Shown: piece after piece, positions 1-64,000 of the stretch
How the letters are laid out: every line of letters starts with the position of its first letter
Numbering within the stretch: position 1 is the first letter of the stretch
Source: Vittaforma corneae ATCC 50505
Lineage: Eukaryota; Microsporidia; Nosematidae
DNA: 64,000 nucleotides
Direction of reading: 5' to 3'
Assembly (NCBI RefSeq): GCF_000231115.1
Contig: NW_006889844.1
Location: forward strand, 9,006 to 73,005
The notes under the pieces: model-generated
Told to the model about the DNA's origin: nothing
The model's database searches: none
The model's input: the letters and a program-made list of their open reading frames with translations, nothing else
Made by a program: the position numbers and the translations under genes

Positions 1-468
1 TTAGCAAATTAAAAATGATGCTAATCTACTTATAAAATAATAAACAAAGCCATGCAAGCTTATTATCTAAAACAGATAGCCAGAAAAGAGATGACGTTCA
101 AGATTAGCACACGATCCATTTTGCTTTGAACCGCTGTTCTACTAGTGAATTAATAAGAATCATCATTTCACTAGAATTGCCAAAGACTTTAAGAATATTG
201 GAATTCAATTTTGCATTATGCTCCAAGTAAACGTACTTGAAGTATAGACAGATATGCTAAAACTATGAATAAGCAAGCTTATATTGACCGTAGAATGCGG
301 TTATAAAAGCCTTTGCTCTTAAAATCAAATATTATGCTTATATTGAAAAATTCCACCAATCTGATTTTTTTCTTTTTTCAATCTAATTGGAAATTAAACA
401 TGGGGAATTAATTGTAATAGAATATTTTTGTTTCAGATAATTATATATAGAAAAAAAACGAGTTGTTT
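1..468. other. Gene-poor left edge
   Basis: No reading frame with protein-like composition and no tRNA-like T-loop is seen here. The stretch is AT-rich, with a T-rich tract at about 361-380. It must hold the upstream region of the phosphofructokinase gene, but the CCC signal seen before most genes in this window is not visible before that start. Confidence 0.5.
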
Positions 469-3174
469 ATGAGGGGGTATATAGATGAGTTGGTAATTGA
501 AGATGATAAAGTGTCACAGGACACTGTGAGTTTATACGAGTCCCTTGGCCTCTTTGCTACACTAAACAATACCTCAATAAAGCTATGCAGCACCCGAGAC
601 ACGTATATAAAGTCATTCGATGGGAATTTGAGGTTATGCATTGGTAGAAAGCACTACGATGAAATCATGAATCAAAAGCTTATAGAAAAAAGAAAGGAGC
701 AAGATCAGACGGTAATCTACGATAACATTGGAACGGAGATTATATTAGAGGCAAAAAAGTCCTATTCCGATATCCGATTAGGTGTTTTAACAAGTGGGGG
801 CGATTCACCAGGAATGAATTCTGCAGTCCGAAGTATAGTGCGATACTCCTTAAAAAATAATATCAAAGTTTTTGGAATATATCGAGGCTTTGAGGGATTA
901 ATCAGAGGTGATATTAGAGAGCTAGGTTGGGACAATGAAACTCATAGTAGTGGCCAAAGTGGAACATATTTACTTTCTGCTAGATCCGAGAAGTTTAAAA
1001 CACGTAAAGGTCGAAAAGAAGCTGCATTTAATCTTTTAGTCAGGAATATTAATGCATTAGTGGTTATAGGCGGAGAGGGTAGTATGGAGGGTGCACTTAT
1101 TCTGAAAGAAGAATTCAAAGAATTGTGTGAGGAGATTATAGCAGAGGGATGGTTAAATTCTTCAAAGATAGAGACGATAAAGAACGAAAGAACATGGATA
1201 AAAGACTCACCACATAGTACAACACCAGTGGACAGTATATCACAATCAGATAAGCTAACTACTAAAAGTCTCAGCACAGAGAAAGTGGAGGATGTCATTG
1301 TTGACTATTTAGGACCCGAAGCTTCGGATGAATTTAATTTCAGCGTTAAAAAGCCATATGATATTCAGATAGTAGGCATACCAGGCACTATTGACAATGA
1401 CATTATTGGTACAGACTTTACTCTTGGCAGCAACACTGCAATAACTAGGGTGGCGGAGGTTGTTGAGAAACTAACATCAACAATGAGGTCACATAAGAGG
1501 GTATTTGTGTTGGAATGTATGGGTAGAAATTGTGGATGGATAACGCTAATGGCAGGGTTTGCAATAGGAGCGGAATATATCTTTATCCCTGAAGCACCCC
1601 CTAAAGACTGGAGATGTGAAATGATAAAATCGTTGAAAACAGCTTATTTTAATCACAAGATGAATATTTTTGTTTTTGTGTCAGAAGGCGCAATAGATTC
1701 AGAAGGTAATAGAATAACAACATCCGAAATTAAACAGGAGATCCGAAATGCAGGCATGGAAGTGCGTAGTTTAGTTCTTGGCCATGTCCAGAGGGGTGGG
1801 ATGACTGCTGCACAGGATAGGTTTTTGGGAACAGTGTTTGGATTGAAGATTGTTGAATATATAATGGGTGGGTCAAATATTCCCGTGATGGCTGCCAATG
1901 TCAGCGATGAATTTATTTTTGTAGATTTATATGAAGTTGTGAGAAAGTCCAAAATGGTGAGAAAATATTTTATCAAAAAGCGATATGATGAGGTATTGAA
2001 AATGAGAAATGAGTATTTTCAGCAAATTTATTGGATACATGAACGATATCGACACAGCCTGAGCCAGAAGTTTTTCAAAGAACACTTGTATCCCAGAGAA
2101 TATTCAATAGGCTATCTGCATGCTCACAACGAAAAGAAACTTGACAGTTCCAGCTTGATCTCAGAAAAGGTAGAGAAGCTATTTATGATAAAAAAAAGAT
2201 TAAGGATTGGTGTTCTAATGGAAGGACCTAGCTCAGGAGGGATGAACACTGTGCTAAATAGTTTAGTGCAATTTGGACTATGCAAAGACGTGGAAATTTT
2301 TTATTTTTTTAACGGTTATAATGGCATGATAAATGTTAATGTTAGAAAAGCCGATCTCTTTGAATTTTCCCTAGTTGATAACCAGGGTGGAATCATTATT
2401 GGAACATCAGACACAAAAAACGTAGACATCAATACTATTGAAAGAAGAATAGAAGAACTTCAGATAGACTATCTAATAGTAGTTGGTGGAACAGTAAATC
2501 TAAAGCTGGCACGTACAAATACTAAAATAATCATTATACCTTGTACCATATCAAATAATTTTCCCGGTTCAGATATGAGTATTGGAAGCGATACAGCGTT
2601 AAACGCAATTTTAATAGCTTCTGAGGCTTGTCGCCTGACAGCCATGTCGATAAAAAAGACTGTCTATGTAATTGAAATTGCTGGCGGAAAATGTGGATAT
2701 TTAACAGTTATTGGTGGAATTTCTTGCTCTGTCTTTGATGTAATCAGTCCAAAAGTCAATAAGCTTGAAGATCTAATTTTGACCAAAAAAAAAATCAAAA
2801 CCGCTTTAGAAAAGCAAGGAAGCAATTCTGTGATGATTTTCAGGAATGAAAGCACATTCGATTATATGACTACTGAAAGTCTCTGCAAGATACTGTGTTC
2901 GGATGAAAGTATTGCATATAACTACAGTGTGTTAGGCCACTTAGAAAGAGGTATATTGCCATCGGTATTGGATCGTATTCATGCACGATTGTCAGCGTAT
3001 AAAGCCATAGAAGTATGTTTAAACCAGGTTACCAGCGGTGTGATTGGAATATGCAATGGAAAGGCGATTTTCAGCTCAGTTGAGAGTGTTTTGAAAAATT
3101 ATGATGAGATGAATGATACTACAAAAAATCCCAAATGGCAAAAATATTCAACAATATGCTCACTAATGGAATAA
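469..3174 (+). CDS. PFK: 6-phosphofructokinase, fungal-type tandem-duplicated form
   Basis: Predicted to phosphorylate fructose 6-phosphate with ATP, the committing step of glycolysis, in the cytosol. The protein is 901 aa from the ATG at 469 (a longer frame begins only with a TTG). The N-terminal half has the ATP-binding GGDSPGMN at about residue 110 and the catalytic PGTIDND at about 305. The C-terminal half repeats the fold but has TISNNFPGSD at about 693, so both catalytic Asp are Asn; this half is probably regulatory, as in fungi and animals. The first 85 residues (with LYESLGLF) resemble a shortened form of the glyoxalase-like domain that precedes fungal PFKs. The two-half layout supports fungal descent. 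The stop TAA lies inside AATAAA. No CCC signal precedes the start. Confidence 0.93.
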   Translation: MRGYIDELVIEDDKVSQDTVSLYESLGLFATLNNTSIKLCSTRDTYIKSFDGNLRLCIGRKHYDEIMNQKLIEKRKEQDQTVIYDNIGTEIILEAKKSYSDIRLGVLTSGGDSPGMNSAVRSIVRYSLKNNIKVFGIYRGFEGLIRGDIRELGWDNETHSSGQSGTYLLSARSEKFKTRKGRKEAAFNLLVRNINALVVIGGEGSMEGALILKEEFKELCEEIIAEGWLNSSKIETIKNERTWIKDSPHSTTPVDSISQSDKLTTKSLSTEKVEDVIVDYLGPEASDEFNFSVKKPYDIQIVGIPGTIDNDIIGTDFTLGSNTAITRVAEVVEKLTSTMRSHKRVFVLECMGRNCGWITLMAGFAIGAEYIFIPEAPPKDWRCEMIKSLKTAYFNHKMNIFVFVSEGAIDSEGNRITTSEIKQEIRNAGMEVRSLVLGHVQRGGMTAAQDRFLGTVFGLKIVEYIMGGSNIPVMAANVSDEFIFVDLYEVVRKSKMVRKYFIKKRYDEVLKMRNEYFQQIYWIHERYRHSLSQKFFKEHLYPREYSIGYLHAHNEKKLDSSSLISEKVEKLFMIKKRLRIGVLMEGPSSGGMNTVLNSLVQFGLCKDVEIFYFFNGYNGMINVNVRKADLFEFSLVDNQGGIIIGTSDTKNVDINTIERRIEELQIDYLIVVGGTVNLKLARTNTKIIIIPCTISNNFPGSDMSIGSDTALNAILIASEACRLTAMSIKKTVYVIEIAGGKCGYLTVIGGISCSVFDVISPKVNKLEDLILTKKKIKTALEKQGSNSVMIFRNESTFDYMTTESLCKILCSDESIAYNYSVLGHLERGILPSVLDRIHARLSAYKAIEVCLNQVTSGVIGICNGKAIFSSVESVLKNYDEMNDTTKNPKWQKYSTICSLME

Positions 3175-3809
3175 ATTTCAACGTCTTTCAACACTAATAC
3201 ACTTTCCAAAAAATAATGTGATAGTTTTGAAGTGCATAATTTAAAAAAATTCATGGATTGATATCATCTAAGCTTTAAATGATTAAAAATCAATTAGCAA
3301 TTAATCAACTCGGATTTATTCACAATTCATGACAGCACACTATGTTTGTAATTTAATTTAAACTACATTTGTGATCATTACACAATGACTTTTATTTTGA
3401 TTTAAATTGACATATTGAGTGATCAGTAAAAATCAATAAAAACAAACAATATTGAGGATTCTTATTCTTGAATTATTAATAGTACAATAATTTAGAACAG
3501 GTCCTCTTTAATTAAATACTCGTTGCTTGAGTAGTTTTTCTATATAATTTATAGTTATGTCAATGAGTATAAAATCAATGCCCTTTCACAATAAGCTTAA
3601 ATCAAAAGAGTAATTACTAAATTGATTTTTTTATGATCATAAACTAAAGTTGGTATTTAAAATTGTAAATAGACATAAAAATTTATCAAAAAGTGGGGGA
3701 AATGCACAAAATGAGGATGATTCACATGTGTGTACTTGCAGTCATTGCCTACTATTGAGATTTCCTTGAAATTTTTAATTTCTTAAAAAAATTTACCTAA
3801 ACACCCTAA
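3175..3809. other. 635 bp intergenic stretch
   Basis: No gene recognised. Very AT-rich. The right end carries an AAATTTTTAATTTC box (about 3769-3782), a second AAATTT (about 3789-3794) and CCC at 3804-3806, four bases before the next start codon. Confidence 0.5.
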
Positions 3810-4908
3810 ATGGTGACAAATAAAAAGTTTGATCCCAAAGACTACGAAGCGGCCTTTCTTTTTAATCACTTCCTAAACTCCTGCCATAGACAACAAAGAT
3901 TTGAGATGGTGGAGGACTATTACAATGCCGAGCCATTCGACTATGAAATGTACTGTGAGGATAATAGGGAAAAGTATAATAGAAAAGCAGTGGTGAGCAG
4001 ATTTAAAAATGAAGATTCGTCTAATTTTTTGGCAAGTCACTACCGCACAGACAAAAAGACAAAAAATCTGCCGAAGACAAGCCAAGCATTGAAAATTTTT
4101 ACTGATTCCAGGTCTCATTCAGCGCCAGAGGGACGCTTGAGCTTTAAAAATGGTGCTCATCAGACACTTTCAATACTCAAGCATAGGCCTTTTTTCATAG
4201 TTCAGGGTGAAAATTCATGCGCTAAAAAACAAAAAAGAACTTTAAAAGAGAATGATGCACAGTCTTACATAAAGTCACAAAATGTGTTTGATAGTTCAAA
4301 GATTATCTATTACAACGACATTGTTGATGTTATAAACCATAATTTTACAAATTGCTTTGTAAAAAGAGAAATAGCCAGTCCAAAACGAGAAGAGAGCGAG
4401 ACAGAAACTGATTGCAGCTCAGACTTAGCTTTACATGACAATAGGGAATATAGTTTAGAAGACAGCAACTGTTCTTCTGGCAATGAGCATGAAAATGCGC
4501 TATCTTCTGAGATGGCTGAGTCTAAGTCAAAGTGCCCAGAAGATGGTACTGATAATTACAGATTTGATGTTCAGGGCATCACAGATACAAATATACTGCA
4601 AAAGACGGATGAAGCTTTCAAAAAAGTGCTATTTGGGACATTCAAACATTTATATAAAAAAATTTGTAAATCCCAGTATGGACAATCAACGAAATGACAA
4701 CAACGATGATTTTGAAATTGAAGGTTTTAAGGACAAAACAAAGCAGAAAATTCTAGATTTATACAAGCCTGGTGAAGATGACGACCTTCCACCGCTTCTG
4801 CCGGGCGAGACCCCAGGGTTTATATGTGCTTTTTGCCACAGAAGGTATATTAAAAGACTTGAATTAGTCAAGCATCTTCATGATGTACACGCAGAAATGG
4901 ATGGATGA
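3810..4908 (+). CDS. C2H2 zinc-finger protein with a one-base frame break
   Basis: Unknown function. The first frame (3810-4697, 295 aa) starts with a KDYEAAFLFNHFL motif and continues as a charged, Ser-rich low-complexity chain. The frame one base over runs to 4908 and ends in a C-x2-C-x12-H-x4-H finger (CAFC...H LHDV H). Seven A at 4656-4662 mark the likely break: six A would give one 371-ish aa protein. The small protein at 9095-9325 has the same order, KDYE-type motif then a C-terminal C2H2 finger with identical spacing, which supports one gene. The alternative is a separate 76 aa finger gene starting at ATG 4678, overlapping the first by 20 bp; an AAATTTG...CCC signal just before 4678 favours that. 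The start at 3810 is supported by CCC at 3804-3806. Confidence 0.6.
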
Positions 4909-4943
4909 ATAAATTTATTGAGTAAAGCAAAATGTTTTTGTTT

Positions 4944-5208
4944 ATGGACTTTCAAGATGCATTCATACTATCGGGCTTCTTGTTTAATCTACTCCCAGAA
5001 ACACTCGAGCCCACCACTTCATCAGTCTTTCAGTATAACTAACTATCAACACCGAAGGCATCCCATCCAACAACGCATAGGTACTATTCAAAGCACTATT
5101 GAAGATTGCTTAAAATGTACATTCGAAATACCCCAAAAAAGAATACAAAAAGACATGCTGTACAAGGAAGCGGCAAAAAAGAAAGGCTTTATTAACAAAC
5201 TCGACTAA
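4944..5208 (+). CDS. Small unknown protein, frame broken near 5030
   Basis: Not recognised. ATG 4944 opens a frame beginning MDFQDAFILSGFLFNLL that stops at 5040-5042. The frame one base over continues to 5208 with a plausible, Lys-rich helical C-terminus (QQRIGTIQSTIEDCL, then AAKKKGFINKLD). Removing one T of TTT (5028-5030) gives a continuous 87 aa protein. A 25-base intron at 5033-5057 (GTATAACTAAC...CGAAG) would also join the frames, but its branch-like ACTAAC lies too close to the 5' end to be convincing. No CCC signal is seen. The gene abuts the convergent Rrp44 gene, leaving 32 bp between their ends. Confidence 0.4.
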
Positions 5209-5240
5209 CTCATAAGAATATCAAAAACTTAGCAAAATTT

Positions 5241-7640
5241 TCACTGGACAATTTCAATTTTAAGGAACCTGTTCAAGCAGTAATCTGGAAAGTTCCTATT
5301 GACACGGACCTTAAGACTATCAAACAGCTTGTACTGGGTGGATTGACGAACAAAGCCCTCAATCCCATACATAGGAATGAATAGAGTCACACCGTTACTC
5401 CTAATACTAACCACATGGGCCATAAGATCTCTATCGTCAAGTACATGCATAATGAAGAGCTCTTCAGCCATTCTCGATGCGTTTTGAGCATTTCGGTGTC
5501 TAAAATTCATTAATGAACATGCCTTGGTGTTCACGAAGTCTTTCAGATGGTCAATCATTATTTCGTTATTATCCAGAATATACGAAAGAGTTCTATGAAC
5601 AATAATATCAGGATATCGTCTAATAGGTGAAGTAAAATGGGTGTAAATGTCAGTAGCCAGGCCGTAATGATGGAAATCAGAAGATTCACCACTACAAAAA
5701 TACAGGGCCTGTTGCATAGATCTTGTGATAATACGTTTCACAATCATGGACTGTTCCTGATCGAGTTTTTTCAAAGAGTCATTCAAGCTCTTGGATGATG
5801 TAGCATCAACAATGTCCAACTCTATTGCAGATGGAAGTGGGTGCTTTCTAAGCAGAGAATACTCTGGATTAAACTTATGAATAAACGAGGCAACCGTTAT
5901 GTTGGCCAATAACATAAATTCTTCAACAAGATAGTGTGTTGGTATAGACTCTTTTATCTCAATTTCACCATCAGGATTGATACGGATCTCCTGTCCACTC
6001 AATTCCAGTGCGCCATTCTCAAATCTTTGAGTTCGAAGTCTTGTTGCAATCTCTAAAAGAAGTTTTAGTGCTGGTCTCAATGCATTTCTTGTAGATGATA
6101 CAGCCGATCCATGCTTTATAATATCGTTAGCTTCTTCATATGTAAGTGCAGCTTTGGATCTGATCAACGATCTAAATATATCCGCATTGATGATATTAAA
6201 ACCTTTATCAAGTTTCCAAATACAAGAGAATGCAGCTCTATCATTTCCTTCAAGGAGAGAACAAAGATTTGAAGAGAGAAATGGTGGAAGCATATCAATC
6301 CTTCTATCTGGAAAATACACGGTAGTTGATCTATGCCTTGCTTCAATATCTAAAACTGAATCAGGTAGAACATAGGATGAGACATCGGCAATATGAACAC
6401 CAACTTCGATGTGGTCATCGTAGACCCGACAATGAAGGGCATCATCAATATCTGTGCATCCTTTAGGATCGATTGAGCAGATATCAAGGTCTCTCAGATC
6501 CTTTCTTTTACCATCTAAGACTTCTTTCATAACTCTTTCAATAGAGAAATGAAAGCTGTCGAATCCCAAGCCCCCAGGCGTATTGTCATCGGAACACTGC
6601 AGGATTCTTTCACCAATCTCTTCTCTTCGACGGTTGCACACATCAATCCAATTGTTGTTGAAGTACTCGATTTGAAAATGCTCGAATATGGCATTCACCT
6701 CATCTTCAAACACACCATTTTTACCCAAGAATTTAAATATTACGCCACGGGGATTTTCATTTGAACATTCCCAGTCAAGAACATGAACGACAACCTTTTT
6801 GAACAGATCGGAAGCATTTAAGTGAGTTAGTACAAAAATATCAGGCAATCGCCTGTCTATTGGTCGGACATATCCGATTCGTGCACTATCATTGAAATTT
6901 TCCAGTTTAAACACTGTGCCTGCGACAATCCTTGTTTTCCTTTTGAAAATTCCGACAACTTTGTCATTTTCAAGAAATACCTCATCTCCATGCATTGCCC
7001 TGTTGATGTTTCTATCATAGATTTTTGTTCTCTTTTCTTTTTCTACAACTTCACCCTCAAGATTATTGAGTGGGTTGATCATCAACGTTCCCTTTGTAAC
7101 TTTTCCTGATCTGTGTAGAAAGTCTAGGTTTTCCAGATAAGGCTCAAAGACACGGGTGTTGGATTGATAGAAACTCATTTGATTAAACACAACATCAAAA
7201 ACAGGTAAATGATTTACGTATTGTTTGAGGTTACTTTGTGTCAGAATGTCAAAGGTTCCTTGTGGATGGCTGATTCTTAAATAGTTCAAAACGGCTTCAA
7301 GCCTTGAACCATGGTTGTGATTCTGATTGATATGACCATTAAATTCATCAATTTCAGCAATAAACTCGTCTTTGAATAGAACAATGTCTTCGTTTAATTT
7401 CTTAAGCTGCTTTTCATCATCTCCACTCAAGAGACAACTGCAAATTACGAAATAAAAATCCTTAACTAAAAGAACTGAGTTAAAAGCAGTTTGTATTTCC
7501 CTTGAAAGTATCAAAACTGGTTTGGAAAACTTAAAATGGAGCGGAAAGAAGCTCAAATTTCGGTGCTTGTAAATTTCTCTGACATGTTTGGCAAGCTTGA
7601 ATCTCTTTGTAATCTGTCTTGTGTACGCACTTGACTGCAT
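5241..7640 (-). CDS. RRP44: Exosome exoribonuclease Rrp44/Dis3, PIN domain decayed
   Basis: 3'-to-5' hydrolytic exoribonuclease of the RNA exosome, acting in rRNA, mRNA and tRNA processing and decay. It has 799 aa from ATG 7640, with CCC seven bases upstream (AACCCTTCGATG); yeast Rrp44 has about 1000. OB-like cold-shock regions precede the RNB domain, whose active site CSIDPKGCTDIDDALH keeps the metal-binding Asp cluster; SLRR-type and HFTSPIRRYPD signatures follow, then a C-terminal S1-like region. The N-terminal 150 residues align roughly with the PIN endonuclease domain, but the yeast VLDTN, LDEV, NDRNDR and VTNDR acidic sites are replaced (LILSRE, LTQSNL and so on), so endonuclease activity is probably lost. 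Confidence 0.92.
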   Translation of the reverse strand: MQSSAYTRQITKRFKLAKHVREIYKHRNLSFFPLHFKFSKPVLILSREIQTAFNSVLLVKDFYFVICSCLLSGDDEKQLKKLNEDIVLFKDEFIAEIDEFNGHINQNHNHGSRLEAVLNYLRISHPQGTFDILTQSNLKQYVNHLPVFDVVFNQMSFYQSNTRVFEPYLENLDFLHRSGKVTKGTLMINPLNNLEGEVVEKEKRTKIYDRNINRAMHGDEVFLENDKVVGIFKRKTRIVAGTVFKLENFNDSARIGYVRPIDRRLPDIFVLTHLNASDLFKKVVVHVLDWECSNENPRGVIFKFLGKNGVFEDEVNAIFEHFQIEYFNNNWIDVCNRRREEIGERILQCSDDNTPGGLGFDSFHFSIERVMKEVLDGKRKDLRDLDICSIDPKGCTDIDDALHCRVYDDHIEVGVHIADVSSYVLPDSVLDIEARHRSTTVYFPDRRIDMLPPFLSSNLCSLLEGNDRAAFSCIWKLDKGFNIINADIFRSLIRSKAALTYEEANDIIKHGSAVSSTRNALRPALKLLLEIATRLRTQRFENGALELSGQEIRINPDGEIEIKESIPTHYLVEEFMLLANITVASFIHKFNPEYSLLRKHPLPSAIELDIVDATSSKSLNDSLKKLDQEQSMIVKRIITRSMQQALYFCSGESSDFHHYGLATDIYTHFTSPIRRYPDIIVHRTLSYILDNNEIMIDHLKDFVNTKACSLMNFRHRNAQNASRMAEELFIMHVLDDRDLMAHVVSIRSNGVTLFIPMYGIEGFVRQSTQYKLFDSLKVRVNRNFPDYCLNRFLKIEIVQ

Positions 7641-7849
7641 CGAAGGGTTGTTGAAAATGCTCAAAAGAGTGCAAATAATGCAAGCACATGAAAAAAATTC
7701 AAAAGGCAATAGCGATACAAAATCTATTGCACTTTACATGGCATATTCAGATATATTTTGACATTATGATATGTTTAATTATATAACAATAAATCATTAA
7801 GCCTTTTACTGGTAAAAATGTCATTCAATATCTGAAGCCTAACGTATGC

Positions 7850-8458
7850 TTATATTTCCTCTATTTCAAATTTTAAGTTATTTGACACGTACCCATGCTC
7901 TATCACACCTGAAAACCTTTTACAGTCTTGGATAAAATCATAATCAAAATTCACATCAACAATGTAGTTACCGTTATCTGTCAAAAAAGGGACTGAGATT
8001 ATCCACGAGTCGTAATTTACCTGAACGCTGTGGTCTTTGAGGACTCTTAGAAAATAACCGTAGCTTTCCTTGAGAATCTCAACAGGAATGGCTAGCTCCT
8101 CAAAACTATTTACGTATTTATTATTTTGAACCACAATAACCGACTTTTTCGACATGTTTATCATTAGTTTCTCAACCGTTAATGCTCCGCCACCACCTTT
8201 GATTAGATTTCCAAAACAGTCATAATAATCAGCACCATCAAAATAAAGATCCATTGTAGATGCATTTTGAAGTGATGATACTGTTTTGTTCTTCAAAAAC
8301 ATTAGCGTTTGGTTGGATGCTGGAAAATATAAATACTTGGAGGGCAAAATTTCAGAAAATTTTAACATGGTACTTCCCATTCCAATTCCAATAGACTTTA
8401 CATTGGCAGTTGCATATTTGTTAAATATTTTAAGCAGCTTGTCCTTCTCGTTCGGCAT
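7850..8458 (-). CDS. RKI1: Ribose-5-phosphate isomerase A
   Basis: Interconverts ribose 5-phosphate and ribulose 5-phosphate in the non-oxidative pentose phosphate pathway, supplying ribose for nucleotides. The 202 aa length is slightly short for RpiA. Seen: the phosphate-binding GIGMGSTMLKF near residue 24, the active-site DGADYYD near 70 (usual DGADEVD) and the signature LIKGGGGALTVEKL near 85. The C-terminal FSGVIEHGYV matches the family's GVVEHGLF. The ATG at 8458 is the natural start; no CCC is visible just upstream. It lies 209 bp before the divergently unrelated Rrp44 start on the same strand. Confidence 0.92.
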   Translation of the reverse strand: MPNEKDKLLKIFNKYATANVKSIGIGMGSTMLKFSEILPSKYLYFPASNQTLMFLKNKTVSSLQNASTMDLYFDGADYYDCFGNLIKGGGGALTVEKLMINMSKKSVIVVQNNKYVNSFEELAIPVEILKESYGYFLRVLKDHSVQVNYDSWIISVPFLTDNGNYIVDVNFDYDFIQDCKRFSGVIEHGYVSNNLKFEIEEI

Positions 8459-9094
8459 TCCTTTGCGTTAGAAAATAATGGTTTAATACTTGAAACATTT
8501 GTTATACATACTGTAACAAATGATAGGAAACCCACTGTAATTATGTGATCTATGTTTAAGCATAATTAAAGATCACAAATTCTCTCAAACTGTCATATTT
8601 TACAATCAAGGCCATATATTTATATAAGCCCTTTCATACCTTTGAAAACCTCTCTACCTTTAATGATTGCTGAAGTTTGTTCAATACACATGAAACAAGT
8701 TAATATAGAAAATGCCCATTGATAGTTAGTTTTGGGCAGCACTAGTTTTTCCAGTTTGCAAAGTGTCTGCTGTTTTATGCACAGATCAACAACACGCGTA
8801 GTGCTAAAGTTGTTGAGGCCATAGCTGTGGGACATTCTTCTGGCAAGCCAGCCGTTTTAATATGCTGTATTGAGTCTTTTCGGACACAGCTGTGGAATTA
8901 AGCAAACAAACCTTGATAAACGCCAATGCTGTTTATCATTTGGGAATTGTCAAATTAACAGGGTGAGTTGCTTGCATTTCGTTTTCAGAGTGCTCATTAA
9001 AATTTTGAAAGAAAAATTAAAAATACAAAAAACCAAATGAAGTGAATTTAAACAAAAAGTCAGCCAAACATGGGCGTTTTTAATCAAGCTACGT
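8459..9094. other. 636 bp intergenic stretch
   Basis: No recognised gene. A 71-codon open frame (8620-8835, minus) has an ATG but no CCC signal, no domain and an unremarkable composition, so I do not call it. No tRNA-like B box was seen by eye. Confidence 0.4.
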
Positions 9095-9325
9095 TTATTC
9101 CACACTTCTGATGTTGTGGAGCCTCCTCAGATGGGAAATTAAGCTTCTTCTATAGACATATTCGCATCCGCAGTAGATGCATTTGTATTTATCCTCCGTA
9201 TTGCACAGAGAGTTGGTTATGGCATTGTTTAATGCCTTCGAACCTATTCTATCTGGCTTTTCTCTAACATTTCGTATAAAATACACAAACAATTTTGCAT
9301 CTTCATAGTCCTTAACGTTCACCAT
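9095..9325 (-). CDS. Small single C2H2 zinc-finger protein
   Basis: 76 aa, function unknown. The N-terminus MVNVKDYEDAKLFVYFIRN shares the KDYExAxLFxxF pattern with the protein starting at 3810. The C-terminus is one C2H2 finger, CIYC then 12 residues, H, four residues, H. A single finger is more likely to serve protein contact or assisted RNA/DNA binding than stand-alone sequence-specific DNA recognition; this is inference. CCC lies directly before the ATG (CAGCCCATG), which supports a real start. The gene stands alone between two long gaps. Confidence 0.7.
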   Translation of the reverse strand: MVNVKDYEDAKLFVYFIRNVREKPDRIGSKALNNAITNSLCNTEDKYKCIYCGCEYVYRRSLISHLRRLHNIRSVE

Positions 9326-10431
9326 GGGCTGAATAAAACTAATATTTATGTAACATCATATTTGTTTTACAATAAATCATAAGCTTAAAATTTTTAATAA
9401 TTGTTACATCTGTCAAATTCTGTTTGATATCATTTTTATCAATATTTAGCATTACAACTGCAATGCTGTCAAGTTTTTTGAAATGTTTGTTTGTTTATTT
9501 TTGAATTAAGAAATTAAAACTGTCAAAAAAATTAAAAATTTGACCAATTGATAATTACAAATAAAACCAAGAGACAGACCAACCATGTGCAAACAATGTG
9601 TATGAAAGTGCAGGAACACCCCTCTTTTTGTGCTAGCTCTTTTCCTGTCATTTTTTAAAACTTACATAGTGACAAACGTGCAAAAAGAAAACATGCAGAA
9701 ATGCTAGAATGAAAAATTTGGACACAAAACACAAACATTTAAGTGCATTTCATCACGCCTTTCAATTCAAAACAGTTTGGGCATTTGGTATTTCTATTTG
9801 AAGGAAATGTGTGATAGATCAGAAATTGAAGGCAGATTTAAGTGAAGTTTAAAGACGCGGCTCAACTACAATCAATAAGAATGAAATCAAATCAATTGTG
9901 CGGCTTAAACTCTTACCATTCAGTTTTTATGAAAAATTAAAAGAGATAGCCAGTAAAATAATCATGCAAAGAATTTAACCTCAAAGGCAACTGGCAGGGA
10001 ATTAAATGAGCACACAGTCCACCACCGAACTGCCTGTTTCAAATTCAATTGCTAATATTTTGATCACCCAACAATTGAATAAGAAGAAGCTTAAAATTCG
10101 GTTATTACACGTGGTTTCATGGCTATTTAAAAACCACCAGCATTACCATGCAAACCTAACCAACTGTTGAAAGCAGAGTATTTTTGGATTTTCAATGGCG
10201 TGCACAAACATGCAAAATTGATTTCCAACAAGCTCGCTGCTTCAAGTTTGCCAGGTGTAGCATCAGAAAAGACGCACATGATATTTAACAGCAGTGAAAG
10301 AGAAAAGACCTAATCGAGTTTGACAACTAAGGCTTTGATTTGTTTTCTTTGTTAAAAATTTTAGCTTTCAAATCTTGATTTAATCACTGATTTCAAGATT
10401 TCCTTAAACAACCTGGAACGGGCAAGTCCAC
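9326..10431. other. 1.1 kb gap, longest in the window
   Basis: No coding frame with protein-like content on either strand. It holds AT-rich tracts with AAATTT-like blocks (about 9523-9545: CTGTCAAAAAAATTAAAAAT then TTTGACC) and mixed-composition sequence at about 9550-10350. Such a large empty stretch in so dense a genome could hold a non-coding RNA, but I recognise no conserved RNA motif. Confidence 0.45.
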
Positions 10432-10854
10432 TCAACTGTACCTCCTTCTTTTGTTATCGCTTCTCACTGTCCCGCCAAATACTCCTCTTCCGTACTGTCT
10501 ATTTTCAGCAAATCCCATGTCCTTGTCGACCTTTAGAAATTTACCATCAAGGCAAAAATCTTTGAAGAAAATAATTGCATTGTCAGCATCTTCTTTTCTT
10601 TCAAACTCAACAAAGCAAAACCCACAAAACGTCAAAAGACCTCGATTAATGCCCATTATGACCCGTTTAACTTCTCCAACCATTGAAAAAAGCATCCAAA
10701 GTCTCTCTTCTTTGATATTCTCATCAATATTGCTTACATATATTGTTTTAGAATCTTCAAGGGCTTTAAGATACTCTTCCTGTGTTCCCTTAAACGACTT
10801 TTCGATGTATATTCTGTTGTCGTCTTCCATTGCAAAGTACTTTGCAAGCTCCAT
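10432..10854 (-). CDS. CBC2: Nuclear cap-binding protein small subunit CBP20
   Basis: Binds the 7-methylguanosine cap of nuclear RNA polymerase II transcripts together with the large subunit CBP80, helping export and processing. The 140 aa carry one RRM: RNP2-like KTIYVSNIDENI near residue 36 and RNP1-like CGFCFVEF near 82. The family hallmark follows the RRM: DKDMGFAENRQYGRGVFGG, matching the DxGFxxGRQYGRGRSGGQ segment that closes on the cap. A Tyr in the N-terminal region (YIEKS) fits the cap-stacking Tyr. CCC is seven bases before the ATG (AGCCCAAGATATG). The large subunit is not in this window. Confidence 0.93.
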   Translation of the reverse strand: MELAKYFAMEDDNRIYIEKSFKGTQEEYLKALEDSKTIYVSNIDENIKEERLWMLFSMVGEVKRVIMGINRGLLTFCGFCFVEFERKEDADNAIIFFKDFCLDGKFLKVDKDMGFAENRQYGRGVFGGTVRSDNKRRRYS

Positions 10855-11076
10855 ATCTTGGGCTATTGTTCAAACAGAATTTAAAAGTAAAAAGAACACT
10901 GTAAAATTCCACGGCTGGAAAGCACTTGTGCATAACCAACTGGCTGTTAGAGCCTTTGCATTTTCATATCCATCACCACACATAATAATAGATCTACAAT
11001 AGAGCTTTGCCTGTCATACCCATGCATATAATATCTACTTAAACGCCAATAAGAAACAAATTAATATTGTTAAATT

Positions 11077-11391
11077 TTAATTCTTTTTACTCAGAAGCTT
11101 CTGTTCATCATTCAAAAATGAAGAAATGATTTTCTTTTTAACACAATTAGAGCAGTGTGTAGCACCATACGGTCTAGAAACTCTTCTTTGTGAAACGGGC
11201 AGCCTGGAAAAAGCTGCCGGCCTCAACGCAGCGATACCGATAAGAAGTTGTTCACAGCCGTGGCAGCGATGCATCTTGGCCTTCTTACCTTCCTTAATAA
11301 AGCTAATCTTCTTGGAGGGCGTAATGACTTTAACTCTTTTGTTCGATGCAGTCTTGTACGTGTTCCCAATGAACTTTATTGGAACTACCAT
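11077..11391 (-). CDS. RPL34: 60S ribosomal protein L34 (eL34)
   Basis: Structural protein of the large ribosomal subunit. 104 aa, a little shorter than yeast (121). Seen: the N-terminal TYKTASNKRVKV (yeast YNTASNK), a zinc-ribbon-like CHGC and CSNC pair, and RRVSRPYGATHC matching HVSRAYGGSMC. The frame stays open to an ATG at 11493, but the start at 11391 aligns with the family and sits behind a strong promoter: two AAAATTTTT boxes (plus-strand 11404-11424) and CCC (GGG at 11399-11401). This motif decides the start. Confidence 0.94.
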   Translation of the reverse strand: MVVPIKFIGNTYKTASNKRVKVITPSKKISFIKEGKKAKMHRCHGCEQLLIGIAALRPAAFSRLPVSQRRVSRPYGATHCSNCVKKKIISSFLNDEQKLLSKKN

Positions 11392-11395
11392 TTGT

Positions 11396-11424
11396 TCTGG
11401 GTGAAAATTTTTCACAAAAATTTT
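11396..11424 (-). promoter_or_regulatory. Double AAATTT box plus CCC before L34
   Basis: Read on the minus strand, AAAATTTTTG and AAAAATTTTTCACCC lie just upstream of ATG 11391. The same layout precedes L3 and L7. AAATTT-like and CCC-like signals before start codons were described in Encephalitozoon cuniculi and other microsporidia. Confidence 0.7.
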
Positions 11425-11634
11425 ACTAACAAACAAGAAAAGTGCAAATACAAAAGACGATTCATAAAGCGTGACAAAGCAATATTCAACCATGCCTTGA
11501 ACTTCGATTCATATTGCATTAAATATAAATCAAGCAAAATATAACCGATAAAAACGGTTTTATTACTTATCTTTAAACTCTTCAATGACAAACAAACATG
11601 CTGCAAAGCCAAGGCAGTGCTATCCACCTTACTT

Positions 11635-12015
11635 CTATATTCTAATCTTACAAATACCCTCGGCTATCTTCGTGCTTTTCAAGCTTCCAAGTATAGTTTT
11701 TAGCTTTTCAGTTCCAGGAAAACCAGCCGGAATACAAACAATCTGTGAGTGTTTGATTTTACTCTTCATTTCTCTGATGTCGTCTGGGCACAATTTGTAC
11801 AGTTCTATCTTGAAATACCGACAAAATGCAATAAGGCTTGGCACTTCAATTGATTTTTCATCAAATACAAAAATATGAGTAAAAGCATCTTCACTTTTCA
11901 TCAGCTGATTGAACGTAACAGGAACTTTTGTATTTTCTATTAGCTGAACCATACCCACCTTTTCTTTTAGCTCCGTAATCTTGAAGAACTGTGGCTCAAA
12001 AACAGTATGTCCCAT
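11635..12015 (-). CDS. Unknown 126 aa protein, possibly L7Ae-like fold
   Basis: Not securely recognised. The middle, HIFVFDEKSIEVPSLIAFCRYFKIELYKL, has the strand-helix-strand spacing of the L7Ae/Nhp2 core, where a hydrophobic strand and acidic turn are followed by a helix and a second strand. An RNase P/MRP subunit of the Pop3/Rpp38 type is therefore possible but weak. No signal peptide or membrane segment. CCC stands two bases before the ATG (AATCCCTATG). The next gene starts divergently 167 bp away. Confidence 0.55.
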   Translation of the reverse strand: MGHTVFEPQFFKITELKEKVGMVQLIENTKVPVTFNQLMKSEDAFTHIFVFDEKSIEVPSLIAFCRYFKIELYKLCPDDIREMKSKIKHSQIVCIPAGFPGTEKLKTILGSLKSTKIAEGICKIRI

Positions 12016-12182
12016 AGGGATTAGCAGAACAACAGTTTTTAGGGTTGGAGCCTATCGTTTATCTGAGACTATTTATACAATAGTGTGCAGTATGAAAATG
12101 CATCAGACATACTGAGAGATTGGTTAAGATCTAAATAAAGTTTCTTTTTCTTATTTTTTATGATTTTTTTGCCCAGCCGAAA

Positions 12183-13217
12183 ATGAAGAAAAGTAGTTCG
12201 TTGAACAAGAAACCAGTCTGGAATGACGAGTCTGAAGAGACATCCTTCTCTGACGAAGAGTGTTCTGGGTCTGAACTGGAGTACTCCGACAACCAGATTG
12301 AACAGGCTGAAGAGATGCTAGAAGATGTTGAAGTATCTGGAGAAGAAACCGTGTCCGAAAGTAATGTCAGTAGTGAAGAGGAGCTTTCGGATGCAGTGGA
12401 AACAACAAACGAGGATGAGACTCAAAGTGGAAGCGAGGAAGAGTGCGACGAAGAAACACAAAGAACGGTGTTCATCAAGGACATTGGCTATGATCTGAGA
12501 GAGGATGACCTAAGACAGCAAATGCAGCGACTTGGGGAAGTCATAAGGGTTACAATTCCCATGACACATGATCTACGAAGAAACAAGGGCTTTGCCTATG
12601 TTGAGTTTAAACGATTGGCCGATGCCCAAAAGGCTCTAAAACTAGATGGGACAGAGCTCTTAGGAAGAAAAGTAGCGGTGTTCCAAGCTAAGCCGAGAGA
12701 AAACAGAAAGATCTATACTCTTTTTGTAAAGAATTTGAGTTATACCACGACCAAATCTGAGCTGAAGGAGTATTTTGAGAGATTTGGAAAAATCTATAAC
12801 ATTAGCCTACCTGTTGATAATGAGAATACAGAAAGGAACAAAGGATTCTGCTTTATTGAGTATACTGAACCTGATCCAATCACAAGGGCACTGAAAGGCA
12901 AGCACACTTTGAATGAGCGGACGTTATATGTCATTGAAGGCAACAAAAACGAGGATAGGAATAAGAAAAGAAGCACAGACCGACTTTATGGCCGAAGCAA
13001 GAATACCAACAGTGATGAGAGCAGCGACATCAGCCAGAGTTCTCACAAGAGCAGATTCCAAAAGGAAAACAAGTTCAATTCAAAGGGAGATAAAAACAAG
13101 AAGTTTGACGATTCTAAGAAGTCCTCGGGAAAGGGCAAGTTTGAGAAGCGTCCCCAAAGCAAGTCATTTAGCAGCCAAAAGAATCCAAACAAGATAGTTT
13201 TTGATGATTCAGAATAA
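12183..13217 (+). CDS. Nucleolar two-RRM protein, Nsr1/nucleolin-like
   Basis: 344 aa with a strongly acidic, Ser/Glu-rich N-terminus (residues 1-95), two RRMs (about 97-180: TVFIKDIGYDL, RNKGFAYVEF; about 183-260: LFVKNLSYTT, RNKGFCFIEY) and a basic Ser/Lys/Arg tail. This is the layout of nucleolin, yeast Nsr1 and Gar2, which bind pre-rRNA and assist small-subunit assembly in the nucleolus. The tail is Lys/Ser rich, not the GAR repeat of those proteins; Nop-type RRM factors remain an alternative. GCCCAGCCGAAAATG marks the start. The stop TAA lies inside AATAAA. Confidence 0.8.
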   Translation: MKKSSSLNKKPVWNDESEETSFSDEECSGSELEYSDNQIEQAEEMLEDVEVSGEETVSESNVSSEEELSDAVETTNEDETQSGSEEECDEETQRTVFIKDIGYDLREDDLRQQMQRLGEVIRVTIPMTHDLRRNKGFAYVEFKRLADAQKALKLDGTELLGRKVAVFQAKPRENRKIYTLFVKNLSYTTTKSELKEYFERFGKIYNISLPVDNENTERNKGFCFIEYTEPDPITRALKGKHTLNERTLYVIEGNKNEDRNKKRSTDRLYGRSKNTNSDESSDISQSSHKSRFQKENKFNSKGDKNKKFDDSKKSSGKGKFEKRPQSKSFSSQKNPNKIVFDDSE

Positions 13218-13527
13218 AGCTTAATTACCACCCAAAAGTCTTTTCTAAATGCTAGTTTAATGCAAAACTGATATTACTCAAAGGATTGTTTTGGCTTTGA
13301 TGCATATTGATATTTAAGGATATTTTATTGGCAGTAGATGAGCATTCTTCGGGTATCATAGATAACGCCTAGCAATCAAAGAATCCACTTTTCGATATTC
13401 ACGGCTGTGAGCCCTTAAAAACGTGGCTAAATGTGCTGTATTTTATTGATTTCTATTTACGACATGTCTTCTATTAAGCACGCTTGTGTGTAAAATTTTG
13501 TCTTTGGGCTTTGCCCAGAAAAGTCTT
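13218..13527. other. 310 bp intergenic stretch
   Basis: No gene recognised. The last 12 bases contain the CCC signal of the next gene (GCCCAGAAAAGTCTTATG). Confidence 0.4.
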
Positions 13528-13803
13528 ATGGAGAGTGAAAAAAAGGAAATTATTAACAAGTACAAGCAAAACATCAACAAAATCATCAGGAAATACGAGA
13601 AGTACGAAGACGATGATCTTGAAGTCATCGACATCTTTACTTATGAAGATCAGCCCACGTTTTGCATCGATTCGATAAGTTTTATAAAGAATAATATACA
13701 GAAGATGATGGTGGAGAACTCGCCTTTAATACTCTTTCAAGATATTTACAAAATGCTGTGCACAGAGTGTGATTTTGAGGATATTTATCGAATTTTAAGG
13801 TAA
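13528..13803 (+). CDS. Small unknown helical protein
   Basis: 91 aa, not recognised. Highly charged N-terminus (ESEKKEIINKYKQNINKII) likely to form a helix, acidic middle (KYEDDDLEVID), and a C-terminal helical part with two Cys. No membrane segment. The frame extends upstream only with a GTG; ATG 13528 is preceded by GCCC 14 bases upstream, which supports it as a gene. Confidence 0.55.
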   Translation: MESEKKEIINKYKQNINKIIRKYEKYEDDDLEVIDIFTYEDQPTFCIDSISFIKNNIQKMMVENSPLILFQDIYKMLCTECDFEDIYRILR

Positions 13804-13907
13804 AAGGCCGACAACCTGCATTGTAATCAAAACATGGACATTTCTGCGCCAAAAGTACAACATTTTGGCCATTCTGACCATACTCCGCATTAATATTAAA
13901 CCGTTTC

Positions 13908-14771
13908 CTATGAAATAATGTCTATGTATTGGTCATCAAATAATATTTCAAGGAATGGCTTGGGTACTAAGTGCAGATTGGTTTCATCAACAAGACCACT
14001 GATTTTCTGGGTTGCTATGCTGCTTATAATCTTGTATCCAATGGGTGATTCATGGAGCAGCACATCGTTAAAGTCCTGCTTTGAGAATACTTTGATGAGG
14101 TATGACGGGCATTTTTCAGCGATATTCCTGATAAAGTGCAAAAGCCTTTTCTTATTCAGCACCAAAAATCTTTTCAGACTTGTTTCTAGCAGATCCAAGG
14201 TCCATTCTGGAGGCACACACTCCAGAATTTCAACTTTTTGCTGCACAAACGAATTGTTTTCGAAGATGTATTGGGAAAACTGCTGGAACACGGATTTCTT
14301 GCAGCTAAATAAGGCATATGCTTCGAAAAATAATCTCGTGTGGTGCTTGAAGTAGTGTTCAACTACCTTAAGTGCATTGTCATCAGGTATTGAAAAGAAG
14401 TCATCAAAAAAATAGTCTCTGAAGAATTTAAACTTTTGGAGACTATCATCCGAATTAAAGTCAGAACAGTTAATAGCCTGCCATAAAATAAATCTTGAGG
14501 ATATTTCATCGCTGTCCTTGGTGCATATCGTGTTTGCTTTTAGCATCTTTTTTTGATTTTCTGCTATTTTGTCCTCTTTTAGCTGTAGGGTGATCTTTTT
14601 CTTTAGCTCCTGCTCTAGTTCAAACTTATCCAACACGAATCTTCTCTTTTCATCGCGTAATATATCATTTTCCTTCTCCATCTTCTTCATGTTTGCTCTA
14701 AGAAGCGTCAGTTCAGCCTTGAGCAGACTTATTTCTCTGCTTGTATCGCCATCTGGTTCTTGTTCTGGCAT
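13908..14771 (-). CDS. Unknown coiled-coil protein
   Basis: 287 aa. Residues 10-80 form a clear coiled coil (leucines and charged residues in heptads, ISLLKAELTLLRANMKKMEK). The rest looks like an alpha-helical globular or solenoid region with many Phe and Leu. An N-terminal coiled coil plus helical body recalls ATRIP/Lcd1-type or spindle-pole proteins, but I see no diagnostic motif. GCCC lies one base before the ATG (GCCCTATG). Its 3' end faces the end of the 13528 gene. Confidence 0.6.
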   Translation of the reverse strand: MPEQEPDGDTSREISLLKAELTLLRANMKKMEKENDILRDEKRRFVLDKFELEQELKKKITLQLKEDKIAENQKKMLKANTICTKDSDEISSRFILWQAINCSDFNSDDSLQKFKFFRDYFFDDFFSIPDDNALKVVEHYFKHHTRLFFEAYALFSCKKSVFQQFSQYIFENNSFVQQKVEILECVPPEWTLDLLETSLKRFLVLNKKRLLHFIRNIAEKCPSYLIKVFSKQDFNDVLLHESPIGYKIISSIATQKISGLVDETNLHLVPKPFLEILFDDQYIDIIS

Positions 14772-15031
14772 AGGGCATGTAGCAAACTTGAAGCTAATTT
14801 AAAGTGAACTACTGCACCATATTAAACAACAAACAGCCATGATGTTTGAACAGTGCAGAGCCCGCTTAATTTTATTACAATACTTAAGCCCATAAAAGCT
14901 CACCTCCAGCCGCTAGGCGAAGTTATTGGAAGTGAGACGTAGGAACTATTTGGAGATATTTATTTGAAGAACACAGCACATTTTACTCTAGATTTTGAGC
15001 TATTAACACTTACAATTGGCACTGCCATGCT

Positions 15032-16796
15032 TCATTGCAGACATTCTTGTAAATTAAAAAGATATGTACCCACAAGTTCTCCCTTTGAATACTCACAGAA
15101 GTCGTTCAAAGCCCGAACCACTTCATCCTCATTCACGTTTCTGTTGCTAGTACCCTTGTCCACAAGATATCTTTCAAGACTGAAGAGCATCATCTCCGTC
15201 TTCTTAGCTCTTGTGTTAATGAATAGCCCTTTCATAATACTGTCCAGTCTTTTGTTGATGTTTTTCTTGAAAACATCAAAACAGAAGCTCTCAAAATCTG
15301 GAAATTCAATGGAAAAATTGCCAATAACCTCGTTAAACACGTAGAACTGCAATTTCTGAATAAAATTAAAGTATTTTAGTTCTCTCAGTCTTCCAGCCAA
15401 ATGCTCAATCTTTTTTAGTTTCCACAAGAACTTGAAAATATAAACCAGCTTGATAACGAATTCCTCTTCAATTAGGAGCGAAACTGGATAGTCCAGCTTT
15501 ATGTACAGAGAAAAGCTCTCGGAACCCTGGTCAGGCCCCAGCCCCACTCCTCGCGTCATCACTTTTAATAAATTCTTCTTGGGTAATATAAATATCAACT
15601 AGGGAGTTAAACGGAGACTTTGGAAAGATAGAATTCAATGCGTTTTCCAATAAATTGCAGATGTTTTTTCTTCCAGTTTTCCTGGACTCTTTCAGAGATG
15701 TGAACAGCTTTTCAATGAAGTCAATTCTACCAAAAAGAAAGGTAGAGTGAATAAATTCAAGAAGATCCAATATCTTAAAGTTCTCAAAGAATCCTTTGTA
15801 TAACAGTGTATTAATGCATACCAATGCATCCTTAAGATAGTTTACTGCACTATTTTTGGATAAATCAATCTTTCCTATCGTACTTTGAACTTCACGAGGT
15901 ATATTTAGAAGATGAACACTCTTCAAAAAGGCAGTGTACTTTCCGATATAAGCAATAGTTTCGGCGGTATGCCTTGAAATGAATGGAGGAATCAATCCGT
16001 AATCCAGGACATGATTTCTAATAAAGTACTCAGAAAATGGGTCTTCAAAGCTGCCATTTAGCAGATACGAAATAGTGCATTCATTGAACACCTGGTAAAG
16101 AACATCTTCGAAACCCTCAAAGAGAGGATTGATGGACGCCAGAGCGACATTGTCAAAGTTCAGGTCAAGTGCAGTAAAAGCCTTTAAGTGCATTTTGTTC
16201 CTGAAACTATCGTTTAAAATTCCCAACTTCCTAATGTTTTTGAAAGGAATATACATATTACTGTAGAAATCTAGAAAGTCACAGAATGATTCCAGGACTG
16301 ATTTTTCATAGTCTCTCAAAGAAGGCTGTATCTTTCCAAGAAAGTATCTGTGAGAAAGAGAATGTGGCTGTTCCTGCTCAATCTTTAACTGTCGGTATAT
16401 CAGTCCATGGGAATATACTGCATGAACAATGCTAAACACTGCATTGTTAACCTTTGATCTGATTGAAGGCAGTGAGACAGGATTGAAGTATGAAGTTTCA
16501 AATCCCAGGGCACCTTGTCTGAGATGAACTCTCAAATCTTCGTACACACTCGGCTTTTTGTTGCTTAGACAGAGGAACACATAGACCAGCTTTGTTATGC
16601 CTTCGTTGTTCGGCAGTTTTTTGTACAGAAGAAAAGCCTTTTCGGATTTTTCATTTAGGAATGAATCGATTTGAGGAGCATGAGTAGGCTGTGGAGTTAG
16701 ATACTTTGTTAGGGATTCGATGAAGAGATTTGAGGGTTCCAAGGGAGAGTAAAGGTTTCTGACGAGCCTATCCAATACTTTAGCAGTGCTAGACAT
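15032..16796 (-). CDS. Gamma-tubulin complex component (GCP2/GCP3 family), frame break
   Basis: Part of the microtubule-nucleating gamma-tubulin complex at the spindle plaque. The first frame runs 16796-15531 (421 aa) and holds the GCP core, including EDPFSEYFIRN and PPFISRHTAETIAYIGKY. The family's C-terminal part (SFSLYIKLDYPVSLLI, then the WKLKKIEHLAGRL helix) continues in the frame one base over to 15032. The frames overlap at 15531-15598. Removing one G from either GGGG run (plus-strand C at 15542-15545 or 15536-15539) gives 587 aa. The upstream frame ends GCC-TGA-C, which resembles a +1 shift site. ATG 16796 has CCC directly before it. I cannot tell Spc97 from Spc98. Confidence 0.8.
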
Positions 16797-17011
16797 GGGT
16801 ACGGAAAGCCGCGGCGTATGAAGAAAATAGGTCGAGAGACTAAGGACTAACCCAAAATGTAAAGAGGCGATACAGGCGGTAGTACTTTGCAGAGGGTTTT
16901 CAAAAGAAAGACGAGAATAATGACAATGAAGAAGACAGCCAGCCCACATTTGGACTCGTGAAAAATCCAATTGCACCAAGCACATAAACAAAAATGCCCT
17001 GAAGCTCTTTT

Positions 17012-20000
17012 TTATTTAATTTGACACACTTTAGACCTGTGATCCTGAATAAATACCTTAAATATTCTATTGGCATTATCAAACATGTTGTTCTTTAAAC
17101 TAACTACAATAAACTGTGCCCCATGAAACTCCTTCTGAATTATCTCTCCAATGGACTGTGTATAATTCAAATCGAGAGCTGCGTCAATCTCATCAAAAAT
17201 ATAAAAAGGCGCTGGCTTGAATGTAAGCATGCTAAATATCAGACACAGAGCTATCAAGGACTTCTGCCCACCGCTTAGCTCGCTGAGAGAGTTCTTCCAG
17301 TTTCCAACTTTAACCTTAATTTCAAATTCGGGTGAAATAAAAACATCTGAATTCTTTAAAAAATATCCTAGGAAGGTCCTGAGTGTCTTGTTGATGTGCT
17401 CAAAAGCCCTTTGATTCTCTTTCACACCCATCTCATTCAGCCTTTCAATGCTTTTTAGAATTTCTATCTTATCGCTTTCTAGCTTTCTTATTTTCTCTTC
17501 CAGGTCCTGAACAGCTGCTGCATTCTTCTCCAACAGCTCAAAGTTGGATGGATCCATGCTTACAACCACTCTTTTCTGATGGATCTTCTCTTTTAGAAAC
17601 CCCATCCTCTCTTCAATATACTTGGTATTTACATTGTCATTGTTGAACTTGAACAGTATAATTCTCTTTTCAACTCCAAAGCTTGCCTCCATAAATTCAA
17701 TATAGTTATCAGTAAAATTAGCTGGGACGATGCTGGCCAATCCCGATCCATTATGCTGTATCTGAGTGGATATATTCGTAAGATTTTCATTCATTTGATT
17801 TTGAAACACCTGGTTTGCCAATAATTTAATTTCGTCGTAGAGACGAGCAATTCTTGATGCAAGCTTGACAGTAGATTTGATCAAAACCTTTAGTTTTTCA
17901 TCAAGGCTCTCCATCATTCTAATGGATGCTCTTCTTGAATTCTCTTCCAACTCAAAAGCTCTTTGTCGTGACTGAAGTTGTGCAATTCTTTCCATCGACA
18001 AGGCAATTTGTTTTTCCAGATCATTTTTGATAACGGTAAGACCATCAATTTCATTCTTCAGCATTTCGCATTTGGCTTGTGCTGTACTCCTAATATTATT
18101 TTCCTTAGTAGCCTCCACTATCATATTTCTGACATTCTGTAACTCAGTCTTCACATCTATTTTTGACGTGGCCAGACCCTGTAGTATTTCAGCTTTGCTT
18201 CTCAAACTTGAAATATCTTTTGAAAGGCAAATGACATTTGAAAGCGAGTTGTAGATGCCCCTAAGCTCACATGCAATATTAAATTGGGGCATGTTCATTC
18301 TTAAGCATTCAACATCCCTTTCTAGTTTTTTAATATCCGACATTCTTGTTACATCATATTTGAAATATGACTTGCCACCTGTCAATGTACCTTTAGGATC
18401 ATACACTGTCCCGTCCAGAGTGACACATCCCACTTTGCATTCAAAACAACAAGTAGCCGCCTTTGCTTTATCTTCAAAGATATAAAATCCACTGAAAATG
18501 TGCTTGAAAGCCTTGTCATACTTCGTATTGAAACTTATTGCATCCAATGCATTTATACAAGAGTAGGGTACTCTATTTGGCTCCAAATAGGTTATTTTAT
18601 CCAACGGAATACAGGAAATTTTCCTATCACTCGTCTGGATTACCTTTGATGCGACCTCCTCATCTCTACAAATAACAAACTTGGATCTTCCACCTAGGAT
18701 AGTTAAAATAGCCTCTTTGTATTTCTGATCAACAAAATCAAAATTTTCATCAACTGTTCCATAGACACCCTCGATGATTGGATAAAATATCTTACTTTTT
18801 AAGGAGGAAATCTTCTCTTCAAAACTCCTGATCGTTGCATCCTTCAATTCGTATTCTTCAAGTAAATTTTTAACTATTCTCAACATTTCTTCAGAGATAT
18901 CTTCGCAGCATCCGTCCCTTGGCTTGATGTACTTTTTGATAGTTGAGCTTTTTATTTTGCTTTTCTACTTCAGAGCGTGCCATTTCTAGTTCTACTGTTT
19001 TCCTATTTAAAAACTCCTTCAATCTCTCAAGTTCCGCTATTTTATCAATGTCAGCTCCACCTAATATTTCCTTTGATAGGATATTTTCCCTCGCGCTTAG
19101 CTCGTTTAAATCAAACACAGGTGGTCTTTCCAAAATCCTTACGCCTTTTTCATATTCCTCCACTTTAGAATCAATTTGCTCTGATGGGTCCTGCCCCCTC
19201 AGCTCCTCCAGTCTATCCTTTTCAATATTTATTTTACCATTCAGGTCACTGGCATTGATGGCTTGCATTGTGCTGATTTCTTTTATTTTCATTTCCATAC
19301 TTTCCAGCTCCGCTTTTTCCTGAAAATACTGGACACCCATTCTATTCAGCTCTTCGACCTTTGAGGCTAGTTCAATGCCAGCCATTTGGTTTTCGAGAAT
19401 TTCCAGCTCCTGGATATATGCTTTTCTATTCACTTGACTGTCCCTGTTCTCTTCATATATCTTCTTTTCCTTTTTTAGCTCCTCAAAAAATGGGCTGATG
19501 GTCTTCTTAAGATGCTCTCTTGCTTCTTTTAGCTTGAATTCTTTCTTGGTTAACAGTTCTAGTGATTTTTCTCTTTCCAGGCTGTAGTTCCTAGTCCCCG
19601 CTGTTTCTTCAATCATACTTTGAAGATCCGCACTTTTCATATTTACAATCTTGGTTATGTGTCCCTGCATGACAATGAAGTCGTTTGTAATTCCAATGCT
19701 CTTGCACAGATTCTCGATAGACATCTTTGTTGAGTTATGTCCATTTAGCCTGTACTTGCTCTTACCCTCTGAATCAAGACTTCTGGTAATTTCAATGCAA
19801 TCGTAGCTTTCGTACCCGATGGGACTCTTGTCTTTCTCAGCATTGTCAAAAACATACTAACAGAACATTCTTTCCTGTTTATGTTAATTAGTTCTTTTAA
19901 GTTCGAGACTCTCATGTACTTGGAAGTGCTGAGATCAAGAGCGAAAATAATGGCATCAATAATATTGCTTTTTCCAGAACCGTTCATTCCAGTGATAGCC

Positions 20001-20083
20001 GTAAAGAATCGGTCTAAATTCTTTACAACCGTTTTGTCAGTGTAGCACTTGAAGCCGTCCATGATGACATCCTTAATGAACAT
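17012..20083 (-). CDS. SMC2: SMC2 condensin subunit, two frame breaks
   Basis: ATPase of the condensin complex that compacts mitotic chromosomes. ATG 20083 with CATCCC directly upstream. The N-terminus has Walker A GMNGSGKSN and SMC2-like MDGFKCYTDKTVV; a helical arm, hinge (VYGTVDENFDFVDQKYKEA, then GGRSKFVICRDEE) and second arm follow; the C-terminus has ELSGGQKSLIALCLIF and Walker B FYIFDEIDAALD. The frame breaks twice. At plus-strand AAAAA 19848-19852 one more base is needed to reach VFDN/FFDNAEKDKSPIGYE, the SMC2-specific segment. At TTTTT 18933-18937 one base fewer restores the join to the hinge. With both corrections the length is 1023 aa (yeast 1170). Two opposite-sign indels leave the overall length a multiple of three. 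Confidence 0.9.
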
Positions 20084-20385
20084 GGGATGAAAATTATAAA
20101 TAAATAACAACTATACATAAAAGTGTAAAAAGCAGCACATGTGCTGGTCGATATTGCAAAATGAAGTTATCTAAGCCTGTCCACCTTCTCTCTTCGTATT
20201 AATTTATAAGTGTTTTACTCTTCAAGATTATCGATTGCAACCAAACAGCATACAATGGAAAGCTAATCTTAGTAGGCTGAAGTACATTTCCAGAAAGTAC
20301 GCTTGCTTGTTGAAGTCTTATAAGTACCATTTTTAATCTAAAATACAGCCCAGCCCCAGCTTTATACTTTGCACAAACTTTGGCC

Positions 20386-20970
20386 ATGGAAAAGTCTTCA
20401 ACTGCAGAAGTAAAACAAGGAGATATTTCGAAGAGAATGCACGATGGGAATTCAGTAATTCTTGAAATTTGCAATAAGCTTAAGCTTCCCAGACCTATAC
20501 GGGCCATGTCTCAAGGCATATTCCAGAAATGCATCAACTTTGATGTGAATCTAAGAAGACTCTGCCATACATGTGTTTTTCTAAGTTCAAAGATAGTAGA
20601 ACACCCAATAAGCCCGAGTCTATTCAAAAGTGTTACAAAAAGTACCATTGATACTGAACTAGAGCTTAAAATAGCAGAAGAGCTACAATTCGAATTCGAT
20701 ATTTTAGATGTCTACGCCTTTGTGGAAAATATTGCTGCTATGCTAAAAATCGAAGGTTCACTGCCAGCGCGGATGGGTGAACTCGATAGCATCTTTTCAG
20801 ATGGAAGGATCACTTATTTTTCGCCATTTGGAGGAGAGCACGAACTTTCCTATCTTGGCTTGTCTCTTTTTACAGATAAGCAGTTAAAAATCTTTGAAAC
20901 ATTGAACTGTATTGTAATTGACAAGCAAAAGATTAAAGATATAAGGCAGGCAGCTATGAGCGTCCAATGA
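20386..20970 (+). CDS. Cyclin-fold protein
   Basis: 194 aa from ATG 20386 (upstream frame only has TTG). An N-terminal cyclin box is visible: LPRPIRAMSQGIFQKCI, then NLRRLCHTCVFLSSKIVEHP and ELEL-KIAEELQFEFDILD. This order, with RAMSQ and HTCVFLSSKI, matches C/K/T-type transcriptional cyclins (cyclin C, Ctk2, Bur2), partners of CDKs that act on RNA polymerase II. A cell-cycle cyclin is less likely. CCC occurs farther upstream (20350-20356) than usual. Its last bases, ATGA, overlap a 42-codon open frame that ends at 21095. Confidence 0.75.
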   Translation: MEKSSTAEVKQGDISKRMHDGNSVILEICNKLKLPRPIRAMSQGIFQKCINFDVNLRRLCHTCVFLSSKIVEHPISPSLFKSVTKSTIDTELELKIAEELQFEFDILDVYAFVENIAAMLKIEGSLPARMGELDSIFSDGRITYFSPFGGEHELSYLGLSLFTDKQLKIFETLNCIVIDKQKIKDIRQAAMSVQ

Positions 20971-21378
20971 GACATATTAAAGCTCGAACATGCAGAGATG
21001 ATGTTGTGCATTTATCTGGAAGAAACCTAAGTATATTTCAGACATTACTGAGTAGGGCAGCTGCCAAGACTGTGTTAATAGACATGGGGATTTAGTTAAA
21101 TAAAATTTCTTAAGACGTCCTTAACAGCTAAATTGCGTGTTTCCTTTAATGTTATTCGTCGGAAGTAAAACCAAGCACAGAAGTGTCGAGCAAATTGCAG
21201 TTTATGGAGTGTCTGGTCAAAAGAAGAGTGAGGTCATAGCACACCGATTATATGCAGCCTAGTATAAAAGAGAATATTTAAAGTATGGCAACACAACACA
21301 CATAAAATATTCAGAATTAAATTGCCATTAGAAACAATATGAAAAGCCAAAAGCCCAAGTTTATGGAAACAATGAAAT
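20971..21378. other. 408 bp gap with a 42-codon open frame
   Basis: A frame beginning at ATG 20967, overlapping the cyclin stop as ATGA, runs to TAG 21095 and encodes 42 residues (MRHIKARTCRDDVVHLSG...). It has no CCC signal and no match I know. The rest of the gap shows no gene. Confidence 0.35.
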
Positions 21379-22044
21379 TTACTGTTGGAGTTTTACTGTC
21401 TTTCTAATGAATTTTTCATGATCAATAGCCAGCAGAGAGGCAAAAAACATAAAAGCAGAGTATGAAAGATGTCCTTTGTATTCATTCCAGGCCTTGCTTT
21501 TCAAAAGTGCAAAGGAGAATACTCTAAGTAGATTAATAGTGAGAATGATGGCAAGGAGTGGGTAATTCTTACTAAATACTACAAACATAATAAACAGAAG
21601 CTGCACAATCTGTGCCTTGGTCAGATTCTTCTTGAGAAAATCAACAACATCTTTAAGCTTCAGCTTTTTTGTCTTCTTCGTTATGAAAAAGGGCTTTCCT
21701 TCCTTGAAAAATATCTCGTCTTCCTTGAGAAACACTATTTGATCATTTACTACTGATTTGTAAAGCTTCTTTTCGCCAAGCTTTCTATCATATAAGCTCT
21801 TTTCATTAGTCTTTGATTCTATTTGTGCAAACTCTATGTCTTTCTCCATTGTAAATACAATGTTCCTTCCTAGTGCACTCAAAGGAGTTGAATCGGTCAG
21901 TATTTTTCCTTTGAATGTCAGAAGAACTGATGATGGGTCGTGTTCGTTAAGCTTGCGCTTTAAATCCATGATTGTAAGAATTTTCTCATCGTCTATCAGC
22001 TGAATTTCGGAATTTCCTCTGGTTTGTACTTGGATCTGAGTCAT
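21379..22044 (-). CDS. Ubiquitin-like domain membrane protein
   Basis: 221 aa. Residues 1-72 look like a ubiquitin fold (QIQVQTRGNSEIQLI, TIMDLKRKL, SSVLLTFKGKIL, TPLSAL), with no C-terminal GG so not a conjugated modifier. A charged linker follows, then two or three hydrophobic segments (about 145-165, 167-180 and 193-205). Ubl plus C-terminal membrane helices is the layout of Herp/Usa1, Dsc3 and TMUB proteins that work in ER-associated or Golgi ubiquitin-dependent degradation; assignment to that pathway is inference. GCCCATTATG marks the start. Confidence 0.7.
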   Translation of the reverse strand: MTQIQVQTRGNSEIQLIDDEKILTIMDLKRKLNEHDPSSVLLTFKGKILTDSTPLSALGRNIVFTMEKDIEFAQIESKTNEKSLYDRKLGEKKLYKSVVNDQIVFLKEDEIFFKEGKPFFITKKTKKLKLKDVVDFLKKNLTKAQIVQLLFIMFVVFSKNYPLLAIILTINLLRVFSFALLKSKAWNEYKGHLSYSAFMFFASLLAIDHEKFIRKTVKLQQ

Positions 22045-22479
22045 AATGGGCTAGTCAAAAAACAATTTATAAAAAAGGGGAAATTAGACAAATGAAAAAT
22101 AACAATAAAAAGGGGAAAGCTGGACAAATAAAAACAAAGTTTACATTAGAACGGCAAATGAACAAGAAGCAATTTGTAGCGGTTGTTTTTATGAAAGCAC
22201 TTGAGTGCTCATGAACAAGTAGACCAATCAAACAGGCCAAGCATATCCCATCTTAGCATTAGAAAATAATGTCCATTTGCTAGGCAAGAGTAATTTGAGC
22301 CGAAATCAATCACACTTACAAATAGCACAAAACTACAGTCTAATACAACCTGATTTATGTTCTACACTTAACTGCTAGCATTAGGATTGGCCACTATGCG
22401 CTTTAGACTTCATTTGTAGCATTCTCCTTTTCTTTATCCACCTATTAATTTCTTTTCTATCAAAAATTTTCAGTCCTCC
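22045..22479. other. 435 bp gap upstream of beta-tubulin
   Basis: No gene recognised. The right end contains CAAAAATTTTCAGTCCTCC directly before the beta-tubulin ATG, a variant of the AAATTT box; it has TCCTCC where most genes have CCC. Confidence 0.45.
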
Positions 22480-23796
22480 ATGCGTGAGATTATCCACATT
22501 CAAACAGGTCAGTGTGGAAACCAAATTGGAACAAAGTTCTGGGAAACTATAAGCAAGGAGCACGGAATTGACCCTTCCGGAATATACACTGGAACCTCAG
22601 ACATTCAGAGAGACCGAATCGAGGTATACTACAACATGTCCTCTTCAGGAAAGCATGTGCCAAGAGCTTGTCTTGTGGATCTCGAGCCAGGAACAATGGA
22701 TGCTGTAAAGAGTGGAACATATGGAGACCTATTTAGACCAGACAACTTTGTTTTTGGACAGAGTGGAGCAGGTAATAATTGGGCCAAAGGACATTACACC
22801 GAGGGTGCTGAACTGGTTGACCAAGTGATGGATGTTTTAAGGAAAGAGTCAGAGAGATCCGATTCTCTTCAGGGATTCCAGTTGACACATTCACTGGGAG
22901 GAGGCACTGGCGCAGGAATGGGCACTCTTTTGGTATCGAAGATCAAAGAGGAATATCCAGACAGAATGCTTGCTACCTTCTCGGTGGTGCCTTCTCCAAA
23001 GGTGTCCGATACTGTGGTGGAGCCATATAATGCTACGCTTTCCATCCACCAATTGGTTGAGAACGCTGACCAAACATTCTGTATTGACAATGATGCGCTG
23101 TACGATATATGCCATAAAACATTGAAAATGAAGAGTCCAGGATATGATCAGCTGAACCATCTCGTTTCGCTTGTTATGAGTGGAGTGACCACTTGTCTTA
23201 GGTTTCCGGGCCAGCTCAATTCCGACCTAAGGAAGCTGGCAGTTAATATGATTCCATTTCCACGTCTTCATTTCTTCTGTGTAGGATTTGCACCTTTAAT
23301 AGCCGAGGGTTCCCAAAGATTTAAGACCTACTCTGTAAATGAACTCACCGCACAGATGTTTGATTCCAGTAACATGATGACGGCCTGTGATCCAAAGCAT
23401 GGCAGATATCTGACAGCTGCTGCAGTCTTCCGGGGAAAGATGTCCATGAAGGATGTGGAGGAGCAAATGTCCAATATGCAGTCTAGGAACAGTGAGTATT
23501 TTGTTGAATGGATTCCTAACAATGTTCAGACTGCTGTCTGCGATGTGCCACCCTACGGCTTTGACATGTCTGCTACGTTTATTGCCAATACCACCTCTAT
23601 TCAAGAGCTCTTCAAGAGAATCAGTGAACAGTTTATGGTTATGTTCAAGAGAAAGGCGTTCTTGCACTGGTACACTGGCGAAGGCATGGATGAGCTTGAG
23701 TTTGCCGAGGCCGAGTCTAATTTGAATGATCTTCTTAGTGAATATCAACAATATCAAGAAGCTACCGTTGAGGTAGGTGAGGAATATGCTCAATAA
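22480..23796 (+). CDS. TUB2: Beta-tubulin
   Basis: Microtubule subunit. 438 aa from ATG 22480, full length. N-terminal MREI autoregulation motif, nucleotide-binding GGGTGAGMG at 140-148, and the C-terminal acidic tail ending EVGEEYAQ. Residue 198 is Gln (CAA at 23071-23073) where albendazole-sensitive fungi and Encephalitozoon have Glu; residues His6, Ala165, Phe167, Phe200 and Arg241 keep their usual identity. Gln198 has been reported in Enterocytozoon bieneusi and Vittaforma corneae and linked to poor benzimidazole response. The stop TAA is inside AATAAA. Codon use is more GC-rich than in the neighbours, as expected for high expression. Confidence 0.98.
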
Positions 23797-24038
23797 ATAG
23801 CATTTAATCAAAAGTATTACAATAATTTCTCATGTATTTATTTAAAGTATATGTGAAAGTCTGCTCAATGCTTTATGTGAGTATTGCTTTTGAAAGATGC
23901 GCGATGCTTGTAGAATAACCTCTTTAAAATATGCTTTTTAAATAAATTACTCAAGAGTCTAATCTAATAGCACTTTACAAACACTAAAACAGTGTCTTTA
24001 CTGCTAAGATGCGCATTGCTAGTAAACATGATAAGCAA

Positions 24039-25271
24039 TTAAGCTTTGGACTCAGGTGGTAGGGTGAAATATGGGATCTTTCCTCTGTGCAAATCATGAA
24101 GAATCATCTTGGAGATAAGATCAATGTTAGGCTCTCCCCCTTTAGTTACTTTCCCAAATCTACTGGCCATTTGCACAAACAGATCATCAAGACTTTCAAA
24201 TGGAATCCCATAGCAATTTTCAACGGCTTCTTTTCCTGTCAGTTTAATAACATCGGGTATCAGATCTTCAGGATCCTCAACATTCTCAATGCGTATTGCA
24301 CCCCTCAATACTGCCATTCTATAATCTGAAACTGGCACAACGCCAGGGCAGTCTATCAGGTAGAGATCTTTCATCAATGCGATGTACTGCCAATGTCTTG
24401 TTTCTCCTGGAACGGGGGCCGATTTGCACACAGCCTTATTTCTCAGAGTATTGATAATACTGGACTTTCCAGTATTGGGATACCCAACAAACCCAATGCT
24501 CAGAGTATCCTTCTTGTAGAGAGTCTTAAACTGTCTAAGCACATTCATTAGATTGGCCTTGCCGTAGTTGTTGTCCAATGAATTTGAGTGATAAGCCAAG
24601 CAGGGATGTTCCTTGCTCAAAGTCCTTAGCCATTGAGCTGTTACAGCCTTTGGGATTAGATCAACCTTGTTTAGGACATACATTAAGTGCTTGTGCCGTG
24701 CCTTAGTTTTAAGGAACTCTTCAATCTGGCTGCATTTTGTTCCAAGTGGATCTCTTGCGTCTAAGACATGCACCACTACATCAGAGCTATCAATAACTTT
24801 GTACAACTCGTTCCAGATTCTGTGGCTCTGCCCTTTTACATTTTTATCATTTCTATGGATTGCTTCTTTATGCACTGGATTTTCTCTATTGACCATTTCC
24901 TCTAGACTTTTATATTGGAGCTTTGGCCTCTTTGACTGGTTTTTGCTCCCAAAACAGCTCGAAAAGTCGGCTTTTTTCTTCAATTTCACCTCATTGTTAA
25001 TCAATGAGTATGGCACATTCCCCACACTTAGCAAAACATCGTATGGACTCTTTGTCTTGATTGAGTTTCTGTATTCCTCTAGCTCATTCTGTGTAACGGT
25101 CTTCGTATTTGTAAACCAAGCTCTGGCTGGCTCAACCCGGCCAGTGGATGCATCCTTAGATTGAAACGGTGCTGCCTTTATGATCTCACCTCTTGAGTTT
25201 CTTTTGGCTTTGCCAGAGCTGAGAGTGTTCAAGTACTTTAGTTTTTTTGCATTGTAGAAATTGACCTTCAT
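24039..25271 (-). CDS. NOG2: Nucleolar GTPase Nog2 (Nug2/GNL2)
   Basis: Assembly GTPase for nuclear pre-60S ribosomes. 410 aa from ATG 25271, which lies two bases after CCC (CGCCCAGATG); the frame is open farther upstream only without ATG. The circularly permuted GTPase order is seen: DARDPLGT, G4 NKVDLIP, G1 GYPNTGKSS, PGETRHWQ, G3 DCPGVV. The N-terminus RVEPARAWFTNTKTVTQNEL is the Nog2 family signature. Yeast Nog2 has 486 aa; the shortening is mainly at the C-terminus, and the basic tail is missing. Confidence 0.95.
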   Translation of the reverse strand: MKVNFYNAKKLKYLNTLSSGKAKRNSRGEIIKAAPFQSKDASTGRVEPARAWFTNTKTVTQNELEEYRNSIKTKSPYDVLLSVGNVPYSLINNEVKLKKKADFSSCFGSKNQSKRPKLQYKSLEEMVNRENPVHKEAIHRNDKNVKGQSHRIWNELYKVIDSSDVVVHVLDARDPLGTKCSQIEEFLKTKARHKHLMYVLNKVDLIPKAVTAQWLRTLSKEHPCLAYHSNSLDNNYGKANLMNVLRQFKTLYKKDTLSIGFVGYPNTGKSSIINTLRNKAVCKSAPVPGETRHWQYIALMKDLYLIDCPGVVPVSDYRMAVLRGAIRIENVEDPEDLIPDVIKLTGKEAVENCYGIPFESLDDLFVQMASRFGKVTKGGEPNIDLISKMILHDLHRGKIPYFTLPPESKA

Positions 25272-25524
25272 CTGGGCGAAGAATTTTTCAAAAAGAAAAT
25301 GTGAAATGCCGATATAGATTAAAGAGTGCTGTGAATGCTCAGGCTGGCTTGTACATGACTTGGTCCAACAGATGTGCCGAGGGCTCGTGAGCAAATTACT
25401 GCGGCATATAATATCTTTGATAGATTTTTATCAGAGTTGGTCGTCTCATGGCTTTATACTTGGGCATTTTCATGTTGTCTAAAGCTCTTTGCAAGTCTTT
25501 TTATGTGGCCTCGTTTCTGACCCT

Positions 25525-26584
25525 ATGAATTTTATCCACTTCTACGGACACAAAAAAACGACAGAAGGCATCCTAGACAACATAAAATCAATCTCGTCCT
25601 CCCCAAAAGCTCTTTTGGAGAATCTTTACTCGCTTAACATATTCAGCTCCTGCACTCCCGTCAAAAATAAAGTGTGTCTCAGTGAATCTCCAAATTCTAT
25701 AAAGATGAAGCTTTCATCAAAGAGTAGAAATAATGGAACAGCCATGTCCAAGAACATAATAGTAAATTTTCCCAACGTTTTTGGCGGCGGGGAATTCTTC
25801 AATCTGAACTTCCAAAGCTACAAGGATGCCACTGTTGAGATTGGAAAGCCGTTATTTGTAAACAACAGCATAGCACATACAACGAATCACTGCAAGTAGG
25901 AATGCACGTGAGATCAATGATAAGGAGGTAGATATTAAGAAAATAGAGTTGGGCACAAAATTTAATAGTGCATCTCACAATATTATTAGCAATCTTTGTC
26001 TTAAGCTAGGATTTGAAAAAATCCAAAAACTAGACGTGTTTTACAACCAGTCAATTTTTAAGATTTTTGGGACCAAGGTTGATGCTAAACTTGGAGTGAC
26101 CAAAGCAGACAAACTCATACCGTTTTTGAAGGCTGTCGTCGGAAGAAAATTCTGCCTGAAAGGAGACCGTCTTTTCTTTGAAACGGGGTTAAAATTGGGC
26201 AAAATCTTTGGACAGACAAGCCTGGTTGAAAAGTTTTTCCTTGGAGATACACTGAGGGGATATAAAAAAGAAAGCATAGGGCCAGTGAATCAAAACAAAA
26301 AGATAGGTGGAAACAGCTTTATTGAAATACGAAACAAGATCGGATTTTACATTAACAAGTTTGAGGTATTTGCATTTAGCGACGTTGGTATTAACTCGGT
26401 GAAGGGGCTTGGGGAATGCTATAGCATTTTGATGAACTTTGGAGATAATAATTGTATTGGAAAATCCGTTGGAGTAGGAGTGTCCATGAAAACCAGGAAG
26501 GGACCATCGTTTATCTTTGCAGTACCATTGACTACTAGCCTGGACTGCGAAAAATACGTTATTGGGGTTGATTTTGAATTTTAA
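25525..26584 (+). CDS. SAM50: Sam50/Tob55 outer-membrane assembly protein, frame break
   Basis: Omp85-family beta-barrel that inserts barrels into the mitochondrial, here presumably mitosomal, outer membrane. ATG 25525 with CCC one base upstream (ACCCTATG). The first frame ends at 25899 and covers a POTRA-like N-terminus (TTEGILDNIKSISSSPKALL) and the first strands (NVFGGGEFFNLNFQSYK). The second frame, open from 25874 to 26584, carries the barrel with FFLGDTLRGYKKESIGP, a family hallmark, and the C-terminal VIGVDFEF. One base too many between 25874 and 25899 explains the split; no long run is there, only AA pairs. Corrected length 352 aa. Confidence 0.85.
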
Positions 26585-26748
26585 ATAAATATTAAATAGG
26601 CTACCTGTGTACCTTTTTTAGAGAGTAGTAACTGCATATTAAAATATATTCTGCCCGCCAGCACTACTACAAAGAAGTTGAATATTTGCAGTCAACGTTT
26701 GCCACAAACGTAAATTTATTCAAAAACAGTGGGCAATATCTATTCTTG

Positions 26749-27996
26749 TTATTTTTTATTTGCTTCTTTCAGTCTTTTTTCTACCCTTTTCATGGTCTCT
26801 GCTGTTGTCTCGATCTCAATCTTTCTACTCTTATATGACTGTATTTTCTTATCGATCAATTTCTTTAGCTCCTTTCCATATTCCCCACTTCGGTCCTCAC
26901 AGAAACAGTCAATCCTGGCTGCCACCGAACATTTAGCTGCAATGAATCTGCACATTCTTCCAATATTCCCCCCTAAACAGCCAGACCGATGTAAATAATT
27001 CAACTGGTATATTAACCCATATTTTGGGGTGTTTGTTCTCATCTTCAAGCTCCTAAAAAGAGATTTCTCAGCGCCAAGTAGCTGGAGGGTGGATGAGGGA
27101 TAAAGACTCAAGTTCATCAGCCCGCCTGCCTTGTGAATCATTTTAAAACAGAGTTTGTCCCCAAGGATATGCCTGAGATTTGGAGCCAAAATTTTCATTT
27201 TTTCTGCCAAATATTCCTCAAGATTTCTTAGCAGCTTTTCTTTTTCGAAGATCATGCTCAGATAGTCTTTTAGAATACTGATGTCGAACTCTGGAATATC
27301 ATTCAGCCCATCTTTAATAATACCCACACACTCACTTACATCTTTGCTGACTACAGCACCATCGACAATGTCGTCCGTGCCTGAATCTGTGTTTCTCGCA
27401 TTATTAATATGGTTGAAAATCAAACTATAGAACACATCACTGTTAACAGTCACATTCAGACTTGGAAAATACCAGTTGAGCAACTTGGTAGCCTTCTCTT
27501 TTAGATTTTCAATGTCTTTCTCTACATTTTCAATTTCATATCCCACAGAAACAGCCACATTATCTTCTCGTTCAAGATTATACTGTATGTTCTCCTTAGC
27601 TAGACAAAATGCAGCACCCATTCTCAACTGCTTGTCCCCTGCCTGCCTAGTAAACTTTGATAGATTCACTTTAACTCCGCGAACAATATTTGGGCTATAC
27701 TTTTGTTCAATTCCAACCGTCTTTAAAGCATTTTTCAGCGATTTGTCGCAATGCAAGACTTTCACGCTGCTCATTTCTAGAAAAATTTTCAATTTTTCCG
27801 GTATGTCGCCGCGCTCCAAAGATTTTATCGAAGACACGGCCTCGGACACATCAGTAAATGCAAGAGAAGAAATATGGTTGACAATCTGTGTTAGGGCAGC
27901 GTACTCAGTATAGAGCGGCTGTGCAAGGGTCTCAAAGCCTTTCAGCTCAAACAACTCATAGCCTGCTATGTGCTCTACCAGCAAATGCTCGACCAT
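26749..27996 (-). CDS. NOP56: Box C/D snoRNP protein Nop56
   Basis: Core protein of box C/D snoRNPs that guide 2'-O-methylation and cleavage of rRNA. 415 aa from ATG 27996. The N-terminus LLVEHIAGYELFELKGFE and the C-terminal Nop domain (GGLMNLSLYPSSTLQLLGAE then KYGLIYQLNYLHRS, CSVAARIDCF) are seen. SVAARIDCF favours Nop56 over Nop58. Length is short of yeast Nop56 (504) because the KKE tail is reduced. CCCC lies about 15 bases before the ATG. AATAAA occurs just before the stop codon. It neighbours a Sam50 gene with a convergent 3' end. Confidence 0.93.
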   Translation of the reverse strand: MVEHLLVEHIAGYELFELKGFETLAQPLYTEYAALTQIVNHISSLAFTDVSEAVSSIKSLERGDIPEKLKIFLEMSSVKVLHCDKSLKNALKTVGIEQKYSPNIVRGVKVNLSKFTRQAGDKQLRMGAAFCLAKENIQYNLEREDNVAVSVGYEIENVEKDIENLKEKATKLLNWYFPSLNVTVNSDVFYSLIFNHINNARNTDSGTDDIVDGAVVSKDVSECVGIIKDGLNDIPEFDISILKDYLSMIFEKEKLLRNLEEYLAEKMKILAPNLRHILGDKLCFKMIHKAGGLMNLSLYPSSTLQLLGAEKSLFRSLKMRTNTPKYGLIYQLNYLHRSGCLGGNIGRMCRFIAAKCSVAARIDCFCEDRSGEYGKELKKLIDKKIQSYKSRKIEIETTAETMKRVEKRLKEANKK

Positions 27997-28231
27997 GGCT
28001 ACTTCCTTGGGGCTGGCGAAAGAGCAATTTAAATAAAAACCAAGATCGCAATGTTGAACATGCAGAAGTATCACTTAAGCACCACATTCTACTACAAGCA
28101 TTGTTTCTCGGTTTGGATGACTTGTGGCCATTTAGGTAGTTTAATATGAAAACGATAGTACTTATCAGAAAACCAAAAATCATTTTTAGCTATTTCATGC
28201 CTTATTTTTCATTTGTTGTTAAACCCCGCGG

Positions 28232-29869
28232 ATGTTTAAAGCACAAATAAAGAGCCATGTTCTTACAATTGAGGATCAAAACAGCATACTATTTGAGCAC
28301 TCTGTTTGGGACAAAGACGAATCACTTGAAATATTCGGCGTATACGGCTCTTTCACATTTAACAAGCATATATACTTGATTTTAGTGCAAAGTGCTGAAA
28401 GAGTAGGGTTGATTGGCGGGTATCCTGTGTTTGAAGTCAAGGACGTGAGAATATTTAATTTGAAGGAAAACAGAGCAAATCAAAAAGGACCAGATCGCCA
28501 AGATGCGGCGTTAAATGTAGAAGCATCAGCTACAGGAGGCATGGATAACGACATTATGGATTTGAAAGAAATTCAGTATCTAAAAAAATGTATTGCAGAG
28601 TTCTTTGAATTACCTGGAATTTATTTTAGTGAGGCTCAGCTGTATTTAAGAAAGGATTTCAATAGGATGCTTGATAAAATAGCTGAGAAGACAGATAAAA
28701 GTCCAAGCCAAAGGCTTATCTTGCAAGAAGAAAGATTGTACAAATACGAGTTCTTATTTAATAGCTTTACCATAGATCACTTTAACAAGCTATATGCCCA
28801 CCAGAAAAAAGAAAGCGCATATGAACGCTTGATCTTGAAATGCATTCAAGGATATTTTGGTATGTATGAAGATTTAATATTAATATCAAGGAGATGTCCG
28901 AAACGAGCTGGGTCAAGGTACTTCTCAAGAGGCGTGGATCAAAGCGGATATCCAAGTAACTTTGTGGAAACCGAGCAGATTGTTTCAGACAAAAACTCAT
29001 ATCTTCATCTACGAGGCTCAATTCCGCTGGTGTGGAAGCATACTGTAGGGTTTGTGTATAAGCCTGCCATTAAAATTGATGGGAAATTGGCCGAGACATC
29101 CTCCAGGACGGCGCATGAGCTTCTTGAAAATATCTACAACAGGCCGGTAGTGTATCTTAACCTAATTCACAAGGACGGCTACGAGGAAAATCTCTATAAG
29201 AAGTTTAACCAGCATTATGGACTGACATGCAACCTCTACAACTACGATTTCAAAAAAGATTTCAGAAAGGTTGATTTTCCAATTAATTTTCTAGAGACCG
29301 GGTTCAATTCCAGTGGTAGGTCACAAAAGACAATAATCAGAACAAACTGCATCGACTGCCTTGACAGGACAAACTCAATGCAGTACTTTATAGGAAGGGA
29401 CATACTGAGGCTTCAGCTTGAGGATGCCGGAGTCACTGGTAGAGAGAATATTGGTAGATATGAAGAGGCCTTTAAGACACTTTTCTACGAAAACGGAAAC
29501 AACTTGAGCATTCAATATGCTGGAACAAAGGCACAGGGATCATATTTCATAACGCATGGACAGAGACATATTCTTGGGTCCCTAAGTGATTGCTATTCAT
29601 CGGTTACTCGATATTTTATAAACAGATATAGACAAGGGCAGCTTCATAACGTCTATGAGGTTTTAACAGGTGTTAGAATAGATGGAAATATCCTTGGCAA
29701 GTCAAGAAGACCACAGTTAAAAATGATATTGATAGTCATGCCAGTCCTTATGTGCTTGTTCTTTGCAAGCAAGACTGGAGGCCTGGCAAGAGCTGTATTT
29801 CTGGCATTCTTTTTATGCTTTGTTGTGTTCTGCATAACTTCGATGGATTATCCTCTCTCGTACCACTGA
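28232..29869 (+). CDS. SAC1: Sac1 phosphoinositide phosphatase
   Basis: Removes phosphate mainly from phosphatidylinositol 4-phosphate in ER/Golgi membranes, opposing PI 4-kinases. 545 aa (yeast 623). The N-terminal Sac domain ends with the catalytic RTNCIDCLDRTN (CX5R loop) at about residue 370. Two hydrophobic segments at the C-terminus (about 490-530) form the expected membrane hairpin. AACCCCGCGGATG marks the start. The Pik1 gene 2.6 kb downstream encodes the opposing kinase. Confidence 0.95.
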   Translation: MFKAQIKSHVLTIEDQNSILFEHSVWDKDESLEIFGVYGSFTFNKHIYLILVQSAERVGLIGGYPVFEVKDVRIFNLKENRANQKGPDRQDAALNVEASATGGMDNDIMDLKEIQYLKKCIAEFFELPGIYFSEAQLYLRKDFNRMLDKIAEKTDKSPSQRLILQEERLYKYEFLFNSFTIDHFNKLYAHQKKESAYERLILKCIQGYFGMYEDLILISRRCPKRAGSRYFSRGVDQSGYPSNFVETEQIVSDKNSYLHLRGSIPLVWKHTVGFVYKPAIKIDGKLAETSSRTAHELLENIYNRPVVYLNLIHKDGYEENLYKKFNQHYGLTCNLYNYDFKKDFRKVDFPINFLETGFNSSGRSQKTIIRTNCIDCLDRTNSMQYFIGRDILRLQLEDAGVTGRENIGRYEEAFKTLFYENGNNLSIQYAGTKAQGSYFITHGQRHILGSLSDCYSSVTRYFINRYRQGQLHNVYEVLTGVRIDGNILGKSRRPQLKMILIVMPVLMCLFFASKTGGLARAVFLAFFLCFVVFCITSMDYPLSYH

Positions 29870-30049
29870 TGTTAAATTTGGACCAAAACATAAATAAATC
29901 AGGCTGTTTACTTGAAAGTGTGCTAAACTTTCTACTTTTGGTGGGTAGAAATGACTGTTGTACTTAAAACATACTAGAGTAGCTAAAGCTTAAGGTGAGT
30001 TTTTAAGTTTGTTTACGCAGCTTTTTTGTTCATAAAAATCAATCGACCC

Positions 30050-30547
30050 ATGGACTTTCCACCAGAACAAAACAAAAGCCAAAATGTAAATGAAGAAGCA
30101 GAGATAAAGGAATGGATGGCCGAAATACTCCAGGAAAAGCTCGCAGAAGGACCTCTATCGGTAGTTCTGAGGGATGGAGTGGTTCTTTGCAATATGATCA
30201 ATGCAATTCTCTCAAAAGATGCATTTGCTAAGATTAAGTGTCCAAGCAGAAGCTCTCTAAGCTTTTTCCAAATGGAAAACATAGCATATTTTATTGAAAA
30301 GGCCAGGATGCTGGGTGTTCCCGACTCCGAGAACTTCCAGACCATTGATCTTTTTGAGGATAAGAACATCAAGCAAGTTTACACCTGTATTTATTCTCTT
30401 TCCAGAAATCTCTATAAGAATGGAAGGACCGACATACGAGTCATTGGTCCAAAGCTAGTTGAGAAAGTTTCGATAACATTTACAAAGGAGCAGTTGGATG
30501 AGGCCAAGAGAACAGTAAGTCGGCAGTACGGATCGATACGGGAATAA
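30050..30547 (+). CDS. Calponin-homology protein (transgelin/Scp1-like)
   Basis: 165 aa from ATG 30050, which follows CCC directly (GACCCATG). One calponin-homology domain: IKEWMAEILQE, LSVVLRDGVVLCNMINAI, FFQMENIAYFIEKARMLGV, FQTIDLFEDKNIKQVYTCIYSLSR. A calponin-like repeat (IGPKLVEKV then FTKEQLDEAKRTV) follows. The set matches yeast Scp1 and animal transgelin, actin-bundling proteins of the cortical cytoskeleton. Confidence 0.92.
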   Translation: MDFPPEQNKSQNVNEEAEIKEWMAEILQEKLAEGPLSVVLRDGVVLCNMINAILSKDAFAKIKCPSRSSLSFFQMENIAYFIEKARMLGVPDSENFQTIDLFEDKNIKQVYTCIYSLSRNLYKNGRTDIRVIGPKLVEKVSITFTKEQLDEAKRTVSRQYGSIRE

Positions 30548-30661
30548 TTAAATAGTAACTTAAAAACATTTTTGTAATAGCACATTATAGTTATATTGAT
30601 TTAAAGCAGGACAACACTCAGCTTAGGCATTGTTTCCAACATTAAGACTTGACAATCTGAT

Positions 30662-30892
30662 CTATTTATTGTACTTTCTGTCTTTTTTCAATTTGTCGAT
30701 GTAATTTTTAAAAATTTGAAATTCCTCTAGAAATTTGTAATTTCCTGCCCATCTCATCAGATGGAAGAACGACTTTTGGATGTCCTCTTTTTCGGCAATT
30801 CCTAAATCCTCGCAGATCATATAATAGACTCTCAGGTCGTTGAGATCGTGATTTTTCCTTTCCCGTGTGTTGAGCTCAGGAGGAACTATCAT
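30662..30892 (-). CDS. Small unknown protein
   Basis: 76 aa, not recognised. Helical and charged: LNDLRVYYMICEDLGIAEK, FFHLMRWAGNYKFLEEF, then a Lys-rich C-terminus ending KDRKYNK. No signal peptide or membrane segment. ATG 30892 has no CCC within 25 bases, which lowers confidence, but AATAAA falls just before the stop codon (TACAATAAATAG), as in several real genes here. Confidence 0.5.
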   Translation of the reverse strand: MIVPPELNTRERKNHDLNDLRVYYMICEDLGIAEKEDIQKSFFHLMRWAGNYKFLEEFQIFKNYIDKLKKDRKYNK

Positions 30893-31151
30893 TTCATAAA
30901 CAAACAGGTCAAAAATATATTGAAATGAATCTTGTTTAAAGTGTCAATAGGCAAACAAGCTATGTTGGTCTTAAAGTTAATTTGGCTTGAAAGACCATCA
31001 TTTTGATTTTTTATGATTGATGCTGGCAAATACGGTCTATTTGGGCTGAAAACACCGGCAGGCTACTCATGCACCAGAACCCCAGCTGTGACAATTGAAA
31101 TGAGCTTTCGATGGTATTTAAAAATTTTTACTTTCTTTGGAGTCTGTCCCT

Positions 31152-31502
31152 ATGATTCCAATTGCACATCCAATTGCCGATGAGGGCACGGCAAATATGG
31201 TTCTTGAATGTACCAAGAAGCAACTTGAAAATGGTGGTCTCATCAGTGGAATAAAGCAGTGCCAAAAACACATCCTGAAGGGCGAGTCTTCCAAAGCACT
31301 GGTAGTATTAAGTGCATCTACATCCCCCATGGATTTAATAACCCACATTCCTATTCTTTGTGAAGAGAGGAATATTCCGTATTTGTTTGTTGAAAATACT
31401 AGCTATATGAACGGGTTTACATGCATAGTTTTGAACAATGGCAAGGAAGAATGCAGCTTGGTTTCAAAGATAATAGAATGGATAAGTAAAAGACGCAAAT
31501 AA
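31152..31502 (+). CDS. NHP2: H/ACA snoRNP protein Nhp2 (L7Ae family)
   Basis: RNA-binding protein of H/ACA snoRNPs, needed for rRNA pseudouridylation. 116 aa. The L7Ae core is clear: GLISGIKQCQKHILKGESSKALVVLSAS, PMDLITHIPILCEERNIPYLFV. The N-terminal PIAHPIA and the GES segment favour Nhp2 over Snu13, which is the main alternative. ATG 31152 stands one base after CCC (GTCCCTATG); an AAAAATTTTT box lies at 31120-31129. The frame's upstream extension has only TTG. Confidence 0.85.
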   Translation: MIPIAHPIADEGTANMVLECTKKQLENGGLISGIKQCQKHILKGESSKALVVLSASTSPMDLITHIPILCEERNIPYLFVENTSYMNGFTCIVLNNGKEECSLVSKIIEWISKRRK

Positions 31503-31615
31503 AATGCTTAGTGCACTAAAAAGAGTGTGTAAACACCGTGGGTATTCAATCAAAGAGAACATAAATACATGCCATACGAAATATTGACCTTTCAATTTCA
31601 TTTTACAGACTTTAT

Positions 31616-32025
31616 TCACCATTGTAGAAACTCGCCAGTTGCTGTGCTGTACGGAATGTCATAGTTGTCCAAATTTATAAATCCATTTTTAAAGCTGCAC
31701 TTCCATTTTGTCTTGGTCTTTGTTACTTTTGTAAAGAAACATACCATGTACACCCCGATCTGCCTCTCAAGCCGATCCAGGCGATCCTCCTCAGACAAAA
31801 GATCAGAATGCGAGTCTTCAAAGGATTCGTCCCGTTCCTGGAGCTCTGCCAAATCAGCTGTGTTTACAACAGGCTCAGATTGAAGCACTTCCAAGTTCTT
31901 CAACCACTCCCTCTGAATCGAGTAGGCCATGTCTCTGTCAATACTGTGCATAGGCCCTTCTTGTTCTAGCATAGTTCCTACCTGTCAATGATTTCATAAT
32001 ATGTTCTTTGGGCCTGTTCATTCAT
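31616..32025 (-). CDS. TOA1: TFIIA large subunit (Toa1), frame break
   Basis: General transcription factor IIA subunit that stabilises TBP on promoter DNA. From ATG 32025 (ACCCCAAAATG) the frame reads MNEQAQRTYYEIIDR and stops. The continuing sequence, LEQEGPMHSIDRDMAYSI and REWLKNLEVL, lies one frame over; yeast Toa1 starts the same way with a helix bundle. The C-terminal beta part RLERQIGVYMVCFFTKVTKT and KWKCSFKNGFIN matches Toa1's KVTRTKARWKCSLKDG. One more G at GG (31981-31982) gives 136 aa. The long spacer of yeast Toa1 (286 aa) is nearly all lost. TGAATAAA closes the gene. Confidence 0.88.
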
Positions 32026-32441
32026 TTTGGGGTTGTTTTCCGATAAATTCAGATCTGCCAGGAGGAAAAAAAGAAGAAAATATATTGTTAGCCAAAAGAT
32101 GGTGTATCGAATGCTGAGCAATAGCCTACATAAATGGATAACCGCAAATTAGTGTCTCGGCATCACAGCAGTGCTATTTCATTGTTATCTGGGTGAGTTT
32201 AAAGCAGCAAGATTTATGGGATTAGATTATAGAAAGCTATGCTCTGCTCTATCAAGCCTCAGTAAATTAAGATATAATATTTGCTGATATGGACTACAAG
32301 CCTTCTTTTTTAATTAAACATCGTTCGTTTCAAATTCTGTCTTTGCAGCATCTAGTAGAATTCCCCTCGATTCCAAGACATCGTTCGTCCACACCTTCAT
32401 TTCGGTGCCTTTATTTCTAGTTTGTTTTTGCCCATCTAAAA
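32026..32441. other. 416 bp divergent intergenic region
   Basis: Separates TFIIA and Pik1, read in opposite directions. No gene seen. A short direct repeat ACATCGTTCGT occurs twice, at about 32325 and 32380. CCC signals sit at both ends. Confidence 0.4.
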
Positions 32442-35120
32442 ATGCTACAAGATCCCAGTGTCCAAATCTCCAAAGTCTCAAATATTAAATACCTCACACC
32501 AATAGTATTGCACGACTCAAACGATAGACACTACTATATTTCTCTTCTCTATAGAATAGCCAATCCCGGTGTTCACTACATACTGTGCCGTAAACTCAGG
32601 AGCATGAATGTAAGAGAAGAGATACCACAGCTGGTTGAAATCATGCTAAAAGGATATACCAGTTCAGCACTGTCAACCAATATCTCTTCCACATCTCCAA
32701 TATCCTATCCAGTATATGATCTACTCATTTATAATGCAAGGAAAGATAGAAACTTTAGGATTGCCCTGTTCCTGAGACTAAAAAGTGTTCTGGGAACTGT
32801 AGACGAGAGTAAAGCTAGTCACTGTTATTTTCTTTGTTGTGATATACTCGATGCTGACAGTTTTGAAAGTAAAAAAAATGTTGGGATCATATACAAACGT
32901 TATAGACTGGCCAAGTCTTTGAGAAAAAAGGTTGCAAGCAATCGTATGTTATTCAGTGAAAATGGGACTTCTACGAGCAAGGACAATGGGGCTTTAATGA
33001 TTGAGAACAATACTGCTGAAAACACTAGCGGTATAGTATCAACAAATAGTGGTGCTATATTATCCAAAAACAGCACTTTGCTAAGGATTAGAATAAGATA
33101 CATCTTACGCAATAGAACTTTCTCAATCACAAGAAAACAAAAATCACCAACCATAAATGGGTTAATGTTGTACTTTGCCAAATCTGTACTCTCGCTATTT
33201 AATACGCAGCTGTTCAAGGAACTGGACGAATATTCTCGAATCTTCAACAGTAAAAAGAACTTTAAACACCTTCAATTTAAAAGCACATGTTCAAAGTTCA
33301 AGACCAACTGCCATTTTCTTGAAAATTTAGTTGAAATTTCAAGCATCCTTAAGAAAATACCCGTGCACCTAAGACAAAGAACCCTTAGAATATACTTGGA
33401 ATTATTAAATAGAGAGATGTCCAATAATATTTTCAATCCACTTTGTAGTGCCAAAAAAATACTTGGATTCTCATTGGAACATGCAAAAGTGCTAGACTCG
33501 GCAGAAAACTGTCCTTTTATTGTGATTTGCGAGTGTGCAGATCTGGGTAGCACTGGCCATAGGCCGTATAGCACAGACTTGAAGAAAGCCAAGGGCTTAG
33601 TAAGACAGCTGGAGTTTTTGAATGATTTGGGGGAGCTGGGAGATGTTGATGGGATCAAGGAAAGTTTGGTTGTTGCCATTGAGAATGCCCTGTTTCATAA
33701 CTTTATGAATGGCGATCCATTAATTGATACAGTTTCAATGATAAACCTTAATATTAATTCCGACAGTGCCATGCATACAAATGATGATATTTATAATAGT
33801 CCAACCATTTCAACTGAACCTGATGATGGAGAAGTAGACAGATCGCATTTGGACAAGCACGGCTCGTTGATCAAAGATCGAGAATTTGCGAACGGCTTGC
33901 AAATAGACATGGCAGATTCCATGGGTCGACCTAGAAGTGTCTGTGACAACAACAGCAGGATGCCCAGCAACGAGGGAGAAACCAGAAATAATATAGTAGA
34001 ATTTAATAGTGGCACCATAGAGCTTAGTAGCGATGCTTCCAATAAGTCAAAGCAAGACTCTATTGATGGTGGAGACATTAGTCAAATCCATAACATTGAA
34101 GACAGCAAAATCTCCAACGAATCAGATGCCCCGACAGCCAGTGTTAATTTAGAAATCATTACAACAAACCAGGAATATGACGAATTGGTGGCGAATAACT
34201 CGTCCTCAAGTATAACCTACTCTCCTTATATCAATGAAACAGCTAGTGGCTCATCGGTTTATCTAAGTGATGACAAAAACGCCAGTCTTCTGTCCCGCTG
34301 GGATGAGAGATCGTTTTCATCGATCAGAGAAAAAGTCAGAAGGTCTACAAAATATTCAAAATGCTCCGGATGGACTATCTGCTCGTTCATTGTAAAGTCG
34401 GGGAATGTTTTGCGGCATGAGTACTTAGCCTACCAGGTGCTAACCCAGATGAAAGAGATTTTTATTATGGAAAACCTGCCAATTTACATTAGAAATTACA
34501 AAATCATTCTTGTTTCAGATACGACAGGACTGGTAGAGACAGTGAACGACGCCCAGTCGATTCATCGAGTCAAGTTTGAGACAAAATTTAAGACTCTTGA
34601 GTCGTATTTTAAGTACCTTTTTGACGGCGATAAATTCGATATTGCCAAAAGGAACTTCCTTTACTCACTCGTAGGATACTCGTTGGCATCATACATTCTT
34701 CAAATCAAGGACAGACACAATGGGAATATCTTGATTGATGGTTTTGGCCACATTATTCATGTAGATTTTGGATTTACATTTGGAAAGCATCCGGGAATAA
34801 TTTCAGTTGAAAATGCACCATTTAAAATTTCCTCGGAGTATCTTGAGTTGATTGATATTGAAGAGTTCAAAAGCCTATTTGTCAAAGGTTTCAAGGCCTT
34901 GAGAAAACACAACGAGAAACTGTCGAGGATGGTTGAGATCATGCAGGACAGTGGATACTATGAAAAAATAGCTTTTGCAGAATTCACAGATAGATTAAGA
35001 TTGGCTGATAGTGACAAGGATCTTGAGATCTACTGCCAGGGTCTGGTAGATAGATCGATTAAAAGTATGAGAACGATGTTCTACGATCAATTTCAATACC
35101 TGTCAAATGGCTATCTTTAA
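32442..35120 (+). CDS. PIK1: Phosphatidylinositol 4-kinase Pik1
   Basis: Makes phosphatidylinositol 4-phosphate at the Golgi and in the nucleus. 892 aa (yeast 1066). The N-terminal helical region (1-110) resembles the lipid-kinase-unique domain; a long, poorly conserved Ser/Asn-rich middle (about 450-620) follows; the catalytic domain starts at about 640. Seen: GWTICSFIVKSGNVLRHEYLAYQ, the catalytic IKDRHNGNILID and the metal-binding IHVDFGF. The usual DDLRQE is SGNVLRHE. Four residues differ from that motif, so the activity of the N-lobe contacts deserves care. GCCCATCTAAAAATG marks the start; TAATAAA overlaps the stop. Confidence 0.93.
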   Translation: MLQDPSVQISKVSNIKYLTPIVLHDSNDRHYYISLLYRIANPGVHYILCRKLRSMNVREEIPQLVEIMLKGYTSSALSTNISSTSPISYPVYDLLIYNARKDRNFRIALFLRLKSVLGTVDESKASHCYFLCCDILDADSFESKKNVGIIYKRYRLAKSLRKKVASNRMLFSENGTSTSKDNGALMIENNTAENTSGIVSTNSGAILSKNSTLLRIRIRYILRNRTFSITRKQKSPTINGLMLYFAKSVLSLFNTQLFKELDEYSRIFNSKKNFKHLQFKSTCSKFKTNCHFLENLVEISSILKKIPVHLRQRTLRIYLELLNREMSNNIFNPLCSAKKILGFSLEHAKVLDSAENCPFIVICECADLGSTGHRPYSTDLKKAKGLVRQLEFLNDLGELGDVDGIKESLVVAIENALFHNFMNGDPLIDTVSMINLNINSDSAMHTNDDIYNSPTISTEPDDGEVDRSHLDKHGSLIKDREFANGLQIDMADSMGRPRSVCDNNSRMPSNEGETRNNIVEFNSGTIELSSDASNKSKQDSIDGGDISQIHNIEDSKISNESDAPTASVNLEIITTNQEYDELVANNSSSSITYSPYINETASGSSVYLSDDKNASLLSRWDERSFSSIREKVRRSTKYSKCSGWTICSFIVKSGNVLRHEYLAYQVLTQMKEIFIMENLPIYIRNYKIILVSDTTGLVETVNDAQSIHRVKFETKFKTLESYFKYLFDGDKFDIAKRNFLYSLVGYSLASYILQIKDRHNGNILIDGFGHIIHVDFGFTFGKHPGIISVENAPFKISSEYLELIDIEEFKSLFVKGFKALRKHNEKLSRMVEIMQDSGYYEKIAFAEFTDRLRLADSDKDLEIYCQGLVDRSIKSMRTMFYDQFQYLSNGYL

Positions 35121-35322
35121 TAAATTAGCATATGACTAGTAGAAAACAGCTAACAATCTACATCAACCCAATGTTTTTATCTTGACACATATTTCTACAT
35201 TTAATGATCTCGGCCAACTGCCGCGCCCAGTTGCTATTTCAAGTGTGCAGCCCAAACCTTGACAGCCAATATTTCTTTGAAGTTATCTGTGCTTTATCTC
35301 TTGCCCTAGTAAAATTTGAGAA

Positions 35323-36513
35323 ATGTATAATGAAGAAGCCAGATTTTTAATGCAGGATGGGATGCTTGAGGAACAAGAGAATCAAGAAAGAAGGGCTGGA
35401 GCAGAAGAAAAGCAAATGACGCCTTACAAGAGTCAAAGAAAGGGCGCAATCAACAGAGTCAAGTCATTTTCAAAAAGTAAAGAAAGAGCAAGGAGATTCA
35501 AAGGAATGCCAACTGTTAAGGGTAGAGAGCCTGAATTTAATCGAATTAAGAAACAGATAGACTCGTTTCTTAAGTACAAAAACAACAGCATTCTTTACTT
35601 AACTGGTGTCCCTGGATCTGGCAAGACACACACTACACTTACTCTCTTAAATTATCTTGAAGTTCCCTATTCATATATCAACTGCTCCACATTGAAGACC
35701 AGAAAGGATATTTATAAGGAGATCTGTGATGCAATTGAGTGTGCTTGTGAGATAAGGAATGGGACCTTGCAATCACTAAGGTACCATTTAACTAGTTGCT
35801 GCCATAGCCACATTATAGTCGTTGATGAAGTTGATTTTTTGATAACTAAAAATGAAAGCTTTCTGTACAATCTATTTGAAATGCCCTTTATGGACAGCTG
35901 CAAGATGTTTTTGGTTGTCATATCGAACACACTTGGCAGTCTAAGTTCAAAGCTAGAGAGTAGGATTGCAAAGAATAGGATCGAATTCAAGCCATACAAT
36001 GCAAATCAGCTGATGGAGGTTGTTGTGTCTGAAATCCAAAATGGAAGCACGAAGGTTGACCAAAAGTCGCTAGAGCTAATAACAAAGAGGATAGCCTCTT
36101 CTACAGGAGACATCAGGAAGGTCAGGGAGATAATTGAAGAGTCGGAAAATTTAAATCTGAACCGAACAAGCCATATTCTCAAAGACATGGCCACTCCCCT
36201 TCTCAACAAATTTGTGGTTTCGCTCAATTTCTACCAAAAGCTCGTTCTTTTTCTCAACACCCAGCCTTTAAAGTCAATGGCTGAGTGGTTTAATGAGTTT
36301 AAATCATTTTGCAAAATTAAAGGCTATCCTGTCTTAAGCTTTGCGGATTTTCAATTCGTTGTAAACGATTTAATGTCATTTGACATCTACAGGATGCGAA
36401 AAGACGGTATTTACATAGCTTGCAACTACCTGCAGGAAGAAATGGAAATGGCAATGAAGAATGATCCGTGTTTTGATGAATTCAAATCCAAGAAGATTGG
36501 GCTTTCTGACTGA
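35323..36513 (+). CDS. ORC1/CDC6-family AAA+ ATPase
   Basis: Replication initiation ATPase. 396 aa. The N-terminus (1-65) is basic and disordered, the AAA+ core follows: Walker A TGVPGSGKT near residue 94, Walker B IIVVDEVDFL near 165, sensor 1 VVISNTL near 200, then a lid and a winged-helix-like C-terminus. LYNLFEMP is close to ORC1's YNLFDWP, and there is no room for ORC1's BAH domain. CDC6 is the alternative; one of the pair may be elsewhere. CCC lies about 17 bases before the ATG and AAAATTT about 8 before. Confidence 0.82.
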   Translation: MYNEEARFLMQDGMLEEQENQERRAGAEEKQMTPYKSQRKGAINRVKSFSKSKERARRFKGMPTVKGREPEFNRIKKQIDSFLKYKNNSILYLTGVPGSGKTHTTLTLLNYLEVPYSYINCSTLKTRKDIYKEICDAIECACEIRNGTLQSLRYHLTSCCHSHIIVVDEVDFLITKNESFLYNLFEMPFMDSCKMFLVVISNTLGSLSSKLESRIAKNRIEFKPYNANQLMEVVVSEIQNGSTKVDQKSLELITKRIASSTGDIRKVREIIEESENLNLNRTSHILKDMATPLLNKFVVSLNFYQKLVLFLNTQPLKSMAEWFNEFKSFCKIKGYPVLSFADFQFVVNDLMSFDIYRMRKDGIYIACNYLQEEMEMAMKNDPCFDEFKSKKIGLSD

Positions 36514-36772
36514 GAAGACATATTGGTTTTTGCAAAGTTTGTATCCTTCAATTAAATGCCGACAGTGTTTCCGCATTCTTTTAAATACACGAGCCTCGTA
36601 TTTTCAGTCAAGTGACTTATATCCAAAAGTGTAAAGCTGAAGTCTTATCGGCTACCATCATTCCCTGAATAGTGTCTATCGAGCGAACAATCCACAAGAA
36701 TATCCAGGCGCACATTTTATAATGTAATTCCAACGAAGATAATACATTGGTTACTGAATATCCTTCATTTAT

Positions 36773-37459
36773 TCAATGTGCAGGTTTTCTGTTTCTAAAA
36801 ATTTTATACTGTGCCGAGTATATGCAAATACCGACAGTCGCTATGCCAGCAAAGAACAACAGTCTTTGATAGAATCCTAAATTGTCAAGGAAAGGATAGA
36901 TGTACCTTCCAAAGTAGGTAGCATATGCAGTTACAAGTATGTAATACAGCATTGCGAAAAGTACAAAAAACATCAGGTGATAGTCGCATGGCTTCAGAGT
37001 GAAGTCTGTATATTCAATATAGCTTAGAATTAGGGGAAACACATGCGATGAAAGCCTGGAAAGCAGCGGGGTTTCGTTTCCAGGTTTTAGTGTCTCCTTA
37101 TCGACAATTAATTTTTTGTCAATCAGAAACAAAAGCCAATAGATAAAGGTAACTATAAATTCAAAGGTAAAGGAGACTGGAAGAAAAAAGTTCTTAATAA
37201 AGTGGAAGTTTCCAGTTATTCTGTTGATGATTCCAGAAATGGCTGAAATGATTGTTAGGAGAAGAGAGATTTTTGTAAATAGCAGGTACTTGTAGTTATT
37301 GTATTCGCTAGTTGATTTGATACTGTTTGGATTTTCAACATAGTCGAAGAGTGAAAAAATACTGGTCAAAATGAGAAAGGATCGTGTCAGAGACACTATA
37401 AATCTCTGCTTTGGATTCATGCCTGTCAATATTTGGCTGGGGTTGATGGCTATAAACAT
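36773..37459 (-). CDS. FAR-17a/AIG1-like membrane protein
   Basis: 228 aa with about five or six membrane segments (near residues 22-40, 57-80, 92-115, 138-155, 165-185, 195-212). The family's conserved Thr (YLLFTKISLLLT) and His (RLSSHVFPLILSYIE) are both present; in mammalian AIG1 and ADTRP the equivalent Thr and His act as catalytic residues for hydrolysing fatty acid esters of hydroxy fatty acids. EFIVTFIYWLLFLIDKKLI also fits. Predicted ER membrane hydrolase of lipids; the substrate here is unknown. ACCCTGGTATG marks the start; TGAATAAA closes the gene. Confidence 0.8.
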   Translation of the reverse strand: MFIAINPSQILTGMNPKQRFIVSLTRSFLILTSIFSLFDYVENPNSIKSTSEYNNYKYLLFTKISLLLTIISAISGIINRITGNFHFIKNFFLPVSFTFEFIVTFIYWLLFLIDKKLIVDKETLKPGNETPLLSRLSSHVFPLILSYIEYTDFTLKPCDYHLMFFVLFAMLYYILVTAYATYFGRYIYPFLDNLGFYQRLLFFAGIATVGICIYSAQYKIFRNRKPAH

Positions 37460-37759
37460 ACCAGGGTTTATTTACTTTCACATATAACATTGGTATTAGA
37501 GTACATCTAAAAGTTGGTGGTTGCTCAGATGAGCACCGATGCTACACTGTTGGGCACAGGTCGGTACAAGAGTGCTTGATCGCTATTTTTATATCCACGC
37601 CAAAGCACAATTTTGATTACTCAGCACACGGTGTACTCTATCCTAAACCGTCCCTAGTTGCAATAAACGTGCCGACGAGGTGCTATTTAGCATGGATTAA
37701 CTCTGTGGCATGTTTATGTCCTAGCTACAGGTTCTTTCATTTTGTTCTTAGAACACCCT
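37460..37759. other. 300 bp divergent intergenic region
   Basis: No gene seen. Both flanking starts have CCC within five bases of the ATG, so the region is probably a divergent promoter. Confidence 0.4.
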
Positions 37760-38882
37760 ATGGATAAATTTCTTAAACTAGACGCAGAATTCACACAAGA
37801 TGCGAAGGTGTTCAAAAGAATAATGAGGAAAATTGTATTTAAAGACGCCATCACACTAGACTCGTATCTTTCTCTTATAAAACTTCCACTTTTCAAGAAA
37901 TTGCTATACAATGACTTTTACAAATCAGATGAGTTGAGGGCGAGCTACGAAGAAATCGTAAGAAAAGAGACAAGTGGAGTCGAGAAAATGATCTTTCAAC
38001 TTTTGTGCAAAAGACCTGTTGGATTCAAGGACATAAAGCTCAAGTTTCTCTTTTATAAAGAGTTTCCAGATCAAAGAGAATACTTTGTTAATGAAAACCC
38101 AACGGTAATCTTTGAAGCCCAGGATTTGCTGTTCAGACAGGTATATTTCCATGAAAACGTAAAGGGAAAAATGCAAAACCTGATCCAAAAATCTCCATTT
38201 AAACACAAAATATTTTTCATACTGGCAATGAAAAATTGCTTAAGCTTGAGTTTCATGAAAGACGTAATATTTAATATTAAGGAGCATCAAAGCCTGATTA
38301 GAAAAGAGTTTAATCTAAAAGACTCTGAGTTTTTCAAATACTGGGTCCTGGCCCTCAAATCATTGCCTGAAAAGGAGTTCTATGCAATAGTAACATCTGA
38401 AATGGTCTATTCACCCTTTATTGAAAAAATCCAATTGCTAAGGGCAGTTGAAGATTTGGTTAGCCATCAAAAACTAAGTTTGTGCATTCTAAAGGAATGC
38501 TTCAATTCTGAACTCCCAATAGTAAGAATCTATGTTGTGTTTCTAAAGATTACCGAGATGCTGTGTCTCGCATATGGATTTAAACTAAAGCTACTTTACT
38601 CATGGCTGAGATACTTCCTGTATGAAAGGCAGATCGATTTATTTTTTGATTTAATGGGGAAGCATGAAGAAGGCAAAGAAAAAAGACAGGGAATTTGAAT
38701 TTTACTGTGTTTTGGAAGGGTATCTGAAGGAAGAAGTGGAGTTTGACAGGGTTTTGGCATTGGCTGGTAGCATTGGGGATGAAAACCAGTTTTCAACCAT
38801 AACGATTGGCCAGATAGTTGAAAAATACAAAGTAAACGGCGAAGAGCAGAAAGACTGTATCCTACAGCAGTCTAACTCCTGA
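37760..38882 (+). CDS. Unknown helical protein, frame break
   Basis: Not recognised. ATG 37760 follows CCC by one base (CACCCTATG). 373 aa after correction, rich in Leu, Phe and Lys with many predicted helices, so a helical-repeat fold is plausible. The first frame ends at 38698; the second (38664-38882) continues as DREFEFYCVLEGYLKEEVEF. Six A at 38679-38684 mark the break: five A would join GKEKDREFEF without loss. The second frame happens to have an ATG at 38664, so a separate 72 aa gene cannot be excluded. Confidence 0.6.
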
Positions 38883-39083
38883 TTCGGATACTTCTTTTGT
38901 AGGTCTCTGTGCGGAGAGATTCGCCGTGTCAAGATGAAAGAAGGCATAGATGGACGCGACATCAGCATTCCAAGAGCATAACTATGCAGAGGATCTTTTA
39001 TTTAAGAGACTGAGCATCATTATAAATGCAGATCGGCCTATATGTAGATGCTTCTATCTAATCCTTAATCTACAAGAGCACTG

Positions 39084-39553
39084 TCATTTTTCTATCTCAT
39101 CCGCACATTCACTTGCCTGATCGGGCCCTAAAGGCTTTTTGAGAAATGATTTAAGCTTCTCAAATTTCTCAACGTTAAATCCCTTGTAGCTATTCAGCAC
39201 ATCCTCTATTTTGTGGGTATTAACTTTTGATTCTCTTTTGTATTTGTCCTTCAGATTACTTCTTGTGCGATCTGGAAAAAGAAGATTCATAATTGAAAAA
39301 TCAAGGCCACAGCACTCCAAAGCACTGTAGAAAAGATCATTCTCCTCCCTATTCCATCTCTTTCTATTTCCCTTGTTCTTCATGTACGTATATGATGTCA
39401 CGATTTCTTCTTCAAAAGGCCAGGTGCATCTAAACTTATGACTATTTGGTCGTTCACGACCTGCAGTATGCTTTCCTTCTTTTTTTGGCGCTTCTGCGGC
39501 AGCTTTGTGAAATTTTTATTATCTAGAAAGTATTTCAAAGTTCTCTTTTCCAT
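39084..39553 (-). CDS. BDP1: TFIIIB subunit Bdp1, SANT domain, frame break
   Basis: Subunit of TFIIIB, which recruits RNA polymerase III to tRNA, 5S and U6 genes. ATG 39553 follows CCC directly (CACCCATGG). 156 aa after correction, against 594 in yeast: essentially the essential core. The first frame ends QIVISLDAPGLLKKKS; the continuing frame reads EEEIVTSYTYMKNK, then the SANT domain WNREENDLFYSALECCGLDFS and LLFPDRTRSNLKDKYKRESK, matching Bdp1's FPGRTRRQIKNKFKKE. One more base in AAAA (39414-39417) joins the frames. Confidence 0.88.
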
Positions 39554-39836
39554 GGGTGTGCTACAGAGCCCAACGAAAAGGAGTGCGACAAGGGAAGATT
39601 GGAAAGTGTATTGAAGAAACACAATGCTTCTATGACATTGAAAGCATAATATTTGACAATCATACTCAGATGCTTAAGATATTTAACGTTATCTCGGACT
39701 TCTTGGTAATCCACCATTCTAAAATAAACTTCGTTGTGGTTTAAATTTAGTATTTTAAATGTTGATAGATATATTGACTATTTCTCTATTTTATATCTAC
39801 TCCCTTTGAAAACAAAAAATTTTATCTACCCTTATA

Positions 39837-40601
39837 ATGTCCTCAAAGGAATATCAAGAAGCAATCCGAAAAGCACACTATTACGACCTAGCAGAGAGGT
39901 ACCAAGACATGGCCGAGGAAATGAAAAAGGCCGTTATATGCATAGCAAAGGAGGGGCAGGAGCTGAGCGTTGCCGCCAGAAACTACCTTTCTCTTGCTTT
40001 CAAGGATTTGGTAAGCTCTAGGAGGAGCAGTTGGAGGGTACTGGTTGCTGAGAGAGCAAAAGTAAAGGAAAAACAACCAGAAGAGCTGCACATAATAGAT
40101 GAGATAATAAAGAAAGTAGAGACCGAGTTACTTGACTATTGCAATGAAGTTCTTGGGATTATTGAAGACTATATTCTTCCTAGAATAGATAAATGCTCGC
40201 TGACCCACAATGTTTTCTTCTTAAAGATGAAAGGTGACTATTACAGATACATGGCCGAGATAAAGGAGACGTACAAGGACAAAAATGTGCGGGAAGAGGC
40301 TTTAAGGGGATATGCCGAGGCAAAGAAACTGGCAGATGGTCTTAGCTTTACAGATCCTATACGCCTGGGGCTTTATTTAAACTTCTCGGTTTTTGAATAT
40401 GAGATAATGCAGAATCCGAGTGAAGCTTGTAAATTGGCAAGGACAGCATTTGATGCTGCGATATCCGAGCTTGACACACTCTCTGAAGATTATTATAAAG
40501 ATTCGACGCTGATTATGCAGCTTTTGAGGGATAATCTTACTCTTTGGACCTCGAGAGAGGAAGTTGATCAGGCAAAAGGCGAAAACCTGGAGATGTCTTG
40601 A
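39837..40601 (+). CDS. 14-3-3 protein
   Basis: Dimeric adaptor that binds phosphoserine/threonine motifs on kinases and many other partners. 254 aa, full length. Seen: ELSVAARNYLSLAFKDLVSSRRSSWR (family: [21 protein letters not shown]), FLKMKGDYYRYMAE with the phosphate-binding Arg-Tyr pair, and GLYLNFSVFEYEI (GLALNFSVFYYEI) and LLRDNLTLWTS. Upstream AAAATTTTAT and TACCCTTATAATG match the promoter pattern of highly expressed genes here. The tail is acidic as usual. Confidence 0.97.
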   Translation: MSSKEYQEAIRKAHYYDLAERYQDMAEEMKKAVICIAKEGQELSVAARNYLSLAFKDLVSSRRSSWRVLVAERAKVKEKQPEELHIIDEIIKKVETELLDYCNEVLGIIEDYILPRIDKCSLTHNVFFLKMKGDYYRYMAEIKETYKDKNVREEALRGYAEAKKLADGLSFTDPIRLGLYLNFSVFEYEIMQNPSEACKLARTAFDAAISELDTLSEDYYKDSTLIMQLLRDNLTLWTSREEVDQAKGENLEMS

Positions 40602-40956
40602 ATTAAATGATGAACTTTAACACTATTGTTTTACAATATGCTTTGTTTTTGTCTTGGACGATTCGCTGTAACTGGTCTTTGGTTAAACTGCCATCCATAA
40701 ATAAGCTAGATAGTCTCGAACGAGTATTTTTAACCCTAGAAAAATGTTTGCCAAAATTTTAATATCCTCTTTGGGCCTACCTGGCATATTTACGAATGAA
40801 CAAGCGCTGTTTCAGTGCTAACTGAAAGGTACAAGCGGAGACATTGAGTGTATTGCAACACTGCACTTTAATCAAGGATGGCTTATGCCCATCCATTTTA
40901 ATACATTTAAAGGAGCACTCCTTAACAGCTTATCAATAGCATGAAGAGCCCCTTTA
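40602..40956. other. 355 bp gap with a 25-codon frame
   Basis: ATG 40744 is preceded by CCC (AACCCTAGAAAAATG) and opens a 25 aa frame (MFAKILISSLGLPGIF...) to TAA 40821. It may be a tiny gene or a chance match; there is no other support. The rest is without visible features. Confidence 0.35.
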
Positions 40957-42570
40957 ATGGAAGAGGTCTCAGTAGACAGATCATCAGCTAAAATTGACCA
41001 TGAACCTGCAATAAAAAAGTATTCTGAGTTTCACAAAAAGGAAATACAACAAACCAAGAAGTTTTTCAAAAGATGTTTTATGCTTATTTTAACTGCCGTT
41101 TTATTAGCATCGATGCTGCTGCTCAGCAACTCCGTTAGAGACAGAGTGGTAGAGAAGTACCAATCTGATCCGAACAAGACCTTTTATTACAAGCTCGCCC
41201 ACTCCTCTTTTGCTATTGTGGTAGCCCTGAACGTATTTTTGGTAATTTACTTTATATTTCTTATTACTAAAATGATAATCAAAATACATTCTCCAGAAGC
41301 CATACTGCTGCCTAATGTTCTCGAGCATTTTGCCATGCAATTCAGCCAAATGGCTACTTTGATTGTTTTGAGCTGCCTTGCTCCCCATGAGCTTTACTAT
41401 CCTGCTGGAACGCTGGCTCGTGAGAAACAATCTTGGCTATTTGGTTTACACGTCTGGGAGACCAGCAAGAGCTGCGACAGTAGTCAGATTTACAGCATAT
41501 ACTTGCCGGCAATCTTCAAAATACTAGGAGTACTATTGGTCAGGGATTTGGTGATCTACCTACTTAATTTTAACGTCCACTACAAATATTACGAAAAGAG
41601 AGTTGAGCAGAATACTGAGAAAATAAACATTCTCAGAGCAATGACTGACATAACCAATGCAGGATATGTCGGAGATGTAGACATTATTGCCAAGAGATTC
41701 ATTCAGGTAGTTTCACAGAACGGCCCAGTTACACAGTGCACCTTGCAAACGTTTTTCAGCGAGGAAGTTTCCTACAAAATCTTCAAGCACTGCAACAAAA
41801 CTAGTACGGACAGTGAACTAACAGAGGAGGAAGTCAAGGAATTCTACATCTCGACACTTGTTGAGCAGCAGGCAATAGTAAAGAGCATTGAGCAGCACAA
41901 CGCAACAGTTGATAGCTTCCGAGGTGTGCTTAATGTGCTCATAATTCCAGTTTGTCTGTACCAATTTTTAAGCATGATTTTGTTTATTAACCGCGAAGAT
42001 TCGGAGATAATGAAAAATACATATTTCCTAGGAACGCTGGTTTTCTCAATGAACTACACATTTTCCGAATCTTTCAAAGGTTTTGTTAGCAGCCTGGGCT
42101 TTATTTTCTTTATCAGGCCATACGAAGTGGGAGACCTGTTTATTTTGAATGGCAAACTCTATAAGGTGCATGAGATTAACCTTTTGACGACGGTTCTTTT
42201 TGACGGATGCAACTATACGGTTTTCTCCAATTCCAAACTTTCAGGAGAATCCATTACAAACCTAAGACTGAACAGGGTTTGGGATGTTGAGTATACAACA
42301 ACATTCAAGCTGGCAGACTTTGAGGCCAAGAATGCAATGATGCTGCTTGCAATTAACGATTACGTCAATAAGAAATCGTCGGAGTTTAGAAAAAATGCCT
42401 ACTTGAGCAAGATTGTTCCAAAAGACGGCGGAAAAGTCGAGGCTACTATTTTGGTCAAGTTCAACAGTGATGTTTCGGACATTGAGGTGCTTAGTAAAAG
42501 GAAGGCGGACTTCTTCTTCAAGCTTCAGGAGATTTTCAAAGGAGTTGAACTTTTGCCGTTAAAAGAATAA
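40957..42570 (+). CDS. Mechanosensitive ion channel, MscS family (eukaryotic Msy type)
   Basis: Predicted tension-gated channel. 537 aa with membrane segments near residues 29-48, 69-97, 110-130, 185-205, 318-337, 352-365 and the pore-lining region after. The MscS core is seen: FSMNYTFSESFKGFVSSLGFIFFIRPYEVGDLFILNGKLYKV, followed by NLLTTVLFDGCNYTVFSNSKL and ITNLRLNR. This order, with IRPYEVGD and VFSNSKL, fits fungal Msy1/Msy2 and plant MSL proteins better than short bacterial MscS. A role in osmotic adaptation is inferred. GCCCCTTTAATG marks the start; the stop TAA overlaps AATAAA. Confidence 0.88.
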   Translation: MEEVSVDRSSAKIDHEPAIKKYSEFHKKEIQQTKKFFKRCFMLILTAVLLASMLLLSNSVRDRVVEKYQSDPNKTFYYKLAHSSFAIVVALNVFLVIYFIFLITKMIIKIHSPEAILLPNVLEHFAMQFSQMATLIVLSCLAPHELYYPAGTLAREKQSWLFGLHVWETSKSCDSSQIYSIYLPAIFKILGVLLVRDLVIYLLNFNVHYKYYEKRVEQNTEKINILRAMTDITNAGYVGDVDIIAKRFIQVVSQNGPVTQCTLQTFFSEEVSYKIFKHCNKTSTDSELTEEEVKEFYISTLVEQQAIVKSIEQHNATVDSFRGVLNVLIIPVCLYQFLSMILFINREDSEIMKNTYFLGTLVFSMNYTFSESFKGFVSSLGFIFFIRPYEVGDLFILNGKLYKVHEINLLTTVLFDGCNYTVFSNSKLSGESITNLRLNRVWDVEYTTTFKLADFEAKNAMMLLAINDYVNKKSSEFRKNAYLSKIVPKDGGKVEATILVKFNSDVSDIEVLSKRKADFFFKLQEIFKGVELLPLKE

Positions 42571-42864
42571 ATTAGGTTAAAGACGAGGCTTTTATTTTAG
42601 AAAGCTTAAAAAACCTTGAAAGAACGTAGGGCAACCAGCGGTCTACAGTTACTTAAATTGCGCATCTATAATATCCATTTTTTATGAATAAACTCCATAC
42701 AACAAAGCCCAAAGAAGGAAAATAGCCTTATAAACAACTTCTTATAGACTTATACATATGAAGCATCAACGATAGTACAAATACTGTTCTTACATGCAGG
42801 CTGCAGCTAACCGGCCCTAGCATTATATATGCAAAGTATTACAATGCAATTTAATTATTAAGTT

Positions 42865-45800
42865 CTACAATGCTTGTCCAAGGGCTACTTTCCTGTCCCT
42901 TTCCATTTCTTCTGCATCGATATTTGCATTCTTCTCTGCTTCTTCAACTGACTGGTTTCCAATATCTATGAACCATGTCCTAAAATAGCCTACCTGCTTA
43001 AGACGATTAACAAGAACATGAATATATGATGGCAGAATGCAGTCAGAAATAAGTCCATCAAAAGTGCGGACTATGATTTCAAATGGCTGGAAGTTGCTGG
43101 TTTCTATTTCAATCTCATGCCTTTCGTCTCTGAAAACTATTATTAGCCTGAATATTAGCACATTCCTCTCAACAGACAAATGCTTATTTGGATCTTTGGC
43201 AATGCCAACCAGAAAGCCTTCTCTTGAATAAACCACAAACGGGAAGACTATTTGGTATTGGTTTTCATATGGCATTCCATCAAATTGCAGTCCAAATAGC
43301 CTGAAATGAACCATATTACCGCCAGGGGTAACGAGAAAGACAGACACAGGCTCACAGACAACATTGATCCGTGTTTTAGATTTTATCAAAACAGCCCCAA
43401 CTTTAGTGAGTATCTTTGTGGAGATCTTGAGCGAGCGTTGTTTGGGCAAAAATCTATCCATGATTGAATACACCATGTCCACGGCTGTTCTTCTAGTTTT
43501 TGTAAAAAGACCATTCGGCAATGGAATGTTCATTGACCTTGCAGTAGAATACAATATTTTGTAGATCCGTCTGCAGTTTGATTCTGCAACCACTACCTTC
43601 ACATGCTCGTCATCATTTGTTCCTTTGTACTCCCTCAAACGTTCGGTATCAATACCGAACTGCAGCTGAATTGGAGCTCCAAGCATTGAGCTGTGTAGTC
43701 TTTTTAATGGCATGTGCTTTAGAAAGCGATCGATCTCTTTCTTGTTGTTCTTGAGTATTCTCTTCAATACCTGGGTGGTTTCATAATGGTCTTGGCTGGA
43801 CGTAAGTTCACGGAATAATGATCTGTCTGGACACCTCAATTCATATCTCTTTTTGGAAATAATGATAGAGAGTCGGTTCAGTGCAAGAAATGGAACTTCA
43901 CTTTCATCGGGCTTGACAATTGATAGCATAACCGAAGGTACATCCACTACTTCAATACTAATTTCCATGAAGTTTGGAAATTTTGATAAAGGTAAGCTGT
44001 TTAAAACATCTTCACAGCTTTTAACAAGTATTTCATCTAGTTTCTCAGAGTAGACTCTAAATCCAAGCCTCATTTCTGTTCTGGAAGTTGCTTTGAATGA
44101 AACAGGCTCTATGTGCAGCATGCTGTTCTCTGCATCTTTCATGCCATGCTTATTACCATCGGCCACATTTCTCGTTTCTCGTTCCAGAATATCATCCTGC
44201 TTCGTCTTCTTTGAGACGCGAATGGCATCATTGTACAGCTGACAGATAACACGCCTATCAATTCTTCTTTCTTCAACCAAATTACCATCGACAGATAGAC
44301 TTACAAGATATGACTCTGCCGAGAAGTCTAGCGTGCCATTTACCGACAGGGATATTTTAGAGTGTGTTGCATTTTGCGAGACCTGTGCAGACATCACAAC
44401 TCGCTTGCCTTTATCACCATTTGGCGAGATTGTTAGTGCTAATGCATTCGCAATGTTTAATTTTAGATCATCAGGAATGCCAAACACACTCTTTGGTATT
44501 TCCACAGAGAAATTCATGTGAAGTGTGCTACTCTTTTCACTTAACTTGAAATATGACGATATCACACTATTTTTATCAGTTTCAATGAATTTCTCAGGCC
44601 TATCTTTTGCAAATGAACTAAAATCGACGGAAAGAAGGAAAGATATCAGCTTTAAAGTCACTGAGTCTTCTGCACTATGCGTATCTAGATTTCCAGGGCA
44701 CATCTGCACAACAACCGTTGTTGGATTTAGAGCTTTGATGGCAATGTATGTCTCAGAGACATCGATCTGAAAGCTTGGCTGTTCGGCGCGGATCATCAGC
44801 ACACTCCCAAGAACTTTATAGTTTGCAGTGATGTCATTAAGAAATATCCTGTTTTTGATTGCAAAACTGTTGTTTTTTTGGATAGTTGCAATCTCCTCTG
44901 CATTTTGTGTTTTGGAATTTGAACTAATACTAAAGCAGTGATGAAAGAAAGATTTAGAATCTAAATGGCCGATTTCCAGACATGGAAATACTTTGAGTGG
45001 AGATGAATCCTTGGCTGCTTTTGTAGGTGCACTTAATTGTTTTGCTATCTTTACTGGTATTCTAATGCAATCGTTTATTTCAAAAACAATGTTTGAGTTG
45101 AAAATATCATTCAATGCTGTAGAATCAAACTTCTCATATTCCTCAAACAATTCAGCCTTCAATTCAATCTCAATGTTGTGGAATATTTCATTTATGCCAT
45201 CGTTGTCCTCATTAAAATTTATCCCAATAAAATTTTGGCAGGTGTTCTTCAGTTGAATACAGCCCTTAGGACATTTGAAGCGCAAAATAAATTCTGGAAA
45301 CTCAACAAGCAACTTTAGATTTGCTACCTTCTTATACTTACAGTTTGAAAATGTTGTTACAAGCACGAATAGGTCATGGCCAGCAGGCTTTCTTAATCTG
45401 TGTTCCAGGAGAAAATCAACAGTTTTGGCCTTGCACGCGGGATAACTTTTAGCAAGCATCTTAACCATGGTGTTTTCATAAATCAGCAGATAAGAGTCTC
45501 CTCGCTTCATCTGCATCTCCAACTTATCCAGCCACATTGTCTTTGGATGGCAGCTTTTAAAGGACAGCCTGATATTATCAACTGGCTTATCAGAGTACAG
45601 GACAATGCTCGACATGCTATCAAAATAAACACTAAATGCCATATATACGAATTCTGAGCCACAGTCAGCAATATTTTCTAGCGGATTGAGCAAGCTTAAT
45701 TTAATGGTGCACAAATGACTATCATTTAAGCGCATGCTCATTTCAGGTATATAGTTGGCCAGCAGCTGTTGTACTATACAGCCCAGGATTAGGGTTTTTT

Positions 45801-46942
45801 TATTGCAGTTAATGATGCATTTCCAACAAATTTTGTCCAGGCAAAATGTGAAAATCTCTGACTTTCCAATTTCCATTGAACAAGTGAAGCTTGCCCTCAC
45901 TGAACGGAATTGTTAAACTAACAAGATTACGCTCGTTGGATTTTTGATAGACAAGAACATCCTGCTCACTTGATGTCTTCTGATTTGCGACGCTAGATTT
46001 ACGGTGCCAAACTCGATCAACCTCAATGTGTATGAGCTTCTTTTCCCAATATATTTGCAAAATTTTTACAATAATGTTTGGAGACCCGATATCTGGAACC
46101 AGCACATCAAGCCTGTATCCAGCAGAGGACATGCTCACATCTTTAACAATGACTCTCAGTGGTATGGGCATTGTAAAGTTTAAATGGAAGTTCTCGAAAT
46201 GTAGGTCGACATCTTTGATAAGCTTTGCTCCATGAAGAGGCATGAAACTCAGGACAACCCTATTATAGCATCTACCTTCGAACTGTACATTTTTGATGTC
46301 GAAGCTTTTTAATAAATCACACTTCTCAAGATTCTCCCTCGAACGTCTATCGGGCTGGACGTTTAAAGATTTGAAAAACTGATCAATAACCATGTTTTTA
46401 TCTTTAAATCCCGAATTTGCATTATTGTCCAAGAGCATCTGGTCAATTTTAAATAGCTTCTTATTTACAACAAATGTAAGGGGTATGAGAAGGAATCTTA
46501 GGCTTACAACCATGCTCAGCTCAAGAGTGATCTTTCGATTACTATTTAGAAATGCAGGAATTTTTGAAAAATCAATATGATTTAGTGCCACGGTTGAGTT
46601 AAACTCTATGTTTCCAAACTTATTGAGTTCAATATGACCAAAGCTCAGCTCGCATACGCTGTAGATCCCTCTTGGAGTTTCGATGCAAACACTAGCCGTT
46701 GAAGAATAAAAATCAATATAGAGGGGGGAAAAGGCATCGGATTTGAATGAAATCAAGCAGGAGCTATCTTTTGCTGAGTTGTATTTTAGATTTTCAATGT
46801 AGAAGTTAGAGCATTTCAGTCTGAAGATTGTAAGGGATATGAGGACTATTCTGTAGAAGAGCATGTAGAGAATAAAACTTGTTGCTGCACTCAAGGCATG
46901 CTTCCTAACTCTCTTAAGCTTGGTTTTCCAGATGCTACTCAT
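42865..46942 (-). CDS. Very large membrane-anchored protein of unknown function, frame break
   Basis: About 1358 aa after a one-base correction. ATG 46942 follows CCCCC (AATCCCCCCTTTCATGAG). Residues 20-40 form a single membrane anchor (SAATSFILYMLFYRIVLISL); the rest is beta-rich with alternating hydrophobic stretches and no obvious catalytic motif. An N-terminal anchor followed by a long beta-rich chain is the layout of bridge-like lipid transfer proteins (Csf1, Hobbit/Fmp27), but I see no diagnostic motif and do not assign it. The first frame stops near 45809 (EMHH end); the second is open from 45900 to 42865. A base too many in CAAAATTTG or GGAAATG, around 45810-45840, explains the join. 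Two overlapping genes is the alternative. Confidence 0.6.
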
Positions 46943-47384
46943 GAAAGGGGGATTAAAGCTGAAATAAAATGGATTCTGTTCATCAAATTTGATGAAAAAC
47001 TGAGATATATTTAATACGAAGTAACAGTAATGTACAGTTCGAATGGAAAGATTTATGGGGAAATTTACCAACACTGAATAAGAAAACTGGAAACGAAATT
47101 GCCCAGTGAAATGAATAATAAAAGATAGCCAGGAGTATGGACCAGTTAAAATTGAGAGAAACAGCCAACAGCACCAAGATGTAACATACTGTCGACTCTA
47201 TTTAATTAAATTACAGCAAATACTCTTAATTCTATTCAGCACTATTATTTGACAATAGACAACTGTATCTCAACGAATACAGCCAATCTGTTTATGCTTA
47301 GATTGCGTCACACTTGGAACTCTTCATCTCTCATTCTAGTCATTATTTGAGGAGTAGCCGAGCCTGCTTGAGTTTTGGCCCGGT
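46943..47384. other. 442 bp intergenic stretch
   Basis: Lies between two minus-strand genes. No coding frame is supported; a frame extending the large gene upstream lacks an ATG. Confidence 0.4.
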
Positions 47385-48842
47385 CTATTCCCTGAGAATG
47401 TATGCCTTGACACAGGGATTATCCGGAGTGCCGCAGTTACTATCGTTTAAAAATTCTCTATTTATGTCGTTTCTTAATCCAGGTTCCTCTTGTAATCCCA
47501 TGCCTTGTAACAGCCTCCTTAATCTATGCTCAATATTCTTATTTCCACCGCTTTTATTGCTTTTGGAGTCGTAATATGGTACATGCTTTCTATTCGAACT
47601 ACCGCTAGATCGCCTTTTCATGGCTCTTTCTGGAATTTGATCACTATCTGAGGGATCAAATATTTCATTTGATAATGGCAAGGCCCCATAGTCATCCTCC
47701 CTCTCGGGCACCAGCTGTATCAGCTTAGGCCTAACTGTGTCTAGTTTGCGGATGTTGGGTCTGGCAGATTTGGATTTCCTCTCGGGCGCTTTCGATGCAG
47801 TAGCAGTAACCGTGACTGTTCTTTCGAGCTGAACAGTGTTGGTTGCTGGTGAGCTTATTGTTTTGGTGATTGTCACTGTATTTTCTGGCTCTGCAGTGGT
47901 GCTTGAGGTGCGTTGCTGGCTCTTTGTGCTCGTACTAGCATCTGAAGTGGTGATGGTTTTTGTAACCGTCACTGTCGACGATATGGTTCTGTCAACTGGG
48001 GATGCAGTTACGACAACAATGGTCTGAGTGGAAGTAAATGCTGGACCATCCATACTAGCTGTTTTGGTTACAGTCAAGACCGAAGCAGGATGGTTCAAGG
48101 TCCTGAAGACAGTTGAGTATGCTAATGAGGATATTGGGACAAACGATGTTCTAATGCTTAGCCTTGTAATTTTTTGAGGGGATGCACTGTAAACAGGTTT
48201 GCTTGTGCTTTGAGCTGATGGAACCTGCATGCATTCATCGATTTTGAAACAGAAACTATTCGTTTCATATGGAAGACTATTAGCAAAAGCCCTATTGGGC
48301 AGTTTTCTGTTCATTAAATCGGGCTCTATTAGCTCGTCTACTGAATTGTACTGATTGGGTTCAGACTTATCATCTAAGCTTACGCTACTCTCAGGTTCGT
48401 TCTCTCCCCGCTCATCTATGTCCTTGCCAAATACCTGTACCCAAAATCTACTTCCTTTTTTGTCCAGACAGGTTGCTACACCTGTGTAGTTGAAGCCACC
48501 CATAATATTCTTTCTATGCTTGTCGCTTTTCATCCACATTTTGGCAACATCCTCATAGTTGTCACTGTGATTTTTAGCAATGTTTTCACCGATGGAAGAT
48601 CCTTTGAATCCATTTTTCTTTGCTCTCTCCTCTAAGTCACCACCTGGGTTGGTGTGAGTAAGGCTTGAATTCTCACACATATAAAGTGCTTGATCACGTG
48701 CTGCATTTTCCAAATTCTGGATCGACTTTAGATGCTTCAGCCCTTGGTCACTTCTATAGTTGTTGATTAGATTTAGCATGGAATGTGCAAGATTATTACA
48801 TGTGATTGAAGTGATGTATAGGAATATCAATGCATATGCCAT
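47385..48842 (-). CDS. Secreted CAP/SCP-domain protein with Ser/Thr repeats
   Basis: 485 aa from ATG 48842. A signal peptide is likely (hydrophobic YALIFLYITSITC). The CAP (SCP/PR-1) domain spans about 20-145: NYRSDQGLKHL, LTHTNP, GENIAKN, MWMKSDKHRKNIMGGF and RFWVQVFGKD are its signatures, with the cavity His and Glu retained. Residues about 225-350 form a Ser/Thr-rich region with repeated TVTVTKT-type units (LTVTKTAS, STVTVTKTITTS, NTVTITKTISS, RTVTVTATAS), which would be a dense O-glycosylation target. The tail is basic (RRSSGSSNRK, HRLRRLLQ). A spore-wall or extracellular role is inferred. No CCC precedes the ATG. Confidence 0.85.
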   Translation of the reverse strand: MAYALIFLYITSITCNNLAHSMLNLINNYRSDQGLKHLKSIQNLENAARDQALYMCENSSLTHTNPGGDLEERAKKNGFKGSSIGENIAKNHSDNYEDVAKMWMKSDKHRKNIMGGFNYTGVATCLDKKGSRFWVQVFGKDIDERGENEPESSVSLDDKSEPNQYNSVDELIEPDLMNRKLPNRAFANSLPYETNSFCFKIDECMQVPSAQSTSKPVYSASPQKITRLSIRTSFVPISSLAYSTVFRTLNHPASVLTVTKTASMDGPAFTSTQTIVVVTASPVDRTISSTVTVTKTITTSDASTSTKSQQRTSSTTAEPENTVTITKTISSPATNTVQLERTVTVTATASKAPERKSKSARPNIRKLDTVRPKLIQLVPEREDDYGALPLSNEIFDPSDSDQIPERAMKRRSSGSSNRKHVPYYDSKSNKSGGNKNIEHRLRRLLQGMGLQEEPGLRNDINREFLNDSNCGTPDNPCVKAYILRE

Positions 48843-49141
48843 TTGTTTTGAGTAATGACACAGACCTAGAAAAGAAGATATGAAACAGTGTTACAGGTTA
48901 TAAACATCGGCGATGGGGCATAAGAAAAGTAAAGAGTTTATATAACACACGTAATGCTTTACAAATAAGACTACAGGCAAGATAATGCTAGAAACCAATA
49001 TCTGGCAAGCCAATATATTATTTATTTCAATCGTAAGTGTCTATATTGCAGATGTAAAAATTCTTATCACCATATTTACAATTCAGCCGATCCATATGCA
49101 AGAATGTGCTACCACATAGACACATCGTTATACTTCTAGAT

Positions 49142-50793
49142 TCATCTGTATTTCAGCGAGTTTTCGATAGCTTTTGAAATAACCTGGAAGGACGATTTTT
49201 TGCTATTTAAGCACTTCAGAACCAAGTAGTATTGCGAAAACAGTACATTAAAGTACAGAGTAACCTTAAAATAGCACTCCTCATCGTTGTTAAGGAACGA
49301 GCAGTAGTATCCATGCTCATCTGCTTCAAAAGCTATCGAGTTCTTTCTGAAAACATCCAAAATAATTTTTTTCAAGGCATTGTGCGATCCAATGTGTTTC
49401 ACCCTGATTCCCTGAAATACCCCTTTTATGTAGCTTTTATGGATACTTGGAAAGTTATGTTCAGTTTCTGCGTAGCCGAGCTACTTTCCTGGCTTGAATC
49501 TTGAAATGCGCCGGCAAAGAAGTATTTGGAAGGCCTCTGGGATGAACTATTTGAAAACACAAACATTACGAATTTGTGAAGCGTGTCGGTGATGCTGGAA
49601 GATCTATTGTCAAATCTCAGCAGACGTGTATTGACATTTGAATAGGCTCCTATGTTTTCTGAAAGAAGATAGTACATCGATATTATGGGATTTTTTGTCC
49701 AGTAGACAGTGTCCAAAGACTCTGTTTGCTGCTTGCAGATATTAAAAAAGCTTTCAAGATGCTCACTTGTATTTGAAAATTGAAATGAGAGTGCAGAGTG
49801 AAGTGCCTTGACATATTCGTTGTTTAGTTTTGCCAGTGGAAATCTTTTGCCCACGTAGCTTTCCACCTTAGATGAATATCCAGTATTTATCCACTTTGAA
49901 CCGATAATTTCAGGCAATGTAAATCTTTTTGCTACATCAGGCACGATCATATTTGATATCAGCTCTTGGGCATGCTTCGATAAAGAGACCGTGTACTCAA
50001 AGCTGGCCACTTTTATTTTGTTCTGGAGCTCTCGAACACTTTCGTCATCGAAAGGCACCTTTCCACACAGCATGACATATAGGATGACTCCAAGGCTCCA
50101 AATATCAACCTCAGGCCCGTTGTATGTATGGCCAAGAAGCAGCTCGGGTGCTGCAAAGTACAAACTTCCACAAAATGTTTTGAGAAAGTTCTTGTTATCG
50201 TAAAAATTCGACAGCCCAAAGTCGAGTAATTTTACGTTGTCGTTATGATCAATAATGATGTTCTCGATTTTAAGATCCCTATGCACTATTGAGTTTCGAT
50301 GGATGTAATCTATTGCAGAGAGCACCTGTCTAAAGTATTTTCTTGCCCGTTCCTCAGAGATCCTAGTTTCCTTCAGTATTATGTCGTACAGTTGATTGCC
50401 CTTAACATACTCAAAGACAAGGAAAAAGTACGAATCTGAATATAGAAAATCTAGCAATTTTATAATATGAGGATGGTCCAAAAGAACAGAAATAACCACT
50501 TCTCTGTAAATTCTCTCATCGTTGAAGCCTTCATTTGCAATATCTGTTGGATTTTGCGTCTTTAGCTCAAATCCTTGACCTTCTGGTGCAGGGCTTTCCT
50601 CCTTTTGTTTTCTTTTTACGATCTTGATTGCAGCTCTTCTTCCACTATTTTTATCAAAGGCTAGAACTACCTTTGCGGTACTCCCCGTTCCTAGCTCCTT
50701 GATTATAATGTAATTTCTAATTGAAACATTTTCAACGTATTCTTCGTCAGAGATGTGACCTGAAATGGAGCGGCCGTCTGTCTTTATGACCAT
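49142..50793 (-). CDS. Kin1/MARK-type protein kinase with KA1 domain, frame break
   Basis: Ser/Thr kinase of the Kin1/PAR-1/MARK group, linked in fungi to polarity and exocytosis. ATG 50793. Kinase domain about 25-300: glycine loop LGTGSTAKV, RAAIKIVKRK, HRDLKIENI, LLDFGLSNF, then a T-loop with FCGSLYFAAPELL. The first frame ends at 49426 with FQVSIKAT. The KA1 domain (GVFQGIRVKHIGSHNALKK then FEADEHGYYCSF) continues in the frame one base over to 49142. One more base in TTTT (plus-strand 49435-49438) joins them and gives 550 aa. KA1 domains bind acidic lipids at membranes. No CCC is visible before the ATG. Confidence 0.85.
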
Positions 50794-51015
50794 GCACACT
50801 GCAAAAAATGAACTTTTATAGCTTAAGGAGATAGCCTTTAATATTAGTGGTGCAGCTTTTTAACCAATTAGACTTTTCAATATAAAGCAGCAAATCAAAG
50901 GTGTCCTACTATATAATATTTTTAATGCCAAGCTTACTTAAGCATTCAAATTACTACAATGCACATCAGACTAAAGTTTATTAAACGTTATTTTTACAGC
51001 AACAGATCATGAGTT

Positions 51016-51852
51016 TCAAGCTTTTGAATCATCAGGATTCTTTTTTTCACGTTTATTTTTTGGCGATGAAACTAATGCTTCATGCGGATTTGGGTTACAG
51101 TTGTTTGAATATGGCGATCTTGTTGCCCTTACAACACTATTCTGTGACGCCGATGGCACAGACGCATTTACACCGGATGTATTTGTGGCTTTGGGAAATC
51201 TAGTTATCGTAGACGCATTTCTCATAACTCCATTTCTAAACGCAGAATTGCCAGTAATCTCATTTGGATTTCTCTGTGAAGTACTTGCAGACAACTCTGC
51301 GCCTTTTTCGATTTTCTTGAAAAGTTGCGAGTGCGATGTGGAAACCGAAAAGGTTCTACTTACGACTACCTTTGGAATCTGAATCTTCTTCATAGGCTCT
51401 ATTCTTTTGAATTGATTTTTGAAAAGTTGCAACATTTTCTCCTTTGTCAGGTCTTGTTCGATTTGCACTGGCTTTAGTGAAAAAAATCCGCCAGTAAAAG
51501 TAAATACGTTTTTGAAGGATGGCTTTTCTGTAGAAACGTCTTCTTTCTTTTCGTTTGTGACTGTTTCTTTGGGCTGATGGCCTTCCTGCAATGAACAAAG
51601 TGTCGGAAGCAGATTCACGTTCTTTTTCTTGTATTTGAGCAGCTTTTTAAGCACTTTTTGGATTTTTTTGATGTCTTCGGTCTCTTTGTACGCGTTTACA
51701 TAGTCATCCAAGCCATAGACGACACATGGGTCTCTAAGAATGTCCTGAAGAGCAAAGAATGCTGATTCATCCATGAATCTCCTCAACTCAAGCTGCAAAT
51801 CAATGAATTCTTTCTTAACTGCAAAGTCCTGGGATGTATTTCTGCTGTTCAT
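51016..51852 (-). CDS. Unknown protein, low-complexity C-terminus
   Basis: 278 aa, not recognised. Start at ATG 51852 with CCC directly before it (GTCCCATG); the frame's longer extension lacks ATG. The N-terminus is helical (FIDLQLELRRFMDESAFFAL), a Lys-rich stretch follows (LKKLLKYKKK), the middle has FTFTGGFFSLKPVQIEQDLTK, and the last 110 residues are Ser/Asn/Thr/Arg-rich and probably disordered, ending KREKKNPDDSKA. A nuclear or RNA-linked role would fit the basic tail, but that is only a guess. Confidence 0.55.
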   Translation of the reverse strand: MNSRNTSQDFAVKKEFIDLQLELRRFMDESAFFALQDILRDPCVVYGLDDYVNAYKETEDIKKIQKVLKKLLKYKKKNVNLLPTLCSLQEGHQPKETVTNEKKEDVSTEKPSFKNVFTFTGGFFSLKPVQIEQDLTKEKMLQLFKNQFKRIEPMKKIQIPKVVVSRTFSVSTSHSQLFKKIEKGAELSASTSQRNPNEITGNSAFRNGVMRNASTITRFPKATNTSGVNASVPSASQNSVVRATRSPYSNNCNPNPHEALVSSPKNKREKKNPDDSKA

Positions 51853-52175
51853 GGGACGTCTTATCTTTGGGGTTAAATAGGAGAAGCACCGACAAAGATA
51901 ACAAAGTTTGATTTGCAAACCATTTCTAGGCAAAATAGCATCAATTCTGCCTTTGAAGCATAACCTAATGGGCAAAGCTTATATAAACCGGTCCACTTTA
52001 GTGCATGATATAAATGTTTATTCAAGGCTCCAGCTGCTTTTAGCCAAATTTGGCCACAGTAAAACTAAGAACATTTGTACGGCACCAATGTGTTTGAAAC
52101 ACAGTTTGGACCAACGAGAGCAAAGGATTCCTTAATCCCGTTTTTACAAAATTTTCTAAAGCCTACATCCCAGTG
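51853..52175. other. 323 bp divergent intergenic region
   Basis: No gene seen. The right end has ACAAAATTTTC and CATCCCAGTG directly before the next ATG. Confidence 0.4.
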
Positions 52176-53596
52176 ATGACCTTTAAGACGAAGAGTTATT
52201 TAGACTCATTAATAGCAAAGTTCTATGGAAAGCAATCCAGTTTTATAACGGCCATATTGAACAATGACACAAGTTCTGCAAAAAAACTTGCTTTTGAACT
52301 TTACAAGGACCATCCTGCATATCTTCTGTTCTTTTGCTGTATTAACAGGGATGAGAACAGGCAGATCGTGTTGAATTTACTGGGAAGAAGCAAACAAATC
52401 GATCCTCACTTGCTATACTCACTGCTCAATTCAAAATCATACACCTATGATGACCTCAAAGCATTTATAGGTAATTTTAAAAGCGGCTCATTTATTGACC
52501 GCTGCATTGAAAAGGCAGCCTTTTTAAAGAAGCACGAACCATATCGTGGTACTAAGCCAGAAAATGGCTCATTTGATTCCGATGGCATAAGCTGTGAGCT
52601 AAATAAGCTTCTGGACGGGATTGACGATTTTCAATTGTATAAGTTTGCCATTGAGAACAGCATCGAAATCACGAAACGAAGCAGCTCTAACTACTTATGG
52701 TATATGCTAATAAAAGGATGCAATATCGGAGATACCTCAAAGGAGGCTGCTAAAGAGCTAATCCTAAGAACGACAAGCTTTCAAGAGATCAAAAGAATAC
52801 TAAGCTATTACAGAGTTGAGGAGGTTGGCGATGATCGGTATGACATCATCATCAGGTACCTAAGCAACGGATTTTCTACCGATCTATTACGGCAAGCCTT
52901 TGCTCTTCTCAGTAAGGATCAATCATTTATTACAGTCAAAATCGTTCTTGCGCTTCTCATTGCCTCCAAAAACGAAAATCTTGTTGTCCTTGCACTATAT
53001 TTATCACAAAAGTACCATTTTGAGACAAATTATGAAATCGCACTGGTTAACCTGCATTTATGTAGATATTTTCTGCTGTTAAAACAGTTGCTGTAAAAAT
53101 AGAGGAGCTAGACATAAAAAACATCCAGCAGCACAATCTTGCGTATCTTTGGAGCGATCCCATGAATGTCTTAAAAGTCAGGCTGAATAATCACATAAAA
53201 ACATTTCAGAGCGAAGTTAAAAACGAGATTGACGGAACGGAAGTTATGATTAGAAAATTCATAGACAGCAATTTGATTGCCAGTGCCGTTTCCTGCCTGG
53301 AACTGAGATCTAGTTTGGTTAATTCTGTTATTTGCAGTGAAATTAAACAATTAAAAATCAAGTCAATAGATCCCCAGACTATGTTTTCAGAGCTGCTTGG
53401 GGAAGAATGTAGATATATTTTTGATAAGATAACGGTTTCAGATCGTAGAAATCCGAGCGGATCGGTAAACACTCTTAGATCAGTGGCTGACCAACTGTTT
53501 TCAGATAGAATATATGAAAATGAGTTTATGAAAATAGCAGATCAAAATTTTATTACAGATTTCGAAAGATCTATATCCAAAAAATCAAGTAAATAG
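52176..53596 (+). CDS. MDM20: Probable NatB auxiliary subunit Mdm20/Naa25, frame break
   Basis: NatB acetylates nascent proteins starting Met-Asp/Glu/Asn; Mdm20 anchors the catalytic subunit to the ribosome. ATG 52176 follows CATCCCAGTG. The protein is alpha-helical throughout. The segment LHLCRYFSAVKTVAVKIEELDIKNIQQHNLAYLWS reads across the break and matches the family's core (LLGAFS..A...Y..LDIKNIQLDTLSYL). The first frame ends at 53096; the second runs to 53596. One more T in TTTT (53069-53072) joins them at RYFSAVKT and gives 473 aa (yeast 796). The assignment rests mainly on this one segment. Confidence 0.6.
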
Positions 53597-53748
53597 CTTA
53601 GCAGATTAAAGTATCATCTAGGCTTCCCTAAATTCCGCATTTCCTTTCACATTCTACATGCCACAATGTTCATTAGAAGCTGTGCACGGGTGTGCCGCAC
53701 GGTATGTGTGTGGTTTGCTGATGACTTTACAATCACTTTCTAAGTTTG

Positions 53749-53776
53749 AAAAATTTTTAGAAAATTTTTAGCCCTC
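53749..53776 (+). promoter_or_regulatory. Double AAATTT box plus CCC before L7
   Basis: AAAAATTTTT (53749-53758), AAAATTTTT (53761-53769) and CCC (53772-53774) precede ATG 53777. The layout repeats that of L34 and L3, and fits the AAATTT-like ribosomal-gene signal described for microsporidia. Confidence 0.72.
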
Positions 53777-54493
53777 ATGAGCTTGACCGAATCCCCAGCA
53801 TCAGTGGCAAGAAAGCAGGAGATTCAGCAAAAGATTGCTGAGATTGTCAAACAGCAGAAGGAGGAATTCAAGAGAAGGGTTGAGGCCAATAAACAGTACG
53901 CTAAACTCATGACTGAAAAGATTCTCAAGGAATACAAGAAGGAGCATACAGAGCTTGAAGAAAGGCTCTCGAACACAAGCGAGATGTACGTCCCAGCCGA
54001 ACCTAATTTCTTTGTTGCCATCCAAATAAGATCTCAAATCAAAATCTCTCCTCGTCCCAGGAAGACACTTGCGCTGCTCCGACTTAAAAACATCAATAAC
54101 TGCGTCATTTTGAAGAACAACCAGAGCATAAAAAATATGCTTCAAAATGCAAAAGACTACATTGCGTTTGGAACCATTTCGTACGAGCTTCTTAGAAGAT
54201 TGATTTACACCAGGGGATATGGAAAGATTAATGGAACCAAGGTAAAGCTCACCAATGAGAATATTGAGACAGCCTTCCAGGGTAAATTTAAGTGCATTGA
54301 AGAACTCTGTGATGTGATATACCATGGCAAAGAAGATATGAAGGATGTTCTTAGGTTTCTCTGTCCATTCAAGCTCGGCCCACCAAAGGGTGGATTCAAG
54401 AATGGTCATAAAAAAAGAAGCTTTGTGCAGGGTGGGTCTACCAATGACCACAAAGAGCTATTGGGAGAGCTTTTAGAGAGGATGATCCAATAA
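53777..54493 (+). CDS. RPL7: 60S ribosomal protein L7 (uL30)
   Basis: Large-subunit ribosomal protein of the uL30 family. 238 aa, close to yeast L7 (244). N-terminal basic coiled helix (REAxx-type EEFKRRVEANKQYAKLM), then the core: FFVAIQIRSQIKISPRPRKTLALLRLKNINN, which matches [24 protein letters not shown], and EDMKDVLRFLCPFKLGPPKGGF matching NRFLWPFKLSSPRGGM. The stop TAA lies inside AATAAA. The GC content of codons is higher than in flanking unknown genes. Confidence 0.95.
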   Translation: MSLTESPASVARKQEIQQKIAEIVKQQKEEFKRRVEANKQYAKLMTEKILKEYKKEHTELEERLSNTSEMYVPAEPNFFVAIQIRSQIKISPRPRKTLALLRLKNINNCVILKNNQSIKNMLQNAKDYIAFGTISYELLRRLIYTRGYGKINGTKVKLTNENIETAFQGKFKCIEELCDVIYHGKEDMKDVLRFLCPFKLGPPKGGFKNGHKKRSFVQGGSTNDHKELLGELLERMIQ

Positions 54494-55140
54494 ACGGTAT
54501 TCTTATATCTGCTATTTTTTAGATGTCTTGATTTAGTGTTTTATTCTAGACAGATGATTGCAATTTGTGATGTTTTGTATGACAGGTTATTAAATCGTGA
54601 AGTGTCTGATCACAGTAGCAATCTCACTTTGACATTTTTGAAGCTGTATTGAGAAATAGTGGGCCGGCAATTAAAGTTTACAACAAAGTGAGTTTAAAGT
54701 CAAATATATGCACAGAGGACAGAATATTTTGTAATCACATCATCGCTTTCTGTTAAACTACTCTCTAAGTGTTTGTTGAGCAAAATTTTCATCAACTTAA
54801 GTTGGAGACAAAGACTAGAAGGTAAAGAGCAGTGCATATTTGCAATCGCTCAGAAAAGTTTTTGCAGCATGTCTTAAAAATACATTGGCTTGCACGATCA
54901 ATTATTTGCTTTCTTCCTTTACCAGTCTTTTCTTAATCACTTTAATTTTCAAATTTATTTTGTTTATCAATTTAAAAATTTTTAAATTTGGAAACTACAA
55001 AAGATAACACAAAGCACAAATGAAATATTCTATCCCATGACTATTTATTTCAGTGATTTGCGTGCATTCAACTTGTTTTACATGTTTTGTTACATTTTTA
55101 CTTTTTGTTTATTTTTATTTTCCCAATCTCCTCAACCGCC
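54494..55140. other. 647 bp gap with an AT-box palindrome
   Basis: No gene recognised. AATTTAAAAATTTTTAAATT at 54969-54988 is a perfect 20-base palindrome built from AAATTT blocks, 150 bases before the next ATG. CCC is at about 55122-55124. Probably the promoter region of the zinc-finger gene. Confidence 0.5.
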
Positions 55141-55653
55141 ATGGGGGCTTTCCAGAACAGCTACAACTACGAGTCGCTTTTGGAAAACTTAAGAGCAACG
55201 CATGACACGAGGAAAAGAAGATTCGAGGAGAAGAAACATCTCATGAGTGATGAGGATAAAACCTTTGAGAAGTTCCTGTTTTCACTTGAGGCAGATGTTC
55301 TTGCAAGGAAGGATATACCAGAAAAAGAGGTGGTCCAATTCAACTTCGACGAGCTAATGAATGAGATAAGTGGTGTTGATGTGCAGGACTACTCTGACCA
55401 AACCAGAGATTTCGAAACGTCGTCGGGCAACGGCTCTGAACGGAAGCACACGTGTACCCATCCTGGCTGCAATAAATCCTATACCTCCTCACATGGTCTG
55501 AAGTACCATCTTTTACATGGGCACAGCAAAGACAAGGAGAATGTTTATAAGCCATTTGTTTGCACAATCCCAAAGTGTGGAAAGGCCTACAGAAACAGTA
55601 ATGGGCTGAAGTATCACATGGCGAATGCACATTCTAGGAATGCTAAGCAATAA
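55141..55653 (+). CDS. Two-finger C2H2 transcription factor, Sfp1-like
   Basis: 170 aa. Upstream open frame starts only with TTG, so ATG 55141 is used; CCC lies about 16 bases upstream. N-terminal helical region, then two C2H2 fingers at about residues 104-160: CTHPGCNKSYTSSHGLKYHLLHGH and CTIPKCGKAYRNSNGLKYHMANAH. The repeated NGLKYH finger form is typical of yeast Sfp1 and human JAZF1. Sfp1 drives ribosomal protein and ribosome-assembly genes; a comparable regulator near L7 would be logical but the role is inferred. The stop TAA lies inside AATAAA. Confidence 0.8.
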   Translation: MGAFQNSYNYESLLENLRATHDTRKRRFEEKKHLMSDEDKTFEKFLFSLEADVLARKDIPEKEVVQFNFDELMNEISGVDVQDYSDQTRDFETSSGNGSERKHTCTHPGCNKSYTSSHGLKYHLLHGHSKDKENVYKPFVCTIPKCGKAYRNSNGLKYHMANAHSRNAKQ

Positions 55654-56015
55654 ATTTAGATTAATACACCCAGTAATGTCTAGTATAAAGCGTTGACTTA
55701 CTTTACAGGCCAGGAAGCTAGCCCATGCTATCCAGCGCCATTATTAGCTTTAAAAGTAAAGACTTTCAGTACCAAATATTAGCTTTAAATAAAATCTGAC
55801 ATAATTGCTAAGATCAATGGAGATGTGTCTTGCGTATATGCCAGGCCATTGTTTCATTTGCAAAGTATCGAGCATAGAACTGATAAAGGTCCCATATGCG
55901 AAATGCGATAGGCATAGCGAAATTGGCTACCACCTACCCAGAGAATAACTAAACTGCACTGCAGGCAGCCATACCCATTGAGAACACTAGTGCTTAGCCT
56001 CTATAAAAATTCAGT
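55654..56015. other. 362 bp convergent intergenic stretch
   Basis: Between the ends of two convergent genes. No gene seen. Confidence 0.45.
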
Positions 56016-58844
56016 TTATTCAAAAATAATTGCAACATCAATCATATCGCCCTCTTTCTCTGGCAGAACATCTAAATATACCAAAAATTGCCCTTCTTTC
56101 TTTTTGCACAGCTCTGAAATAGTCTTTTCAAGATTCAAATCATACTTTGAACATAGATTCCAGTAAATAACCTTTGAACCGAATGAAACCATGCTTACCT
56201 CATCTCCAATTTCATCTCGAATTTGCTGAATAATATTCTTCAGAGTGCCATCCTTGAATTCAAGTCTTGACCAGACAGTATACTTTATCTTCTTGCCCTT
56301 ATTTTCATAAAACAGCTCCTTGGGCTTAACAAGCTCGGTTGAAGCAAGGAAGGGCGCTGCAAGGTCTACATAGGAGTTTCGGAAGGGGATACCCGACAGA
56401 TCCGCACCAACGTGCTTGGCCACTTTTTCTTTCTGCGTCGCATACTTGATTATTTCAATAGCTGCTAGTCCCGAAACAATAGCAGTCGTGGTGGCTATCG
56501 CTGGTATAATTCTTCCCGCAATTCCTCTAATAAAATGCTTTGATTTCTCTTTTATTTTGTAATTTCTTGCCCTTAAATTGGCTGCCGAATATACAAAGTC
56601 AACATGCCAAGAATCCTTATCAAACTCAAGGGGAGTTAGTTGGGAAAAGTTGGAGTTGGAATTTTCAAAATGAATGGGGTTGGGCTCTTTTAGGCTCAAC
56701 ACATTTTCTAGGAATGCATAAACCTCATCTCTAGAAATCTTTCTAACTTTAAAGCACTCTGCATAAAGATTGGCTGTTGAATGGACAAAGATAATGTGTA
56801 ATTTGTCATTAATATTGAAGGAGATTGGGGAAGGCACTTTCTTCGGGGGGCTCCAGAACATATTGCCTTGATCATCAACATGGTCGGGAGGAAAGGTATT
56901 AAGGAGATTTTGAATAGAGGTAGAGAAGCTGTTAACAAACATGGAGAGAGCAGCCTTTAAACATTCCTCAACGTTCTTCGGAGCAGAGTCGTATATATCC
57001 TGAAGACCAGGATCCTTGCTTTCCAGGTATTCTTTTGCGTCCTGGACCCTCTCATTAAAGTGAAGCTTGAATTCACTCATGGCCCACTCAATGGTGTGCT
57101 CGATAGAATAAGGATAGGACTTAATAGTGCAAAGGGGAATGGACTTCTCCTGGGGATCAGAACTGGAGGAGTAACTTTCAGAGATAAAAGGAACCACAAC
57201 CTGCACGTGCCCTTTAGTTCCCAAGGTACCTGCATCTATCATAGGTCTCCTCATCTGAATGCATCTCCTGTCCATATAAGCCCTAGCTTCAACATTGTCA
57301 AGAGCATTTGAGATTAGGTCGTGGTGGGAAATAAGCTTATCAGAGAAAACATTTTCGTTTTCGTGATTTACAGGAAGGGTATAGGCAGTAATATTATTTA
57401 CCCTGCATGCAGACACATGGCCACTTTCATTAGCCGGTGTGCCGCATTTGTTGCTGCTGGCAAGCTTGTCACAGTAGTCCCCGTTGAGCTCTAGCACCCG
57501 CTTCACAGCTGACTCGGACTTCATCTTCGATACATCCTCAGTTCTAAACAGAAACTGTCTATTCAGATTACTTTGCTCAATTGAGTCCATGTCAGTAACA
57601 CTGATCAGCCCATCAGCTCCAATTCCACTGCATACAAAATTCTTTAGATTCTCACAGCCAATTGCTCCCGCTCCTACTAGGAATATTTTCATTTCCCTTA
57701 TCCTTCTAAACCCATCGTCTCCAAACAGTTTAATCATATCATAATAACGACTGGATTCGTCCCCATTGCTGTCATTCTCAATATAGGCATCGGAACAATC
57801 AAAGTAGTAGAACTGCTGGACAGGTGTGAATTTGGAACTAGCCGCCTTGATTACTTCCTGAGCTGCAAATCCTCCGATGACTGAACACACAGGTGGTATT
57901 AAACAGCCCCTTGTTTTACTAAATTGGCCTTCTAACATGTCTTTCTGCTCAAAATTATTACGTATCTCTCCGTAGATAAACAGGTCGTGAAGTGCTCTGG
58001 GCTTCTTTACATTGCTAAACTCAAAATCCATTATTTGAGGAGACTCTAAAGACTCCCTAAGACTTTTAAATTCAATTGTGGAGGGTATCTTTACCTGCTC
58101 ATAATCTCCTCCTATCTTTAGCTTATCACAAGAATACCCTTCCAATTTGAATTGGCTTCTGCTGATTACTGACACACCATATATTGCATTATCAATCTTA
58201 ACGCTATTTCCAGTCTCGAAAGAGTGATGTGTGCCTTCCACAATGGTAAGGACACCCTCGGGCGTTATATCATTTATCACCCCAGTACTTGCAGGCTCAC
58301 CGTCCTTGTCTATGCATGTGTGGAGTTGAAAATCACAGAACAGCTGCGTAAATAATCCTGACGCATTGGCCATGACAAATTTTATGCCTTTTAAATGGCA
58401 TAGATCATTTAAGCGCAAATTTTCCTCTAAGGATTGATTAACGGAAACAACAATGTCGTGATCCTCTAGTTGAATGTTCTCTGCTACTTTTATTTCCACG
58501 TACTTATTCAGATTCCTTAACTGTTCGAGAACTGCAGAATCCCTTTGCTGCCCCAGATTATCCCTGGAGAAGTAATATCCTGAGCACATAGAGCGAGGTG
58601 TTACTGCTCCTTTATCATAGATGGAAACATATCTTATTCCTGCTAGACATACATTCTTGGCTATTTCCTGACCTAATCCATCCATTCCTATAATGAGCAC
58701 TTTGGTACCCATCATCTTAACCATTGCCTCATGTCCGATGACATAGAGCTGTCTACTGTACAGCTCTTCGTCAACCCTTAGATTTTCCTCATCGCCGTTA
58801 CTTTTTGCATTTCTTTCTTTATTGTTTTCTTGTGAAGAGTTCAT
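56016..58844 (-). CDS. UBA1: Ubiquitin-activating enzyme E1
   Basis: Activates ubiquitin with ATP and passes it to E2 enzymes. 942 aa (yeast 1024). The two ThiF-like halves are seen: inactive adenylation domain (YSRQLYVIGHEAMVKM, then VLIIGMDGLGQEIAKNV) and active one (IFLVGAGAIGCENLKNF, then SNLNRQFLFR with the Arg finger region). The catalytic Cys is in IPLCTIKSYP. The C-terminal ubiquitin-fold domain ends the chain. Two ATGs are possible: 58853 and 58844. CCC falls between them (TGCCCTGCATG), so I choose 58844; the other adds three residues. The stop TAA overlaps AATAAA. Confidence 0.96.
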   Translation of the reverse strand: MNSSQENNKERNAKSNGDEENLRVDEELYSRQLYVIGHEAMVKMMGTKVLIIGMDGLGQEIAKNVCLAGIRYVSIYDKGAVTPRSMCSGYYFSRDNLGQQRDSAVLEQLRNLNKYVEIKVAENIQLEDHDIVVSVNQSLEENLRLNDLCHLKGIKFVMANASGLFTQLFCDFQLHTCIDKDGEPASTGVINDITPEGVLTIVEGTHHSFETGNSVKIDNAIYGVSVISRSQFKLEGYSCDKLKIGGDYEQVKIPSTIEFKSLRESLESPQIMDFEFSNVKKPRALHDLFIYGEIRNNFEQKDMLEGQFSKTRGCLIPPVCSVIGGFAAQEVIKAASSKFTPVQQFYYFDCSDAYIENDSNGDESSRYYDMIKLFGDDGFRRIREMKIFLVGAGAIGCENLKNFVCSGIGADGLISVTDMDSIEQSNLNRQFLFRTEDVSKMKSESAVKRVLELNGDYCDKLASSNKCGTPANESGHVSACRVNNITAYTLPVNHENENVFSDKLISHHDLISNALDNVEARAYMDRRCIQMRRPMIDAGTLGTKGHVQVVVPFISESYSSSSDPQEKSIPLCTIKSYPYSIEHTIEWAMSEFKLHFNERVQDAKEYLESKDPGLQDIYDSAPKNVEECLKAALSMFVNSFSTSIQNLLNTFPPDHVDDQGNMFWSPPKKVPSPISFNINDKLHIIFVHSTANLYAECFKVRKISRDEVYAFLENVLSLKEPNPIHFENSNSNFSQLTPLEFDKDSWHVDFVYSAANLRARNYKIKEKSKHFIRGIAGRIIPAIATTTAIVSGLAAIEIIKYATQKEKVAKHVGADLSGIPFRNSYVDLAAPFLASTELVKPKELFYENKGKKIKYTVWSRLEFKDGTLKNIIQQIRDEIGDEVSMVSFGSKVIYWNLCSKYDLNLEKTISELCKKKEGQFLVYLDVLPEKEGDMIDVAIIFE

Positions 58845-59211
58845 GCAGGGCATGGATTTTTTTGTTTTTATGCAAAATAATACAAATAAAAAGTAAAGTA
58901 ATGTCTTTATTTATGAATAGCCCGAGTCGTCTCATTATCAATCACAGCATTCTGACTTAAATAGCTAACTGAAGCAAGGTATCTGTCAAAGGCTTAGTAC
59001 ATTTATTGATGACACCTTAAGCATCGTTAATTTCTTTTCAGCTTCTAGTGCTGGATTGTAATTCTCTCCAGCAAGTACCATTCCATCCTGAACAGCAAAT
59101 CTGTGCACCTGCAGGTTTTCGGTGTAGTCCAAAGCAGGCTAGAAAATCCAATGAATGCAAATGGCCGATAGTGGGGTATCACTGGGAAGTATGGCAGCAA
59201 ATAGTAGCTTT
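58845..59211. other. 367 bp gap between E1 and Rad4
   Basis: A 77-codon minus-strand frame (59045-59278) overlaps the Rad4 3' end, lacks a CCC signal and looks like chance. Nothing else seen. Confidence 0.4.
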
Positions 59212-60504
59212 CTATGACAGCCCTACCCTTTTCCTTATTTCCGCCATCCTCATAACTTTTCTTATAAATCTTCTCCATTCCCCAATCGTTTTTTCAATCT
59301 TTTCAATCTCCTCAACCATCCCTTTATAATACTCTTTTTCTTTAATAAAGTAATTGGTTATGAAGCAGTACTTCTTTTCAATATAAAACCCTCTTTTAAT
59401 TTTTTCCTTTCCTCGGTGACCAACGATGCATTCTGCAAAATTAAGATTCAAGTCAATGGCTATTTGAGGATCATAGTCAACATAAACACAGCCTTTTGGG
59501 GTGAAGTTGGGATGGAAGGCATCCATGACTGAACCAGTGATACTTCTGATGTCAACAGGTTCGGTTTGAAACTCTGCATACAGCCTCTTGCCCTTATATA
59601 TTCTATAAGGTTTGGTAACATCGTACTTGTTATCTTTAAGTACTCTTCCCTGATAATACCATCCGTTCTCCGTCCTTAGTTTTACAATGTTATTCTTTGG
59701 AAACACGGGCTTGCCTTTATAATATCCAAAGACTGGTCTTTTTGGATAGATTGTTTCGTTGAAACGACAACACTCTTCTAACATGTAAATAGGGTGTATT
59801 TTAATTTTAGACAGGCACTGAGGAATAGATCTCAATCTCTGGCTATCTAGCATGCTGAATGCACTACAATCAAATCGATTCATTTCAAAGCTATATCCAT
59901 TACCTTCTCTATCTTTGCGTCCAAATACCTGCTCTTTCTGCACAAATTCGTTTATGATTTTGACAAAAAAGTGATGGTGTGAGTACTTTTTAGAAAAATT
60001 GACAGTTTGATCGGAAATAAAGCCATTGAAATCGACAGAAAAACACAATCCATCCACCGTAGATTTGTATTTAACGACGGTACTGTTCAGAGAATATTCT
60101 AGAAATGACTCTATCTCTTTTCCGAGGCTAAAGTAGATTCTACAGGGAATACTGTTTGCATTTAGATTTACAAAAAGTGAAATATTCCCATCAAAAGGAG
60201 GAGCGAAGCAATGTTTCGGGCCTTTAACACCAGGGAACAGGCCACAGAACATTCCCATGCATGCGCTATTTATACCACCTTCTGAGATGTCCTTGCAAAT
60301 ATTCTCGAATTTCTCGTAGTCATTCAAGCCACCAGCAAGGATGTATTCCCTTTCCATTCTCAGACACTCAATTATAAACAAAAACTGGTGAAGAATCTTC
60401 AATTTTGATAGCTTATTGGATGCTCTTGTTTTTTTCTGCGCCACGGTAAGTTTTAATTCATCAACAGAGGCCGAGTCCCAGCTTTCACTTGAACTATTTT
60501 TCAT
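59212..60504 (-). CDS. RAD4: Rad4/XPC damage-recognition protein, shortened
   Basis: DNA-damage sensor of global-genome nucleotide excision repair, partner of Rad23. 430 aa (yeast 754). The transglutaminase-like core is at about 75-250 and the DNA-binding BHD region after it: HPIYMLEECCRFNETIYP (Rad4 HPLYVLERHLKRNEVIHP), YYKGKPVFPKNNIVKL, YAEFQTEPV and FHPNFTPKGCVYVDY. ATG 60504 is chosen because CCC lies upstream (CTGCCCTCAAACAAGACAG then TGTATG); ATG 60537 is also in frame and would add 11 residues. A helicase-interacting C-terminus of usual length is missing. Confidence 0.88.
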   Translation of the reverse strand: MKNSSSESWDSASVDELKLTVAQKKTRASNKLSKLKILHQFLFIIECLRMEREYILAGGLNDYEKFENICKDISEGGINSACMGMFCGLFPGVKGPKHCFAPPFDGNISLFVNLNANSIPCRIYFSLGKEIESFLEYSLNSTVVKYKSTVDGLCFSVDFNGFISDQTVNFSKKYSHHHFFVKIINEFVQKEQVFGRKDREGNGYSFEMNRFDCSAFSMLDSQRLRSIPQCLSKIKIHPIYMLEECCRFNETIYPKRPVFGYYKGKPVFPKNNIVKLRTENGWYYQGRVLKDNKYDVTKPYRIYKGKRLYAEFQTEPVDIRSITGSVMDAFHPNFTPKGCVYVDYDPQIAIDLNLNFAECIVGHRGKEKIKRGFYIEKKYCFITNYFIKEKEYYKGMVEEIEKIEKTIGEWRRFIRKVMRMAEIRKRVGLS

Positions 60505-60735
60505 ACACTGTCTTGTTTGAGGGCAGCGAAAGAGCATAATATCACATGTCAGCCAGATGCAAAGCAAATACTAAATGTAAGTATAGGATGTTAAGCAAAG
60601 CATTAAGTAGACAGTCAAATATGATTTACTTTAGCCGTAAGAGTAAATAGCATCTAACTAAAAACAGTCAACATTAACATAAAGATAGACAAGGTTGTAA
60701 TAAAGTCAAACTGTGAAGTAGAAAAGGAAAGTAAT

Positions 60736-61887
60736 TTAATAATCACCTGTAACCTCTGGCTTAGATATGCCATAGAAGGCCCTCTTCTCTTCGGCAGTCT
60801 GGAATCTTCCTCTTCCATTCTTAGAGGATGTGTCAATAAACTTGATGACGATATCTTCTGTAGTCTTCTTGGGTAGAAGTGACTTCCTAAGAGTCACTAC
60901 TCTTTTACGCGGACCTGTTACAGGCCCCTTAACCATGATATAGTCATTCTTAACACTACCATAGTTAACAAAGCCACCCAAGGGATTGATGGTCTTAACT
61001 GTCAGGTCAAAGTCGGTCACAACCGGGTCATTTCCGTTTCCTATAGCATAGACAGCCAGATTCATCTGGGTTCTCCTGTGGAAACCAAGCTGACCTGCCC
61101 TAGCTACCGAATACATAACTCTTGAGGGATGCCACGCACCAATACAGGCCACTTTACGAATGCCCTTGTTAGTCTTTCGCGGGAGTATCCTGACTCCCCA
61201 TCTCTTAATAACACCCTGGAACCCCTTACCCTTGGTTACCCCAATGGTGTCAATCAGCTCATTCTCGGAGAATACCTCGGAAATGGGTATTTCCCTTTCA
61301 AGTCTTTCAATAGCAAAATCAACCTTCTCCGAAATAGATCCACCATTCACCTGAATTTCAGCAATATGCGCCTTCTTCTGATGGATAGGCCTTATTTTAT
61401 AAACTTGGGAGTGTGCAAGAACTCTTATAACATCCGATGTCTTCTTGAGTTCCTCAATATCGTCTTGGCTGAATCCTACAGTCTTTCTAAGGTCAGTGTA
61501 CTTCATTCCCGGCACAAATCTTTTTGTGAACATTCTTCTGATCACTCCCTCGCTCATGTGCTCGGCAAGGACAACCTTGGTTCTCTTAAGACCACCGATG
61601 GTCCTTTGATAGCCTACAACACCGTGGATGACCATGGGCGGAGTCTCAAGAATGGTAACAGCTTCAAGGAGCTCCTTGGTCTGAGACTTGGTCTTGCTCT
61701 TAACCTCCTTGGACCGTATAACATGTGTCATACCAGCCTTGTATGAAAGAAAGGCTGTAAGATGGCAGGGCTGGGTGGAGTCATCCCTTGGAAATGCTTT
61801 AATGCTTGGTCTGATAGACGAGGCTCTCCTCTTTGGTCTGAACTGCAGCGAGCCGTGTCTTGGCGCTCTGAACTTTCTGCAACTCAT
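60736..61887 (-). CDS. RPL3: 60S ribosomal protein L3 (uL3)
   Basis: Large-subunit protein near the peptidyl transferase centre. 383 aa (yeast 387). N-terminal [20 protein letters not shown], internal [10 protein letters not shown], and the W-loop/basic-thumb part [22 protein letters not shown] with [19 protein letters not shown] and GFHRRTQMN are all conserved; the target His is within FHRRT. The frame is open upstream but without ATG support. ATG 61887 sits behind GCCCACCA. The next gene, CK1, ends 108 bases upstream of this start. Confidence 0.97.
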
Positions 61888-61893
61888 TGGTGG

Positions 61894-61922
61894 GCAAGAA
61901 ACGAAAAATTTTAAAAAATTTT
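61894..61922 (-). promoter_or_regulatory. Double AAATTT box plus CCC before L3
   Basis: On the minus strand AAAATTTTTTAAAATTTTTCG precedes GCCCACC and ATG 61887; on the plus strand the block is AAAAATTTTAAAAAATTTT at 61904-61922. This is the third of three ribosomal protein genes in the window with the same signal. Confidence 0.72.
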
Positions 61923-61994
61923 GCACTTTGAAACTAAAAACAAATTCGATGCGCCACTTGAATGTTATATTTAAAATGCAAAGCCATAAATATT

Positions 61995-62888
61995 TCATAG
62001 TGCTTTTCTATTGTGAATCATCCAGTCAAATATACCATCATCCTCCAGTCCCCGAGATCTCAGTCCATTTTCAAACAAAGACTCAAGATACTCGTAATTG
62101 GGACTTTCCTCATACTGAAGATTCCGCACATGAATCAAATAAAGATAGATTTCGTTTGGAAGACCGTCACATAGATTATATATTGTTGTGCGCTGTTTAA
62201 CCTCCTTTATTAGTGCATATTTTTCAAACTTATTTTCTGCCTTTAAGCCTTGCCAGGGCAACTGTCCTTTCATAAAATAAACTAGCATAAACCCAAGGCT
62301 TTCAAGATCATCTCTTCTACTCTGCTCGTATCCAAGATGGGTGTTTAATGATGCATATCGTGCTGTTCCCGTTAAATTCTTGTCTTGTTTTAGCGGTCGG
62401 TGCAGGAGTGTGCTGGGATTTCTAAACTCCTTAGATAGGCCGTAGTCAATAAGATAAAGCTTGGTCATAGACTTGTCGGTCATAAAATTATCAGGCTTAA
62501 TATCTCTGTGAATGTAGTGTCTGTGGTGTAGATACTCAATTCTATTCAGGCAATACTTTCCTATCATAAAAACTGTTTTTAACGAAAACATTCGGTTCAG
62601 TGAACTATAAAGCTTTTCTAGACTGGCTCCTAGCAGCTCCATGGTCATGCAGTTAAGATAAGAACTGTCTATCTCAATCTTTCCATATTCGTACACTTTT
62701 GGAGTATTTATGCCGGCTATTCTCCTGTATACGGAAAATTCATGTTTAAGCTGGAAAATTGAGGTCTTTTTCTCAATCTTCAAGGCTAGTTTCGTTCCAG
62801 TGACCTTATCTATGCATTCGTAGATTTCTCCAAAGGCTCCTTGGGAGACCTTGGAGACGATTTTGATGTTCTTCAGCTCTGTTGACAT
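61995..62888 (-). CDS. Casein kinase 1
   Basis: Ser/Thr kinase of the CK1 family, which acts on phospho-primed substrates. 297 aa from ATG 62888, with CCC about 12 bases upstream and an AAAATTTT box before it; a long upstream extension has no ATG-linked signal. Seen: SQGAFGEIY loop, [18 protein letters not shown] and the CK1 hallmark [27 protein letters not shown]. The metal-binding motif is DYG ([10 protein letters not shown]) where CK1 usually has DFG. The tail is short, so no targeting extension or palmitoylation Cys pair is visible. Probably nuclear/cytoplasmic Hrr25-type. Confidence 0.95.
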
Positions 62889-63194
62889 ACTCCAGACTGG
62901 GAAAATTTTGAAAATGTAAAATGCTTCGAGTATATAATCAATCACACAGATAATATTACAGAAAGCACAATCTTGTGCTGCAGTATTTGTGATACTGGCT
63001 GGATGTAATATAGAACAGTCAGGTATGCCTTTGTGATAACACCACAATGACAAATCTTTGTTAGTTCTTTTCAGTCGAATTGCTTTATTTAAATAAAAAA
63101 TCGTATGAAAGAGTGTCTAGCTGATTGCAAGTTCCATATCCTTTGTATATAGTTTGAATTAAACAGCATGGCTAAGTAAATCAAAACTTCCATT
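62889..63194. other. 306 bp divergent intergenic region
   Basis: No gene recognised. It separates CK1 and Sly1, read in opposite directions. Confidence 0.4.
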
Positions 63195-64000
63195 ATGTCT
63201 GACATTCTTGCAAAGATTCATCCCCAACATAAAATGCTGAGATCTCTCCAAAAACAAAAACTAGTAAAAATGTTAAGCCCAGAAAACCCACCATTCAAGA
63301 TTCTAATTCTGGATAGTGCTACCCAAGAAATTCTGGGCCCAATATTGAAAGTTTCTGACCTGAGAGATGCAGGCGTAACTGCACACTTTTTGGCTTCTAT
63401 GTCGCGGTCACCAATAAAGGATGCTCCTGCTCTTTATTTTGTAAGCTCAGTAGAGTCGATAGAAAAAGACCTGAACAGAGATTTGTACGGCTCGTATTAC
63501 ATCAACTCCTCATTTGCCTTTAAAAGAAGTGATTTGGAGAAGATGGCTGCGGTGGCCAGTGGAAAGCAGATTGCCTTGAAAATCCAGTCCGTGTTCGACC
63601 AATTCCTCCAATTTATTTCACTTCAGGACGACCTGTTTACCCTAAACATCACAAGTAGCTTTACAAATAGAAATACAGATGCCTTTCTAAGACGTTCGGT
63701 CTCGGGATTGATGAGTGTGTTTTGCACCTTGAACGAAGTGCCGTTTATTATTTCAAAAGAGTGTGAGTTGGGGAAAATGCTTGAGCAGAAAATTAAAAAC
63801 ACAAAAATAATCAAAGGCGGAATAAAGAAGCCTCTTCTTATCATTCTGAACAGAGACTTTGATGTATCTACGCCCACAAAACACGTTATGGGATATGTAG
63901 AGCTAATTCACGACATTTTTAATATTAAGTTAAATAAGGCAGAGAACATTAACATCGACACTGATTGCGAATTCTACAAAACAAACATGTTCTTGGATTT
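63195..64000 (+). CDS. SLY1: SNARE regulator Sly1 (Sec1/Munc18 family), partial
   Basis: Controls ER-to-Golgi SNARE assembly with the syntaxin Sed5. Only the first 268 codons lie in the window; the gene runs past the edge. ATG 63195. Seen: FKILILDSATQEILGPILKVSDLRDAGVTAHFL, PALYFVSSVESIEKDLNRDLYGSYYINSSF, FLQFISLQDDLFTL and KPLLIILNRDFDVSTP. VYFV-type YFV, DLYGSYYINF and QFISLEDDLF fit Sly1 better than Sec1, Vps33 or Vps45. No CCC is visible before the ATG. Confidence 0.92.
   Translation, partial: MSDILAKIHPQHKMLRSLQKQKLVKMLSPENPPFKILILDSATQEILGPILKVSDLRDAGVTAHFLASMSRSPIKDAPALYFVSSVESIEKDLNRDLYGSYYINSSFAFKRSDLEKMAAVASGKQIALKIQSVFDQFLQFISLQDDLFTLNITSSFTNRNTDAFLRRSVSGLMSVFCTLNEVPFIISKECELGKMLEQKIKNTKIIKGGIKKPLLIILNRDFDVSTPTKHVMGYVELIHDIFNIKLNKAENINIDTDCEFYKTNMFLD

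What the first reader, a model, noticed from the sequence alone, without database searches (positions are those of the whole stretch)
1..64000. Single-base frame breaks in about a dozen essential genes
I see frame changes inside genes at about 4656, 5030, 15540, 18935, 19850, 25885, 31981, 38680, 39415, 45825, 49436 and 53070. Most fall at a run of identical bases, and after one-base corrections every affected gene is a whole number of codons with homology continuing across. The affected products (SMC2, Toa1, Bdp1, Sam50, gamma-tubulin complex) should be indispensable. Either the consensus has indel errors, or this organism reads through slippery runs.
Basis: partly seen in the sequence, partly recalled or inferred. 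Interest (0 to 1): 0.75.

Follow-up and report, generated by a model that had tools for sequence, protein, structure and literature searches.

The report
Frame errors in a draft parasite genome
The broken reading frames are really in this published draft sequence of a microsporidian parasite, but they look like ordinary single-base sequencing or assembly mistakes scattered over the genome, not a new way of reading genes.

Summary
The window belongs to the Broad draft genome of the microsporidian Vittaforma corneae ATCC 50505. Toa1 and Bdp1 rest on weak homology; the site at 5030 has no coding signal in any frame.

The suggested biology is not supported. Breaks also occur in other contigs. Extra and missing bases are about equally common (9 and 11 of 20 core calls). 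Against 27 frame breaks there are 0 in-frame stops. Two broken genes are about as conserved as an intact one, and relatives read straight through. The claimed excess at homopolymer runs is weak or absent; Sam50 breaks where no run exceeds two bases.

The deposited SMC2 model crosses its two breaks with GT..AG gaps of 26 and 10 bases, in a lineage reported to have lost or reduced splicing (PMC4435813). Best explanation: consensus indel errors in an older draft, probably pyrosequenced. Raw reads, which I did not have, would settle it.

The parts
4459..4694 (+). interval holding a frame break in an unnamed gene modelled at 3810-4905
   Evidence: coding model; longest run 7
15534..15598 (-). interval holding a frame break in a gamma-tubulin complex component
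   Evidence: coding model; GCP_N matches the upstream piece, GCP_C the downstream piece
18940..18959 (-). second frame break in SMC2
   Evidence: coding model; placed against one relative, P0122
19850..19858 (-). first frame break in SMC2
   Evidence: coding model; placed against four relatives
17015..20083 (-). SMC2 gene; the deposited model VICG_01284 jumps both breaks with GT..AG gaps of 26 and 10 bases
   Evidence: block mapping of P0121; identity
25878..25897 (+). frame break in Sam50 (25881-25886 with two of four relatives)
   Evidence: no run longer than two bases in the allowed interval
31978..31984 (-). possible frame break near the start of Toa1; weak
   Evidence: frames read by eye; downstream piece is TFIIA; weak match of the read-through; not called by the model
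38655..38695 (+). interval holding a frame break in an unnamed gene modelled at 37760-38879
   Evidence: coding model; no homolog found
39398..39515 (-). possible frame break upstream of the Bdp1 core; weak
   Evidence: downstream piece matches TFIIIB B''; upstream piece matched nothing; not called by the model
45812..45912 (-). interval holding a frame break in an unnamed gene modelled at 42868-46942
   Evidence: coding model; no family match on either side
49429..49480 (-). interval holding a frame break near the C-terminus of a protein kinase
   Evidence: coding model; kinase domain on the upstream piece only
53066..53093 (+). interval holding a frame break in an unnamed gene modelled at 52176-53593
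   Evidence: coding model

Best explanation
The breaks are single-base insertion and deletion errors in the consensus of a draft assembly of Vittaforma corneae ATCC 50505; the living cell most likely has intact genes and reads them normally. Shown: the breaks are in the deposited letters, occur in most contigs sampled, go both ways, come without nonsense changes, and (for SMC2 and Sam50) are absent from relatives and lie in normally conserved genes. Inferred: that sequencing or assembly caused them, and that the platform was 454 with Newbler, as reported for Vavraia culicis and Edhazardia aedis in PMC4435813; I found no statement of the platform for this strain.
For: 27 frame breaks against 0 in-frame stops, with 50 of 60 planted frame breaks and 36 of 60 planted stops recovered. 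18 calls outside the window in 134,831 coding bases, against 9 in 50,265 inside. Both directions, 9 and 11 of 20 core calls. Identity to the nearest relative is 79.6, 77.6 and 79.9% in the three SMC2 pieces and 87.0 and 85.8% in the two Sam50 pieces, against 85% for the intact E1 gene. The 32 next SMC2 rows (P0122-P0153) are 943-1063 aa, and 21 of 21 Sam50 rows are 315-360 aa. The deposited SMC2 model crosses the breaks with 26- and 10-base GT..AG gaps. [quoted passage not shown] 58 such joins in the 454 draft of Nosema ceranae (PMC2685015, passages).
Against: No raw reads seen. 454 errors are reported to favour longer A/T runs (PMC3277595, passages), but the run excess here is weak (one of several tests at P 0.025, the rest above 0.05), and Sam50 breaks outside any run over two bases. 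So the exact error process is open. The protein search admits only lengths of 0.55 to 1.75 times the query, so broken short relatives could be missing from the lists, and the rows P0154 (702 aa) and P0155 (819 aa) are shorter.
Confidence: 0.9

Rival explanations
1. Slippery-run decoding: the indels are real in the DNA and are corrected by polymerase slippage or ribosomal frameshifting.
For: Runs of 4 or more lie in 17 of 20 core intervals; the genes look needed and conserved.
Against: 17 is near the 13.7 expected (P 0.054). Both directions occur. Sam50 has no run over two bases. The longest run in any allowed interval is 7. Relatives have single-frame proteins of full length. In SMC2 break A the old frame stays open well past the break, so the shift is not at a stop codon.
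Confidence: 0.02
2. True indels in the sequenced culture: pseudogenes, or broken alleles of a diploid line beside intact ones.
For: V. corneae is listed as diploid (PMC12558613, passage), so a broken allele could be carried; an ATCC culture line may drift (inference).
Against: 0 in-frame stops beside 27 frame breaks; identity of SMC2 and Sam50 like that of an intact gene; 18 of 180 modelled genes affected.
Confidence: 0.06
3. Very short spliceosomal introns, as the deposited SMC2 model implies.
For: Both gaps in the deposited SMC2 model have GT..AG ends.
Against: A 10-base intron is shorter than any I know of (recalled). The 26-base gap removes residues that relatives keep and that the window encodes in the other frame. 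PMC4435813 (passages) infers loss or reduction of canonical splicing in the ancestor of Ent. bieneusi and V. corneae. No Prp8 U6-binding domain and no U6 match in the genome held; weak, because the controls of those searches rang nowhere either.
Confidence: 0.01

Closest known systems
Artificial frameshifts in 454 drafts of low-G+C genomes (PMC3277595) and in the Nosema ceranae draft (PMC2685015)
   Same: Single-base frame breaks in many genes of an AT-rich draft; 20% or more genes reported possible, 8 of 44 modelled genes in this window and 18 of 180 in all
   Different: The platform for this strain is not known to me, and the expected run bias is weak here
Frameshifts, sequencing errors or pseudogenes missed in other microsporidian annotations (MicroAnnot, PMC10815200, passages)
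   Same: Same phylum and same kind of annotation problem: 121 cases in N. ceranae and 43 in E. bieneusi in its table
   Different: V. corneae is not one of the four genomes in that table
Euplotes +1 frameshifting (PMC5009743, passages)
   Same: Many genes with a frame change
   Different: There the shift is at a stop codon and in one direction; here both directions, and SMC2 break A lies away from the stop
Slippage in Buchnera and Blochmannia (named in PMC5009743, passage)
   Same: AT-rich reduced genome of an intracellular organism (recalled)
   Different: That needs long A runs (recalled); the longest run in any allowed interval here is 7

Membership tests
Consensus sequencing or assembly errors | Raw reads disagree with the consensus at the sites | not testable with these tools
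   no reads available
Consensus sequencing or assembly errors | Breaks spread over the genome, irrespective of gene | tested here: met
   breaks called in 9 of the 11 regions with modelled genes, the window included
Consensus sequencing or assembly errors | Indels without nonsense changes, in normally conserved genes | tested here: met
   27 against 0; conservation tested for SMC2 and Sam50 only
454 homopolymer errors | Excess at homopolymer runs | tested here: inconclusive
   P 0.025 to 0.69 over the measures used; Sam50 outside runs
Programmed ribosomal frameshifting | One direction and a common shift site | tested here: not met
   9 extra and 11 short; shared motif judged by eye only, none seen
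Programmed ribosomal frameshifting | Break conserved in relatives | tested here: not met
   full-length single-frame relatives for SMC2 and Sam50; other genes not tested
Transcriptional slippage at long A or T runs | Long homopolymer at each site | tested here: not met
   longest run 7, most intervals 4 to 5, Sam50 two
Spliceosomal introns | Spliceosome present | tested here: inconclusive
   no Prp8 domain or U6 match, but no working control; literature passage
Pseudogenes | Nonsense changes and relaxed conservation | tested here: not met
   0 in-frame stops; identity like that of an intact gene for SMC2 and Sam50

The most novel reading that the evidence does not exclude
Some breaks, for instance those outside runs such as the one in Sam50, are true in the DNA of this strain and are compensated during gene expression in a microsporidian that has lost or reduced splicing, which would be frequent frame correction in a eukaryote outside the known cases.
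Probability: 0.02. Interest if true: 0.85.

Novelty: not a real feature. Interest (0 to 1): 0.1.

Why it matters
As biology it is probably nothing, but it is a caution for users of this draft. A core frame break was called in 18 of 180 modelled genes sampled. One deposited protein (SMC2) lacks conserved residues because its model jumps the breaks with implausible micro-introns. For Sam50 the protein search listed no deposited V. corneae protein (21 rows). Counts of lost genes, short proteins or introns taken from such drafts can be wrong. If any break proved true in the DNA, frequent frame correction in a microsporidian would be a surprise.

Tried and rejected
Homopolymer runs as sufficient explanation: tested by resampling intervals of equal length from unbroken genes; weak or absent.

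Programmed frameshifting at a slow stop: the old frame at Sam50 ends in a TAG-GAA context, and by eye the Toa1 site does too. The two shifts seem to go in opposite directions and none of the other 19 core contexts shares it; rejected as chance.

Break at 5030: no coding signal.

Searches without result: solved structures for the two gamma-tubulin complex pieces, the kinase tail and the upstream Bdp1 piece; ARAGORN and Rfam on the window. The zero false breaks in 99 unbroken genes is circular, since those genes were chosen as unbroken; the synthetic-gene test stands in for it. Paper searches: microsporidia with 'ribosomal frameshifting' (23 papers, 20 listed) and with 'transcriptional slippage' (2 papers); by title and abstract start none is about frame changes in microsporidian genes. 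The review PMC5009743 does not hold the word microsporidia in the part of its text that is held. 'Vittaforma corneae' with 'genome' and '454' (12 papers) gave no statement of the platform in the titles, abstract starts and passages that I saw (passages of PMC3879972 and PMC2685015, and of PMC10815200; the other nine listings only).
Full report
Source. The window is G000:C11:9006-73005 of a 2.90 Mb, 35-contig genome. Its ubiquitin-activating enzyme gene is intact; apart from the window's own protein the nearest is 85% identical, from an unnamed assembly, and the first named relative is Glugoides intestinalis at 65%. The largest SMC2 piece matches VICG_01284 of Vittaforma corneae ATCC 50505 at 100% over 98% of the piece, on a contig of the same length (89,840 bases) as that of the window's own E1 protein. 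The best solved relative of its ribosomal protein L3 is 7qep_L3, which I recall to be microsporidian.

Observation. I trained a three-periodic fourth-order coding model on 117 long open frames of the window and the fetched stretches and ran it with states for one extra or one missing base. In the window it gives nine breaks in 8 of 44 modelled genes, the same nine for penalties of -8, -10 and -12. Controls: 50 of 60 planted indels found, all 50 with the right direction; 1 false break in 128 synthetic intact genes; none in the reversed window, of which only 2,547 bases were called coding. The Toa1 and Bdp1 sites were not called. Their downstream pieces are TFIIA and TFIIIB B''; for the upstream parts there is only a weak colinear match for Toa1 and none for Bdp1. 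The site at 5030 lies where no frame looks coding.

Placement by homology. The nearest SMC2 relative (P0122) and all four Sam50 relatives tried align to the window in pieces in different frames. At the second SMC2 join and at the Sam50 join the residues of these relatives run on without loss; at the first SMC2 join the pieces overlap. Scoring all positions puts the breaks at 19850-19858 (four relatives) and 18940-18959 (one relative) in SMC2, and at 25881-25886 in Sam50 with two of four relatives, 25878-25897 over all four. The SMC2 intervals touch runs of up to five A or T; in the Sam50 interval no run is longer than two.

Runs. In this AT-rich coding sequence an interval of the size allowed by the stop codons usually holds a run of four anyway. 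Against equal-length intervals from unbroken genes the mean longest run is not raised: 25 of 27 calls P 0.30, window P 0.21, 20 core calls P 0.37, ten core calls of at most 60 bases P 0.46. Runs of four or more: 21 vs 16.5 (P 0.025), 17 vs 13.7 (P 0.054), 7 vs 5.0 (P 0.16); runs of five or more: 8 vs 8.6 (P 0.69). A modest run bias is neither shown nor excluded.

Spread. Outside the window 18 further calls fall in 134,831 coding bases; the rate per region runs from 0 to 6 per 10 kb on small numbers. Dropping calls within 60 bases of a gene end and one compensating pair leaves 20 core calls of 27 (9 in the window, 11 outside) in 18 of 180 modelled genes, 9 extra and 11 short. Broken genes elsewhere include a proteasome subunit, two DEAD-box helicases, a Sof1-like WD40 protein and an SMC-family gene. 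For the proteasome subunit, one helicase and the Sof1-like gene both pieces match the expected domains; for the other helicase only the upstream piece matched, and for the SMC gene only one piece was searched.

Errors or decay. A model that may also read through stops gives 27 frame breaks and 0 in-frame stops; it recovers 36 of 60 planted stops. Decaying genes should show nonsense changes too. SMC2 and Sam50 are about as similar to their nearest relative on both sides of the breaks (77.6-79.9% and 85.8-87.0%) as the intact E1 gene is to its own (85%). Conservation was tested for these two broken genes only.

The deposited annotation. VICG_01284 maps to the window as residues 1-75, 77-375 and 376-1011, with 29 and 10 bases between the blocks; the first is a 26-base GT..AG stretch plus a split codon, the second a 10-base GT..AG stretch. 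The first drops residues that relatives have and that the window encodes in the shifted frame. PMC4435813 (passages) infers loss or reduction of canonical splicing in the ancestor of Ent. bieneusi and V. corneae, and reports 454 GS FLX Titanium with Newbler for Vavraia culicis and Edhazardia aedis. My own searches for a Prp8 domain and U6 RNA found nothing, but their controls found nothing either. PMC9960886 (passages) notes that 207 of 2034 hypothetical proteins of this proteome are labelled fragmented or partial. Cuomo et al. 2012, cited for this genome by PMC3879972 (passages), is not held, so the platform is an inference.

Precedent. [quoted passage not shown] The N. ceranae draft joined 58 pairs of frames by assuming single-base errors (PMC2685015, passages). 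MicroAnnot lists 121 and 43 missed frameshifts, sequencing errors or pseudogenes in N. ceranae and E. bieneusi (PMC10815200, passages).

Verdict. The breaks are present in the letters, and nine of twelve stand on a test that did not use the list. What was measured fits random consensus indels; slippery-run decoding is not supported. Without reads I cannot prove the origin of any one site, and the weak run bias leaves the exact error process open. Interest is low.

Noticed in passing
17015-20083 (-): The deposited SMC2 protein (VICG_01284) is built over two implausible micro-introns of 26 and 10 bases and lacks conserved residues; other deposited models of this genome may hide breaks in the same way.
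   Followed up: yes
L011:1759-4412 (-): Two neighbouring genes on contig 1 begin with nearly identical protein sequence, as after a recent tandem duplication; a frame break was called in each, the second at a gene edge.
   Followed up: no
L028:1-10000: The first 10 kb of contig 10 hold no modelled gene and have 28% GC, unlike the other fully readable stretches; perhaps a chromosome end or repeats.
   Followed up: no
8459-10431: About 2 kb with a single small modelled gene on the minus strand (9098-9325), long for a compact genome.
   Followed up: no
47385-48842 (-): An intact frame with a CAP (cysteine-rich secretory protein) domain.
   Followed up: no
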